Of a stretch of DNA of 50,708 nt, positions 1 to 50,708 are shown piece after piece. Position numbers and translations under genes: made by a program. The DNA is from Candidatus Cloacimonadota bacterium (lineage in GTDB: Bacteria; Cloacimonadota; Cloacimonadia; Cloacimonadales; Cloacimonadaceae). The number at the start of each line of letters is the position of its first letter. Position 1 is the first letter of the stretch. The stretch is from positions 1 through 50,708 of the forward strand of contig JAGOKK010000004.1 in assembly GCA_017994635.1 (NCBI GenBank), given 5' to 3'. The notes beneath the pieces are model-generated. The model was given only the letters and a program-made list of their open reading frames with translations, made no database searches and was not told the origin of the DNA.

Positions 1-567
1 GGAATATCCTTCAACCGGCCACAAGTATTTGAAGTATATTAAATACAGTGCAAGAATTATGTCAAGAGGAATGTATGATTAATAGTGCGATAATCGCAGA
101 TCCCGCATCAAATCAGGAATGTATCATTATAAACCCTCACTGAATACTTCAAATTTCATCACCAAAACTTCAAATGTCCAAGTCCAAAAGATGATGAACC
201 AGACGATTAGGGCGTTTGAAATATGCTAATTTCTTTAAGATCATTTTATTGTATATATGGCGCAAGATTCCTGATAATCCCTGGGAATGTCCAAGTGCCT
301 CAAAAACGATGGGGAATTTGAAGTTTTGGTGATAAAAAGAGGTCGCTCATCATGGTACTGTCCAAGTCCAACAAAGCAGATGTGTCTAACCATATCGTAT
401 TTTTCAACAATGTGATAGCATCAATTGTCCAAGTGAGCGCAATTTGAAGTTTTTAGTGAGGGTTTGCAACAGCCATCACTGGATTCTGGTGAAGCATGCA
501 AATTCGTTAAAATATATTGACAACTGTTTGGAATCCGTAAGCTTGTCTTTAGAAAGGGAATAACACA
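1..567. other. non-coding region with nested inverted repeats and a repeated 9-mer
   Basis: No convincing gene is seen here. The stretch holds an outer inverted repeat (131-155 against 441-465, 23 of 25 matching), an inner perfect 18-base inverted repeat (158-175 against 316-333), and four direct copies of TGTCCAAGT at 175, 288, 359 and 426. The 9-mer ATTTGAAGT or its complement also occurs at 27-35, 146-154, 167-175, 316-324 and 442-450. A TTGACA lies at 517-522, but no good -10 follows at the usual spacing. The region could be a small non-autonomous mobile element, an RNA gene, or an operator region for the Cache-protein gene. Confidence 0.6.
131..465. repeat. nested inverted-repeat element
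   Basis: Outer arms 131-155 and 441-465 pair at 23 of 25 positions. Inner arms 158-175 and 316-333 pair perfectly over 18 bases. Both arm pairs share the ACTTCAAAT/ATTTGAAGT core, so the arms could also pair in other combinations. The arms bracket about 285 and 140 bases of unrelated sequence. This could be a decayed miniature inverted-repeat element or a large structured transcript. Confidence 0.6.
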
Positions 568-579
568 TTGAGGTTAAAT

Positions 580-2055
580 ATGAAACGCTTTACACTTATG
601 TTCCTACTGATTTTGATGCTCGCGTATGCCCATGCTGGGGAGGATAAAATGCTTGGCATGGCTGCCACCTCGGCTGCGCATTACATTGACCTATTGTGCA
701 TGGATACTTTGGCCATGCTGCAGCAAATAGCTCGCAGTCCCGAAGCCGGAAGCGCCAAGTGGGAAGCCATATATCCGCAATTGGAAGCTATCTCCCACCG
801 ATTACCCGGGGTCTATTTCTTTGTATTGCCTGATGGCAATTACTATAGCGTGGACAAGGGTTACACCAATTTGAACCTCTCAAATCGCGGCTATTTTGAA
901 TCCCTATTCGCCGGAAATCCTGTCTTGGGTTATGAGATTTACAGCCGCTCCAGCGGGCAGAAATCGGCTTTGATGGCTGCTCCGATTATCGTTCAGGGGA
1001 AAGTGGTAGGTGCGCTTGGTTCATCGTTGTTTCTGGATGATATGCACTTGAGGGTAAATCGTGAGCTGAATATTCCCGAGGACTACACCTGGTTCGCTGT
1101 GAATAATCAGGGGCTTACGATGCTGGATCAGGACAAAGACTTCATCTTTATGAATGCGTTCACGCAGGGCACACCTTCTCTTACCAAAGCCATCAGTGAA
1201 GCATTGAAAGGCAGTGACGGGGAGATTGAGTATGATCTGGGCAATACTACGCGTAAAGGACGATATGCGAAGCTGCCTTCGCTGGATTGGCGCTTGATCC
1301 TGGTGGAGCGTGGGGCAATGGAGAGCCAGAACAGAGAGGATATATCTCTGGCCACCTTCAGCAGCGAATTGCAGCAAAGGCTGAACGACCTGGATCAACG
1401 CACGAGAGCCCTGATCAAGGATAGCAAGCTGAATTGGAAGAAAGAATACGATGTACGCGGTTTACTGAATAAGCTTTTGGACGAGCATATCACCATCGTC
1501 GATGCAGCTTTTATAGACGCGGAGGGGCGTATCAGGTATGTAGAACCTTCTGAGTATCGCAATTCCGAGGGCAGAGACATCAGCGGTCAATCCCACGTCC
1601 AGATCCTGCGCAAAGACAAGCGTCCCGTCTTTAGTGACGGCTTCCTCTCTGTCGAAGGTCAACCCGCCATCAGCATTGCCTATCCCGTGTTTGAAGGGAA
1701 GAAGCTGATCGGATCGGTGAGTCTTTTGATCAATCCTGTCATCATGATCGATGGCATCCTGAAAGACATCAATGTGCCTTCCAACCACGAACTATGCATT
1801 ATGCAAAGAGATGGTTACATCATCTATGATCTGGATGAACGTGAGATCGGCAAAAACCTCTTTCATGACTCTATGTTCAGGGAATATGAAAGCCTGTTGA
1901 AACTGGGTGAAAGCATGGCTGCCAAAGCCTCAGGAAGTGGCGAGTATGTATTCCAATCTGCAGGGCATCTGGATAAAGTGTTGAAACGCTCCAGCTGGAC
2001 TACAGTCAAGCTGCACAATCAGGAATGGCGCGTGTTGATGGCTATGGAGATATGA
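580..2055 (+). CDS. secreted double-Cache (dCache-like) sensor-domain protein
   Basis: Residues 1-20 form a signal peptide (MKR, hydrophobic core, AHA-GE cleavage site). The mature protein looks like two tandem Cache-type ligand-binding modules, about 25-230 and 290-490. Each carries the usual late strand pattern: 'APIIVQGKVVGALGSS' in the first and 'AYPVFEGKKLIGSVSLL' in the second. Cache domains normally sit outside the membrane in chemoreceptors and sensor kinases. Here there is no second membrane segment and no HAMP, kinase or methyl-accepting domain, so it looks like a free periplasmic binding protein; that is inference. A TTG at 568 opens the frame 12 bases earlier. ATG 580 is preferred because GAGGT lies 5-6 bases upstream and it starts the signal peptide cleanly. 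It stands alone, convergent with lpxA. Confidence 0.7.
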   Translation: MKRFTLMFLLILMLAYAHAGEDKMLGMAATSAAHYIDLLCMDTLAMLQQIARSPEAGSAKWEAIYPQLEAISHRLPGVYFFVLPDGNYYSVDKGYTNLNLSNRGYFESLFAGNPVLGYEIYSRSSGQKSALMAAPIIVQGKVVGALGSSLFLDDMHLRVNRELNIPEDYTWFAVNNQGLTMLDQDKDFIFMNAFTQGTPSLTKAISEALKGSDGEIEYDLGNTTRKGRYAKLPSLDWRLILVERGAMESQNREDISLATFSSELQQRLNDLDQRTRALIKDSKLNWKKEYDVRGLLNKLLDEHITIVDAAFIDAEGRIRYVEPSEYRNSEGRDISGQSHVQILRKDKRPVFSDGFLSVEGQPAISIAYPVFEGKKLIGSVSLLINPVIMIDGILKDINVPSNHELCIMQRDGYIIYDLDEREIGKNLFHDSMFREYESLLKLGESMAAKASGSGEYVFQSAGHLDKVLKRSSWTTVKLHNQEWRVLMAMEI

Positions 2056-2289
2056 TATATTACATTTCGACTGAACTGAATACCTGATGTCTGGGACAGA
2101 GTTTCGATCCAATACGACTCATAAGGATTCCCCCTCCCCCTTTGGGCTCTTGATCAGGCGATAGTATAGCCCAAATCAAGCCTTCATAATAAGGGCTTGA
2201 TTAGGGCTTGGTACAGAAGTGACAAACGCCGTCAAAAGGGCAGCGATCAGGATACATGCACTGCGGTTAAGCTATTACAGTGAATATAT
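2056..2289. other. convergent intergenic gap
   Basis: Gap between the Cache-protein gene (+) and lpxA (-). Apart from one 9-bp perfect hairpin (2174-2202) and a C-rich run near 2130-2142, no gene-like content is seen. Confidence 0.6.
2174..2202. terminator. hairpin between convergent genes, possible bidirectional terminator
   Basis: AATCAAGCC (2174-2182) pairs perfectly with GGCTTGATT (2194-2202) across an 11-base loop. There is no strong T-run on either side, so termination is only a suggestion from the convergent context. Confidence 0.4.
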
Positions 2290-3060
2290 TTAGTTCGAGA
2301 TTCCCCGATCGGCAGTCTTTACAAAATCCACAAAGACTTTCTGCAATGGAGTCAGATCCATGCTTTCCGCTTTCTGCAAAGCCTGGGTGGTATTCAGCTT
2401 ATCGCGATAAAAGAGATTGTAGATTACCTTGATGGCTGCGATATCGTCTGTGGAAAAGCCCTTGCGCATCAGTCCAACGCTATTCAGACCCACTGTTTGA
2501 TAGGGATTTCCCTGTCCGCGGGAGAAGGGAACGATGTCCTTCTTGACAGCAGATGCCCCACCCACGAAGGCTTGGGTCCCAATGTGCACAAATTGATGTG
2601 CTGCAGTCAAGCCGCCGATGGTGGCAAAATCATGTACATGTACGTGCCCGGCCAATTGAACCACGTTGGCAATGACGCAGTTGTTGCCGATCTGGCAGTT
2701 ATGGGCGATGTGAACATATTCCATCAGGAGGTTATTGTTGCCCACGACGGTATCTTCTTCCATCTGGTTACTGCGATTTATCGTGCAATACTCGCGGATG
2801 GTATTGTTTGAACCAATTCTCAGGCGAGTAGGCTCTCCGGCGTATTTCAGATCCTGAGGATCGGTGCCAAGTACGGCAAAGGAGAAAATCTTGTTTCCGT
2901 CGCCAAAGCTGCTGTGACCATCCAGAATCACATTGTTGTGCAGGATGTTGTTATCACCCATAACCACGTGTTCTCCGATCACGCAGTAGGGCCCAATCAC
3001 GCAGTTGTCGCCAAGTATCGCGCCTTCTTTGATGATGGCGGTGGGATGGATCTGGTTCAT
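2290..3060 (-). CDS. lpxA: acyl-[ACP]--UDP-N-acetylglucosamine O-acyltransferase
   Basis: First committed acyl transfer of lipid A synthesis: it moves a 3-hydroxyacyl chain from ACP to the 3-OH of UDP-GlcNAc in the cytoplasm. The 256-residue length is typical. Residues 1-190 are hexapeptide repeats of the left-handed beta-helix (IxxxAxI..G pattern), followed by a helical C-terminal domain from about 195. The YVHIAHNC motif gives H117 and H120, matching the paired histidines of the family; H120 is the catalytic base. The start codon overlaps the lpxC-fabZ stop by 4 bases (ATGA), so translation is probably coupled. Last gene of skp-lpxD-lpxC/fabZ-lpxA. Confidence 0.95.
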   Translation of the reverse strand: MNQIHPTAIIKEGAILGDNCVIGPYCVIGEHVVMGDNNILHNNVILDGHSSFGDGNKIFSFAVLGTDPQDLKYAGEPTRLRIGSNNTIREYCTINRSNQMEEDTVVGNNNLLMEYVHIAHNCQIGNNCVIANVVQLAGHVHVHDFATIGGLTAAHQFVHIGTQAFVGGASAVKKDIVPFSRGQGNPYQTVGLNSVGLMRKGFSTDDIAAIKVIYNLFYRDKLNTTQALQKAESMDLTPLQKVFVDFVKTADRGISN

Positions 3061-4454
3061 ACGTTCCTCTTTGTAATCATGGCCATGAAGTCTCCTTCAG
3101 CCACTTTCTCACCATTTACATAGGTATCGCCGTGCATCTTGGCCAGCGAACGCTTCAGCGAGATCACGGTAAGTTCATAACGCAATGTGTCTCCGGGCAT
3201 TACGGGCTTGCGGAACTTCACATTGTCTATGGAAGCGAAATACGCCACATAATCCTGGGGATTATCCAGTTGATTGAGCAACATGATACCGCCAGCCTGT
3301 GCCATACCTTCGATGACAAGCACACCAGGCATGATGGGGTGGCCGGGGAAATGCCCCTGGAAAAAGGGTTCATTGATGGTTACATTCTTCATGCCGACGA
3401 TTGATTCTCCGGGCACAAACTCCAGGATCTTATCCACCAGCAGGAAAGGATAGCGATGGGGAATAATGCGCATGATGGCATTGATGTCAAACACCACTTC
3501 CTTGCTCTTGGTCTTTTGATAGATCATCTGTAGCTCTTGCTTCTTCTGGATTTGACGCAGCTTTTTCACCAGCTCCACATTGGTCTTGTGTCCGCTACGC
3601 GCAGCCAGGATGTGCCCCTTGATCGGCATGCCCAATAGCGCGATATCACCCAGAAGATCGGCAACTTTGTGGCGAACAAATTCATTATAGTAGCGCAAGG
3701 GGTGGCTATTCAGGATTCCTTCTGAGGAGACCGTTACTTCTTCATGGTAGCCAAAGACATCCTGCAGATGCTTCAATTCGGCTTCGCTGATTCCGGGTTC
3801 TGCGATCACCAGAGCATTCTCCAGCGATCCGCCTTTGATCAGCCCCATTTCCTTGAGCTGCAGGATCTCTTTGATGAAGCAGAATGTGCGCGCTCCGGCA
3901 AAATCCCTTTCGTAACAATCGATATTGGGCAGCCAGGTATATTGCGTGCCGAGATAGGGGTGCTTGTAATCGATCATGAAGGTTACCTTCAGCTCATTGG
4001 AGGGAACGATTACTACATCCACATTATCTTCCGGAGCGGAGAAGCTGATGGGGCCTTCGATCTCGAAGTAAACCCGTTCGCTATCCTGCTGCACCCTGCC
4101 CGCTTGTTTGAGCAGGTTGAAAAAAACGATAGGCGAACCGTCTGCCACAGGAGCTTCAGGTCCGTCGATCTCGATCCTGATATTGTCCAGATTCAAGCCT
4201 TTGATGGCTGAGAGTACGTGCTCTATGGTGCCAACCGTAGCACCATTCACGCCAATGGTAGTTCCACGGGATATATCCACCACATGATCGATATCGGCAG
4301 GTATCTCTGGCCTGTTTGGCAGATCTACACGAACAAAGACGATGCCTTCCTCGGCTGAAGCCGGTTTGAAAGTGATAGTGGATATCTCACCGGAGTGCAA
4401 GCCAATCCCGGTGTAGGATACTTGCCCGCCAATGGTATGTTTGTATTCACTCAT
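3057..4454 (-). CDS. lpxC-fabZ: bifunctional LpxC deacetylase / FabZ dehydratase fusion
   Basis: Two enzymes in one chain of 465 residues. Residues 1-300 are LpxC (UDP-3-O-acyl-GlcNAc deacetylase, zinc enzyme). The zinc ligands are visible as H79 (TIEHVLSA), H262 and D266 ([10 protein letters not shown]), and the catalytic histidine as H289 (SGHKTN). Residues 320-465 are FabZ (3-hydroxyacyl-ACP dehydratase), with H368 (GHFPGHP) and E382 (VIEGMAQ) as the catalytic pair. The same fusion is established in Bacteroidetes-type genomes. It joins the enzyme that commits lipid A synthesis with one that competes for the same 3-hydroxyacyl-ACP, which suggests substrate balancing. It overlaps lpxD by 8 bases and lpxA by 4. 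Confidence 0.95.
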
Positions 4455-5487
4455 TATGATCTTCCTTGTTTTGTTTTACCCAGCTACGGTACATTTCGGG
4501 CAGATACTTCTGCGCCACGATTATGCGTTTCATGGTATTGGCATCGATGGCAGGAGTCCCAAAATACTTCGCTCCAGCGGGGATACTGGCAGCGATTCCA
4601 CTTTGCGCGCCGACCATGACCCTGGACCCAATCGTGATGTGACCCGCTGCACCCACCTGGCCAGCGAGATAGACGTAATCGCCCACGATGGTGCTGCCAG
4701 CCAGGCCCACTTGCGAGCAAAGAATACTGTGCTCTCCCACTACGCAATTGTGCCCGATCTGGACCAGATTGTCGATCTTGGTCCCTCTACCGATGATGGT
4801 GGAACCTAGCGTTGCTCTATCGATGCAGCTATTGGCCCCGATCTCCACATCATCGTGGATCACTACATTGCCAACCTGGGGGATTTTTACCTGAATGCCA
4901 TCCAGTAGCTGGAATCCAAAGCCGTCAGCTCCGATCACCACCCCGCTATGGATGATGCACTTGCGCCCAATCACGCAGTCTTCATATACTTTCACATTGG
5001 GATATAGCTTCGTCCCAGCGCCTATAGAGCTTCCTGAAGCTACTGAGCAGGCGTCACCAATAACCACGCCTTTACCCAGACTTACATTGGCCCCGACCAC
5101 GGCGTAGGCTCCGATCGCCACTTCGCCCTCAAAATGTGCGCTGTCATCGACGATGGCCGTGGGATGTATGCCCCAGCTCTGCATCTTCTCTTCCTGCGAG
5201 AGCCAGTAGGCCACGAGGCGCATGAAGCTGAAATAGGGCTTATCGGTAATCAACAGGGATCTCCCCGCAAAGGCAGGGGCAAACTTCTCATTGGTGATGA
5301 TCAGACCAGCGGAAGAGCTAGCAACGCTTTCCACCAGCTTCTCCTGTTCGCAAAAGACCACTGAAGAGGTATTGGCCTCGCCAGCTTCGCCGACGTTATT
5401 GAAACTCCCCGTGATCTCTTTTGGGGCTATTCCCTGAGTCACATAGGCAATCTCTTCTCCCCGTAGTTGTTTCGCAAAAGTCTTCAT
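4447..5487 (-). CDS. lpxD: UDP-3-O-acylglucosamine N-acyltransferase
   Basis: Third step of lipid A synthesis: N-acylation of UDP-3-O-acyl-glucosamine by a 3-hydroxyacyl-ACP. There are 346 residues: an N-terminal uridine-binding domain (about 1-100), a left-handed beta-helix of hexapeptide repeats (about 108-310), and a helical tail. The catalytic histidine is H246 in the QIGHNC motif. The start shares one base with the skp stop (TGATG), and the end overlaps lpxC-fabZ by 8 bases, so the four genes form a tight translational unit. Confidence 0.95.
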
Positions 5488-6155
5488 CAGGGCTTGGGCT
5501 CGTCGGGTTTGGTCTGTCCGCCAAAATCGCCGAAGGGATCCTTGTTTTCCCCAAAGGGATCTTTATTTGTACCAAAGGGATCTGTAGTCTCGTCTGGCTT
5601 GATCTCAGTACCCGGAATTTCCGGAGTGTCAGTTGGTTTGATGGTATCTTTATTCAGATCCTGCAGCACCTGTTCCGTGAGATCGATGCTGGGAGCGGCA
5701 TACAATACCACGCCCATACTTACGTCCAGTATCATGGTGTAGTTTTCGTTTTTGGCAATCTTTACAATGATGTCGTGAATCTTCTTGGTAAGGGGATCGA
5801 TAAGCTCGCGGTAACGTGTTTCAGCTCTTCCGCCCTCGCCGAAGTAATCTTCCAGCAGTTGTCCTGCTTCTGCCTTCTTGGCATCGATCTGGGCTTGTAG
5901 ATCACGCTTCGTAGCTTCGCTCACTGCTAGGCGACGGATCTCAAAATCACGCTCCATCTGCTTGATTTCTTCGTCCAGACTGCGAATCTGGTTGGTCCAG
6001 TTCTGGCGGTCCAATTGGAATAAACGGCTGATCTCAGCTGCTTCGTTGCTATCCACCAGGATGCGATCGGTATTCACGTAGCCCAGCTTCACGTTCTGCG
6101 CGCCAAGGCTCAGGATGCCGATCAGGATCAGGGTAAAAAGTATCAGTTTCTTCAC
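5487..6155 (-). CDS. OmpH/Skp family periplasmic chaperone with DPFG-repeat tail
   Basis: Skp-like holdase for outer-membrane proteins crossing the periplasm. Residues 1-19 are a signal peptide ending in GAQ. Residues 22-150 have the OmpH pattern: '[11 protein letters not shown]' at the start, then a long charged coiled coil with E/K/R-rich heptads. The end is unusual: from about residue 170 it becomes a Pro/Thr/Asp-rich tail with three copies of KDPFG or TDPFG and a final QTKPDEPKP. Skp sits next to lpxD in many Gram-negative genomes, which supports the call. It starts 10 bases after gcvPB. Confidence 0.85.
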
Positions 6156-6165
6156 TCAAATCTCC

Positions 6166-7620
6166 TTAGTTCTCGATCTTGAATATGGGATCGAGCACTT
6201 TTACTGCCCGCACATCGTCTACGCGGCGAACCGGCGTCGTGAGCGGGGCTTCATGTAATAATTCTGGATTATCCTTTGCTTCCTGCGCTATTTCTATCAT
6301 CGCTTTGGCGAAGGCATCCAGTGAATCCAGGCTCTCGGTTTCGGTCGGCTCCACCATCATCGCTTCTGGTATGATCAGCGGGAAGTACACGGTGGGAGCA
6401 TGGAATCCCTTGTCCAATAGACGTTTGGCTATATCCAGGGTGGATACTCCACTATCTTTTTTCTGCCAGCTACTATCGGCCACAAACTCGTGCATGCAGG
6501 GTTCGGGGTGTTGAATGTGATAGTAGTCCTTTAAGATGGCCATCAGGTAATTGGCATTGATGATGGCGTTTTCGCTTACCTTGCGCAGCCCTTTGGCACC
6601 TAGCATTTTGATGTAGATATAGGCTCGCACGAGTATCGCGAAGTTGCCATAAAAGCTTTGTACCTTACCGATGGAGGTGGCTTCGTGGCTGTAATCCAGA
6701 TGGTATCCATTGGCATCGTGCGAGACCATCGGTACAGGCAGATAGGGGATCAGCTTTTCTGATACACCTACAGGGCCTGCTCCTGGTCCGCCACCACCGT
6801 GTGGAGTTGCGAAGGTCTTATGCAGATTGAAGTGCATCACGTCAAAACCGATCTTTCCGGGCTGAACGATGCCCAATAGAGCGTTCAGGTTCGCTCCGTC
6901 CATGTAGATCAAGGCGTCCACGCTGTGCATGATCTCGGCGATCTGCTCGATCTGAGTCTCAAACAGCCCCAACGTATTGGGATTGGTGAGCATAAAGCCA
7001 GCAGTGTTTTCGTCCACAATTTCCTTCAAGCGGGCTATATCACAGCGGCCATTGGCGTCGGACTTCAGCTCCACTACATCAAATCCCACCAGATTGCAAG
7101 TGGCAGGATTGGTGCCATGCGCGCTATCAGGAATGATGATCTTGGTCTTGTGTGAATTTCCTTTGGCTTTGTGATAAGCAGAGATGATTTTGATGCCAGT
7201 AAATTCGCCTTGGGCACCAGCCACTGGTTGCAGAGTCACTTTGGCCATTCCGGATATCTCAGCCAGATCTTGCTGCAGTTCATACATCAACTCCAGCGCG
7301 CCTTGCAAGGTGCTTTCTGGCTGATAGGGATGCAGATTGGCAAAGCAAGTGTGACGCACCAGGCTCTCATGCACTTTGGGATTGTACTTCATGGTGCAGC
7401 TACCCAGAGGATAAAGCCCCTTTTCGATGAAGTGATTCTTGTGCGACAGCTCTATATAGTGGCGCATCACGTCCAGCTCGCTCACTTCGGGCAAGCGGGC
7501 AGTGTCTTTCCTGTGATGTTTGGCAGGTATCAATTGCTCCAGGGGTGTGTCGATCTCACGGGGAGGCAGGGTAACGCCTCTTCTTCCCTCTGATGAATGT
7601 TCAAATATGGTCCTAGACAT
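6166..7620 (-). CDS. gcvPB: glycine dehydrogenase (decarboxylating) subunit 2
   Basis: Catalytic half of the two-subunit P protein of the glycine cleavage system: PLP-dependent decarboxylation of glycine and transfer of the aminomethyl group to lipoylated H protein. The 484-residue length is normal. The PLP lysine is K268 in FNLHKTF, followed by the glycine-rich loop ATPHGGGGPGAGPVG. Another conserved stretch is DSAHGTNPA (165-173). It overlaps gcvPA by 8 bases. gcvT and gcvH are not in the window. Confidence 0.95.
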   Translation of the reverse strand: MSRTIFEHSSEGRRGVTLPPREIDTPLEQLIPAKHHRKDTARLPEVSELDVMRHYIELSHKNHFIEKGLYPLGSCTMKYNPKVHESLVRHTCFANLHPYQPESTLQGALELMYELQQDLAEISGMAKVTLQPVAGAQGEFTGIKIISAYHKAKGNSHKTKIIIPDSAHGTNPATCNLVGFDVVELKSDANGRCDIARLKEIVDENTAGFMLTNPNTLGLFETQIEQIAEIMHSVDALIYMDGANLNALLGIVQPGKIGFDVMHFNLHKTFATPHGGGGPGAGPVGVSEKLIPYLPVPMVSHDANGYHLDYSHEATSIGKVQSFYGNFAILVRAYIYIKMLGAKGLRKVSENAIINANYLMAILKDYYHIQHPEPCMHEFVADSSWQKKDSGVSTLDIAKRLLDKGFHAPTVYFPLIIPEAMMVEPTETESLDSLDAFAKAMIEIAQEAKDNPELLHEAPLTTPVRRVDDVRAVKVLDPIFKIEN

Positions 7621-8947
7621 GGCAAACCTCCTGCATCGCTTTCACAAACTCATCGATTTCCGCTTTCCTCTTCTTTTCTGTAACGGCAAGCATCAATTGC
7701 TTCTCACCCACCTTCACACCCGCGTAGATCGCTCTGGGAAGCATCTTCTCGATGATCTGATCGGCGGAAATGGGTGTATTGATCACAAATTCCTTAAAGA
7801 ATGAAGCCTGCGGATAAGCCAGATTGATTCCCGGGATTTTGGCCAGTTCGCTAGCAAGATAATGCGCTTTCTGAGTGGATTGGAGAGCAACTTCCTTCAA
7901 GCCTTCTCGACCCATCAGACTCATATAAACCGTAGCCGCGAGGGTGCACAAGGATTCATTGGAACAGATATTTGAGGTCGCCTTTTCGCGGCGGATATGC
8001 TGTTCCCGAGCCTGCAGGGTGAGTGCATAAGCCCGTTTCCCTTCTTTATCCAGAGTACCGCCAACGATGCGGCCTGGCATCTGACGGGCCATATCAAGCT
8101 TGGTGGCAAAGAATCCAAAGAGCGGGCCGCCCATGTACATGCTATTGCCCAGAGCCTGTCCTTCACCCACCACGATATCTGCATTGTACTCAGCCGGCGC
8201 ATTGAGGATGGCCAGGGAGATGGGATCCACGCAGGTGATCATAAGGCATTTGGCCTGGCTATGCGCGATTTCTGAGATCAGGGCAGCGTCTTCGATATTG
8301 CCTAAATAATTCGGGATTTGCAGCACCACGCTGCTGATGCTATCATCCATCATTGTCTTCAGGGCGGCGCTATCGATCACGCCGTCCTTGGCTGGCGCAG
8401 TTAAAAGCTCGATGCCCACACCTTCTGTATATGATTTGATTACTTGTACAAATGCGGGATGCAGTGTAGCAGGCAGAATCGCCTTCTGGAGCTTGTTCTT
8501 TCGCACTGCCATGAGGATGGCTTCTGCCACCGCACTGGCGCCGTCGTACATTGAGGCATTGGCGATTTCCATGCCAGTAAGCTCACAGATCATGGTTTGA
8601 TACTCATAGATAAACTGCAGGGTGCCCTGGCTGATTTCAGCCTGATAAGGGGTGTAAGCAGTGAAAAACTCCGGCCGCGACACGATGGAATCCACCGCAG
8701 CGGGGATAAAATGATCGTAAACGCCAGCACCCAGGAAGGAATTTGCATTCTGAGAGCAGAGATTTTGACAGGTCTGGCTCTTGATCTTGTATGTTATTTC
8801 CAGCTCAGACATAGCTTTGTCCAAATCCAGATCTTGGTTCAATCTAAACTTGTCTGGGATCGCTTGAATCAATTCTTCAAACTTAGTGATCCCAATACGG
8901 GCAAACATTTTTTGCCTATCTCTATCTGTATTAGATATATAGGGCAT
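7613..8947 (-). CDS. gcvPA: glycine dehydrogenase (decarboxylating) subunit 1
   Basis: Partner subunit of gcvPB with the same fold but no PLP lysine. Family marks include FLGAGVYDHFIPA, YTPYQAEISQGTLQ and the region around EGQALGN. A TTG at 8995 lies in frame, but the family begins MPYI. ATGATG at 8950-8945 lies directly behind AAAGGAGCT; the second ATG (8947) gives the better 5-base spacing and a 444-residue product. The gene is preceded by a 300-base gap rather than by another close gene, so it may have its own promoter or leader. Confidence 0.93.
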   Translation of the reverse strand: MPYISNTDRDRQKMFARIGITKFEELIQAIPDKFRLNQDLDLDKAMSELEITYKIKSQTCQNLCSQNANSFLGAGVYDHFIPAAVDSIVSRPEFFTAYTPYQAEISQGTLQFIYEYQTMICELTGMEIANASMYDGASAVAEAILMAVRKNKLQKAILPATLHPAFVQVIKSYTEGVGIELLTAPAKDGVIDSAALKTMMDDSISSVVLQIPNYLGNIEDAALISEIAHSQAKCLMITCVDPISLAILNAPAEYNADIVVGEGQALGNSMYMGGPLFGFFATKLDMARQMPGRIVGGTLDKEGKRAYALTLQAREQHIRREKATSNICSNESLCTLAATVYMSLMGREGLKEVALQSTQKAHYLASELAKIPGINLAYPQASFFKEFVINTPISADQIIEKMLPRAIYAGVKVGEKQLMLAVTEKKRKAEIDEFVKAMQEVCHV

Positions 8948-9213
8948 CATAGCTCCTTTTGTACTGCGTACAAAGAATAGTTTTTTGCCAGCCAAGTAAA
9001 AAGGGGGTTTATGTCAATGGAAATCTGCTCTAGCCTTGATGTACTGTCTTTGATGGGGAGGTAAATACCTTGCCTCTTCGACGGCTGGATGTTGACAAAG
9101 CCTCCCAGCATCTTGAAGGACGTACCAAAACCATAGACATATTCCCCAGGGGCGACGCATGAGACAGGGATTTTACCGCGGTTTTGTGTCGCTCTCCGGA
9201 TGATTGGTGATAG
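8947..9213 (-). pseudogene. possible gene fragment (open frame without start)
   Basis: Eighty-eight sense codons follow an in-frame TGA at 9216-9214. The only ATG lies internally, in the FKMLGG stretch, and has no ribosome binding site. The stop overlaps the gcvPA start region. Composition looks protein-like, but I cannot name a family. It may equally be a chance opening of an intergenic repeat. Confidence 0.25.
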
Positions 9214-9254
9214 TCAGGCTACTAAGCCTTCGAGTATGGAATCAGAGTTTATAG
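8951..9254. other. gap upstream of gcvPA holding a start-less open frame
   Basis: No complete gene is seen. On the minus strand one frame is open from 9213 to a TGA at 8949-8947 (88 codons). It contains protein-like stretches such as CVAPGEYVYGFGTSFKML and VNIQPSKRQGIYLPI, but has no initiator near its beginning. It could be a gene remnant or a dispersed repeat that happens to be open. I looked for a glycine riboswitch and did not find its conserved core. Confidence 0.45.
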
Positions 9255-9848
9255 CTAGAACAACCTGTAGGTTCTGCGGTGTTCTATGCAAGCGCCAAAG
9301 GTTGCCAAAGCCCGATAATGCTGAGCAGTGCCATAGCCCTTGTGACGTGCAAAACCATATTCAGGGTATCTGGTATCAAGCTTTGTCAGCAAGCGGTCAC
9401 GATGCACTTTTGCCAGGATCGAAGCTGCTGCTATGCAGGGATGTTTCCCATCTCCCTTGACTATCGCCAAAGCCTTACCAGACATGGCTGAGGGAACATC
9501 CCGTCCATCAATCAGGGCAAAATCAGCCCTCGGACTCAAGGCAGCGAAAGCCTTCACAAAGCCCTCCAGGGAAGCTTGAAGGATGTTTATCTCATCCACT
9601 CGCGCGGCGGAGACCTCGATGATGCTAAAGGCGATTGCGCTATCTACGATCTTTTCATACAGCTTGTCCCTGATACTGGCACTAAGCTGTTTGGAATCGT
9701 TCAATCCAGATATTGGCTTCTCGTAGTCCAGAATGACAGCAGCCACTACCAGTGGCCCAGCCAGCGCCCCTCGTCCCGCTTCGTCGATACCTGCGATGTG
9801 AGTGTGGGAGCCAGCTTTAAGGAAGTTTAGATCGTGGCTATAATCCAT
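9255..9848 (-). CDS. rnhB: ribonuclease HII
   Basis: Cleaves RNA in RNA:DNA hybrids, including single ribonucleotides in DNA. The 197-residue length is typical. Signature GIDEAGRG gives D22 and E23. LIDGRD supplies D114, and IVKGDG supplies D133 as the likely fourth acidic residue. AASILAKVHRDR and the GYGTAQHYRAL region are also typical. The start lies 11 bases inside the end of the upstream methyltransferase gene. Confidence 0.95.
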   Translation of the reverse strand: MDYSHDLNFLKAGSHTHIAGIDEAGRGALAGPLVVAAVILDYEKPISGLNDSKQLSASIRDKLYEKIVDSAIAFSIIEVSAARVDEINILQASLEGFVKAFAALSPRADFALIDGRDVPSAMSGKALAIVKGDGKHPCIAAASILAKVHRDRLLTKLDTRYPEYGFARHKGYGTAQHYRALATFGACIEHRRTYRLF

Positions 9849-11181
9849 CGCTGCCCAGGATGAAGAAGAGGCGATGATACTGCTTGTCCAAAACTGATGC
9901 GCGTTTGTGCAGCAGATTGGTCTTGCCCCGAGTACTGCGGATTGCGAGTAGCTTTAGCCCAGCTGCCTCAATCAATGGCAGCAGTTCGCTGCACATATAC
10001 ACGCGTTGTTGATGCTCTTCGGTCTTCAGAGCATACAGCGGTCCCTGCTTTGTATAGCAGCTCAGACGCGATATCTGGCGATGATGATAGGATTCATACC
10101 AGGCTTCATGCACCATAGCAGTCTGTCCATTCCTGGTATAATTGCAGTTGTCTGCGAAGTTTTCCATGCTGTTTAGCAGGGTCGAGATATCGAAGATGAA
10201 GATAGCTCCTGGGGCGAGGGCTTTCTTCACTTCAGCCAGACAGGTTCTGACCTCTGAAGTCTGCGTAAGGTAGTTGATACTGTCAAAGAGGCAAAAGATG
10301 AGATCGTAATCTCTGCCTGGGATGGGATCGGTCAAGGAAGCCTGATAGAGCTTTGGCTTCACTTCTTTGCCAGCAGCATTGATCAACATCTGTGGGGAAA
10401 GATCGCAGGCATCCACATCATAACCCGCCACTACCATCCGAGAGCCTACATTTGCCGTGCCACAAGCCAGTTCCAGCGCTTTCTTGCCCTTGCTGTGACC
10501 ATACTGCTGATGCCAGTCTATCAGATTCTCTATCCATAAATCGTAGTCCACATGCGCCATATAGCTGTCGTAATGATCGGCAAAGAAGGAATACGAAGAA
10601 TCAGCTTTGGCCAGTGCTGCCCGCAATTCGGGAAAGGATAAGGCCATACAGTCAGAGAGACTAAGATCACATAGTACCTTCAACCCCCTCGCTATATCCA
10701 GAGAGTTGTATCCGCCCAGATCCCCAGCCAATGAGAAGTGACAGGAATCTTTTCCAAAGAAGATGTGCAAAAAGGCTCCTGGATCGCCACTAAGGATTAG
10801 ATCTGCCTCGCGACGTGAACTGAGTAACAAGACCTTCTGCCGAGAGCCATTGGCATAAAAAGAGTGGATCCGCGTGATGGCGTGAAAAGGCAATCCCCCC
10901 AACAGGGCTATTGCTGCGCCGTCATCAGCAAAAGCATAGAGTTCGCCTTGCTTCGCCAGGCGCGTCAGGAAGTCCGCCGATTGCTCACTGGCCACCACCA
11001 AGGAAAAATCCGCATGGATATGTACTGACGATACAAGGTCTGGCAAGGCACAGGCTTCTTCCAGACTAAGATAAACCACAGCCTCAGGGTCGCTGGGAAC
11101 AAGGCAATCGCTGGGAGTGAAACGCAGCAGTTCGTCAAGGATAGCGGTTGCTTCTTGCGGTACCTGGAGCTTCAGTTTCAT
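9838..11181 (-). CDS. class I SAM-dependent methyltransferase with unknown N-terminal domain
   Basis: Residues about 200-447 form a Rossmann methyltransferase. SAM motif I is ALELACGTANVG (235-246), an acidic turn CDLSPQML follows at 259-266, and FDSINYL looks like the motif IV region. The substrate cannot be told from sequence. Residues 1-195 are an extra domain I do not recognise: mixed alpha/beta, with no membrane segment or signal peptide. The gene sits between pyrE (4-base overlap) and rnhB (11-base overlap), so it is co-transcribed with housekeeping genes, but that does not fix a function. Confidence 0.75.
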   Translation of the reverse strand: MKLKLQVPQEATAILDELLRFTPSDCLVPSDPEAVVYLSLEEACALPDLVSSVHIHADFSLVVASEQSADFLTRLAKQGELYAFADDGAAIALLGGLPFHAITRIHSFYANGSRQKVLLLSSRREADLILSGDPGAFLHIFFGKDSCHFSLAGDLGGYNSLDIARGLKVLCDLSLSDCMALSFPELRAALAKADSSYSFFADHYDSYMAHVDYDLWIENLIDWHQQYGHSKGKKALELACGTANVGSRMVVAGYDVDACDLSPQMLINAAGKEVKPKLYQASLTDPIPGRDYDLIFCLFDSINYLTQTSEVRTCLAEVKKALAPGAIFIFDISTLLNSMENFADNCNYTRNGQTAMVHEAWYESYHHRQISRLSCYTKQGPLYALKTEEHQQRVYMCSELLPLIEAAGLKLLAIRSTRGKTNLLHKRASVLDKQYHRLFFILGSDGL

Positions 11182-11969
11182 CCGCGTTTATCGCTGCTGC
11201 CAGGTTTGACCAGAGGAATGCCCCGTGTGCATAGCTCGCATGCCTCGGGATCCCAAAGCGGTACTTCCATGGAGAGCAGAGCTTCCAAGGGCACGCCAAA
11301 ATCCAGTGCTCCCGCCGTGCGATCCACTAATAGCCCGATAGCTACCACGTTGATATTCTCCTTTTTGACCGCCTTCAAGACCTCGTTGATGCTGCCGCCA
11401 GTGGAAAGGATGTCCTCGATCACCACCGCTCTTTGCACGCTGCCCAGATCAAACCCGCTACGGAAGCTCATCTCACCGTCCTTGCGCTGGCAAAAGATGA
11501 ATTTCTTGCCCATCAGCCGCGCCACGTCGTAAGCCAGAACAATGCCCCCATAGGCAGGCCCGATCACGGTATCAAAATCGTAATCCTGTAAACGCTCAGC
11601 GAGGCGTTTACAAAGGGTATGCGTAGCTTCTGGATTTTGCAATACTTTGATCTTTTCGATATAGCGATCGCTATGCTTACCGCTGGTGAGGCTGAAATGT
11701 CCTTCCAATAGTGCGCCTTCCTTCTTCAAAATCTCGCTGCAAAGATACGCGTCGTCCAATGACAACAGGAAGTCTTTTACCTGCTCCTCGGCATCGCGGG
11801 GCACTTGAAGCTGCATCATATACATGTCACCAGCTATCGAGGGATACATGCTCATCATGCGCTCATTGAGCAGAGCCACCTCAAAGCCCGCTTCCTGCAA
11901 GAGCGCTTTCACCATTTCCGCTTCAAACAAATCTGTGTAACTGGCTACTGTTACCATTGTGGGATCCAT
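11178..11969 (-). CDS. pyrE: orotate phosphoribosyltransferase with N-terminal DUF2007-like domain
   Basis: Residues about 75-250 are an OPRTase that makes OMP from orotate and PRPP in pyrimidine synthesis. The PRPP loop VIEDILSTGG (183-192) and the GHFSLTSGKHSDRYI segment near residue 90 are clear. Residues 5-70 look like a DUF2007 'putative signal transducing' ferredoxin-like fold: 'VASYTDLFEAEMVKALLQ', then a strand ending in LQVPRDAEEQ. Ordinary OPRTases are 180-215 residues and lack this; the fusion gives 263. The start at 11969 has AAGGAG seven bases upstream, so the extra domain is really encoded. It overlaps the methyltransferase by 4 bases. Confidence 0.88.
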   Translation of the reverse strand: MDPTMVTVASYTDLFEAEMVKALLQEAGFEVALLNERMMSMYPSIAGDMYMMQLQVPRDAEEQVKDFLLSLDDAYLCSEILKKEGALLEGHFSLTSGKHSDRYIEKIKVLQNPEATHTLCKRLAERLQDYDFDTVIGPAYGGIVLAYDVARLMGKKFIFCQRKDGEMSFRSGFDLGSVQRAVVIEDILSTGGSINEVLKAVKKENINVVAIGLLVDRTAGALDFGVPLEALLSMEVPLWDPEACELCTRGIPLVKPGSSDKRG

Positions 11970-12080
11970 CGTACTACTCCTTATCTTTGTTAGTTTTAGC
12001 TATTATCGCATTACTGCAGTTCTCGCGCAAAGCAAAGGGGGCAGTATCCACCACCCCCTCAGCGATAATATAATTGTTTA

Positions 12081-12620
12081 TCAGCCTTTGCCGATCTCAA
12101 TACCGCGTTTGATGGCTTTGAGATTCAGTTCCAGCAGGTCGGGGTTCTTCTGTTTCATGAAGCCTGTGAGGTCTTCCTCCATGGTTTCATACTTGATCAG
12201 GCCTGTTTTACCAATGATGATGCCGATGGCGAGCATATTCAGCACCATCTGGTTACCGATTTCCAGAGCGATGTCTACCATCGGAGCGGCAACGATTTGG
12301 ATGTCGGCGCGTTTGCAGCCATTGGGGCACATATTGGTATTGTAGATCAGAATGCCGCCAGGACGTATCGAGGAGGCAAACTTATCTATAGAAGGCTGAT
12401 TGAGGGCTACCAGGATATCGGGATAGCTAACGATCGGAGAGGCGATATCGGTATCCGACACCACGGTGGATACATTGGCCGTACCTCCCCGCATCTCGGG
12501 GCCGTATGAGGGTAACCAGGAAACGTTCTTGCCTTCGGCCATTCCAGCCTTGGCCAAAAACTTGCCGATGGTCAGTACACCCTGACCACCAAATCCTGCG
12601 CAAATGAGTTCTGTAGTCAT
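12081..12620 (-). CDS. korC: 2-oxoacid:ferredoxin oxidoreductase, gamma subunit
   Basis: The 179-residue gamma subunit of a KOR/VOR-type enzyme that converts 2-oxoacids to acyl-CoA with reduction of ferredoxin. It opens with the family pattern GFGGQGVLTIGKFLA; SYGPEMRGG (residues 38-46) is also characteristic. The start codon overlaps the korB stop (TAATG). The gap to pyrE is about 110 bases, so the block could end here or run on. Confidence 0.9.
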   Translation of the reverse strand: MTTELICAGFGGQGVLTIGKFLAKAGMAEGKNVSWLPSYGPEMRGGTANVSTVVSDTDIASPIVSYPDILVALNQPSIDKFASSIRPGGILIYNTNMCPNGCKRADIQIVAAPMVDIALEIGNQMVLNMLAIGIIIGKTGLIKYETMEEDLTGFMKQKNPDLLELNLKAIKRGIEIGKG

Positions 12621-13369
12621 TATTCCACTCCTTCGCCTTTATCTCTTAAGCAGCCTGGTTTGAAGAAGGGCAGCATGTTTTCTCTGGCCCAGTCTCTGGA
12701 CTTCACAGGGTCGATGCCCCAGTTTGTGGGACAGGTGGAGATGAATTCTACGAACGTGAAGCCGCGGCCTTCCTTGTTATATTGAATGGCTTTGGATACG
12801 GCTTTCTTGGCTTTGATGATCTCTGCGGGGCTGAGCAGAGAAACACGCTCAATGTAGTACGGAGCTACCAGAGTGGCCAGTAGTTCACTAACCCTGATTG
12901 GGAAGCCGATATCGTCGGTCTTTCTGCCGTAAGGACTGGTGGTGGTCTTCATTTCAGGCAATGTAGTGGGAGCCATCTGACCACCTGTCATCCCGTAGAT
13001 CGCGTTATTCACAAAGAACACGGAGATGTGTTCGCCGCGATTTGCCGCATGGATGATTTCAGCGGTACCGATGGCAGCCAGATCGCCATCCCCTTGATAG
13101 GTAAAGACGTTCATTTCGGGACGCGAACGCTTCATTCCAGTAGCTACAGCCGGAGCTCTGCCATGAGCAGCCTGAGCCATATCGAAATTGAAGAACTTGT
13201 AGGCAAACACGGAGCAACCCACTGGGGCCACACCGGACATTTGATTGGTAAGACCCTGCTCCTCGATTGCTTCAGCGATCAAACGATGCGCCACGCCATG
13301 CAGACAACCGGGGCAATAGGTAAAGGGAGTCTTGGTCAACGATTCTGGTCTATATGCTATCTTTTCCAC
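12620..13369 (-). CDS. korB: 2-oxoacid:ferredoxin oxidoreductase, beta (TPP-binding) subunit
   Basis: Thiamine-pyrophosphate subunit of the KOR/VOR enzyme, 249 residues. C19 and C22 lie in YCPGCLHG, an iron-sulfur-type pair of the family. The TPP and metal site is GDGDLAAIG (93-101) followed by FFVNNAIYGMTGGQ. The start is a GTG at 13369 with AGGAG six bases upstream. Sequence style and order fit 2-oxoglutarate or branched-chain 2-oxoacid oxidoreductases; the substrate cannot be decided by eye. Confidence 0.9.
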   Translation of the reverse strand: MEKIAYRPESLTKTPFTYCPGCLHGVAHRLIAEAIEEQGLTNQMSGVAPVGCSVFAYKFFNFDMAQAAHGRAPAVATGMKRSRPEMNVFTYQGDGDLAAIGTAEIIHAANRGEHISVFFVNNAIYGMTGGQMAPTTLPEMKTTTSPYGRKTDDIGFPIRVSELLATLVAPYYIERVSLLSPAEIIKAKKAVSKAIQYNKEGRGFTFVEFISTCPTNWGIDPVKSRDWARENMLPFFKPGCLRDKGEGVE

Positions 13370-13379
13370 TTCTCACTCC

Positions 13380-14459
13380 TTAAAAGCACTCTTCGAGCTT
13401 GGCTTGGATCTCGGCAGGGGTAAAGACTATGCCACCCACTTTGCCCCAGAAATCCACGGGGACTTTGCCATTGACGGCGATCTTCACATCGTCCAGCATC
13501 TGGCCGGTATTGAGCTCAAAGACGTACACTTTCTTCACTTTGGGACCGATGGCTTTGGCAATGGCTTCATAAGGGTAGGGCCATACATTGATCGGACGGA
13601 TCAAACCGACGCTCTTGCCAGCTTTCTTCAGTTCGTTGATAGCGGATTTTACCACGCGGGAGGCGGTTCCCCATGCCAGGCAGAGGATTTCATTGTCATC
13701 GGACACGTTAAATTCCTCGTAGCGAACTTCGTTCTGCTTGATCACGTCGTACTTTTTGTACAGGTCGTTCACGTGTTTTTCCAAAACCTGGGGATCGATC
13801 TCCAGAGAATTGATCTCATGGTGGTGCTTTTTGTCCCCGTCTTCATTTGGGCAGATGCACCAGGAATTGTGTTGTTTGCCCAATTCGATGATTTCCGCGT
13901 CGGTGAGAGGTTCCTTAAACTCCACTGGTTCCATCATCTGACCCAGCATACCATCAGCGAGGATCATCACTGGATTGCGGTATTTGTCGGCGAGATCAAA
14001 GGCCTGGGACGCCATATCGGCAAATTCCTGTACAGAAGAGGGAGCCATCACGATGAGTTGATAATCCCCGTGTCCACCGCCTTTGACAGCCTGGAAATAA
14101 TCGCCTTGAGCGGGCTGAATATCGCCCAAACCAGGGCCGCCACGCTGTACATTGATGATCACTGCGGGCAATTCCGCACCGGCGATATAGGAGATTCCCT
14201 CCATCTTCAGCGAAATGCCGGGTGAGGAGGAAGAGGTCATCACGCGTTTGCCGCATCCGGCTGCGCCATAGACCATATTGATGGCAGAGACTTCACTTTC
14301 TGCCTGCAAAAAGACACCATTGACTTTTGGCATCATGCGAGCCATGTACTCGATCAATTCGCTTTGAGGGGTGATGGGATAGGCGAAATACAATCTGCAA
14401 CCGCTACGAATGGCAGCTTCAGCTACAGCCTCATTTCCTTTCATCAATATCTTTGCCAT
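13380..14459 (-). CDS. korA: 2-oxoacid:ferredoxin oxidoreductase, alpha subunit
   Basis: Alpha subunit with the pyrimidine-binding and transketolase-like halves fused. Residues about 20-32 carry the YFAYPITPQSE motif of the family; SSSSPGISLKMEG and QRGGPGLGDIQPAQGDYFQA follow. A TTG 18 bases earlier is open, but ATG 14459 with GAGGCG just upstream gives the usual N-terminus MAKILMKGNEA and 359 residues. VorB-like annotation (branched-chain oxoacids) is about as likely as KorA. It lies 7 bases after korD. Confidence 0.9.
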   Translation of the reverse strand: MAKILMKGNEAVAEAAIRSGCRLYFAYPITPQSELIEYMARMMPKVNGVFLQAESEVSAINMVYGAAGCGKRVMTSSSSPGISLKMEGISYIAGAELPAVIINVQRGGPGLGDIQPAQGDYFQAVKGGGHGDYQLIVMAPSSVQEFADMASQAFDLADKYRNPVMILADGMLGQMMEPVEFKEPLTDAEIIELGKQHNSWCICPNEDGDKKHHHEINSLEIDPQVLEKHVNDLYKKYDVIKQNEVRYEEFNVSDDNEILCLAWGTASRVVKSAINELKKAGKSVGLIRPINVWPYPYEAIAKAIGPKVKKVYVFELNTGQMLDDVKIAVNGKVPVDFWGKVGGIVFTPAEIQAKLEECF

Positions 14460-14466
14460 TTTCGCC

Positions 14467-14670
14467 TCACTTCTCAACCGTTATAGCCACATCAGGGCAG
14501 GATACATAGCACATCTTGCAGGCGATGCACTTATCTTGTTCGAAACACTCTGCGTAGTGGTAGCCCTTGGCATTGATGTTTTCCGAAAAGCGGATAATCT
14601 TTTTCGGACACGATGCAATGCATAAGCCACACCCTTTGCAGTAGGTTGGATCAACCGTCATTCTAGGCAT
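14467..14670 (-). CDS. korD: 2-oxoacid:ferredoxin oxidoreductase, delta (2x[4Fe-4S] ferredoxin) subunit
   Basis: A 67-residue bacterial-type ferredoxin with two complete CxxCxxCxxxCP clusters: CKGCGLCIASCP and CIACKMCYVSCP. It carries electrons out of the oxidoreductase. The frame is open to 14736, but the ATG at 14670 has AAAGGAG seven bases upstream and begins MPRMTVD, normal for this subunit. First gene of korDABC; a TTGACA-like -35 (complement of 14731-14736) lies upstream, but its -10 is weak. Confidence 0.92.
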   Translation of the reverse strand: MPRMTVDPTYCKGCGLCIASCPKKIIRFSENINAKGYHYAECFEQDKCIACKMCYVSCPDVAITVEK

Positions 14671-15110
14671 GGTTGTACTCCTTTGACGTAATTTTTCTTT
14701 GAAGTGATAGGAGGAAGAATCGCCCGAATCTGTCAACTGATTTTATCGGCACAGCACAATTCACAATTCTTGATTCCCATCCACGAGCCAGCTATCAGTA
14801 GAATCCGTTCCGTAAGTCCAGTCATGTCTCCACCTTCCCTGCGCAATTCTCTAATTAACCTGTGGAATAGGTGTAATCCTCATGCCCCCAATTCTCCATT
14901 CACAAGTCATGAAGCGCCTCTTATTACTCAGAGACATTTTGGTACATCGCTTACTGGTAATTGTCACCCCGCCCCGGCTCTCTCTAGCCTACTGCCAGCG
15001 CGAACTCCACCCGAACACATCTTGAACGCCTCCTGAATCCAGTTCAGGTGGGGTTCAGGTGAACTAGGGGTGGATTTCAGGCCAGCAGGGAGCAAGATAT
15101 AGTGTAAAAG
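14671..15110. other. intergenic region between korD and pckA
   Basis: This gap contains the presumed korD leader and promoter (14671-14740) and the palindromic repeat at 15002-15061. No gene or RNA was recognised in 14740-15000. Confidence 0.55.
15002..15061. repeat. dispersed palindromic intergenic element, copy A
   Basis: The 60 bases match the reverse complement of 50521-50580 at 55 positions. Outer arms CCACCCGAAC (15007-15016) and GTTCAGGTGG (15042-15051) pair with one G-U. The inner core CCTGAA (15032-15037) pairs with TTCAGG (15043-15048). The element is built from repeats of a GTTCAGGTGG-like unit in both orientations. Confidence 0.75.
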
Positions 15111-15135
15111 AAGCGGGTTCGTCAGGAACCCGCTT
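15105..15135 (-). terminator. rho-independent terminator of the pckA transcript
   Basis: AAGCGGGTTC (15111-15120) pairs perfectly with GAACCCGCTT (15126-15135) over a 5-base loop. On the minus strand it is followed by CTTTT. It lies 23 bases beyond the pckA stop. Confidence 0.8.
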
Positions 15136-15157
15136 TAATGCATTGAATAAGTGATCT

Positions 15158-16888
15158 TTAGATCTTGATTTGTAATGCTCTCAGCAGTTCTTGTTGAGTA
15201 TCAGGGCGTTCTTTGAGATCGCTCTCTGCCAGGTAATCGATGCGTTGTTTGAAACGATCTGCAAGGAGTTGCTTATAGGCGTCGATATTGCCGCGTTTTG
15301 CGGGATGGTAGGTATCGTAGTATCCAGGCAGGATCTTGTCGATGGATTCTTTGGTGGGGATCATGGCGCCAGGCAGGGCATCCCATTCTTCCCATTGAAT
15401 CTGATCGGTGAGGATGGCAGTCTGCAGGGTGAGGGACGTCTTTAGCGGAATGGCTTCCAACACTGCATCGCTTTCTTTCCAGTATCCGCGGGAATTGAAG
15501 CAATAGAAATCTGCACCGTTATCTGCGACATTCAGGAAGGCTTCGACATCGCGATAGAGTTCGTATACGCGGAAGGGATTGGCAAAGGGCTCGAAGACCA
15601 ATTTGTTCAGTTCTTCCTCGGTAACGTTCTCGGCACGATTGCGCTGGGTCATCAAAGCGGCACCCATAGCGATGGCCAGATACTTGTTTTTCAGCTTCAG
15701 CACAGGGGGCAGTACACTGTCTTTCATCAGCCAGACCAGAGCTTTGGGGAATGCGCATTTGTTCACGTAATTGCCTAAAAGACCTCTATCCAGCAGGGCT
15801 CTGCCGTTCTGATTGCGCAGATCCTGACCGACGGGGATGCGTTTACCATCAATGTTTAGCACAGCGTGATTCATCAGGGCCAAAGCGTATTTCCAATCCG
15901 GATGGTCGGTGGGGCGGCTGTCGGTTTTATCAAACAGGGTTGGTTCCCAGGCACGGCAGCATTTATTCTCCAGATCAATCTGGAAGGCGTCATCGTGCAA
16001 TACAACTTTGGAAAATCCTTTTGGCAGAGTACCGCCATTATCGTGGGAATTGGTGTGGCTGGATTTTCCGGTGCCGGAAAGGCCATAGAAAGCGATGGAG
16101 CGCTTGCCAAACTTGTGGTAAGCGGCGTCTTCGCAGGTGGTGAAATCAATTTCCTTGATTCCGCCGTGACAGGCTGCCATGCCAATTCTGATGCCGGAAG
16201 TCCAGGCCAAAGTGAGGGTTCCTTTCTTGCGCTCACCAAAGTAACGCATGCCCATGTTTACGATAACATTGTGCTTTTCATCCACCAGGGCCAGTTGCGG
16301 AGCGCCAACGTTGTTATAGAAAGGATCATCGCAGGTCCATTCATTAAACCCGATCAAAATGATATCCTGGATCGGGAGCTTGGGACTAGCTTCATAGGTG
16401 CTTTGCACTGATTCATAGGGGGCAAAATTGAGGAGCCAATTGTACAGATTTGCCACATCACTCTCGGTGGTGACAAAGGTGGCCTTGATCATCAGATCTG
16501 GGTCCATACCCAGCACAGCTTCAGCTTTGATCAGGGGATAGTGCTGCATCTGCCAGACGGCTTCGCGGAAATCTCCTTCCAGCTTGTTTTTCTGGCTGGG
16601 ATTGAGGCGATGATAAAAGCGGCGGGCTTTGGCGGTTCGGCCGATGATATTCCCATGACAATCGTTTAGCACCCTGGCATCAGCCGGGAGATTGTGGAGC
16701 TTAACAAAATCGGGGCACATGGGCAGATCGGTGATGGTGACCCCTGGCTGCTTCTTGGCCATTTCGTAGGCTTCACGGATATCGACTTTGCGCACCAAAT
16801 GGTTGTTCAGCAATGTCTCGGCAATCGCGCGAATCGGAGACATGTCCTTGATGTTGCTGTAAAAATCAGCACTGCTCTTGCTTGCCAT
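15158..16888 (-). CDS. pckA: phosphoenolpyruvate carboxykinase (ATP)-like
   Basis: Interconverts oxaloacetate plus ATP with PEP plus CO2; in fermenters it often runs toward oxaloacetate and makes ATP. The kinase loop GLSGTGKS spans residues 269-276 (K275, S276). YFGERKKG (216-223) matches the substrate/metal loop of the family, and VLHDDAF follows the P-loop as the kinase-2 region. The protein is 576 residues, longer than the usual 530-540, and the loop reads GKSSH where E. coli has GKTTL, so it is a divergent branch. ATG 16888 follows GGAGGAATA. Last gene of the surE-pcm array, with a strong terminator after it. Confidence 0.85.
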   Translation of the reverse strand: MASKSSADFYSNIKDMSPIRAIAETLLNNHLVRKVDIREAYEMAKKQPGVTITDLPMCPDFVKLHNLPADARVLNDCHGNIIGRTAKARRFYHRLNPSQKNKLEGDFREAVWQMQHYPLIKAEAVLGMDPDLMIKATFVTTESDVANLYNWLLNFAPYESVQSTYEASPKLPIQDIILIGFNEWTCDDPFYNNVGAPQLALVDEKHNVIVNMGMRYFGERKKGTLTLAWTSGIRIGMAACHGGIKEIDFTTCEDAAYHKFGKRSIAFYGLSGTGKSSHTNSHDNGGTLPKGFSKVVLHDDAFQIDLENKCCRAWEPTLFDKTDSRPTDHPDWKYALALMNHAVLNIDGKRIPVGQDLRNQNGRALLDRGLLGNYVNKCAFPKALVWLMKDSVLPPVLKLKNKYLAIAMGAALMTQRNRAENVTEEELNKLVFEPFANPFRVYELYRDVEAFLNVADNGADFYCFNSRGYWKESDAVLEAIPLKTSLTLQTAILTDQIQWEEWDALPGAMIPTKESIDKILPGYYDTYHPAKRGNIDAYKQLLADRFKQRIDYLAESDLKERPDTQQELLRALQIKI

Positions 16889-16974
16889 TATTCCTCCATC
16901 TATGGCTGTATTTTATGTGTTTAAACTTCAGAAGGCTGCTCTTAAATCTATAGTTCCTTTTGTCAAGCTTTGTT

Positions 16975-18153
16975 TTAGATCACGCCCATTTTCTTGCCGA
17001 TCTTTCGGAACTTGTCCAAGGCCATATCCAGCTGTTCTCTGGTATGGGTAGCCATGAACGATGTGCGGATGAGGCAGCAATTCGGCGGCACCGCCGGCGG
17101 AATCACGGGATTTATAAACACTCCCTCTTCCCCAAGCTGAGCCCACATATGGAAAGCAGTAGTCATATCGCCTACGTACAAAGGAATAACCGGGGTGCAA
17201 CTGGAGCCAGTGTTGTAGCCCATTGCTTTGAATTCAGCCAGCATATAGTGAGTATTATCCCACAAGCGGGCAATGTGTTCCGGTTCTTCCTGCATGATTT
17301 TAAGAGCTGCCAGGACGGTGGCTGTGGAAGCAGGAGGCAGGGACGCGCTAAAGATTAGCGCGCGAGATTTGTGCTTTAAATAGTGGATCAACGGCTCGTC
17401 CGCAGCGATGAAACCGCCTACAGAAGCGAGCGATTTGCTGAAAGTACCCATGATGAAATCGGTCTTGGAAGTCAGTCCAAAATGAGCTGCGGCACCAGCG
17501 CCTTTATCACCCAGCACACCCAATGAATGAGCTTCATCCACCATTAGATTGGCGCCATACTTCTCCGCCAGAGCTGAAATGGCTGGCAGATCGGCTATAT
17601 CGCCTTCCATGGAAAAGATGCCATCCACCACGATCAGTGCGGCTTTGCCATCGATCTTTTGTAATACGCGCTCCAGGGATGCCATATCATTGTGATTGTA
17701 GCGAAGCATAATGCCATCTGAAAGCTTGCAGCCATCGATGATGGAAGCGTGATCGAACTTATCGGTGACAATGTATTCATTCTTACCCACTATCGCCGAG
17801 ATGCAGCCCACATTGGCTTGATATCCCGTGGGATATGCCAGAGCTGCCTCCTTGCCCACCAGGTGGGCGAGTTCCCGTTCCAATTCCAGGTGAATATCCA
17901 GGGTACCATTTAGGAACCTGGATCCGGCGCAACCGCTGCCATACTTTTGCATGGCTTTGATGCCAGCTTCTTTCACCTTGGGATGGGTGGTGAGCCCCAG
18001 ATAGCTATTGGAACCCATCATCAGCATCTTTTTGCCATTACAGATCACCTCTGTATCCTGTTCAGAAGTGATTTCCCGAAAATATGGATAGAAACCCATA
18101 GCCATTGCTTTACGCGCGTCTGTGAAATTAAAGCACTTGTCCAATATGCTCAT
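16975..18153 (-). CDS. serine palmitoyltransferase-like alpha-oxoamine synthase
   Basis: A PLP enzyme of the alpha-oxoamine synthase family, 392 residues. The PLP lysine is K240 in GTFSKSLASVGGF. D206 and H209 lie in VDEAHS, and H135 in KFDHASI stacks on PLP in the family. The stretches YPYFREI (22-28) and GSGCAGSRFLNGT (72-84) are what I recall from Bacteroides and Porphyromonas serine palmitoyltransferases. Glycine C-acetyltransferase (Kbl) and BioF differ at the SRFLNGT position. This suggests the first step of sphingolipid or long-chain-base synthesis (L-serine plus acyl-CoA). No ceramide synthase or reductase gene is near, and Kbl or another oxoamine synthase remains possible. Confidence 0.75.
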   Translation of the reverse strand: MSILDKCFNFTDARKAMAMGFYPYFREITSEQDTEVICNGKKMLMMGSNSYLGLTTHPKVKEAGIKAMQKYGSGCAGSRFLNGTLDIHLELERELAHLVGKEAALAYPTGYQANVGCISAIVGKNEYIVTDKFDHASIIDGCKLSDGIMLRYNHNDMASLERVLQKIDGKAALIVVDGIFSMEGDIADLPAISALAEKYGANLMVDEAHSLGVLGDKGAGAAAHFGLTSKTDFIMGTFSKSLASVGGFIAADEPLIHYLKHKSRALIFSASLPPASTATVLAALKIMQEEPEHIARLWDNTHYMLAEFKAMGYNTGSSCTPVIPLYVGDMTTAFHMWAQLGEEGVFINPVIPPAVPPNCCLIRTSFMATHTREQLDMALDKFRKIGKKMGVI

Positions 18154-18163
18154 TCTTGCCTCT

Positions 18164-19225
18164 TTATATTATTCTAAACTCTTTTAGATTCGTGTACAAC
18201 ACCATAACCAGCTGGTACACCAGGAAAACCATCGGTACAGAAATCAACATCCATAAGATACCGCCATACCAGCCACCCGCGAGAACGGTGAGCAATACCC
18301 ACAAGGGATGCATATCAATGGTAGTGCCTACGACCACGGGATACACCACATTGTTATCTATCACCTGCACGATATACATGGCCAAAGCTGCATACACCAT
18401 GCTGAGGAATGGCCCACCATCGAAGAAAACTGTGAAAACCGCCAAAGCGCCCCCAAGAAAGGGTCCGAAATAAGGTATGATATTGGCCACGCCAGCCGAT
18501 ATGCCGATCAGGACCGGATTGCTGACCCCAACTATGCTGAGTGCAATTGAAGCCATGGTGCCGACCGCGATCACTTCAAAGAGCATGGCCCGGAGATATG
18601 TGCCTACCGTGCTGTCGAACTTTCCTAGAATGATGATGGCCAATTCAAAATAGCGGTTTGAACAAAAGCCCAGAATGGCCTTGCGGATCTTGTGCCAGTC
18701 CTTCAGCAGAAAGAAGCTGATCAGCGGGATGGTGAAGACAAAGGACACTGCTCCGATGATCGAGGAGAAGTTATCCAGTAAAAACTTGGGCAGCTTTACC
18801 AGGAAATCTGTAGCACTATCAATGGCAGCCAACATCTGTTTCCCAGCGTCCAGACCGGGTATTTTGGCATCTAGCTGCAGAGCATAATCATACACATTCT
18901 GCACAAAGGGAATCTTCAGAATGGTAGAGGCTTCCAGACCGCCCTCATGGCTAAGCAGAGCAAAGAGATTGTTCCCTTGGTCGATCAGATCGGGGATATA
19001 CCGGCTGCTAAACCACGCTATCAATCCTGCCACAGTGAGATAGAGCATCACTACGCCCAGCCAGCGGGGAATATGACGGCGCTCCAGAAAGCTCACCGCG
19101 GGATGCAGGATATAGCTAAAAACCATTGCAGCAATCAGGTATATGAAGATCCATCGGTAAAAAACTAAGGCCGCCAGCAGTACAATGCCCAGAAAGAGAT
19201 AAAAGGCGATCTTGCTCCAGTTCAT
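18164..19225 (-). CDS. AI-2E family (PerM-like) membrane permease
   Basis: 353 residues with about seven to eight predicted membrane helices: two at the N-terminus, a central soluble stretch about 85-145, then a cluster from 165 to the end. Family patterns are visible as ANIIPYFGPFLGG and DNNVVYPVVVG. Members include the E. coli TqsA exporter and Na+/H+ antiporters, so the substrate is open; autoinducer-2 should not be assumed. Its stop is 10 bases before the synthase gene, and its start lies 3 bases after the upstream gene. Confidence 0.85.
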   Translation of the reverse strand: MNWSKIAFYLFLGIVLLAALVFYRWIFIYLIAAMVFSYILHPAVSFLERRHIPRWLGVVMLYLTVAGLIAWFSSRYIPDLIDQGNNLFALLSHEGGLEASTILKIPFVQNVYDYALQLDAKIPGLDAGKQMLAAIDSATDFLVKLPKFLLDNFSSIIGAVSFVFTIPLISFFLLKDWHKIRKAILGFCSNRYFELAIIILGKFDSTVGTYLRAMLFEVIAVGTMASIALSIVGVSNPVLIGISAGVANIIPYFGPFLGGALAVFTVFFDGGPFLSMVYAALAMYIVQVIDNNVVYPVVVGTTIDMHPLWVLLTVLAGGWYGGILWMLISVPMVFLVYQLVMVLYTNLKEFRII

Positions 19226-19228
19226 CGT

Positions 19229-19684
19229 TCAGACACCCAGACTGCGGATCCTGATGGCCTCGGAGGCGATATCAGTACAGATAGCCTTCAAAATGGTGAT
19301 GCCCATCGCAGGTTTGGCTTCGATCAGTTCCAGTAAATCGCTGCGGGAAATGGCAAATGCTGAGACGTCGCTGATCGCTCTTGCTGTGCTGTGACGCTTA
19401 GCTCCCACAAACAAATCCCAGAGACCGAGGACCTGGTTTTTACCTATAATCTGCCCACCGTCATTCAGGCAGATCTCGCCCTTTTCCACGAAGTATACCA
19501 CTTCCATGGGATACCCGACCTCAAAAAGCACTTCACCGGCCTTAAACTCGCGTTTATGCATGAGACCGTGGATGAGGTAAAGCTGAAAGCTGTTCAATCC
19601 TTTAAAGATGCTAAACCGCCTGTACTGCATATAGATTGAAGGTTTATGCCACATACTCCGAGCCCAATCCCACATCTTATTCAT
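19229..19684 (-). CDS. degenerate cyclic-nucleotide-binding domain protein
   Basis: Residues about 20-130 form a cNMP-binding beta-roll: FKGLNSFQLYLI, then FKAGEVLFEVGYPMEVVYFVEKGEI. The phosphate-binding cassette, normally FGE...R.A, reads VLGLWDLFVGAKRHSTARA, so the Glu is missing and nucleotide binding is doubtful. There is no DNA-binding or output domain. A GTG at 19690 overlaps the pcm stop; ATG 19684 is preferred because GAGG lies 5 bases upstream. Confidence 0.75.
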   Translation of the reverse strand: MNKMWDWARSMWHKPSIYMQYRRFSIFKGLNSFQLYLIHGLMHKREFKAGEVLFEVGYPMEVVYFVEKGEICLNDGGQIIGKNQVLGLWDLFVGAKRHSTARAISDVSAFAISRSDLLELIEAKPAMGITILKAICTDIASEAIRIRSLGV

Positions 19685-19686
19685 AT

Positions 19687-20331
19687 TCACCTCGTTTTCT
19701 CGTGCAATAATGGGACAAAAGCACAGGGAACATCATGTCGGATAGCCAGTTGCCCATCCTTACGCGTAACAATATTGAGCACCTGTCCCAGGCTCCCTCC
19801 TACGGGAACTGCCATGATCCCGCCTTCCGCAAGCTGAGCGCAGAGCTTTTCGGGGATGCTCTCAGCTCCGGCAGATACGATGATCTTGTCAAAGTCCTTG
19901 TGGGCAGGATAGGCTTTTTCCCAGCCCTGCCAGCCGTCTCCGATGCGAAAGTGGATATTGCGGAAACCGGCATTTCTCAGGATTTTCTGCGCTCCCAGGG
20001 AGAGCTCATCCACCAATTCCACAGTGCATACCTCTTTTACGATGCGCGCTAGCAGCGCAGTCTGATACCCGCTGCCCGTTCCAATCTCCAAAACTCTGTC
20101 TTCAGCCTTTAGTTCCAGATGGCTCATCATCAGAGCGATCATCAGGGGCTGAGATATGGTTTGATCGTGTTTGATCGGAAGAGGTTGATTGCGGTAGGCA
20201 TATTCACGGTATTCGCTCAGCACATAGTCTTCTCTGGGCACGGAATTGAAAGTTTGTAAAACTAGCTCATCCACAATGCCCCGGTGGTGCAATTCCTGCA
20301 CCAAAAGCTTACGCTGATCCTCGTAACGCAT
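19687..20331 (-). CDS. pcm: protein-L-isoaspartate O-methyltransferase
   Basis: Repairs isoaspartyl residues in aged proteins using SAM. The 214-residue length is normal. The TISQPLMIA motif (about 58-66) and SAM motif I VLEIGTGSGYQTALLA (about 79-94) are both intact. It starts 5 bases after the surE stop, the same surE-pcm pairing found in many bacteria. Confidence 0.95.
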   Translation of the reverse strand: MRYEDQRKLLVQELHHRGIVDELVLQTFNSVPREDYVLSEYREYAYRNQPLPIKHDQTISQPLMIALMMSHLELKAEDRVLEIGTGSGYQTALLARIVKEVCTVELVDELSLGAQKILRNAGFRNIHFRIGDGWQGWEKAYPAHKDFDKIIVSAGAESIPEKLCAQLAEGGIMAVPVGGSLGQVLNIVTRKDGQLAIRHDVPCAFVPLLHEKTR

Positions 20332-20336
20332 GTATC

Positions 20337-21101
20337 CTAGAGTTCCAAAAGCTTGGTATCTTCCAGCCAGGATAGAATCTTGGGAAAGGCTTCATCCCTG
20401 GTCAATTCGAAGCCCAAAGGAGTGATGGAGATGTACTTCTCACTCACCGCTTCGCTATCGGTACCGCTTTCAAAATCCCACTGCGGGGCATCCCCACCGA
20501 TCCGGTAAGAAAAACCATTCTCGTGCTCCTCTACCACACTGATGAAGTTGTAGTATTTGCGATGTCCGGTGCGGGTAAGGCGGATTCCTTTTACCTCTTC
20601 GTAGGGGATATTGGGGAAATTCACATTCAACACTTCAAAATCCTTGACCAGCTGGTCGATGCCGCATTCCAGCATCTTTACAAACCATCGGGTACCCGTC
20701 TCAAAAAGCTGATCCCGATAGGCGTTTATCGACAGTGCGATGGCTTTGTGCCCAAACATAGCTGCTTCCACGGCAGCCGACACAGTACCGGAATACAGCA
20801 CGTCCTCACCCATGTTTTGACCGGCGTTAATACCCGATACCACGAGATCAACCGGTTCTTTCACGATTTTCTGCAGAGCAATCACCACACAATCCACGGG
20901 AGTGCCGCTAATAGCCCATTCATTGGGGGCTATCTGTCTGGCTTGAATATCCTTGCGCAGAGTGATGGAGTGTGAAGCCGCGCTACGTTCACTATCGGGC
21001 GCGACGATGATGGTTTGGTGCCCTGCTGCTTGCAGAGCCTGTTGCAGTTTTCTGATTCCGGGAGCTGATATGCCGTCATCATTCACCATTAGAATTCTCA
21101 A
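20337..21101 (-). CDS. surE: 5'/3'-nucleotidase SurE
   Basis: Survival protein that dephosphorylates nucleoside monophosphates and short polyphosphates. Its metal-site aspartates are D8 and D9 in VNDDGISAPG, and SGINAGQNMGEDVLYSGT carries the conserved Asn and Ser. The start is a TTG at 21101: GAGGAG lies 7 bases upstream, and the first beta strand (RILMVNDDG) needs the residues before the internal ATG. 254 residues, normal length. Confidence 0.95.
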   Translation of the reverse strand: MRILMVNDDGISAPGIRKLQQALQAAGHQTIIVAPDSERSAASHSITLRKDIQARQIAPNEWAISGTPVDCVVIALQKIVKEPVDLVVSGINAGQNMGEDVLYSGTVSAAVEAAMFGHKAIALSINAYRDQLFETGTRWFVKMLECGIDQLVKDFEVLNVNFPNIPYEEVKGIRLTRTGHRKYYNFISVVEEHENGFSYRIGGDAPQWDFESGTDSEAVSEKYISITPLGFELTRDEAFPKILSWLEDTKLLEL

Positions 21102-21112
21102 AATCTATCTCC

Positions 21113-21469
21113 TCAAAACAACATATTTGCGTAGTGTAACAGGTAAAAGGCACCTATGAGGGCGAGACCCGCGAGGCTGAGGATGAACCAATTGGCCTTG
21201 ATAAAGCTACGCCAATGAGTTCTGCGGCGGCGTCTGCTCTTGTAATATGCAGAATGCTTGGGACGCAGCAGTTTTCTTAGCGAAATGCCTCCACCTCCGG
21301 TCGTTCCACGCAGGGACATCTGAGCTGGAGTGAGCCATTTGATATGACCGTGTTCATTTAGGTAAGGCCGGTATCCTAAAGATAAATAATGCTCGATACG
21401 GGCTTTGCTATAACCCTCAACTTCCTGAGGATCAAGCTCTTTTACTATTTTGGTTCTCTGTTTACTCAT
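21113..21469 (-). CDS. small single-pass membrane protein of unknown function
   Basis: 118 residues, not recognised. The first 65 are polar and hydrophilic, 75-95 is very basic (KSRRRRRTHWRS), and residues about 97-113 form one hydrophobic segment near the C-terminus (WFILSLAGLALIGAFYLL). The run of arginines before it predicts the N-terminus in the cytoplasm. ATG 21469 has AGGT seven bases upstream; a TTG at 21472 is the only alternative. It ends 11 bases before surE, whose ribosome binding site overlaps this stop, so it leads the operon. Confidence 0.7.
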   Translation of the reverse strand: MSKQRTKIVKELDPQEVEGYSKARIEHYLSLGYRPYLNEHGHIKWLTPAQMSLRGTTGGGGISLRKLLRPKHSAYYKSRRRRRTHWRSFIKANWFILSLAGLALIGAFYLLHYANMLF

Positions 21470-21706
21470 CAATTCTACCTTTGATGAATAGTAAAATCAA
21501 ACTCCATCTATTTGTCAAGTCCAAATTATCCTTCCTCTTGCCGATGGATTCTTGCCAGACAGTCAAATAGCACGGATTCGGCTCTTGCATATCTGAAGAT
21601 TCGATGATACGCACCGCCCATGCTAATGAAGGGCAAATCCTGCAATGTTCTGGATAGCAAAAAGGCTGCCACTCACGGCAGCCAAACACGAGGGCTGATT
21701 AGCACA
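21470..21706. other. intergenic gap upstream of the surE operon
   Basis: Besides the terminator at 21659-21683, nothing was recognised. Presumably the promoter of the surE-pckA array lies in 21480-21650. Confidence 0.5.
21659..21683 (-). terminator. rho-independent terminator of the beta-barrel gene
   Basis: GGCTGCC (21664-21670) pairs perfectly with GGCAGCC (21677-21683) around a 6-base loop, followed by TTTTT on the minus strand. It separates the beta-barrel gene from the surE array. Confidence 0.9.
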
Positions 21707-22309
21707 TCAATACAGAAAACCCAAGTTCAGCATCAGTGAAGTGTTTTTCGCATCGGGTTGGATCCCCAATGCTTCCTCAAAGATCTCGTTCATCCCAATG
21801 CTGTAACGGATCCCAATCATAAAGTTGATATTGGCCACCACATCAAGCCCAAGACCCAGCCCATAATCAAAATCACGGAGGTTTTCCATGTCCACACTTT
21901 CTTCGTGATCACTCACTTCTTCCTTGTGAACGCCTTTGATCAGGTAACGTAACTCAGGCCCCAGATAGGGTTGCAGCTTTAGATTCCCCTGCCCCAAATC
22001 TAGCTTCAGAAATAGCGGAAGCTCCACATAATGCAAGGTATCGCTCGTCTTTGTTTCCATGACGAATCCCTCAGTTTCGCTCTGAGCACCGCGTTGTGTA
22101 TAGATCAGTTCTGGTTGGAGGATAAATAACGGATGCAGATGGTATTGCATGATCATGCCGCCATTCACTCCAAATCTGGAATCCTCATCGGCGTCATCTC
22201 CAGAATAGTTCGAAAAGTTTACTCCAGCCCGCAGTCCGTACACCGACTGGGCAAAGACCACGCCCAAGCTCAGACCGAGTAGCGCTAAAATGATGATAAC
22301 CTTTTTCAT
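21707..22309 (-). CDS. small outer-membrane beta-barrel protein (porin-family type)
   Basis: 200 residues with a signal peptide ending in VFAQ (about 1-20). The mature part alternates polar and hydrophobic residues and opens with YGLRAGVNFSNYSGDD; it ends with NLGFLY, a terminal aromatic as required for barrel insertion. This is the 8-stranded OMP_b-brl_2 style common in Bacteroidetes-like phyla. Start: TAGGAG seven bases upstream of ATG 22309. A palindrome GTCCA-TGTC-TGGAC at 22345-22358 lies in its leader and might be a regulator site. Monocistronic. Confidence 0.8.
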   Translation of the reverse strand: MKKVIIILALLGLSLGVVFAQSVYGLRAGVNFSNYSGDDADEDSRFGVNGGMIMQYHLHPLFILQPELIYTQRGAQSETEGFVMETKTSDTLHYVELPLFLKLDLGQGNLKLQPYLGPELRYLIKGVHKEEVSDHEESVDMENLRDFDYGLGLGLDVVANINFMIGIRYSIGMNEIFEEALGIQPDAKNTSLMLNLGFLY

Positions 22310-22503
22310 GTGTAACTCCTATATCGATTCATACTGTATAAACTGTCCATGTCTGGACTAAATAATAAACAACTTTGAAGATTAGCCAAACGTGCGCTAA
22401 GCACTCAGATCGAAGAATGCAGCTTCCGACTCAGTCCACAGATTACATGTAATGCTGCACCAAGTATGAGATCATGCTACCTTTCTTACGCCGCGTCCCA
22501 GAT

Positions 22504-22548
22504 CATCCCAAACACATCCTGAGCGGGGCCTAAGAAGTGTTTGGGATG
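22504..22548. repeat. 12-bp perfect inverted repeat
   Basis: CATCCCAAACAC (22504-22515) pairs fully with GTGTTTGGGATG (22537-22548), loop 21 bases. It has the layout of the dispersed palindromic family but different arm sequences. There is no T-run, so it does not look like a terminator. Confidence 0.65.
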
Positions 22549-22622
22549 AGCTTGACATGCATCAGTGATGTCAGCCAGCAAGCTGGACTAACAAAATGAG
22601 GTTATGTACAAAGCCTTTTCAC

Positions 22623-22650
22623 TTGACAAGCATTGCGATGTAGATATTTT
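22623..22650 (+). promoter_or_regulatory. possible sigma70-type promoter of the TPR histidine kinase
   Basis: TTGACA at 22623-22628 is a perfect -35. TATTTT at 22645-22650, after a 16-base spacer, is the best -10. It lies about 38 bases before the kinase start. Confidence 0.35.
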
Positions 22651-22687
22651 TGCATAATCGAAAATGTTTGTTTGGGAGGATTCCTCG

Positions 22688-24637
22688 ATGTCCCAGCACA
22701 TCAGTGAAGAGCAGTTGATCCGCCTCCAGGAAGTTGTGGACCATAAACCGGGTCTAAATCCCGATGAGATGTCCGTGCGTCACCAAGAATTCGAAGATCT
22801 CGTGAAGCAAGGAGCAATCAATGAGGATGATCCGATTTACTTGAAGATGAAAATGGTGGGGGCACATCTAAAAGCTATCAAGGGTGATTTCCCAGCTTCA
22901 TTGACTGCGCTGGAAGAAGTACTAATCCTGGCAAGGAAGCACAAAGAACGCGATTGGGAACTACGGTGCCTGAATAACATTGCTTTGGTGCGCCAAAACC
23001 TGGGATTCCTGTTTGAGTCCATACTCATCTGGGAAGACCTGCTGAAGGAAGATCTTAGTTTGCGGGACAGAGTGCTATATGCGAACAATCTGGGTGTTGC
23101 TTACAATCAAGCGATGAAGCCCAAACAGGCCATTAACACTTATTTCCATGCATTGGAATTGCTGGAATCCACAGGGGAAACCGAGGGCGCTGCAGACCTC
23201 TATAACAATCTAGCCAATCTTTCAAGGAATACCGGTGTGCTGGATAAGGCTCAGGATTATTACCTCAAGGCTCTGGAACTGTACGAGAAAGAAGGCAACA
23301 ACGAGCGGCTCGCCATGGTTTACAACAATCTCTGCGCACTCTTCAATGAAACGCACGACCTCCCCGAATCCGAGAAATACGCTACTTTGGCCAAGGATTT
23401 TTACGAGAGATTTTTGCCTGAAAACAAGCATTCTCCCCTCCTGAACAATGTAGCTGCACTAAGAACATTGCAACAACGTTTCCCAGAAGCGGAGCAACTC
23501 TATCAGGACTCATTGAGGATTGCCGAGAAGTACAATGACAGAAGCATGCAAACCAAGATACTCAGCAATCTCGCCCTCATTGCCATGGAATTGGATAATC
23601 CCGATGCATCCATTGATTACGCCAACCGTGCGCAGGTTATTGCGCATGAATTGGAAGATACAACATCAGAAAAAAAGGCCTATTCCCTTTTGAAAGACGC
23701 CTGGCAGAGCAAGCTGGATTTTACTCAGGCTTATCTGGCACAAAGCATTGAGATGGTGCTGGAACGGCGTTTAAACCGCGATAATACGCCGCTGGATATA
23801 GCCCAGGCTGAGGCACGTTACCTCCAGCATCGGCTCGAAGCCCAGCTGGAAAAGTACAAGGAACAAAACCTCGCTCTTGAAGAAAGTAACGCAATAATCC
23901 ATGAGAATACGCAGGAATTGGAAACCAGGAACAACCTTCTGGTAGCCACAAACAAGCTTTTAAACCGCATTATATCCATTATCGCACACGATGTACGCGG
24001 CCCGGTGGCCACGATTACTCAAACTACGGAGATGCTGACCAAGGGAATGCTACAAGAGCATCAGGATAAGGTTTTACGTCAGCTAAACGACAGCTCGCAC
24101 CAGACTGAGACTTTGATCAATGAACTCTTGGACATCGCCCAAAAGTATAAATCCGGGGACGATGAGCTACCGGAAAGCTTTGAGGTAAATCAAGCGCTGC
24201 GCAATAGCGTGAGATTGGCCGAAGCTATCGCATTGACCAAGGATATCAAGGTATCCTTCACCACAAATTGTGATCCCCTACAGATCAACATGGACCGCTC
24301 CAGATTGCGCTTGATCATCAGAAACTTGCTCTCCAATGCCATCAAGTTTTCCCATCCTGGCTCGACAATCACCCTGGTTCTTGACTGCCATGATAATGAT
24401 TCATTGAAGATATCGGTGATTGATACCGGACTGGGAATGAACCCTCAGAAAGTAAGTAAAATCCTGGAAGGGACATCCTTTACAGAAGTGGGAACTCAAC
24501 AGGAAAAAGGGTTTGGCATGGGTTTGGTCTTCGTGCTGGAAGCTTTGATGCGTACCAAGGGCAAACTCTCCATTATTAGCGAGCCCGGACATGGATCTAC
24601 TTTCACAATCAGCTATCTGATGCAAGATCTGATCTGA
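22688..24637 (+). CDS. soluble TPR-domain histidine kinase
   Basis: 649 residues with no signal peptide or membrane segment. Residues about 85-360 are TPR helices (repeats such as NNLGVAYNQAMKPKQAINTY and YNNLANLSRNTGVLDKAQDY). A coiled coil spans about 375-425. The HisKA helix carries H434 in IAHDVRGPVATI. The ATPase has an N box with N546 and N550 (NLLSNAIKFS), DTGLGM (G1) and GFGMGL (G2). So it senses a cytoplasmic cue through the TPRs and phosphorylates an unseen response regulator; none is near. ATG 22664 is also in frame, but 22688 has GGGAGG 8 bases upstream. Confidence 0.9.
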   Translation: MSQHISEEQLIRLQEVVDHKPGLNPDEMSVRHQEFEDLVKQGAINEDDPIYLKMKMVGAHLKAIKGDFPASLTALEEVLILARKHKERDWELRCLNNIALVRQNLGFLFESILIWEDLLKEDLSLRDRVLYANNLGVAYNQAMKPKQAINTYFHALELLESTGETEGAADLYNNLANLSRNTGVLDKAQDYYLKALELYEKEGNNERLAMVYNNLCALFNETHDLPESEKYATLAKDFYERFLPENKHSPLLNNVAALRTLQQRFPEAEQLYQDSLRIAEKYNDRSMQTKILSNLALIAMELDNPDASIDYANRAQVIAHELEDTTSEKKAYSLLKDAWQSKLDFTQAYLAQSIEMVLERRLNRDNTPLDIAQAEARYLQHRLEAQLEKYKEQNLALEESNAIIHENTQELETRNNLLVATNKLLNRIISIIAHDVRGPVATITQTTEMLTKGMLQEHQDKVLRQLNDSSHQTETLINELLDIAQKYKSGDDELPESFEVNQALRNSVRLAEAIALTKDIKVSFTTNCDPLQINMDRSRLRLIIRNLLSNAIKFSHPGSTITLVLDCHDNDSLKISVIDTGLGMNPQKVSKILEGTSFTEVGTQQEKGFGMGLVFVLEALMRTKGKLSIISEPGHGSTFTISYLMQDLI

Positions 24638-24878
24638 GGCTACACTCTTCTTTCCATCCTGACAAATATACACACACAGGTGTAATCCAGGCTCCATATA
24701 AACCCGGTACGTGTGAATTTCGGAGAGGATAATGACAGGTGAACTCTGCGCAAAGATCAGTGGCTATGCACTTTTTCATCGTCTTGGCTTCATTCTTGCT
24801 TAGCATATATATAGTACGTGTACGTAGTGTAGGCGTGCTTCAGTAAGTGTATTTATGTTCAATAATATAGGAGAAGTC
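24638..24878. other. intergenic region upstream of the first protease gene
   Basis: No gene is certain. AT-rich palindromic text TAGTACGTGTACGTAGT lies near 24810-24827. A 23-codon frame (24732-24803) has GGAGAGG upstream and could be a leader peptide. No terminator was recognised for the kinase gene. Confidence 0.5.
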
Positions 24879-27800
24879 ATGAAGAAACACCTCATCATGC
24901 TGGTCTTGGCAGTTCTGGCGAGTTTGCTAGCTGCCGGTACCATCAATCTGCAGTCAACCCCGGCTCAGGCCAAAATCCTGAGCAGCTCATCGGAAGGCCT
25001 TAGTGTAAGGTTCGCAGTCGATACTTTCGAGTATCAGGAAGTTAACACAAAAGAAGGCGTTTGGACTATGCTGAACGCCAAAGATTATACAAGCACCAAT
25101 CGCGTTGGCGAGCCTGCTTTGCCGCTGATGCGCAAGATTATTTCCGTGCCTTTGGGTGCCCGTCTGGACTATAGTCTGTCCGATACCCATAAACGCAGTG
25201 TTTCCCTGGAGGCATCGGGAGTCCGTTATCCCATCATACCGGCCCAGGAACCAGTAGCCAAGTGCGATGATCCTGCCAGCTTGAAGTTTAGCGTTAACCG
25301 CAATTTCTACAATGGCCAAAGGGCCACCTCCGAAGCCACCATCCAGCTTACAGAGCTCGGCATGATGCGCGGCGAACGTCTGGTAGCCCTGGATTTCATC
25401 CCGGCGAATTACAACCCCGCCACCAAGAGCCTGGACGTAACACTTGCCACCAATGTTGACATACGCTTTGTCAATGCAGATTACATTGCCACTTCGGAAC
25501 TGAAGGGCAAAGCCTATTCCCCTGTCTTCGCGTCGGCGATGGCCAGTAGCGTGTGGAATTACCAGGATACCAGAATAAGCCTGATGCGCTACCCGGTGGG
25601 CTACGTGATCATCACTCCTGCCAGCTTTATTCCCGCCTTGCAGCCCTTTGTGGATTGGAAAACCCGTGAAGGATATGCTGTATCGGTAAACACTATTGAG
25701 AGCATTGGCAATTCCACCACCGCTATCAAGACTTTCATGCAAAATCTCTGGAACAGTGCCACTACCACCAATCCCGCACCCAGCTACTTGCTCATCGTGG
25801 GTGACGTAGCCCAGGTAGTGAGCAATAGCGGCACCACTGGTAGCCACCCTACAGATCTGAATTATGTGCGTCTGCAAGGCAACGACTTCATGCCAGAAAT
25901 GTACTTTGGCCGTTTTTCTGCCACTACACCGGATGAGGTAACCAATCAAGTAAATAAAACTCTCCTGCACGAACAGTACGCCATGCCTGATGATAGCTAC
26001 CTGCAGAATTCCGTATTGATCGCCGGTATGGATAGCTACTATGCCCAAACCCATGGTAATGGACAGATCAATTACGCTACCCAAAACTACTTTAACACCA
26101 GCCATGGTATCGATGCCCATACATATCTCTACCCCACTTCCGGCAGTTCACTCACAGCCATCAGAAATGATGTCTCTGCTGGCGCAGGATACGTGAACTA
26201 CACTGCCCATGGCGGAGTGACGGATTGGAGCGATCCCAATTTTACCATCTCTCACATCAATCAACTGCAAAACACCAATAAGTACCCAGTAGTAGTAGGG
26301 AACTGCTGTCTGACCAGCAAGTTTGATTCTCCCATCTGCTTTGGCGAAGCCTGGCTCAGAGCTACTGATAAAGGTGGTGTCATCTACATCGGTGGCACCA
26401 ATAGCACTTACTGGGACGAAGACTACTGGTGGGGCGTGGGTGCAAAGGGCAGTGCCACTGGCAACGCTCCAGCCTACAATGCCAATACATTGGGCGTGTA
26501 TGATGCAGTGTTCCATGATCACCAGGAAGATTTTACCGATTGGGCATACTCTGCCGGCGGCATGGTCGTGATGGGAAACATGGCCGTGGTACAAGGCAAC
26601 AGCTCTCGCATAAACTACTACTGGGAAATATATACCATCATGGGAGATCCCTCTTTGATGCCCTATATGGGTATTCCGGCTGATAACAACGCAACAATCC
26701 CTGAAACCTTGTTCCTGGGTCTGGGAACCATGGAAATCATGGCTGATCCCTACAGTTATGTAGCCTTGTCCATGAATGGTGTGCTGCATGGTGTAGGCTT
26801 GGCTGATGAAAACGGGAATCTCACCCTGAATTATACTCCCTTCACCGAACCCGGTATGGCAGATATAGTGATTACCCGTTCCATGCGTCAACCACTTATT
26901 TCCCAGATATCCGTGATCCCCAATGAAGGAGCATACGTGACGGTCGGACAGATCGTTCTGGCAGATGACAATGGCATCGCTGAAGCCGGCGAGAGCCTTC
27001 CCATCGATCTCACCTTCAGCAATGTTGGTGTGCTGGATGCGCAAAATCTCAGCGTCAGCATCACTACCGATAGCCCCTGGATCTTTGCCAATCAAAGCGA
27101 AGCAACGATCAATGACATCGCTTCTGAAACCCAGATCACCGTGGAAGATATCTTTACTTTGAATATCAATCAGGGCACTCCGGATCAGCATGTAGCTACC
27201 TTTATCATCACGGTTACCGACGGCACCAATGAATGGAGTTCCACTCGCGCTCTCACCATCAATGCTCCAAATGTGATCATTGCATCCACATCCTTCTTTG
27301 ATCCAAACAACAACGGCGCTTTTGAGGCTGGTGAATTGATCAACATCACTCTGAATATCCAAAATACCGGCCACATGCCGGTGGAAAGCGGCGCACTGAA
27401 CCTGATTTTAAATAGTGATCAGGCGAGCTTGCCGTTGAATAGCTTTTTGATTCCCGGTCTGAACATCGGGAACAACCTGCCGCTCAGCTTTGATCTGCAG
27501 CTGGCAAGCACTGTAGTAGATGGCTCTGTGGTACCTCTTGGCATAGTCCTGGATATGGGTGCACAGATGATCAACCACAGCGTTATCATTCCCATCGGAG
27601 CAGTCGTGGAAGGCTTTGAAAGCGGCGACTTCTCAGCATTCCCCTGGGTAAATAGCAGTTCTTCTCCCTGGACAGTGATCGGAAGTGATGCGGCAGAAGG
27701 CACCCACTCCGCCAAGAGCGGAACCATCGGTAACAATGCCAGCACATCACTGCAGATCGTGATGAGTGTTGGGATGGATTCTGAGATCAAGTTTAGCCGC

Positions 27801-28649
27801 AAGGTGTCCTCCGAGAGTAACTACGACTTCCTGAAGTTCTTCATAGATGATGTCGAAATGGGTTCCTGGAGCGGCAACCGCCCCTGGGGAGAGGAAACTT
27901 ATAGCGTTAGCGCTGGGACCAGAACCTTCAAATGGACCTACGTGAAAGACGTCAGCCAGAACTCCGGCTCTGACGCAGCATGGATCGATAACATTATCTT
28001 CCCGCTATCCGCAGATGGAGATGTGGCCATGTTCTATACTGGAACTCAAAGCCTAGACTATCTGGTGAACCCCAATTCTACGGTCAGCAAGGACATCGTC
28101 ATCCGCAACCTGGGTACTGCCAATCTGGATGGGCTGATGTCCATCCCGGCTGAGTTCGTTCTCAGCTATATGGGTCAGGAACTTCCCGATGACTATTATT
28201 ACAGCATCGCACCCAGCGTCACTGCGGTATTCACCATGACCTACGTAGCAGGCAACACTGTTCCGGAACTCAATTCACAGGTGCAAATCACGTCCAATGA
28301 TCCTGATATGCCTACCTATTCCATCCCCGTGACTCTTACGCCTGTCTCTAATAATGACAATATAAATCCCTTGATTACCTCTCTGACTGGGAACTATCCC
28401 AATCCTTTCAATCCCAGCACTTCCATCCGCTTCAGCTTGAAGGATGCAGGGAAAGTAAGGATCCAGATCTACAATCTCAAGGGACAATTGGTGAAGAATC
28501 TCATCAATAGTGATCTGCAGTCTGGTAACCATCAGATCGTATGGGATGGCCGTGATGATCGCGGAAACGGCGTTTCCAGCGGTATCTATTTCTATCGCAT
28601 GGAAAGTGGCGATTACACCCGTACCAATAAGATGATGCTTATGAAATAA
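24879..28649 (+). CDS. gingipain-like C25 protease with C-terminal sorting domain (copy 1)
   Basis: 1256 residues, exported. Order: signal peptide (1-20); a propeptide-like region to about 230; C25 caspase-like catalytic domain (about 238-600); Ig/CARDB-like modules (about 600-910); a cleaved-adhesin or MAM-like jelly roll (about 913-1044, 'FESGDFSAFPW' to 'AAWIDNIIFP'); a linker; and the type A/FlgD-like sorting domain (about 1170-1256, NYPNPFNP to KMMLMK). The catalytic pair is H444 (NYTAHGG) and C477 (GNCCLTSKF), 33 residues apart as in gingipain RgpB (H211/C244). C476 precedes it. ATG 24879 follows TAGGAG; ATG 24855 lacks a site. Confidence 0.88.
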   Translation: MKKHLIMLVLAVLASLLAAGTINLQSTPAQAKILSSSSEGLSVRFAVDTFEYQEVNTKEGVWTMLNAKDYTSTNRVGEPALPLMRKIISVPLGARLDYSLSDTHKRSVSLEASGVRYPIIPAQEPVAKCDDPASLKFSVNRNFYNGQRATSEATIQLTELGMMRGERLVALDFIPANYNPATKSLDVTLATNVDIRFVNADYIATSELKGKAYSPVFASAMASSVWNYQDTRISLMRYPVGYVIITPASFIPALQPFVDWKTREGYAVSVNTIESIGNSTTAIKTFMQNLWNSATTTNPAPSYLLIVGDVAQVVSNSGTTGSHPTDLNYVRLQGNDFMPEMYFGRFSATTPDEVTNQVNKTLLHEQYAMPDDSYLQNSVLIAGMDSYYAQTHGNGQINYATQNYFNTSHGIDAHTYLYPTSGSSLTAIRNDVSAGAGYVNYTAHGGVTDWSDPNFTISHINQLQNTNKYPVVVGNCCLTSKFDSPICFGEAWLRATDKGGVIYIGGTNSTYWDEDYWWGVGAKGSATGNAPAYNANTLGVYDAVFHDHQEDFTDWAYSAGGMVVMGNMAVVQGNSSRINYYWEIYTIMGDPSLMPYMGIPADNNATIPETLFLGLGTMEIMADPYSYVALSMNGVLHGVGLADENGNLTLNYTPFTEPGMADIVITRSMRQPLISQISVIPNEGAYVTVGQIVLADDNGIAEAGESLPIDLTFSNVGVLDAQNLSVSITTDSPWIFANQSEATINDIASETQITVEDIFTLNINQGTPDQHVATFIITVTDGTNEWSSTRALTINAPNVIIASTSFFDPNNNGAFEAGELINITLNIQNTGHMPVESGALNLILNSDQASLPLNSFLIPGLNIGNNLPLSFDLQLASTVVDGSVVPLGIVLDMGAQMINHSVIIPIGAVVEGFESGDFSAFPWVNSSSSPWTVIGSDAAEGTHSAKSGTIGNNASTSLQIVMSVGMDSEIKFSRKVSSESNYDFLKFFIDDVEMGSWSGNRPWGEETYSVSAGTRTFKWTYVKDVSQNSGSDAAWIDNIIFPLSADGDVAMFYTGTQSLDYLVNPNSTVSKDIVIRNLGTANLDGLMSIPAEFVLSYMGQELPDDYYYSIAPSVTAVFTMTYVAGNTVPELNSQVQITSNDPDMPTYSIPVTLTPVSNNDNINPLITSLTGNYPNPFNPSTSIRFSLKDAGKVRIQIYNLKGQLVKNLINSDLQSGNHQIVWDGRDDRGNGVSSGIYFYRMESGDYTRTNKMMLMK

Positions 28650-28657
28650 ATCCCCCC

Positions 28658-28693
28658 GGCTTGCCCCTCACTTGAGGGGCAGCCTTTGTTTTT
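28658..28693 (+). terminator. rho-independent terminator after protease copy 1
   Basis: GGCTtGCCCCTCA (28658-28670) pairs with TGAGGGGCAGCC, which ends at 28684, with one bulged T and a minimal loop. A T-rich run follows to 28693. Confidence 0.85.
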
Positions 28694-28775
28694 GATATAT
28701 ATACATCGGAGCCAATGTGAGCTCCACAAAGCATAAGAAGTGATAATCTATATGAGATACAATGGAGGATATACA

Positions 28776-31700
28776 ATGAAGAAGCTCATTGTGTTACTAA
28801 GCCTGTTATGTACTCTCGGCCTTTGGGCAGAGACTGTCGTACTGGGCGAACAAGCGAATCAGATACGCCTGATTAACAGCAGCGAATACTCTTCGCGTAT
28901 CGAACTGAGCCTCGGATCTTTCGAGCGTGAAGCAGTACAGATCGATGGCCGTACATGGTATTTGCCGACACTCAAGAAAGCTGGCCTCACACTTGAGACC
29001 GGATACCCACAAGTTCCTGTTATGGCAGCCAGCGTGATCATCCCTGCCACTGCAGGAATGGTATTGAACATCATACAGAGCGAGTATGTGGATATCCCCA
29101 TGCCGATCGCTCCTTCCAAGGGAAATCTGACCCGCAATATAGATCCTGCAAGCGTTCCCTATAGCTTTGCGGATTTTTATAACGGAGACGACGCCTATCC
29201 CCTCAGCACTGCTTACCTCAGCGAACCATTTATCATGAGGGATTACCGAGGGATCACTGTGCGTTTCCAACCCTTTGAATACTTCCCTGATACGCAGACC
29301 ACCCGCGTCTATACGAAGCTTGTGGTCGATGTAGTGGCCAACGGTAGCGACTTCACCAATGCAGCCAGCACAAATATGCGCAAAGAAAGCCCTGAGTTTT
29401 CTGGAATCTATCAAAGCATGTTCCTGAATTACGCCAGCGCCAAGTACCCAATCCTGAGTGAAGAGGGGCGCATCCTGGTGATCACACACTCCATGTTTAA
29501 CGACACTATCCTGCCCTGGGTAAATTGGAAACGCCAAATGGGTTACACTGTTGACGTGGTGGACGTTTCGGTTGCCGGCCCCAGCGCCAGCAATATCAAG
29601 ACCTACATTCAAAATCAATACAATCTAAACGACGGCCTGAAGTACGTCCAGCTTATGGGCGATGCGCCCCAGGTTCCTTCGCTATCCTTTGGCGGTGGTG
29701 GCAGCGATCCATCCTATGCCCTTTTGGCCGGTGCTGACAACTATCCGGATATCTTCATCGGCAGATTCTCCGCCCAAAGCGTAGCGGAAATGCAAACCCA
29801 GATTCAGCGTTCCGTGTATTACGAACGCGATATGCAAGCTGATGACGATTGGATCATCCGCGCCATGGGCATTGCCTCAAACGAAGGTGGGGGCAGTCAG
29901 GGTGATATGGGCGAAAGCGACCAGGCACACATGGAATTGATCCGTACCGACTTGCTGGGTTACGGCTACAGCTCTGTGGACCAAATGTATCAGACAATGG
30001 GTGCTACCGCTACTCAGGTTGGGACAAACGTAAACAACGGCCGTGGCTTCATAAACTACGTGGGGCACGGATCCGACAATTCCTGGGTAACTACCGGCTT
30101 TAATAGCAATAACGTCAATGCCCTCACAAACGACTTCATGCTCCCCGTGATCGCATCTGTGGCTTGCGTGAATGGGAACTTTGTATCCCAGACCTGCTTT
30201 GCCGAAGCCTGGCTGAGAGCTACAAACAATAACAATGGCAATCCCACCGGTGCCACCGTGATGTACGCATCCACGGTAAATCAAGGCTGGAATCCACCCA
30301 TGAGAGCGCAGGATGAGATCACTGATCTGGTGATTGCTGAAGCTATGACCACAGTTGGTGGCCTTTTCTTCCATGGTTCATCCAAGATGATCGAAGTGTA
30401 TGGCACCGATGGTGTGGAAGAGTACAAATGCTGGACCATCTTTGGCGATGCGTCGTTGATGATGCGCAGCAAAACCCCCACTCTTATCAGTGCGGAATAC
30501 AATCCCGTCCTGTTGATCGGGATGAGCAGTCTCCTGGTGCAGACCGAACCCAACGCACGTTTAACTCTATCTGCCAATGATGTGATCTATGGTAAAGCGA
30601 TCGCTGATGCAGGCGGCACAGCCTTGATCACTCTGGAAGTTTTACCTGATGAGCCGATGGATCTCACGCTTACCATCGCCGCATTTAACAAGGTAACCCA
30701 CATGGGCATCGTGCAGGTCTTGCCTGCAGATGGCCCCTATCTGATCGTAACCGGTGTGAATGTAAACAGCGGTGTACCTGCCCATTATGGAGAATTGGTT
30801 AATGTCCAGATCGACATGGAAAACGTGGGTAATGATCCAGCAGAAATCATCAGTGTGACTATCGAAACAGCCGATCCATACCTCAGCGTGGTTGGCGATC
30901 CCGAAGTGATCAGTGTGATTGCTGCCAATGCTACTGGCAGCACCAGCAGCGGGATAAATCTGCAGATTGCAAACAACACCCCTGATCAATGGATAGCTCC
31001 TTTCACTGTTCATATCAGCCTTCCTGATGGTGAAGAATTCAGTGCCGACCACAGCCTGGTGATCAATGCTCCTGTATTGGAATGGGGATACTTACAAGTG
31101 GATGACAGCCAGGGCGACGGCAATAACCGGATCGATCCCGGTGAAAGCTTCATCCTCGGCATTCCCTTCACAAATATGGGACACTCGATGAGCCCTGACA
31201 TCCATACAACGCTGATTGTCAATGGCGGTGAGCACCTTATGAATCCCATCGCCAATGATTTCGAAGCTCTGGATGTGAATGGTAGCGCGATCATGCAAAA
31301 TGAGATAACCCTTTCTTCTCAAGTGACTCCCGGCACCACGATCCAGATCATTGCCATGGCTAGCATGGGAGATTACACTGTCGTAAATACTTACAACGTT
31401 ATTGTGGGCATTTTACTGGAGAACTTTGAAAACGGTTTTGGTAATTATCCCTGGGCTTTCACCGGTGGTGATTGGACTACCAGTGCCAACGGTTATGGGA
31501 GCACCATGGCCGCACAAAGTGCCACCATCGGCAACAATCAGAGCACCAGCATGAACATCACCATGACCAATCCAGTCGATGGCATAGTTTCATTCTGGAA
31601 AAAGGTCTCCAGCGAAGTAGGACGCGACTACCTGAAATTCTATATCAACGGTATGCTCAAAAACCAATGGAGCGGTATCGATGAAAACTATTCTCAGGTA

Positions 31701-32459
31701 AGCTACATGGTAGCTGCTGGGACCAATACCTATCGTTGGGAATATGCCAAGGACAATTCTGTATCCGCCGGTAGTGATTGCGTGTGGATCGACGATGTAG
31801 TCTTCCCCGCCGAAAGCTTGAACAGCGGTAGTCCTGTGCTGGAAATAGACCAAACCAACCTTGATTTTGGCAATGCCAATATCGGGGAAGAGCTGGTCCT
31901 GCCCCTCATCATTTCAAACACTGGAAACGCCGGCATGATCGGAACCCTGCAAATCCCCGCTCCCTATTCCCTGGATAGCAGTGTTTCCGAAACGGTTAGC
32001 TTCATGAATTACACCATCCCCGCGGGCGAGACTCTGGAACTCTCCATCGCTTTCAGGCCGCAGGCTGAAGGTGTGTTTGCCGGATTCCTGATCGTCACTT
32101 CAGACGATCCTGATGCTCTGCAGACAAACATCCCCCTGATGGGCAGTGCTACCCCGGTCAGCAACAACGATAATGTGAATCCCGTAGTTACCAGATTGGG
32201 CAGCAACTACCCCAATCCCTTCAATCCAAACACCACCCTCAGCTATTCCCTCAAAGAACGCGGTGAGGTAAAGATAGACATCTACAATGTACTGGGTCAG
32301 AAAGTAAGAACCCTGGTAAATGGCGTGATGAACGCCGGGACACACTCGGTATCCTGGAACGGTATGGATGATAATCGCCGTCCTGTAGCCAGCGGAGTGT
32401 ATTTCTACAAGATGCAATCTGGAACATATACCAATACTCGCAAAATGATTCTGATGAAA
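28776..32459 (+). CDS. gingipain-like C25 protease with C-terminal sorting domain (copy 2)
   Basis: 1228 residues. Signal peptide (1-20), propeptide-like region, C25 catalytic domain (about 230-570), CARDB-like modules, jelly-roll module (about 884-1012, FENGFGNYPW to DDVVFP), an Ash/Hydin 'anchor D' module (about 1026-1125, LDFGNANIGEE), then the NPFNP sorting domain (about 1142-1228). H431 (NYVGHGSD) and C464 (ASVACVNGNF) are 33 residues apart; CVNGNF...CFAEAWLRA closely follows the RgpB pattern I recall. Start at 28776 with GGAGG seven bases upstream. Paralogue of the preceding gene, separated by a terminator; specificity (Arg/Lys or other) cannot be read from the sequence. Confidence 0.88.
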
Positions 32460-32486
32460 TAGACGATCCCCATTGCCTCATATAGA

Positions 32487-32520
32487 ACCCGGATGTAGTT
32501 TCATCCGGGTTTTTCTTTCA
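32487..32520 (+). terminator. rho-independent terminator after protease copy 2
   Basis: AACCCGGATG (32487-32496) pairs perfectly with CATCCGGGTT (32503-32512), 6-base loop, followed by a T-rich run. It lies 27 bases after the stop codon. Confidence 0.9.
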
Positions 32521-32836
32521 TCCCGTGATGATGCCCCCCTACTCACCTGAGATCAAGTCAAACCCCTCCTGAACCCTTCCTGAATCCGGTTCAGGAAACC
32601 TTTGGGTGGCGTCCTGGTGGCGTACAAGCTGGCAGAGGGGAAGAACTGTAAAACACACTGGGATATGTCTCCCACTCCCCCAGATCAATGGTGGTGCGCA
32701 GAAGCAAAGCTGAGTATACTTGCTACAATGCCCCCATTTCCCACACTTACAGCACCAGTATGTAGATATTCCGCAGGCACAGCGTCAGGACTTCTTTCAG
32801 TCCATCGGCGCAGAAAGCATTCTGGGCAAACAAAAA
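32521..32836. other. intergenic region between convergent genes
   Basis: Contains the third palindrome copy (32579-32595 core) and otherwise unrecognised sequence. The longest open frame (32602-32865, +) has no ribosome binding site and runs through the terminator, so it is not called. Confidence 0.55.
32562..32625. repeat. dispersed palindromic element, copy C (diverged)
   Basis: The core CCTGAATCCGGTTCAGG at 32579-32595 is nearly the same as the core of copies A and B. The flanks keep GAACCC on one side and GGGTGGCG on the other but are otherwise rearranged. Confidence 0.55.
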
Positions 32837-32858
32837 AGCGGCGCCTTATGGCACCGCT
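32832..32858 (-). terminator. rho-independent terminator of the pilin-like gene
   Basis: AGCGGCGCC (32837-32845) pairs with GGCACCGCT (32850-32858) with one mismatch over a 4-base loop. On the minus strand TTTTTT follows. Confidence 0.75.
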
Positions 32859-32882
32859 GAAATGATTTTGGTCAGCTTCTGT

Positions 32883-33371
32883 TTATTCCTGGGGCAGCCA
32901 TTCATCCTTGATGGTTGGCTTACGTTCCGGAGCGGGATCATCCACGCTGAAGCTACGATCGGCCAGTACATAGTTCAGCTTGATACCTGCCTTGCCAAAA
33001 GACTCTTTTGAGGTAACTACGAAAGAGAAGGTCTCACCATTGTATTCAAGAGTAAAATCCCCCAGATCGGTGGTGGGAAGATTTAGCTGACTGATGTCAA
33101 AGGGATACTCACCGAAATCATCGGTTTTCTTAAATTCCTCGGCGGCGTTGATGGCACTCTGCAAAGTCGGCAGCATTGCTTCAAATTTTGTCTGAGCAAG
33201 AGCTTCGGCAGCCTTATCCATTTTAAGCTGGCGCATGCCAAAAAAGAACACAAAGATCAGGCCCACCAAGAGCAGAATCATAATCAACTCCACAAGGCTG
33301 ACCTTGTTTGGATCGGCAAGCCCGTTTACCTGGCTTGTCTTGGTTGCAGCAGTATTTGTAGTATCAGACAT
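32883..33371 (-). CDS. pilin-like single-pass protein, unknown function
   Basis: 162 residues. A short polar N-terminus (1-22) is followed by VSLVELIMILLLVGLIFVFF, which resembles the type IV pilin/pseudopilin helix, including Glu at the fifth position. The residue before it is Lys, where prepilin peptidase needs Gly, so cleavage is doubtful. The rest is a soluble domain: an amphipathic helix (about 50-85), then beta-rich sequence with FTLEYNGETFSFVV. The family is not recognised; a pseudopilin descendant or an ordinary membrane-anchored protein are both open. It has its own terminator and stands alone. Confidence 0.65.
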   Translation of the reverse strand: MSDTTNTAATKTSQVNGLADPNKVSLVELIMILLLVGLIFVFFFGMRQLKMDKAAEALAQTKFEAMLPTLQSAINAAEEFKKTDDFGEYPFDISQLNLPTTDLGDFTLEYNGETFSFVVTSKESFGKAGIKLNYVLADRSFSVDDPAPERKPTIKDEWLPQE

Positions 33372-33526
33372 TATATTCTCCCAAGCGTATTCATCTTTGC
33401 CTCCACTATTTTTCAGCTTTCCTTTTTTGTCAAAGCTTTTTTTCCATAGTGTAGTGCATAGGTCACCAAGCTGATTGGAGCCTGGACAGAAAGCTATCCA
33501 GGAGTACAGGTCTTGATTTGGCCAGC

Positions 33527-35668
33527 TTACTTGATTTTCAATGCTTTATGTATGAAGCTGTGTCCGTTCTCTCTCACCGATAACAGGTATATTCCCGAAG
33601 CACAATCCCTGCCTGTACCATCTTTACCATCCCATACTAACTCTTGCTGTCCTTTGGCCAGTGATGTGTAGCTACGGCTGATTACCCTTTGTCCCTTCAA
33701 GTTATAGACCGTTAGTTCCAAGGGACCCGAGCCCAATTTCTCGAAACGCAGCGACAGGGCAGACCTGAAGGGATTGGGATAGGCGAGGGCTTTCGATACT
33801 GCAGGAACAATGGGATCCACAGTGCTGACCGGCAAACCATTTTCATTGTAGAGATAGAGTTTTATACCTCCGAACCACTTGGTATTATCCGAATCTACAT
33901 ATATGACACTAATAACATTTTCCAGAGGTGAATTGGTGGCATCGAAAGTGCACCACTGGGTTCCGTCAAAGCAGTGCAGATTGCGTTCATGCGCTGTCGC
34001 CACCCATACTACATTACTGTGATCCACAGCCACAGCTGTAAAATGGGAGCTATCCCAAGGAAAATCACTGGGAGTATAGTGAGTCCAAACCCCATTGGCA
34101 TAGTGGGAGAGTTCGCCATGAGCCACCCATACATCTCCAGAGGGGCCAAAAGCGATATCACTCGTACCAATGATTTCGCTAAAGACATTGAATACACCGT
34201 TTTGATAGTACAACAAACCGTTGCTGCATCCCAGCCATACTGTACCTTCACCATCCACCTTGATCACTTCCGTGTTCCCGGGATCCATGCCCGCCTCGGC
34301 TGCAGTAAGAGGATTCCATACTCCATCGCAATAGCGGGATACACCTGATCCATTACCAATCCAAACCTCATCACCCACTGCACATATAGTCTTTACCCAA
34401 CCACCACCAATGCCGGTCTGACTGGCAGAATACTCTTCATATCCTGAGGGGCTCCATTTGAGGAGCTGGATGCAGCCTCCGATCCAGAGATTCAATTGTG
34501 AATCCTGCGCCATCGACCACACATGATCACAAGCCATGGGTATATTGTACATACCATAGCATTCGATTCCGCCTTCATTGTCTATGGAGAGGATACCTCC
34601 AGTACCCTTCTCCTCGCTCGTAGCCAACCAAAGTTTATCATCAAAGCCACGGAAGACTTTCTGAACATAGGGACTTGGCAAAGGCATGGCGCAAACTGGA
34701 TATGGCGTGGCATTACCTGCTTCCAAGCATACTAGGGACTGAGGAGAATATGTGTCAAACATGCTCAGCCATACTCTGCCCTCAGGATCCACTTCCACAC
34801 TCATGAATCCGAGGTTATAGTCCGCTATATCGTCATTGGAATAATGCTCTACAATCCCCCAATTGGGTATATGCAGTAAATTGTCCCATTCAGTCAGCCA
34901 TACACCTCCAAAGGGATCTGCCCAAATAGAGGTGTAGCCGTCCAGATCATACCCCTGATACGCGGTTTCATTCCACCAGAGGGCACCTACGTTTCTCATC
35001 ACCCCTGTATCGTGGAGAAACCATACGCCGCCATTTGTATCGCATGCAATACTATTGATGCTTGGAAGAGTCGGAAGGCCGGGTTGCTGAGATAAGAGAA
35101 ACCACTGGGTGCCATCGAAGTGGTACACTTGATAGGGGACACATAACCATACTCCACCGTTCATATCGGCGTCAAAATCGATAAAATCGTAGGTATAAGG
35201 TAAGGTGGAATTGGCTGATGTGTAAGCATTCCACTGTCCCGCTGAGTAACTTGCCACTCCGGATTCTGTGGCAATCCACATGGTGCCGGCAGAATCTTTC
35301 ACTATCCTTCTGACTACGATATCTGACAAACCGATATCCTCTACAGAAAAGAGATGCCAACACTCACCGTCGAACCGCATCAGACCGCCATATCCCCCTG
35401 CCCAGATCTGACCCTGGTCATCTTCGCAAACGCTAAGAAACCAGTCGATTGATATGGGGGTATTTTGCTTTGAATACTGAGTGCGGACGTCGTGCGTGGT
35501 ATCCCAGCACATTAGCCCTGCATCTGAAGCCACCCAGATCTCGCTGCCCACACAACAAATCTCATCTGGATAATAACCGGAGTAAGAGTGTACCTGCCAG
35601 TTCTCTCGCTGAGCATAAAGCATGAGGGAGAAAAGACACAACGAACAGACAAAGAATAAACGATTCAT
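33527..35668 (-). CDS. secreted beta-propeller (two-component-regulator-propeller type) protein with sorting domain
   Basis: 713 residues with a signal peptide ending in LYAQ (about 1-19). Residues about 30-600 are many short propeller strands of the Reg_prop type, seen as repeating 'G.VW..T..G' and W-x-P/A-x patterns (EIWVASDAGLMCW, QIWAGGYGGLMRF, GGVWLCVPY). The C-terminus is the sorting domain: YPNPF, VYNLKGQRV, VWDGKDGTGR, ASGIYLL, ending ALKIK. Propellers of this kind are normally the sensing half of hybrid kinases; here there is no membrane segment or kinase, so it is a free secreted version. ATG 35668 follows AAAGGAG. Confidence 0.82.
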   Translation of the reverse strand: MNRLFFVCSLCLFSLMLYAQRENWQVHSYSGYYPDEICCVGSEIWVASDAGLMCWDTTHDVRTQYSKQNTPISIDWFLSVCEDDQGQIWAGGYGGLMRFDGECWHLFSVEDIGLSDIVVRRIVKDSAGTMWIATESGVASYSAGQWNAYTSANSTLPYTYDFIDFDADMNGGVWLCVPYQVYHFDGTQWFLLSQQPGLPTLPSINSIACDTNGGVWFLHDTGVMRNVGALWWNETAYQGYDLDGYTSIWADPFGGVWLTEWDNLLHIPNWGIVEHYSNDDIADYNLGFMSVEVDPEGRVWLSMFDTYSPQSLVCLEAGNATPYPVCAMPLPSPYVQKVFRGFDDKLWLATSEEKGTGGILSIDNEGGIECYGMYNIPMACDHVWSMAQDSQLNLWIGGCIQLLKWSPSGYEEYSASQTGIGGGWVKTICAVGDEVWIGNGSGVSRYCDGVWNPLTAAEAGMDPGNTEVIKVDGEGTVWLGCSNGLLYYQNGVFNVFSEIIGTSDIAFGPSGDVWVAHGELSHYANGVWTHYTPSDFPWDSSHFTAVAVDHSNVVWVATAHERNLHCFDGTQWCTFDATNSPLENVISVIYVDSDNTKWFGGIKLYLYNENGLPVSTVDPIVPAVSKALAYPNPFRSALSLRFEKLGSGPLELTVYNLKGQRVISRSYTSLAKGQQELVWDGKDGTGRDCASGIYLLSVRENGHSFIHKALKIK

Positions 35669-35877
35669 GGTAACTCCTTTTGAAGATTACAGAATTCACC
35701 TGCTTGTGACGCGCAATTATTGCTCCATATCTTTACTTATTGTTGAGATGCTGATAACTCTCGCCTACCGCAAGAGACAGGCAAGAGAAAGCAATACTTC
35801 ATTGCGCAGATGAGCACTCTATGATGAAGATACAAGGCGCTGTTTCCAGCGCCTTGTCGTGGTTGATATACGATTAT
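35669..35877. other. intergenic gap with hairpin
   Basis: Contains the hairpin at 35832-35857. No gene seen. Confidence 0.6.
35832..35857. terminator. strong hairpin downstream of the adhesin gene
   Basis: ACAAGGCGCTG (35832-35842) pairs with CAGCGCCTTGT (35847-35857), 11 base pairs, 4-base loop, 20 bases after the stop of the minus-strand gene. No clear T-run follows, so terminator is inferred from strength and position. Confidence 0.65.
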
Positions 35878-38800
35878 CTATTCCATCAGCAACATCTTGC
35901 GGGTGGAGCTGTAGTCACCGGCGGAGAAGCGATAGAAGTACAATCCGCTGGAAGTAGCTCTGCCCTTATCGTCTCGGCCGTTCCAGACCACGCTATGGTG
36001 TCCGCTGGCCTTCCACTCGTTGATCAGAGTACGTACCTTTTGACCCCGAGCGTTGTAGATATCCAGTTTTACTGGACAGGGCAGTAGGATGTCATACAAT
36101 ATAGTGGTACTGGGGTTGAATGGATTGGGTATGTTTCCCTTCAGGGTAGTCGCCACTACAGGGTTTAGATCGTCTTCATTGGACGTGGGTATCAGAACAA
36201 AGTTCATAGTGATGTTCTGGTTTGGAATCACATTGATCTGATTCATTACCAGGGGATTGAACCCGGGCGCAGTAGCGGTTACATCATGAAGTCCCGCAGG
36301 TAGATACAGGCTGTAAGCACCTGCGTTGTTTGTAGTAGCGCTGTAATCTCCGCTGGAAACGGTAGCTCCGGCAATACCCTGGTTGTTGGAACGTCTTACA
36401 AAACCAACAATGGTTCCATATAGCTGTTCCCTCACCACGGGGTTAGAAAACGCGGGAGCAGAATTGACACCAGCCGTGTAAACAGCAGTGACAGCCCAAC
36501 GATAAGTGCCATTGGGTAAATCGGTCCAACTCTCATCGATAGCTTCGGGGATTGTGATCATATCGCCGTTGATCAGAGTCCATAATGCTTGATTTGCCTC
36601 CTGTCCTGCGAGCAGACGATGCACATTATATCCGGTCAGCACTCTCTGATCCAAGGCTCTTGATCTGCCTGTCCCCCGTTTGGGCAGGCATTGTTCTTCG
36701 CGCATCCAGCCGTTTGCCATCGCGCGCGAAGGTTGATCCGGAGTACGGCTGATAGAGGATAAACCGGGAATGAATGAGCGGGAACGATTCTGGATGGGGC
36801 CATCAAAGCTAACGCTGGTCAGGGCATTACCAATATAGACATTATCGACAAACCAATGGTACCACAAACCGTCGTTGGAAGGAGGATCATCAGCATGCAT
36901 GGCCAGGGAAATTTCAATGCCGGCATAAGCACTCAGATCCACTGTGATGGAAGAATCGTAGTAATTCCATCCTCCAGTTTGGGTAGAGGCATCCCATAAG
37001 GTGGTCCAGGTATTGCCAGCGTCACTGCTCGCTTTGATCAGGTAGTGATCATTGTTCTCACTACCCAGAAATACGTAGCTGTCAAATGTGATGTATGCCT
37101 CGGAAGGGCAGTTGAAGGACGGAGTGATCAGCCATTCATCCTGATGGTTGTAATCCCACCAAAGCCCGGCCTGACTGCTGCCATCGGGTGGTGACACTGG
37201 CTCTCCACCGATCGAAATGGTACCAAATCTGCACCAGGTGGGATAAACGCCGACGCTATTCACAGGACCGTTGTTTGTAACTATCCGCTGCCAGTTTAAA
37301 GGAGGAAACTCTGGTGCCTCGAAGCTTTCTGTAATCTCAATCGCTGTGGGATCGGGAACTTCCCAGCTCAGGTTTATCGCATCGTAGGTATCATTTAGCT
37401 GAGCCAGCACATTGTGCGGAGCGTAGGCAATTTCGTTCATCGTGATGATGCCCATACTGTAGTTTACCGCGGCCACTTCGATGATGCCGGTTAGGTTTGA
37501 ATATCCAGGACAAATGATGGTGTATTCATAGCTCTGATTGGCATACACCGCGGGGATGGTGAAAGATCCTGTAGCCGTGCTATTCACAGTGTAGTCCTGA
37601 TAACCACTAAGATGGATCATCGCACCGGCCAGAGCGCTTCCGGTATCGGAAGCCACTATCGAACCACTAACTGTAACGGTTGGCATAGGTAGCAAGTTCA
37701 CATTCAGTGTTACCGTCACGTCTTCCGGGATGCTCACATTATGCGTCTGGCCGATATAGCCATAATGAGAGAAGTTCACGGTATAATCGTCAGCGATAAT
37801 GTTGATAATGCCGTATTCACCGGTAGCGTTTGTAGTAGTGTGATATCCACCGCTGGTGAAATCCACATTCACATCGGCCAAAGCCTGGCTATTTTCGCCA
37901 GTGACCACTCCCTGAATATGCCCCACTCCGCCAGGTATGACAAAGAATGAGGTTTTGGGGAAGGTGCCCGTGGCATTACCGTTTGGAGGCGAGGCCGGAT
38001 CGAAATCTGTACCATCAGAAAACACGTTTATGGATCGGAGAGCAGTGCCCGTCTGAGTCTTGAAGCGATCCTGATAACTGTAGTATTGAGTATCCATGGG
38101 GCGTTCCACCATCACCACCAGATTCCCGCCGTCAAGGTAGAAGAAAGGCTGAGCAAAGGGGATGTGGATCACGTTCTCTCCGCTTGGGAAATCCACCAGG
38201 CCACTGAACACAGGGGTAAGCTCTGTGGATGGGATATAGCCCGCACTAAGGTCCTGAAGAGTAGTGGTTCCCATCCAGATATTCACCGGCATCTGAGACA
38301 GAGTACTCACAAAGTTGTTGTGGAATCCCAAGCCCATGATCATCCCCAGAGTATTGCTCAGGTCTGCAGGATAATATATACACTCATACAGCGAGTTCAT
38401 ATAGAACATGTCCATGGGAATTCTACCCAGTTCATTTCCCTCACCGACGGTGATCATGTACACTCCTTCGGGCTGCACTGTTACGTTGAAATGGGGACCT
38501 TCATCATTTTGGGGATTCTGATCTCCGGCGAGGATCACTTTGGCATAGATGAAGGATGGACCCTCCGCTGTGGGTGACCAGATGATGTCATGAGGCAAAG
38601 CTTGACCGGGAGTTATCGGAGCCCCGACAATGGATGCTAATTCCTGGTTTTGAGCGCCATACAGCTTGATCTGATAATCGGTCTGCGGCAAGCTCCCCCA
38701 GTTAAACACTGTAACCTGATAGGTATTTGGATAGTTCACTGTAGGCGTGGAATTACCAGTAATCGCCAATACCGCCAGATCGTTTAGCGGGTTCACTTCC

Positions 38801-41800
38801 AGCATCACGTTATCCAGCATGATCCTTTGATAGGTGCTGGTATTACCATGCCTGAAGGCAATGTTCTTGCCGGGACCTGTGTAAGCGCCTAAACTGACCA
38901 CATACTCTGTCCATGTACTTGCAAGAGTGATGCTTTGGATCAAGGTGAAGGATCCGGGATCCGCTGGATTGGTCATCACTCCTACATCCACAGTGGTGCC
39001 TGTGGAATAGGTCATCCCGGAGAATTTGGTTCGAGTGGTATTGGTTTGAATATCGTTGGCATAAGGTGGAGCAATCAGAATCAGTGGCTGATCGGTGCTG
39101 GATTCATTGTATATGAACGCGTGATTGGGCGCCGATACAGCTTCTGAAGCATCGGTGCCGATGCTGCCCGTGGCTCCGGTACCGATGATCGTACTCCATT
39201 GCACAGGCAATGCAGGTTGCGTTACAGTGTCGAAGTTTTGCAGATATGGCAACGAGACAATCGTAGGATCAATGCAATCTCCCCCAAAAGTCAAGGTGTG
39301 GGCGGTTCTATCCGTACGCATACCAATCCTGCGAGTAACATTCTGATCGTCTGTGATGGTGATCACCGCGTTATGCTCACCCACAGCGGTGGGATTGTAA
39401 CGCACTGTGAACGTGATCACTTGACCGGTAGCCAGCGCTGTCGGCAAAGTAGGCAGACCCAGCATGGAGATATGGGGTGTGTCACTGATGCTGATAGAGT
39501 TTATACCCAGGGTCCCCCCACCCACATTCATCACTCTTACTTGTTTATCATGCACCGAGTTCAGCAGCACTGTCCCATAATCCCAGGTGGCAGGAACCGC
39601 AAGAAACACTGGATCATCAGAGAGCGGCGTCATATGGAAAGTGATCATGGGATATACACTAATCGGATTCACACCTGTTGGGGGCGCTGCAGGATTGTAA
39701 TCGGTACCGTCGGCATACACATTCAAGCTCCTGAGTTGAGTCCCGGTTTGTGAACGGAAGCGATCATCGGAACTGTAATACGTTACATCCATGGGGCGCT
39801 CCATCAGCAAAACCAGGTTTCCTCCGGCGTAAGTGACTGGTGTTTGCAGGGGGAATGTGATGGTGTTTTCCCCCGCAGGGAAGTTCACATTACCGTCGAA
39901 GACCAGAGTTAATTCTGTGGATGGTATCCATCCAGTAGAAAGATCGTCTTGAGTGGTGCTCCCCAACCAGATCCTTGCTGGCATATTGGGAAGATTTGTC
40001 ACGAAGTTATTGTATATGCTCACGCTGGTGATGCTGCCAAAAGCCATCATCTCATCGGGGTAGTACAGGGTTTCAAACAAGCTGTTGCGATAGAAGAAAT
40101 CCATCGGGATGCGGTTCAATTGATCGCCGCTTCCGATAGTCGTAGCCATGATGTTCTCCGGAAACACCGTTAGGTTTATGGGCGCACATTGGTCGTTCAG
40201 AGCGTTTTGATCTCCGGCAAGGATCACTTTGGCATACATAGCCAGGGGGCCCTCCACCGTAGGAGTCCAATCAATCGGGACTTCTATTATCTCATCGGGA
40301 GCCACGCTCAAACCAGGGGCTGTGGCTAGCTCCACATCGTTGGAGGCATTATGCAGCGCAACCTGGTAAACGTTTTGGGTCAGGCTGCCGCGGTTTATGA
40401 TGCGCACATTATATGTGCTGTTATTATTCACTGAAGGGGTGGTGTTCCCGCTCAAGCTCAGCACTGCCAGGTCATTCTCTGGTGATATCTCCAGCATCAC
40501 AGTATCCAGATAGTTCGTTATATACGAGTTTGTCTGCGTATGCTTGAAGGCGATGAATCGGCCCGTACCGGTATAGGCGGAAAAATTAAGGATATACTCT
40601 GCAAAACTCGAGCTGAGGGAGACTGTATGCACAGGGATGAAGCTCGTGGCATCGGATGGACTGGTCATAACCCCCACGATCAAATCTGAAACCATGTTTG
40701 ATGAACGGGCAAAAAAGCTGACCCGAGTATTTGTAATATCTATGCTATCATCCAGAGGAGGCGCAATGATGAAAAGATTAGCCGCAGTATCCTCTGAGTT
40801 ATACATCTCCACAGCGTTCTGAGCTGAGTGATATGTGGAATTCTGTGTCCTTACATAGGCCCATTGTGAGGTAGTATTTACCAGTTTGGACCAATCCAGA
40901 GGAATGGCAGGGACATCCACTGTGTCAAAGTTTTGGACGTAGGGCAAGCTATAGATGTAAGGATCCATGCAAGAACCAGTGATGTTTACGGAGTGCGTAA
41001 GCCGGGTGGTATCATCCACCACGGTCAGTACTGCGGTGTGATTTCCTGCTGCAGTGGGAGCATACTGCACGGTGAGGGGAATGTATTGCCCGGTAGTGAG
41101 GCTAATCGGTAGAGCAGGAGGGTTGGTGATTGTGAAGAATGGACTGCCGCTAAGACTCACCGAACTTACCATCGCAGTGCCCCCACCTCCATTCATGATG
41201 CTCATATTGCGGGTTACACTCTGATCCATCAAGGTCTGAGGGAAGTCGAGTGGATCCGGGGTTACCATCACGATGGGATCATCCGAAAGTGGAGTCATGT
41301 GGATGGAAGTCTTCGGGAAACCAAGACTGGCCGTGACCCCAGTGGGAGGATTTGCCGGATCAAACTCCGAGGAATCGCTTTGTGAGCGCAAGGATCTAAG
41401 CTGTGCGCCGTTCTGACACTGAAACACATTGTTGGAATCAAACCAGGTCGTATCAAAGGGTCTGTTTACCAGCACCACCAGATTGCCGCCGGCATACGTA
41501 AATGGAGTGGACAGCGGGATCAGGATGTTGTTTGCACCGATGGGGAAGTTTACCGTGGAATCAAAGACCAAAGTGAGGTCGGTAGAGGGGATCCACCCCC
41601 CGCTCAGATCATTATCAGCCGTGGTGCCCATCCAAATCTTCACCGGCTTGTTGGGTAGATCTGTTACGAAATTGTTGTAGAAAGTAAGGGCAGAGATGGT
41701 GCCGAACATGTTGATTTCCTGGGGGTAATATATGGTCTCAAAGAGGCTGTTTCGCCAATACATATCCACCGGCATGCGGTCCATCATACTGCCGTCACCG

Positions 41801-42822
41801 ATGGTGATCACGGCAAGTCCCTCCGGCATCACAGTGACAGAAAATGGCTGTGTGATATCGTTTTGCGGGTTTTGATCACCTGGGAGCACCACTTTCCCTC
41901 GTAACTGAACCGGACCCTCAACGGTGGGTGTCCAGGACAAGGGGAAGACATGAGTGGCTCCCGCTGCCAGGGCCACTCCCGTCGCCGAGGCCAATACGCT
42001 GTTTGCCGCATCTATCAATTGCACAGTATAGGCGCTTTGTGCTGAAGTTCCCCGGTTGCGGACGGTAACGTTGTAGGTGGTGGCGGAGTTCACCGAAGGA
42101 GTAGTGTTTCCCGTTACGGAAACGGCCGCCATATCGTTTGGTTGTGCAACGCTGGGGATAAACTCATATACCACTCCCTCACCGGGGTATTCTGTAATGG
42201 AATTGTTCGAGTTTGTATCTGAATACAGAGCCGGAGTACCCGGAGTGATGCTATAAAACCAGCCCGATCCTCCCGGGGTCATATTGATGCCAATAGAAGC
42301 CGAAGGATTGTCGTTCGTACCCGTCATGGGTCCGTAGCAGAATTGGATCTTACCGCCCTCGTGCAGTTTTACCTGCATATTGATCGATGTATCACCGGAA
42401 TAGTTCCAGCGCATATTGTTGTACTGCACGGTAAAGACGCGATTGGGGGCGCTCCCGGAAAGCAGAGTTTCAGCAGTGCCTCCAGTCAGGGAAGTATCGT
42501 CCCAGAGAATTGCCAACACCTGCAGCCATTCGGTAGAGGCAAGATCGTTGGAGAGATTGGAATGGGAAAATGTATTACCAAGCCCCACCCAACCGTTTGA
42601 AGAAACCATGATGTTCTCCACATTGGCATCACCGTAAGGGAAGGGAAAACCAATGGCAATGGCTGGCGACAATACATCATCCGATATCAATTCCGGAATC
42701 TGGGTGCCGGTTATCGAAGTGTAGGTAGCTGTGGTGGAACTGAAGGAGTAGTACTCCGACATATCCGCAAAGATTAAAAAACAAAGGGTCAGCAGGGCCA
42801 TTATCAGGCATAGCTTTTTCAT
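35878..42822 (-). CDS. giant repeat adhesin-like protein with C-terminal sorting domain
   Basis: 2314 residues from ATG 42822 (AAGGAG six bases upstream, clean signal peptide MKKLCLIMALLTLCFLIFA); the frame is open to 43050 but the extra 76 residues are not signal-like. Order: N-terminal domain; three long tandem units of about 553-564 residues (starting near 227, 780 and 1344, the last partial), each a CARDB-like module (NTTPSVN...) followed by a jelly-roll part; two carboxypeptidase-regulatory-like modules (about 1633-1800); fibronectin III and jelly-roll modules; another regulatory-like module; the sorting domain (about 2224-2314, PNPFNP to KMLLME). Probably surface-exposed or secreted. 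Confidence 0.85.
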   Translation of the reverse strand: MKKLCLIMALLTLCFLIFADMSEYYSFSSTTATYTSITGTQIPELISDDVLSPAIAIGFPFPYGDANVENIMVSSNGWVGLGNTFSHSNLSNDLASTEWLQVLAILWDDTSLTGGTAETLLSGSAPNRVFTVQYNNMRWNYSGDTSINMQVKLHEGGKIQFCYGPMTGTNDNPSASIGINMTPGGSGWFYSITPGTPALYSDTNSNNSITEYPGEGVVYEFIPSVAQPNDMAAVSVTGNTTPSVNSATTYNVTVRNRGTSAQSAYTVQLIDAANSVLASATGVALAAGATHVFPLSWTPTVEGPVQLRGKVVLPGDQNPQNDITQPFSVTVMPEGLAVITIGDGSMMDRMPVDMYWRNSLFETIYYPQEINMFGTISALTFYNNFVTDLPNKPVKIWMGTTADNDLSGGWIPSTDLTLVFDSTVNFPIGANNILIPLSTPFTYAGGNLVVLVNRPFDTTWFDSNNVFQCQNGAQLRSLRSQSDSSEFDPANPPTGVTASLGFPKTSIHMTPLSDDPIVMVTPDPLDFPQTLMDQSVTRNMSIMNGGGGTAMVSSVSLSGSPFFTITNPPALPISLTTGQYIPLTVQYAPTAAGNHTAVLTVVDDTTRLTHSVNITGSCMDPYIYSLPYVQNFDTVDVPAIPLDWSKLVNTTSQWAYVRTQNSTYHSAQNAVEMYNSEDTAANLFIIAPPLDDSIDITNTRVSFFARSSNMVSDLIVGVMTSPSDATSFIPVHTVSLSSSFAEYILNFSAYTGTGRFIAFKHTQTNSYITNYLDTVMLEISPENDLAVLSLSGNTTPSVNNNSTYNVRIINRGSLTQNVYQVALHNASNDVELATAPGLSVAPDEIIEVPIDWTPTVEGPLAMYAKVILAGDQNALNDQCAPINLTVFPENIMATTIGSGDQLNRIPMDFFYRNSLFETLYYPDEMMAFGSITSVSIYNNFVTNLPNMPARIWLGSTTQDDLSTGWIPSTELTLVFDGNVNFPAGENTITFPLQTPVTYAGGNLVLLMERPMDVTYYSSDDRFRSQTGTQLRSLNVYADGTDYNPAAPPTGVNPISVYPMITFHMTPLSDDPVFLAVPATWDYGTVLLNSVHDKQVRVMNVGGGTLGINSISISDTPHISMLGLPTLPTALATGQVITFTVRYNPTAVGEHNAVITITDDQNVTRRIGMRTDRTAHTLTFGGDCIDPTIVSLPYLQNFDTVTQPALPVQWSTIIGTGATGSIGTDASEAVSAPNHAFIYNESSTDQPLILIAPPYANDIQTNTTRTKFSGMTYSTGTTVDVGVMTNPADPGSFTLIQSITLASTWTEYVVSLGAYTGPGKNIAFRHGNTSTYQRIMLDNVMLEVNPLNDLAVLAITGNSTPTVNYPNTYQVTVFNWGSLPQTDYQIKLYGAQNQELASIVGAPITPGQALPHDIIWSPTAEGPSFIYAKVILAGDQNPQNDEGPHFNVTVQPEGVYMITVGEGNELGRIPMDMFYMNSLYECIYYPADLSNTLGMIMGLGFHNNFVSTLSQMPVNIWMGTTTLQDLSAGYIPSTELTPVFSGLVDFPSGENVIHIPFAQPFFYLDGGNLVVMVERPMDTQYYSYQDRFKTQTGTALRSINVFSDGTDFDPASPPNGNATGTFPKTSFFVIPGGVGHIQGVVTGENSQALADVNVDFTSGGYHTTTNATGEYGIINIIADDYTVNFSHYGYIGQTHNVSIPEDVTVTLNVNLLPMPTVTVSGSIVASDTGSALAGAMIHLSGYQDYTVNSTATGSFTIPAVYANQSYEYTIICPGYSNLTGIIEVAAVNYSMGIITMNEIAYAPHNVLAQLNDTYDAINLSWEVPDPTAIEITESFEAPEFPPLNWQRIVTNNGPVNSVGVYPTWCRFGTISIGGEPVSPPDGSSQAGLWWDYNHQDEWLITPSFNCPSEAYITFDSYVFLGSENNDHYLIKASSDAGNTWTTLWDASTQTGGWNYYDSSITVDLSAYAGIEISLAMHADDPPSNDGLWYHWFVDNVYIGNALTSVSFDGPIQNRSRSFIPGLSSISRTPDQPSRAMANGWMREEQCLPKRGTGRSRALDQRVLTGYNVHRLLAGQEANQALWTLINGDMITIPEAIDESWTDLPNGTYRWAVTAVYTAGVNSAPAFSNPVVREQLYGTIVGFVRRSNNQGIAGATVSSGDYSATTNNAGAYSLYLPAGLHDVTATAPGFNPLVMNQINVIPNQNITMNFVLIPTSNEDDLNPVVATTLKGNIPNPFNPSTTILYDILLPCPVKLDIYNARGQKVRTLINEWKASGHHSVVWNGRDDKGRATSSGLYFYRFSAGDYSSTRKMLLME
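36666..36690. repeat. hairpin inside the adhesin gene
   Basis: TGCCTG (36666-36671) and CAGGCA (36685-36690) enclose a CCC/GGG extension. On the coding strand this encodes CLPKRGTGR within a basic linker of about 40 residues between two folded modules. The look is of a palindromic repeat inserted in frame. Confidence 0.5.
37925..42142 (-). repeat. tandem 1.66-1.69 kb coding repeats
   Basis: The unit beginning with a NTTPSVN- or NSTPTVN-like sequence recurs with spacings of about 1658 and 1692 bases (near 42142, 40484 and 38792). The repeats are also similar at the DNA level, so they are recent duplications or under gene conversion. The third is cut short near 37925. Confidence 0.7.
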
Positions 42823-43148
42823 CGTTGTCTCCTTATATCTTGCCTTGTTTATTACAATTAAGTACGTGAGTATCCAGAAAGCGCTATCGCTTGGCGAGAT
42901 AAAACCAAGCTCGTCGCAAGCATTTTGGATCCGCTCTATTCTGTAAAGTGTTATTTGGGGCAAATCGTGATTGTTAGTACCCCATGATTGACGATAATCC
43001 ACAAAGGAGCTTATGGGACGGATCGTCCTTTTTGGAAGTCGAACCTGCACAAGAGTGGATTGGTATGATAGTATGCGCTATGTAACGATGATGCAGTATC
43101 TGCCAGGATGCGATACTTGGTGCTTGGAGCTTAGTTGACTTTTTATCT
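42823..43148. other. intergenic region between translocon and adhesin genes
   Basis: 326 bases. A 41-codon open frame (43013-43138, +) with AAAGGAGC upstream is the only gene-like item. No strong promoter was recognised. Confidence 0.5.
43013..43138 (+). CDS. candidate 41-residue small protein
   Basis: ATG 43013 has AAAGGAGC four bases upstream, a very good ribosome site. The product is Cys- and Trp-containing with no membrane segment and no recognised family. It is antisense to the flanking genes and may be a chance frame. Confidence 0.2.
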   Translation: MGRIVLFGSRTCTRVDWYDSMRYVTMMQYLPGCDTWCLELS

Positions 43149-46100
43149 TTAGAGATTCACTTCCACCCACACGCCTAGGGAGAAGATGCGAGAGCCGTCA
43201 TCGCGTTTGCGATCGGTGGTAATCTCGTAGCTGGAAGTAAGGCCACCGCGTATGTTTTGATCGAACTGATATGTGGCGCCGGGAGTAAAGGCCAGGCGTG
43301 AATTGGAACGATCCACTTGTGAGTTTTCCCTGCCTTTGGTTACATCCTCGCTATTCTCGTAATTGATGCCCATTGAGGCGGAAAGCTGGTTTTTGATGTG
43401 GATTTTCTTGCCGGTGAAGGGGATGGTAAAGCCACGTCCCTGCGTAAAGCTATAAGACAAATTCCCATTCAGAGATTGCGTATCACTGGTCTTCACGATG
43501 TCGTATGTATCCATATCCGAGGTATTGGTGGTGTGGGACATAGAAAAGCTGAGGTTGGTGGAGAGCTTTTGCATGATATTACCAGTGAAGCCGATCAAGG
43601 GTGACATGGAGATGGTTACCGATTCCTGTTTGGGTTTCACCCAGTCGATATCCCCACTGGCCCTGGTGGTGTATTGGAAACCGGTATTGAGTCGCGCTCC
43701 TTGCAGGAAACGGGAGATCCCCAGCCAGGGTTCCCAGTTCATCAGGCTTAGAGTGAAATCGGGGAAGGTGGTGGCTGTATTTTGCTGGCTGGCAGTGGAA
43801 TAGCGGCGGTTGAAACTATGGGCAAAATTGAGCGTACTGTCCAGGTTGCGGCCTAGGAAAAGGCCCGATGATAGAGTGATCGTATTATCATTGCCGATGG
43901 CATCCAAAAAGTCTCGCTCCACGGTATGTGGCATACCGATCTGAAAACTGAAGGGCGGCAGATTGCTCTTGCGAGTATAATTCATCGTATAGCTATTTTG
44001 ATAGGAGGCTGTGATGTTCTTGATCCTGGCCATATATTCCACGAGGAGGAGCACAGGATTGATGCCCGGTTTCTTCTCTTCCTTTCGGGTAGAATCAGCC
44101 GGAGTCTTCTCATCAGGATTCAGCAACTCAGTTTCTGAGGGCATTTCCATGAAGCCGCCGGAATCCTCTTTGAGTTCCTCTTCCGTTTTTCCCTCATATT
44201 CTTTCAAATCTTCGTCGGTGCTGGCTTCATACTCCCCATCTTTGGGCTCTTCGGCATCCTTCTGCTTTTCTTCGTCCAGCCTTTTTTGTTCTTCTTCTTT
44301 TCGTTTCTGTTCTTCCAGTTTCTTTTGTTCCAGTTCCTTTAGTTTCTGCTCTTCACGTTTTTTATTATCTTCCTCTATCCGATCCAGCTTTTTTTGCTCT
44401 TCAGGACTCAGCTCTGGCTCTTTGAGATCCCCATCGGACATATAATCCCTATCTTCCTTAAAATCAGGATCTTTGGGTCTTACAGAGTCGCCCCGCTTAC
44501 TTCGCATCTTGCTAGCCCAGGCCGTAAGAATGGTGGAGTTTTGCAGGGATACATTGGCCCTAATGCTGCGATTGCTGTTGCCATCCCTTTGGAAAACCTC
44601 CACTTGGGTCCCTTCTTGAGTTTCATAGTACTTGCGCATCATATCCGTGAAGCGAGCGGTGACGGCAGAGGATACCTGCATCACCCGGGGCAGATAGTTC
44701 GGCGAATAGTTTAGGCCAAAGTCTTGCACAAATTCGGTCTGCTTACCGATATTGATATCCTGGAAATAGACTTTTTGAAGGAGGTCACGTTTCGTATTGT
44801 AGCGTGCAGAGAGGCTTAAATCGCTGGTGATGGGCCAGGTGGCATTGTTATCGCTGGTGAAGAGCTTGGTTTCCACGATCTGAGTGCGTCTGTGCCAGTC
44901 ATACACTCCCTCGCGGAGTTCCCAATTCCAGCTTTGAGGTCGGTTATTACTTAGGGTAAAGCTATTACTAAACGAACTGGGGAAAAAGCCCAAGCGATAG
45001 TTACCCAGGATGGGGAAGCTCACTTTATCACTGGCAAAATTGAGGTTGTAACCCATGGTACCGCGCCAGGAAGTAGTGCTATCGATAGTGGTAGCTGAAT
45101 GGTTTTCCCGCTTTTCCATATTTCCAGAGAGGGTTAGCTTGCCCAGACTGTACAGTAGTATCTTGTTTGTGGTTTGATTCCGCATGGAATAGCCGAAATC
45201 AGCATAATACACTTGAGTTTCGGTACGTTCTCGCTCGCGATCTTCCGGATTGGGCAGATTGTCGATCAGCAGATCCGAATTAGCGCGATATCTAGGCGAA
45301 CCACTGGTGGTTTCTCGGCGCAAGGTGACCGGGATATCCAGCCCCCAGGAATTGGGAAAGAACTTGTTTACAAAAACCTTATTGGTTATCCGGAAGCTTT
45401 CGGTGCTGGTAAAGCTGTTCTGACGTCCGCGCTGGATTACGGGATTGAAGTTCTCACTCTTGGATTCATACTCCATATCCACCGTGGCCAGATCCGCGAG
45501 CTTTGTATTCAGACTTATTCTTTGTGCGATGCCCACTTCCTGATATGGATTGGTTACCCTCATGTCGTTAAAGAAGACCGTCCCGCTATATGGAGCGTTT
45601 TGGGTGTCGGTGCGGGGATTCTTGACTCCCAGATAGAGTTCTCTTATGGCGGTCAGGGTAGGCCTGCCGCGGTAGAAATAGGTAGTGTCACCCACGATCA
45701 AGGTATCGGAACTGGCATTTGTATCCAATTCCTTGAGGGCAGTGATATCCTGTAGATCAAACGAAAGTTCAGACCACGAGTTTTGGTCCATCTTGCTCAT
45801 GTAAGCAACTACGGGGACCTTTTTGCTGACCTCATAGTAGTTTAGCGAATCAGCTCCAATGCGGAAGAATACCTCCAGGTCATGAGCAAAAGCGCCAGGC
45901 ATTGCCTCGGGATACACCCAATAACGCAGACCTTCATAAGCCAATAGATTGTATGAATCCAGCATCCGCTGGCGCAGAACCACCTGGTGTGAGCTTTGCA
46001 GATTGGCGATATCCAGAGACAGCGCAGATTCGTTTGATTCACGCTTTTCTTCGATGTAAACTGTGCCGGGGGGCGAGGTGTAATGATTTGAATTCTTCTG

Positions 46101-49100
46101 ATTATTCACAATCCCCGTAAGGTAACTGGTGTTATATGCAGCCAATTCAGATTCATTGAGTATTCTGCCACCAGCGTCACGCACGAAGAAATCCTGCCAT
46201 TTATTGCCTATCACTGAGGCATCTGCGATATAGACCCGGGCTGGAGAATCACACTGCAGCCAGATGCGGGCATATGAGATCTTTTCCAGGCTGGGCGGTG
46301 CCCCAGTCTGATAGCTGTTTACGATCGTGAAAGCTTCAGGATCGCTAAGTGGTATGCGGTAAAGCACCCAACCGTCATGGTTTTGCCCTGTGGTATCGGC
46401 CAGAGAGATACTGTAGCTAAAGTATCGGTCCAGATTGTCGAGAACACCGTCTGCATCCAGATCCTCGGTATCCAACACGCGGTTACCTTCAGAACCATTG
46501 ATATCGGGGTAATCGCCATAAGCGTCCATTTGAGTGCCAGCCAGATCAAAGGGATCGTGCCCCGGTTCGCCATGGACAATGCCATCCAGACCGATATCCT
46601 CATCCAGAGTAAGAACGCCGTCCTGATTTGCATCCTCGGTATCGGGTACACCGGGTCTGCCATATTCTGTGTAGAAATCCTCGTTTATATCCCCCAAATC
46701 CACTGTGAGGGTTACGTTCGGTCTATCTTCGTTTTGGGGTTTGTCCACCTTTACCAATAGTTCGATATACTTCTTCTCTGAAAAATCAAGCTGATTGCCC
46801 AGATACTTCATCACCCCGCTCCAGCTTTGCACTCCGCTTCCTGGCATATACAGCGTACTGGGCCAATGCCTTAGCGCGAGTACGGTGGCGGTCTCGCGTC
46901 GTTCGCGCTCAGTGAGGGTGGCCGGGTCTTCGATCTGTTCGCGGCGAATGTTTTTGGGATTGTACCAATTCATTCTTCCCTTGGCCAGGGCAGTACCATA
47001 GGGTTTGCTACCCAGTACCCAGGTGGAAATGGTTACTCCTAGAGGATACGAATCCATGATGGCTTCCATGTCGTCCACATAGGATACCTTACGCTTGGAA
47101 TCTGCATCGCCATAGATATTGGGGATAGTATAGGCTACTTCTCCGGAGAGAGATATCTCGCTGGCTTTGGTGGTGGAGATCAGCGGCAGGGCATCGATCC
47201 AGCGAGTGATGAAGGCTGGTTTGAAGCCAATGGTGCCGTCAAGGTTCGCCAGCCACATTTGGATGTTTTCGTTGCCAATGCGGGGACGCTTGTCAGAAAC
47301 CGTTTCAGAACGATAGATCAGGGTGCCACCGAGTTTGGCGAAGTCAGTAAACTGCCAATCTGCTCGCATCCCCGCCAGGGTTTTTCGGGTTACATCAAAC
47401 ATCGAGCGATTCTCATAATCGATCTCGATCTTGGCGTCGGGATCCTTGCCTGCAGCAGTGAGGAATGTGATGCGGCCAAAATCGTAATCCACCAGGTAAT
47501 CTACGTTCTCTTTTTGATCGATGCCGTTTACCCTTACGCGCACGCTACCCTTCAGGATGCCACTTTGGGAGAGTTCAATGGCTTCGCGGCCAATTTTCCC
47601 TTTTACAGATAAGTAAAACTTCAGATTCTGATAGTTTACGGCTTCGTGTTCCTTTTCATAGATCTCCACTTCGCCAAGAGGACGGAAAGGTTCCAGAAAA
47701 GGAAACACCACCAGGCCGGAGGATAGCTTTACTGTGGCGTCATCGCCATTGATAATGCCATCTCCGCTACTGTCCAGGCGCAGATAATCCGTATAAGTGA
47801 TCATCCCCCCCACACTCAAAGAATCGGGAAGATTGTAATTTCTGGTGTTATCAGAGTTTAGAGTATATATATCCAGCAAAAAGCCTTCGCTCTTGACATT
47901 GGTTTTGTTCATGTTGTACACGTTGCGCATCTGGTATCGCCAAACGTTATCAGGATCGTCCGAATCCGGTTCCTGATTCTTCTTGCGAATCACGAAGGGA
48001 TAGATCATCTCGTTATCCGGAAGTTCGTGTTCCACTTCATAATCCGCGGAGTATACCATGCTGCCATCGCGGCGTTCGTAGATCACAGCCAGAGTGGCCT
48101 GACGATTCAGGGTCTTCAATACAGTAATGAAGCCGGCGTCATAGTCCGTAATGTAATCCGTGCCTTCCACGAGTTTCTCATAGCGAGGAACATAGGACGT
48201 GTAGCTATTTACCCAGACGGTATCGCCAATTGCCAGGGGTTGGTCATTGGTAGTGATGGCATCATCGTAATACAGATTCATGCTACCATATTCGGGGAGT
48301 AGGTTCGCATTTTTGATAATCCAGGAGCCATCAGGGGCAGTCTTCACAGCATTATCGATCCATCCGCTGGGGTTACTCCCGATATCCGCTTCACTATATA
48401 GATCGTACAAAGAAGTGGGATCGGCCAGGAAATACATGGTGCGGGGAGCGTAATCCCTGCTGCGGAATACCACGCTGTCAGCCTGGGATTGCCCTACGTA
48501 GGACATTGTATTTTTCTGTCCCTCTTCCTTGGAAGCTATCACCGAGAGATCCAGATCGCCATATTTGAACTTGCTGGTTATCCCGAAAAGTCCCTGTGAA
48601 CTGGTACTATAGCTGATGTACTTGCTGCCGGTCAGGCTCAATGTGATGTTACCGGCTTCCACGCTCTGGACTACCTCATCTTCATCGCCAGTGTATCTGA
48701 TATTTACATTGTTAGGATCAAAAAGCTGATCATCCTGATTGGAATTGTATTTCAGGTTTACAGCGATCTTTTCACCAATCGTTCCCGTTAGTCGCAGGTT
48801 CGTCTCCTGCTCCATCTTGATATCCAGAGTGCTGCGGTTTTCAGTTTCATAGATGGGGATCTGTTTACGTTTGGTGCTGCTAACTTGCATGCTGATCTTT
48901 TGAGTGCCGTCCAGATTCAACCTGCCTGCCTTGTTACCCAATACACGCTGCACAGCCTTGGGGATGGCGATGGCAGGCAGATCCAGCACGAATTCACCGA
49001 TGAGGCCTCCGGTACTTACTTCTGTGCTCTGCGTTACCTGTTTTACGTTTGTATTCAGCGACTTACGAAATGAATGCGCCCGCATGTTGGCCAGATAGGC

Positions 49101-49385
49101 ATCAAAGGAAAGCGGAATATCCGGGATCAGTTTCTGCCCTGCTAGTATGGTGGAGATGATTACCTGTTGTTTCTCAAAATCCACTTTCTCGGTGCGCTCA
49201 ATGGCCATGGAGGGGATCTCGTATGGCTTATTGCGATATACGTTTAGCCCCTTATCCAGCTTATAAATATCCGCCTTATTGTTGATGAGGGGATAGTAAC
49301 CCGGAAGATACAGCCTGGGCTCGAAAGTGTTGGCCAGAATGGCCAGAGGAATCAGGCAGAGCAGGATAAGGATCCGGATTTTCAT
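43149..49385 (-). CDS. SprA/Sov-like type IX secretion outer-membrane translocon
   Basis: 2078 residues, signal peptide MKIRILILLCLIPLAILA. The N-terminal third has the hallmark of SprA (Sov in Porphyromonas): LKYNSNQDDQLFDPNNVNIR followed by YTGDEDEVVQSVEAGN, then repeated beta-strand pairs such as QGLFGITSKFKYGDLDLSVIAS. The remainder is a very large beta-barrel ending in SLGVWVEVNL. SprA forms the giant barrel through which type IX cargo crosses the outer membrane. A lysine/glutamate-rich stretch (residues about 1635-1778, DNA 44050-44480) interrupts it. The start overlaps the coaX stop by 4 bases. Shorter than Bacteroidetes SprA (about 2400). Confidence 0.82.
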   Translation of the reverse strand: MKIRILILLCLIPLAILANTFEPRLYLPGYYPLINNKADIYKLDKGLNVYRNKPYEIPSMAIERTEKVDFEKQQVIISTILAGQKLIPDIPLSFDAYLANMRAHSFRKSLNTNVKQVTQSTEVSTGGLIGEFVLDLPAIAIPKAVQRVLGNKAGRLNLDGTQKISMQVSSTKRKQIPIYETENRSTLDIKMEQETNLRLTGTIGEKIAVNLKYNSNQDDQLFDPNNVNIRYTGDEDEVVQSVEAGNITLSLTGSKYISYSTSSQGLFGITSKFKYGDLDLSVIASKEEGQKNTMSYVGQSQADSVVFRSRDYAPRTMYFLADPTSLYDLYSEADIGSNPSGWIDNAVKTAPDGSWIIKNANLLPEYGSMNLYYDDAITTNDQPLAIGDTVWVNSYTSYVPRYEKLVEGTDYITDYDAGFITVLKTLNRQATLAVIYERRDGSMVYSADYEVEHELPDNEMIYPFVIRKKNQEPDSDDPDNVWRYQMRNVYNMNKTNVKSEGFLLDIYTLNSDNTRNYNLPDSLSVGGMITYTDYLRLDSSGDGIINGDDATVKLSSGLVVFPFLEPFRPLGEVEIYEKEHEAVNYQNLKFYLSVKGKIGREAIELSQSGILKGSVRVRVNGIDQKENVDYLVDYDFGRITFLTAAGKDPDAKIEIDYENRSMFDVTRKTLAGMRADWQFTDFAKLGGTLIYRSETVSDKRPRIGNENIQMWLANLDGTIGFKPAFITRWIDALPLISTTKASEISLSGEVAYTIPNIYGDADSKRKVSYVDDMEAIMDSYPLGVTISTWVLGSKPYGTALAKGRMNWYNPKNIRREQIEDPATLTERERRETATVLALRHWPSTLYMPGSGVQSWSGVMKYLGNQLDFSEKKYIELLVKVDKPQNEDRPNVTLTVDLGDINEDFYTEYGRPGVPDTEDANQDGVLTLDEDIGLDGIVHGEPGHDPFDLAGTQMDAYGDYPDINGSEGNRVLDTEDLDADGVLDNLDRYFSYSISLADTTGQNHDGWVLYRIPLSDPEAFTIVNSYQTGAPPSLEKISYARIWLQCDSPARVYIADASVIGNKWQDFFVRDAGGRILNESELAAYNTSYLTGIVNNQKNSNHYTSPPGTVYIEEKRESNESALSLDIANLQSSHQVVLRQRMLDSYNLLAYEGLRYWVYPEAMPGAFAHDLEVFFRIGADSLNYYEVSKKVPVVAYMSKMDQNSWSELSFDLQDITALKELDTNASSDTLIVGDTTYFYRGRPTLTAIRELYLGVKNPRTDTQNAPYSGTVFFNDMRVTNPYQEVGIAQRISLNTKLADLATVDMEYESKSENFNPVIQRGRQNSFTSTESFRITNKVFVNKFFPNSWGLDIPVTLRRETTSGSPRYRANSDLLIDNLPNPEDRERERTETQVYYADFGYSMRNQTTNKILLYSLGKLTLSGNMEKRENHSATTIDSTTSWRGTMGYNLNFASDKVSFPILGNYRLGFFPSSFSNSFTLSNNRPQSWNWELREGVYDWHRRTQIVETKLFTSDNNATWPITSDLSLSARYNTKRDLLQKVYFQDINIGKQTEFVQDFGLNYSPNYLPRVMQVSSAVTARFTDMMRKYYETQEGTQVEVFQRDGNSNRSIRANVSLQNSTILTAWASKMRSKRGDSVRPKDPDFKEDRDYMSDGDLKEPELSPEEQKKLDRIEEDNKKREEQKLKELEQKKLEEQKRKEEEQKRLDEEKQKDAEEPKDGEYEASTDEDLKEYEGKTEEELKEDSGGFMEMPSETELLNPDEKTPADSTRKEEKKPGINPVLLLVEYMARIKNITASYQNSYTMNYTRKSNLPPFSFQIGMPHTVERDFLDAIGNDNTITLSSGLFLGRNLDSTLNFAHSFNRRYSTASQQNTATTFPDFTLSLMNWEPWLGISRFLQGARLNTGFQYTTRASGDIDWVKPKQESVTISMSPLIGFTGNIMQKLSTNLSFSMSHTTNTSDMDTYDIVKTSDTQSLNGNLSYSFTQGRGFTIPFTGKKIHIKNQLSASMGINYENSEDVTKGRENSQVDRSNSRLAFTPGATYQFDQNIRGGLTSSYEITTDRKRDDGSRIFSLGVWVEVNL
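44050..44480 (-). other. lysine/glutamate-rich charged insertion in the SprA-like protein
   Basis: Encodes about 140 residues that are mostly K, E, Q and D, with repeated KEEEQKR-, KKLEEQ-like units and an acidic tail. Predicted coiled coil then disorder, within a protein otherwise of membrane barrel type. Confidence 0.75.
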
Positions 49386-50185
49386 GAAGCGTTGTTTTCC
49401 TGCTCGATGAGACGCATCAGAGCAAGGTAAAATCCTTTTAGTGTATGCTGAGCATCATGGATGTAAGAATTCGGCATGAGGGGTTGAATCACTCCAGCCA
49501 ATCCTCCCGTGAGGATCACCTGGTAGGGCCCCCACTGAGCGTAGCCTTCAGATATCTGGTCTATAAAGGCATGGATCATTAGCGCATGTCCGCGCACAAT
49601 ACCGCTTAGCATCGCGTCATGTGTGTTATTCCCCAGGATACACCCGGGGGCTTCCAGATTGATTTTAGACAATTGGGCTGCCTTCTCAAATAGATGCGCC
49701 GCCGCGGTCTTCATACCCGGTGCGATTACCACTCCGGCGTATAGACCGGACCCGTTGATGAGCTGAATAGTGGTGGCTGTGCCGAGATCCACCACGAGAG
49801 AACTACCCTGATAGAGCTGCCAGGCAGCAAAGGCGTTTGCCACCAAATCCGCGCCCACAACGGAGGGATTCTCGATCAAATAGCCAAGCCCCAAAGGCGA
49901 AAGACCATTGATCTCATACAGCCTGGCGGGGCTGTACCGGGCAAACATTTGCTTTAGTACCACACTCATGAGGGGCACCACTGAGCCCAAGGCTACAAAC
50001 GGGATGGAGCAATAATGCGGCAGCGCGGTGAGGAATTGCTGATGAAGCGACTCCACACTGCAATCAGTATCCGTTACCAGGCGACATAAATCTTTCACTT
50101 CGCCGGAATAGAACACTGCGCACACTATATTGGTATTGCCGATATCCACGATCAGGACAGGGCTCTTTTCCGCACTAAATGGCAT
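49382..50185 (-). CDS. coaX: type III pantothenate kinase
   Basis: First step of CoA synthesis: ATP-dependent phosphorylation of pantothenate, type III (ASKHA fold). 267 residues. IVDIGNTN (D14) is the phosphate-binding loop. GADL (111-114, D113 catalytic) and VVDLGTATTI (D133 region) are the other two family sites; GADL is a variant of the usual GADR. The start at 50185 has AGGA about 4-5 bases upstream. It is coupled by a 4-base overlap to the SprA-like gene. Confidence 0.92.
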   Translation of the reverse strand: MPFSAEKSPVLIVDIGNTNIVCAVFYSGEVKDLCRLVTDTDCSVESLHQQFLTALPHYCSIPFVALGSVVPLMSVVLKQMFARYSPARLYEINGLSPLGLGYLIENPSVVGADLVANAFAAWQLYQGSSLVVDLGTATTIQLINGSGLYAGVVIAPGMKTAAAHLFEKAAQLSKINLEAPGCILGNNTHDAMLSGIVRGHALMIHAFIDQISEGYAQWGPYQVILTGGLAGVIQPLMPNSYIHDAQHTLKGFYLALMRLIEQENNAS

Positions 50186-50708
50186 AGTTCCTGCTCAATT
50201 TTAGATTTTGTGAATACAAAAATAAATATGGGTTTGTAACCGCTTACTAAAATGCCAAGGTCGGTAAATATGTCAATGGAATTATCAATACTTCTCAATC
50301 CTGATCCGACAGCGATGATCTGACATTTGCCCTTGGCACCGGTTAAGTCTTCAAATAGAGTGCCTGCGCTTGCGCTTCTATTCATCTGCTATCATTACAC
50401 TTAGACATGTATTCACTCAGAGATCACAGGTGGAGTCAATGCATTGTTGATACTTGGCTACATGCAGCATCTACTCCGCGTATCTTGCCCCCTCTGATGA
50501 CATGAACTCCACTCATAGGCCACCTGAACCCCACCCGAACTGGATTCAGGAGGAGTTCAAGAAGGGTTCGGGTGGCGTTCCTGCTGAAAGTGGGCACCAC
50601 TCAACCCTGATGTAGAGACACAAACACACTCCCCAATCTTCGCAAAGCCCTATATGGGATAAACAATCATAGCTCACACCTGTAAGGGCTATCTTACGGT
50701 TCACCCTC
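50186..50708. other. non-coding right end
   Basis: No gene called. Contains a TTGACA-type -35 on the minus strand (complement of 50271-50276) with a poor -10, perhaps for coaX, and palindrome copy B. The only frame (50152-50385, -, 77 codons) lacks a ribosome site and overlaps coaX, so it was rejected. Confidence 0.6.
50521..50580. repeat. dispersed palindromic intergenic element, copy B
   Basis: The reverse complement agrees with 15002-15061 at 55 of 60 bases. Outer arms CCACCCGAAC (50531-50540) and GTTCGGGTGG (50566-50575) pair perfectly. Confidence 0.75.

Follow-up and report, generated by a model that had tools for sequence, protein, structure and literature searches.

Type IX secretion components in Cloacimonadota and a candidate energiser other than GldLM

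Does type IX secretion operate outside Bacteroidota, and if so, is its cargo kept beside the pore and what powers its export? Most papers treat type IX secretion as specific to Bacteroidota, with GldLM as its engine, and a few say that it is possible in Cloacimonadota. The question is raised by a stretch of 50,708 nucleotides (the window; Candidatus Cloacimonadota bacterium, GCA_017994635.1, contig JAGOKK010000004.1), in which a first-pass annotation had seen a type IX system of a Cloacimonadota-like lineage with its cargo next to its pore. The lineage was read correctly, as the genome belongs to Cloacimonadota and so do nearly all of 79 loci. The five genes that had been singled out (encoding SprA, two C25 proteases, a propeller and an adhesin) are all present where they had been placed.

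The 2078-aa protein encoded at 43149..49385 (- strand), previously called a SprA/Sov-like barrel, is confirmed as a SprA/Sov outer-membrane translocon by profile search, with 538 bits against TIGR04189 (cut-off 200) spread over five stretches, 79 bits against PF14349, and a match to Flavobacterium johnsoniae SprA (PDB 6h3i) at E 2e-40. Overlapping sprA by 4 bases is coaX (49382..50185, - strand; PF03309, 154 bits), a type III pantothenate kinase gene that is probably not part of the secretion mechanism. The proposed sharing of a C-terminal sorting domain by the other four proteins also holds, as all four C-termini exceed the cut-off of 23 bits for the type A sorting domain (TIGR04183). Two of the four are C25 (gingipain-type) proteases encoded on the + strand, each with a propeptide and, by profile search, a C-terminal Ig domain: C25 protease 1 (24879..28649, 1256 aa; PF01364, 237 bits; sorting domain at 28395..28637, 40.4 bits, or 45.0 bits in the genome scan) and C25 protease 2 (28776..32462, 1228 aa; PF01364, 187 bits; sorting domain at 32208..32450, 42.4 bits, or 46.9 bits in the genome scan), the latter having a 54% identical counterpart in a single-contig relative. 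Encoded on the - strand are a beta-propeller protein with Reg_prop repeats (33527..35668, 713 aa; PF07494, 63.5 bits; sorting domain at 33542..33781, 32.8 bits) and a large surface protein or adhesin (35878..42822, 2314 aa; NF038128, 100 bits; PF13620, 98 bits; sorting domain at 35890..36129, 27.0 bits) containing choice-of-anchor J and D, CARDB and CarboxypepD_reg domains. The starts of C25 protease 1 and of the large surface protein were placed at the signal peptide; the 2390-aa open reading frame of the latter is over-extended, and the signal-peptide methionine at 42822 gives the length of 2314 aa. The sorting-domain proteins examined in the window also begin with a signal peptide.

Some window proteins were considered for other type IX roles. 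The two C25 proteases were rejected as PorU (NF033707, 89.7 and 64.1 bits versus a cut-off of 420), and the propeller protein was rejected as PorZ, matching NF052228 at 47.5 bits versus a cut-off of 260 and in its C-terminal part only, so that it is PorZ-like only in outline. A small barrel at 21707-22309 lacks cysteine and is therefore not a PorG of known type (PMC12635249). A Skp/OmpH-family periplasmic chaperone is encoded in its usual lpx gene context at 5487..6155 (- strand; PF03938, 95.7 bits). In F. johnsoniae, SkpA belongs to the translocon as one of its subunits (PMC10994853), a role for which the window gene is a candidate.

Further outer-membrane components are encoded elsewhere in the genome. 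A full-length PorU sortase lies outside the window at contig C1:37469-40666 (NF033707, 617 bits, cut-off 420), with PDB PorU 6za2 matching at E 1e-46 over 207-1289. The PorV family (NF033709, 206 bits, cut-off 90) has about 10 copies, one of which, encoded in an operon described below, matches PDB PorV 6h3i_F at E 1e-20; the narrower PorV equivalog NF033710 was not reached (69.9 bits versus a cut-off of 250). Sorting-domain genes number about 80 in this genome and 69 in the single-contig relative (TIGR04183 scan). The genome thus holds together SprA, PorV-family shuttles, PorU and dozens of type A sorting-domain proteins. SprA orthologues were detected with PF14349 in 71 of 71 high-quality Cloacimonadota genomes, mostly as a single open frame of about 2000-2150 aa, and every genome without SprA is less than 90% complete. 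PorU is present in 69 of the same 71, directly adjoining coaX-sprA in one relative (G024), and the PorV family in 20 of 20 genomes. Judged by gene content, the phylum as a whole shares translocon, shuttle and sortase as a core trait.

The four cargo genes of the window lie within about 18 kb beside sprA (about 7 kb on a narrower measure), a mild cluster with a Poisson P of about 0.005 for one named place. It is this cluster that had suggested a dedicated functional unit of sprA and cargo beside its pore. The 80 sorting-domain genes in 2.12 Mb of this genome amount to one per 26 kb, and when 80 genes are placed at random, every second genome has four of them in succession inside 12 kb. Comparison with relatives largely refutes the unit: it was seen in none of the 20 relatives fetched, whose sprA flanks contain 8 sorting-domain genes in 221 kb, which is the background rate. 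The sole fixed neighbour is coaX, which precedes sprA in all 20 and also adjoins it in the single-contig genome; the other neighbours are unrelated genes. The window cargos, moreover, lie on both strands and in differing directions. We therefore regard a dedicated unit as very improbable; the four genes near sprA are ordinary cargo of a cargo-rich genome, with no conserved pore-cargo unit.

In Bacteroidota, the release step requires the GldLM motor together with GldKN. The first-pass annotation had noted that the gldK-N genes are missing from the window and had proposed a genome search. Neither outcome that it named as refuting a type IX system occurred, as SprA matches its profile strongly and PorU and PorV were found outside the window, but no GldK, GldL, GldM or GldN exceeded any cut-off in the genome or its relatives, using profiles that were built on Bacteroidota, searched without a Bacteroidota positive-control genome and uncalibrated in sensitivity outside that phylum. 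A complete canonical system, its Gld proteins present but too diverged for these profiles, would fit the retention of SprA, PorU and PorV-type proteins, which in Bacteroidota are non-functional without the motor (PMC10994853). The uncalibrated sensitivity also speaks for it, as does the uninformative result for GldN (TIGR03523, 0 of 30 genomes), where no control gave a match either and the null shows nothing. Yet SprA and PorU in the same genome exceed their cut-offs by factors of 2.7 and 1.5, whereas two GldM models, again without a Bacteroidota positive control, gave nothing over cut-off in up to 123 genomes (PF12081, GldM_1st, 0 of 123 with one match below cut-off; TIGR03517, 0 of 20). GldL (TIGR03513, 0 of 30 over cut-off, likewise without that control) produced weak, noise-level matches of a kind also seen in Bacillus and archaea. 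For GldK (TIGR03525), 0 of 10 genomes exceeded 350 bits; the best reached 106 bits, and the best matches cover mainly the C-terminal half common to sulfatase-modifying factors. No motor-like gene pair adjoins sprA or porU in the loci of relatives or in the single-contig genome. A diverged Gld motor is, on this evidence, somewhat unlikely. Failure to find motor genes could also mean that type IX secretion does not occur here, SprA being a relic or serving another purpose; the literature we searched describes no secretion experiment on any member of the phylum. This reading is hardly credible, however, as SprA is kept in every high-quality genome, mostly as one long open frame, PorU is full-length, and four genomes have 52-97 sorting-domain matches each, all of which would be difficult to account for in an unused system.

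Since the searches brought up no recognisable GldK, GldL, GldM or GldN, release is probably the work of a different proton-driven motor. The best-linked candidate is the ExbB-ExbD-ExbD-TonB set of an eight-gene operon with the order TonB receptor-ExbB-ExbD-ExbD-TonB-CTD protein-PorV-CTD protein, which is fixed in 17 of 17 loci as far as contigs reach, down to 28-60% identity. Domain scores are 88.6 bits for ExbB (PF01618), 79.4 and 51.1 for the two ExbD (PF02472) and 83.1 for TonB_C (PF03544). An ExbB gene occurs less than 2 kb from the operon in 10 of 10 genomes, each of which has only 2-6 MotA/ExbB genes, mostly 3. Both SprA and the operon are near-universal in the phylum, and most PorV-family paralogues fetched adjoin a sorting-domain gene. 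The 1043-aa operon protein has no relative in the PDB by profile search, and AlphaFold confidence was poor for it (pLDDT 49) and for the operon PorV (54), inadequate for a fold search. Against an export role, ExbB-ExbD-ExbD-TonB beside a TonB-dependent receptor, which with its plug domain is the first gene product, also looks like a plain nutrient-uptake operon, and it may be the cell's ordinary, perhaps only, TonB system. The translocon would then be driven by another 5:2 motor, such as a TolQR-like set or a third set of ExbB and two ExbD. In favour of this, most genomes examined have three MotA/ExbB loci. The third locus encodes an ExbB (80.8 bits), two ExbD-like proteins (31.1 and 24.2 bits, over and under the cut-off of 25.4), a protein that weakly matches the AgmX tail, and a very large TPR protein of 1935-1954 aa, resembling in outline the Agl/Glt gliding motor of Myxococcus. 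The AgmX match, however, is under its cut-off (24.7 versus 40 bits), and of the three sets only ExbB-ExbD-ExbD-TonB is encoded in one operon together with PorV and sorting-domain proteins, an arrangement conserved throughout the phylum. We consider a housekeeping TonB system with a separate translocon motor possible, if doubtful.

Taken together, a type IX variant with a canonical outer-membrane half and an energiser other than GldLM is probable, with ExbBD-TonB as its best-linked candidate motor. By analogy with Bacteroidota, Sec would deliver cargo to the periplasm, and the sorting domain of the cargo would dock on SprA together with a PorV-type shuttle; shuttle and cargo would then exit as a complex via the SprA side gate, and PorU would trim the cargo or anchor it at the surface. 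In Flavobacterium, release of substrate by type IX secretion requires motor power (PMC10994853). GldLM, ExbBD and MotAB form one structural class of 5:2 motors, the GldLM member being described as confined to Bacteroidetes (PMC9389320). At the release step, a non-Gld proton-driven motor probably substitutes for GldLM/GldKN, and ExbB-ExbD-ExbD-TonB, in one operon with PorV and two sorting-domain proteins, is a candidate for it on gene linkage only. The fuller version, in which ExbBD-TonB drives a translocon without GldLM, TonB pulls PorV-cargo complexes or a partner out of SprA, and motors of one class were swapped in evolution, is speculative and, as it stands, unlikely.

Outer-membrane parts that are a core trait without recognisable motor genes split the outer-membrane half of type IX secretion from its engine, making Cloacimonadota a natural test of the power that SprA needs. 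As the motor parts were not found, what powers export in this phylum becomes a testable question, and the conserved eight-gene operon is the first candidate to test as the energiser of SprA. The results also suggest how Cloacimonadota could display many proteases at their surface.

Within the phylum, the cellulosome-like surface proteins of Ca. Stygibacter include a scaffoldin-like protein with a C-terminal surface-attachment domain, for which a T9SS review is cited; the passages found in that study give no account of the translocon, sortase or motor question (PMC8542988). Compared with the type IX systems of Bacteroidota (SprA-PorV-PorU of F. johnsoniae, Sov-PorV-PorU of Porphyromonas gingivalis), Cloacimonadota have in common SprA, a PorU that passes the equivalog cut-off, a PorV-family shuttle, type A sorting domains and gingipain-type cargo, but differ in having no recognisable GldK, GldL, GldM or GldN. 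They also have many PorV-family paralogues, in contrast to F. johnsoniae, in which a single PorV serves every type A cargo (PMC12618676). In this they recall SprF/PorP shuttles with their cognate type B cargo, as in both a shuttle gene adjoins a presumed cargo gene; the PorV-family shuttles, however, adjoin type A cargo, a linkage that suggests cognate use. The ExbB-ExbD-TonB energiser of TonB-dependent transport resembles the operon in its order of ExbB, two ExbD and TonB_C beside a plug-domain receptor, but the Cloacimonadota operon runs on into genes for a sorting-domain (CTD) protein, a shuttle of the PorV family and another sorting-domain protein.

The 2078-aa protein encoded on the minus strand at 43149-49385 scored 538 bits against the SprA equivalog model (cut-off 200) and aligns with the F. 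johnsoniae SprA structure in the PDB, in agreement with its first-pass annotation as a SprA-like barrel. When an alignment of this protein was run against 84,980 species genomes, it retrieved 79 loci, almost all carrying Cloacimonadota or Cloacimonetes in their titles, which bears out the lineage originally proposed; Fermentibacteria and Aegiribacteria form the far end of the matches. As contig 35, the window belongs to a draft genome (2.12 Mb, 149 contigs, 92% complete) that also encodes, outside the window, the sortase PorU (contig C1, 37469-40666; 617 bits, cut-off 420), which aligns with PDB PorU 6za2 across nearly its full length (E 1e-46). A second, PorU2-like C25 protein on contig C82 adjoins a PorV-family gene. 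SprA is present in 71/71 and PorU in 69/71 high-quality genomes of the phylum, and in one relative porU lies directly upstream of coaX-sprA (L051:2652-6545), the sole physical link between sortase and pore that we saw. SprA and PorU clear their equivalog models and so count as members, and PorV does so at family level. By gene content, conservation and linkage this is a type IX-like system, which at the outer membrane very probably works as type IX does; secretion itself we infer. A 1075-aa probable outer-membrane barrel elsewhere in the genome (L015:6326-9553) resembles SprA over a short segment (profile about 600-667), which is shared by proteins of ~1,100 aa in many of the relatives searched.

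The sorting-type C-termini described for two C25 proteases, a propeller and a large surface protein (2390-aa ORF over-extended; signal peptide beginning at 42822, giving 2314 aa) are all type A sorting domains above the TIGR04183 cut-off. The accompanying idea that cargo is kept beside the pore was not supported: among 20 relatives these four genes are absent as a set beside sprA, whose sole constant neighbour is coaX. The sprA flanks of the relatives contain 8 sorting-domain ORFs in ~221 kb, or 1 per 28 kb, versus 1 per 26.5 kb genome-wide; in a genome so rich in cargo, the window's cluster is thus unremarkable. The window's own genome has about 80 such genes (~4% of an assumed ~1,900); a single-contig relative (2,246,820 bases) has 69. 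Just upstream of the cargo genes is a TPR-histidine kinase (22664-24637); a double-Cache sensor protein in which no output domain was found lies at 568-2055. A Skp/OmpH chaperone (5487-6155) sits within an lpxA-lpxC/fabZ-lpxD run; in Flavobacterium, SkpA is a translocon subunit (PMC10994853).

Cargo release from SprA in Flavobacterium requires the GldLM motor, acting through GldK and its partners (PMC10994853, PMC12635249), and an annotation-based review restricts GldLM to Bacteroidetes (PMC9389320). The Gld models are Bacteroidota-derived and were applied without a Bacteroidota genome as positive control. GldM was found in none of 20 genomes with TIGR03517 and in none of 123 over the cut-off of PF12081 (GldM_1st); GldL (TIGR03513) was over cut-off in 0/30, with weak matches also in unrelated controls (Bacillus, archaea), and GldK (TIGR03525) reached 350 bits in 0/10, the best match (106) covering mainly the sulfatase-like part. 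GldN (TIGR03523) gave 0/30, but matched no control either. Of the components expected elsewhere in the genome, PorU and PorV were recovered and GldK, GldL and GldM were not; since these three were searched for and none exceeded its cut-off, the system cannot, taken as a whole, be classed as standard type IX.

The best-linked candidate to power PorV-cargo release from SprA is an ExbBD-TonB set on contig 16, in an operon encoding a TonB-dependent receptor, ExbB, ExbD, ExbD, TonB, a 1043-aa protein with a C-terminal sorting-type domain (L012:3545-6676), a PorV-family protein (L012:6687-7718) and a 727-aa type A cargo. Its candidacy derives from conserved gene linkage and from the structural class that ExbBD and GldLM share, that of 5:2 proton motors (PMC9389320). 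Order and strand of the eight genes are kept in 17/17 loci from other genomes, including the single-contig one, as far as contigs extend. The 1043-aa family, for which no Pfam or PDB relative was found, occurs in 67/71 high-quality genomes, and in ten genomes spread over the phylum, with only 2-6 MotA/ExbB genes each (mostly 3), one such gene always lies within 2 kb of it. The plain alternative, a normal TonB system serving the receptor at the operon head, would fit this linkage too.

Residues 203-234 of the operon PorV hold a conserved acidic tandem (DxDxDG..DED). Its motif recurs in the 1043-aa protein (residues 188-198 and 267-277), and none of the other seven PorV paralogues read has it. 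These repeats appear calcium-binding-like, and mapping on F. johnsoniae PorV, together with strand parity in a weak model, places the tandem on the outer face, probably in a loop. Of the remaining two ExbB sets, one is TolQR-like; the other combines two ExbD-like proteins with a weak AgmX-tail protein and a very large TPR protein (1935-1954 aa; L138:1030-9001 and L147:4586-13982). The latter recalls the Myxococcus Agl/Glt motor in outline, the AgmX-tail match being weak; Cloacimonadota are not known to glide.

A second possible difference from known systems concerns the shuttles. PorV-family genes number about ten in this genome and 7-17 in each of 20 genomes. Six of the eight loci read (L011:10572-11555, L012, L013, L014, L016, L140, L141 and L142) adjoin a sorting-domain gene, although genes of that kind make up just ~4% of the total; the eight PorV-family genes are divergent, about 20-40% alike where alignable. 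Whereas a single PorV serves all type A cargo in F. johnsoniae, with cognate shuttles for type B only (PMC12618676), this arrangement suggests dedicated PorV partners for type A cargo.
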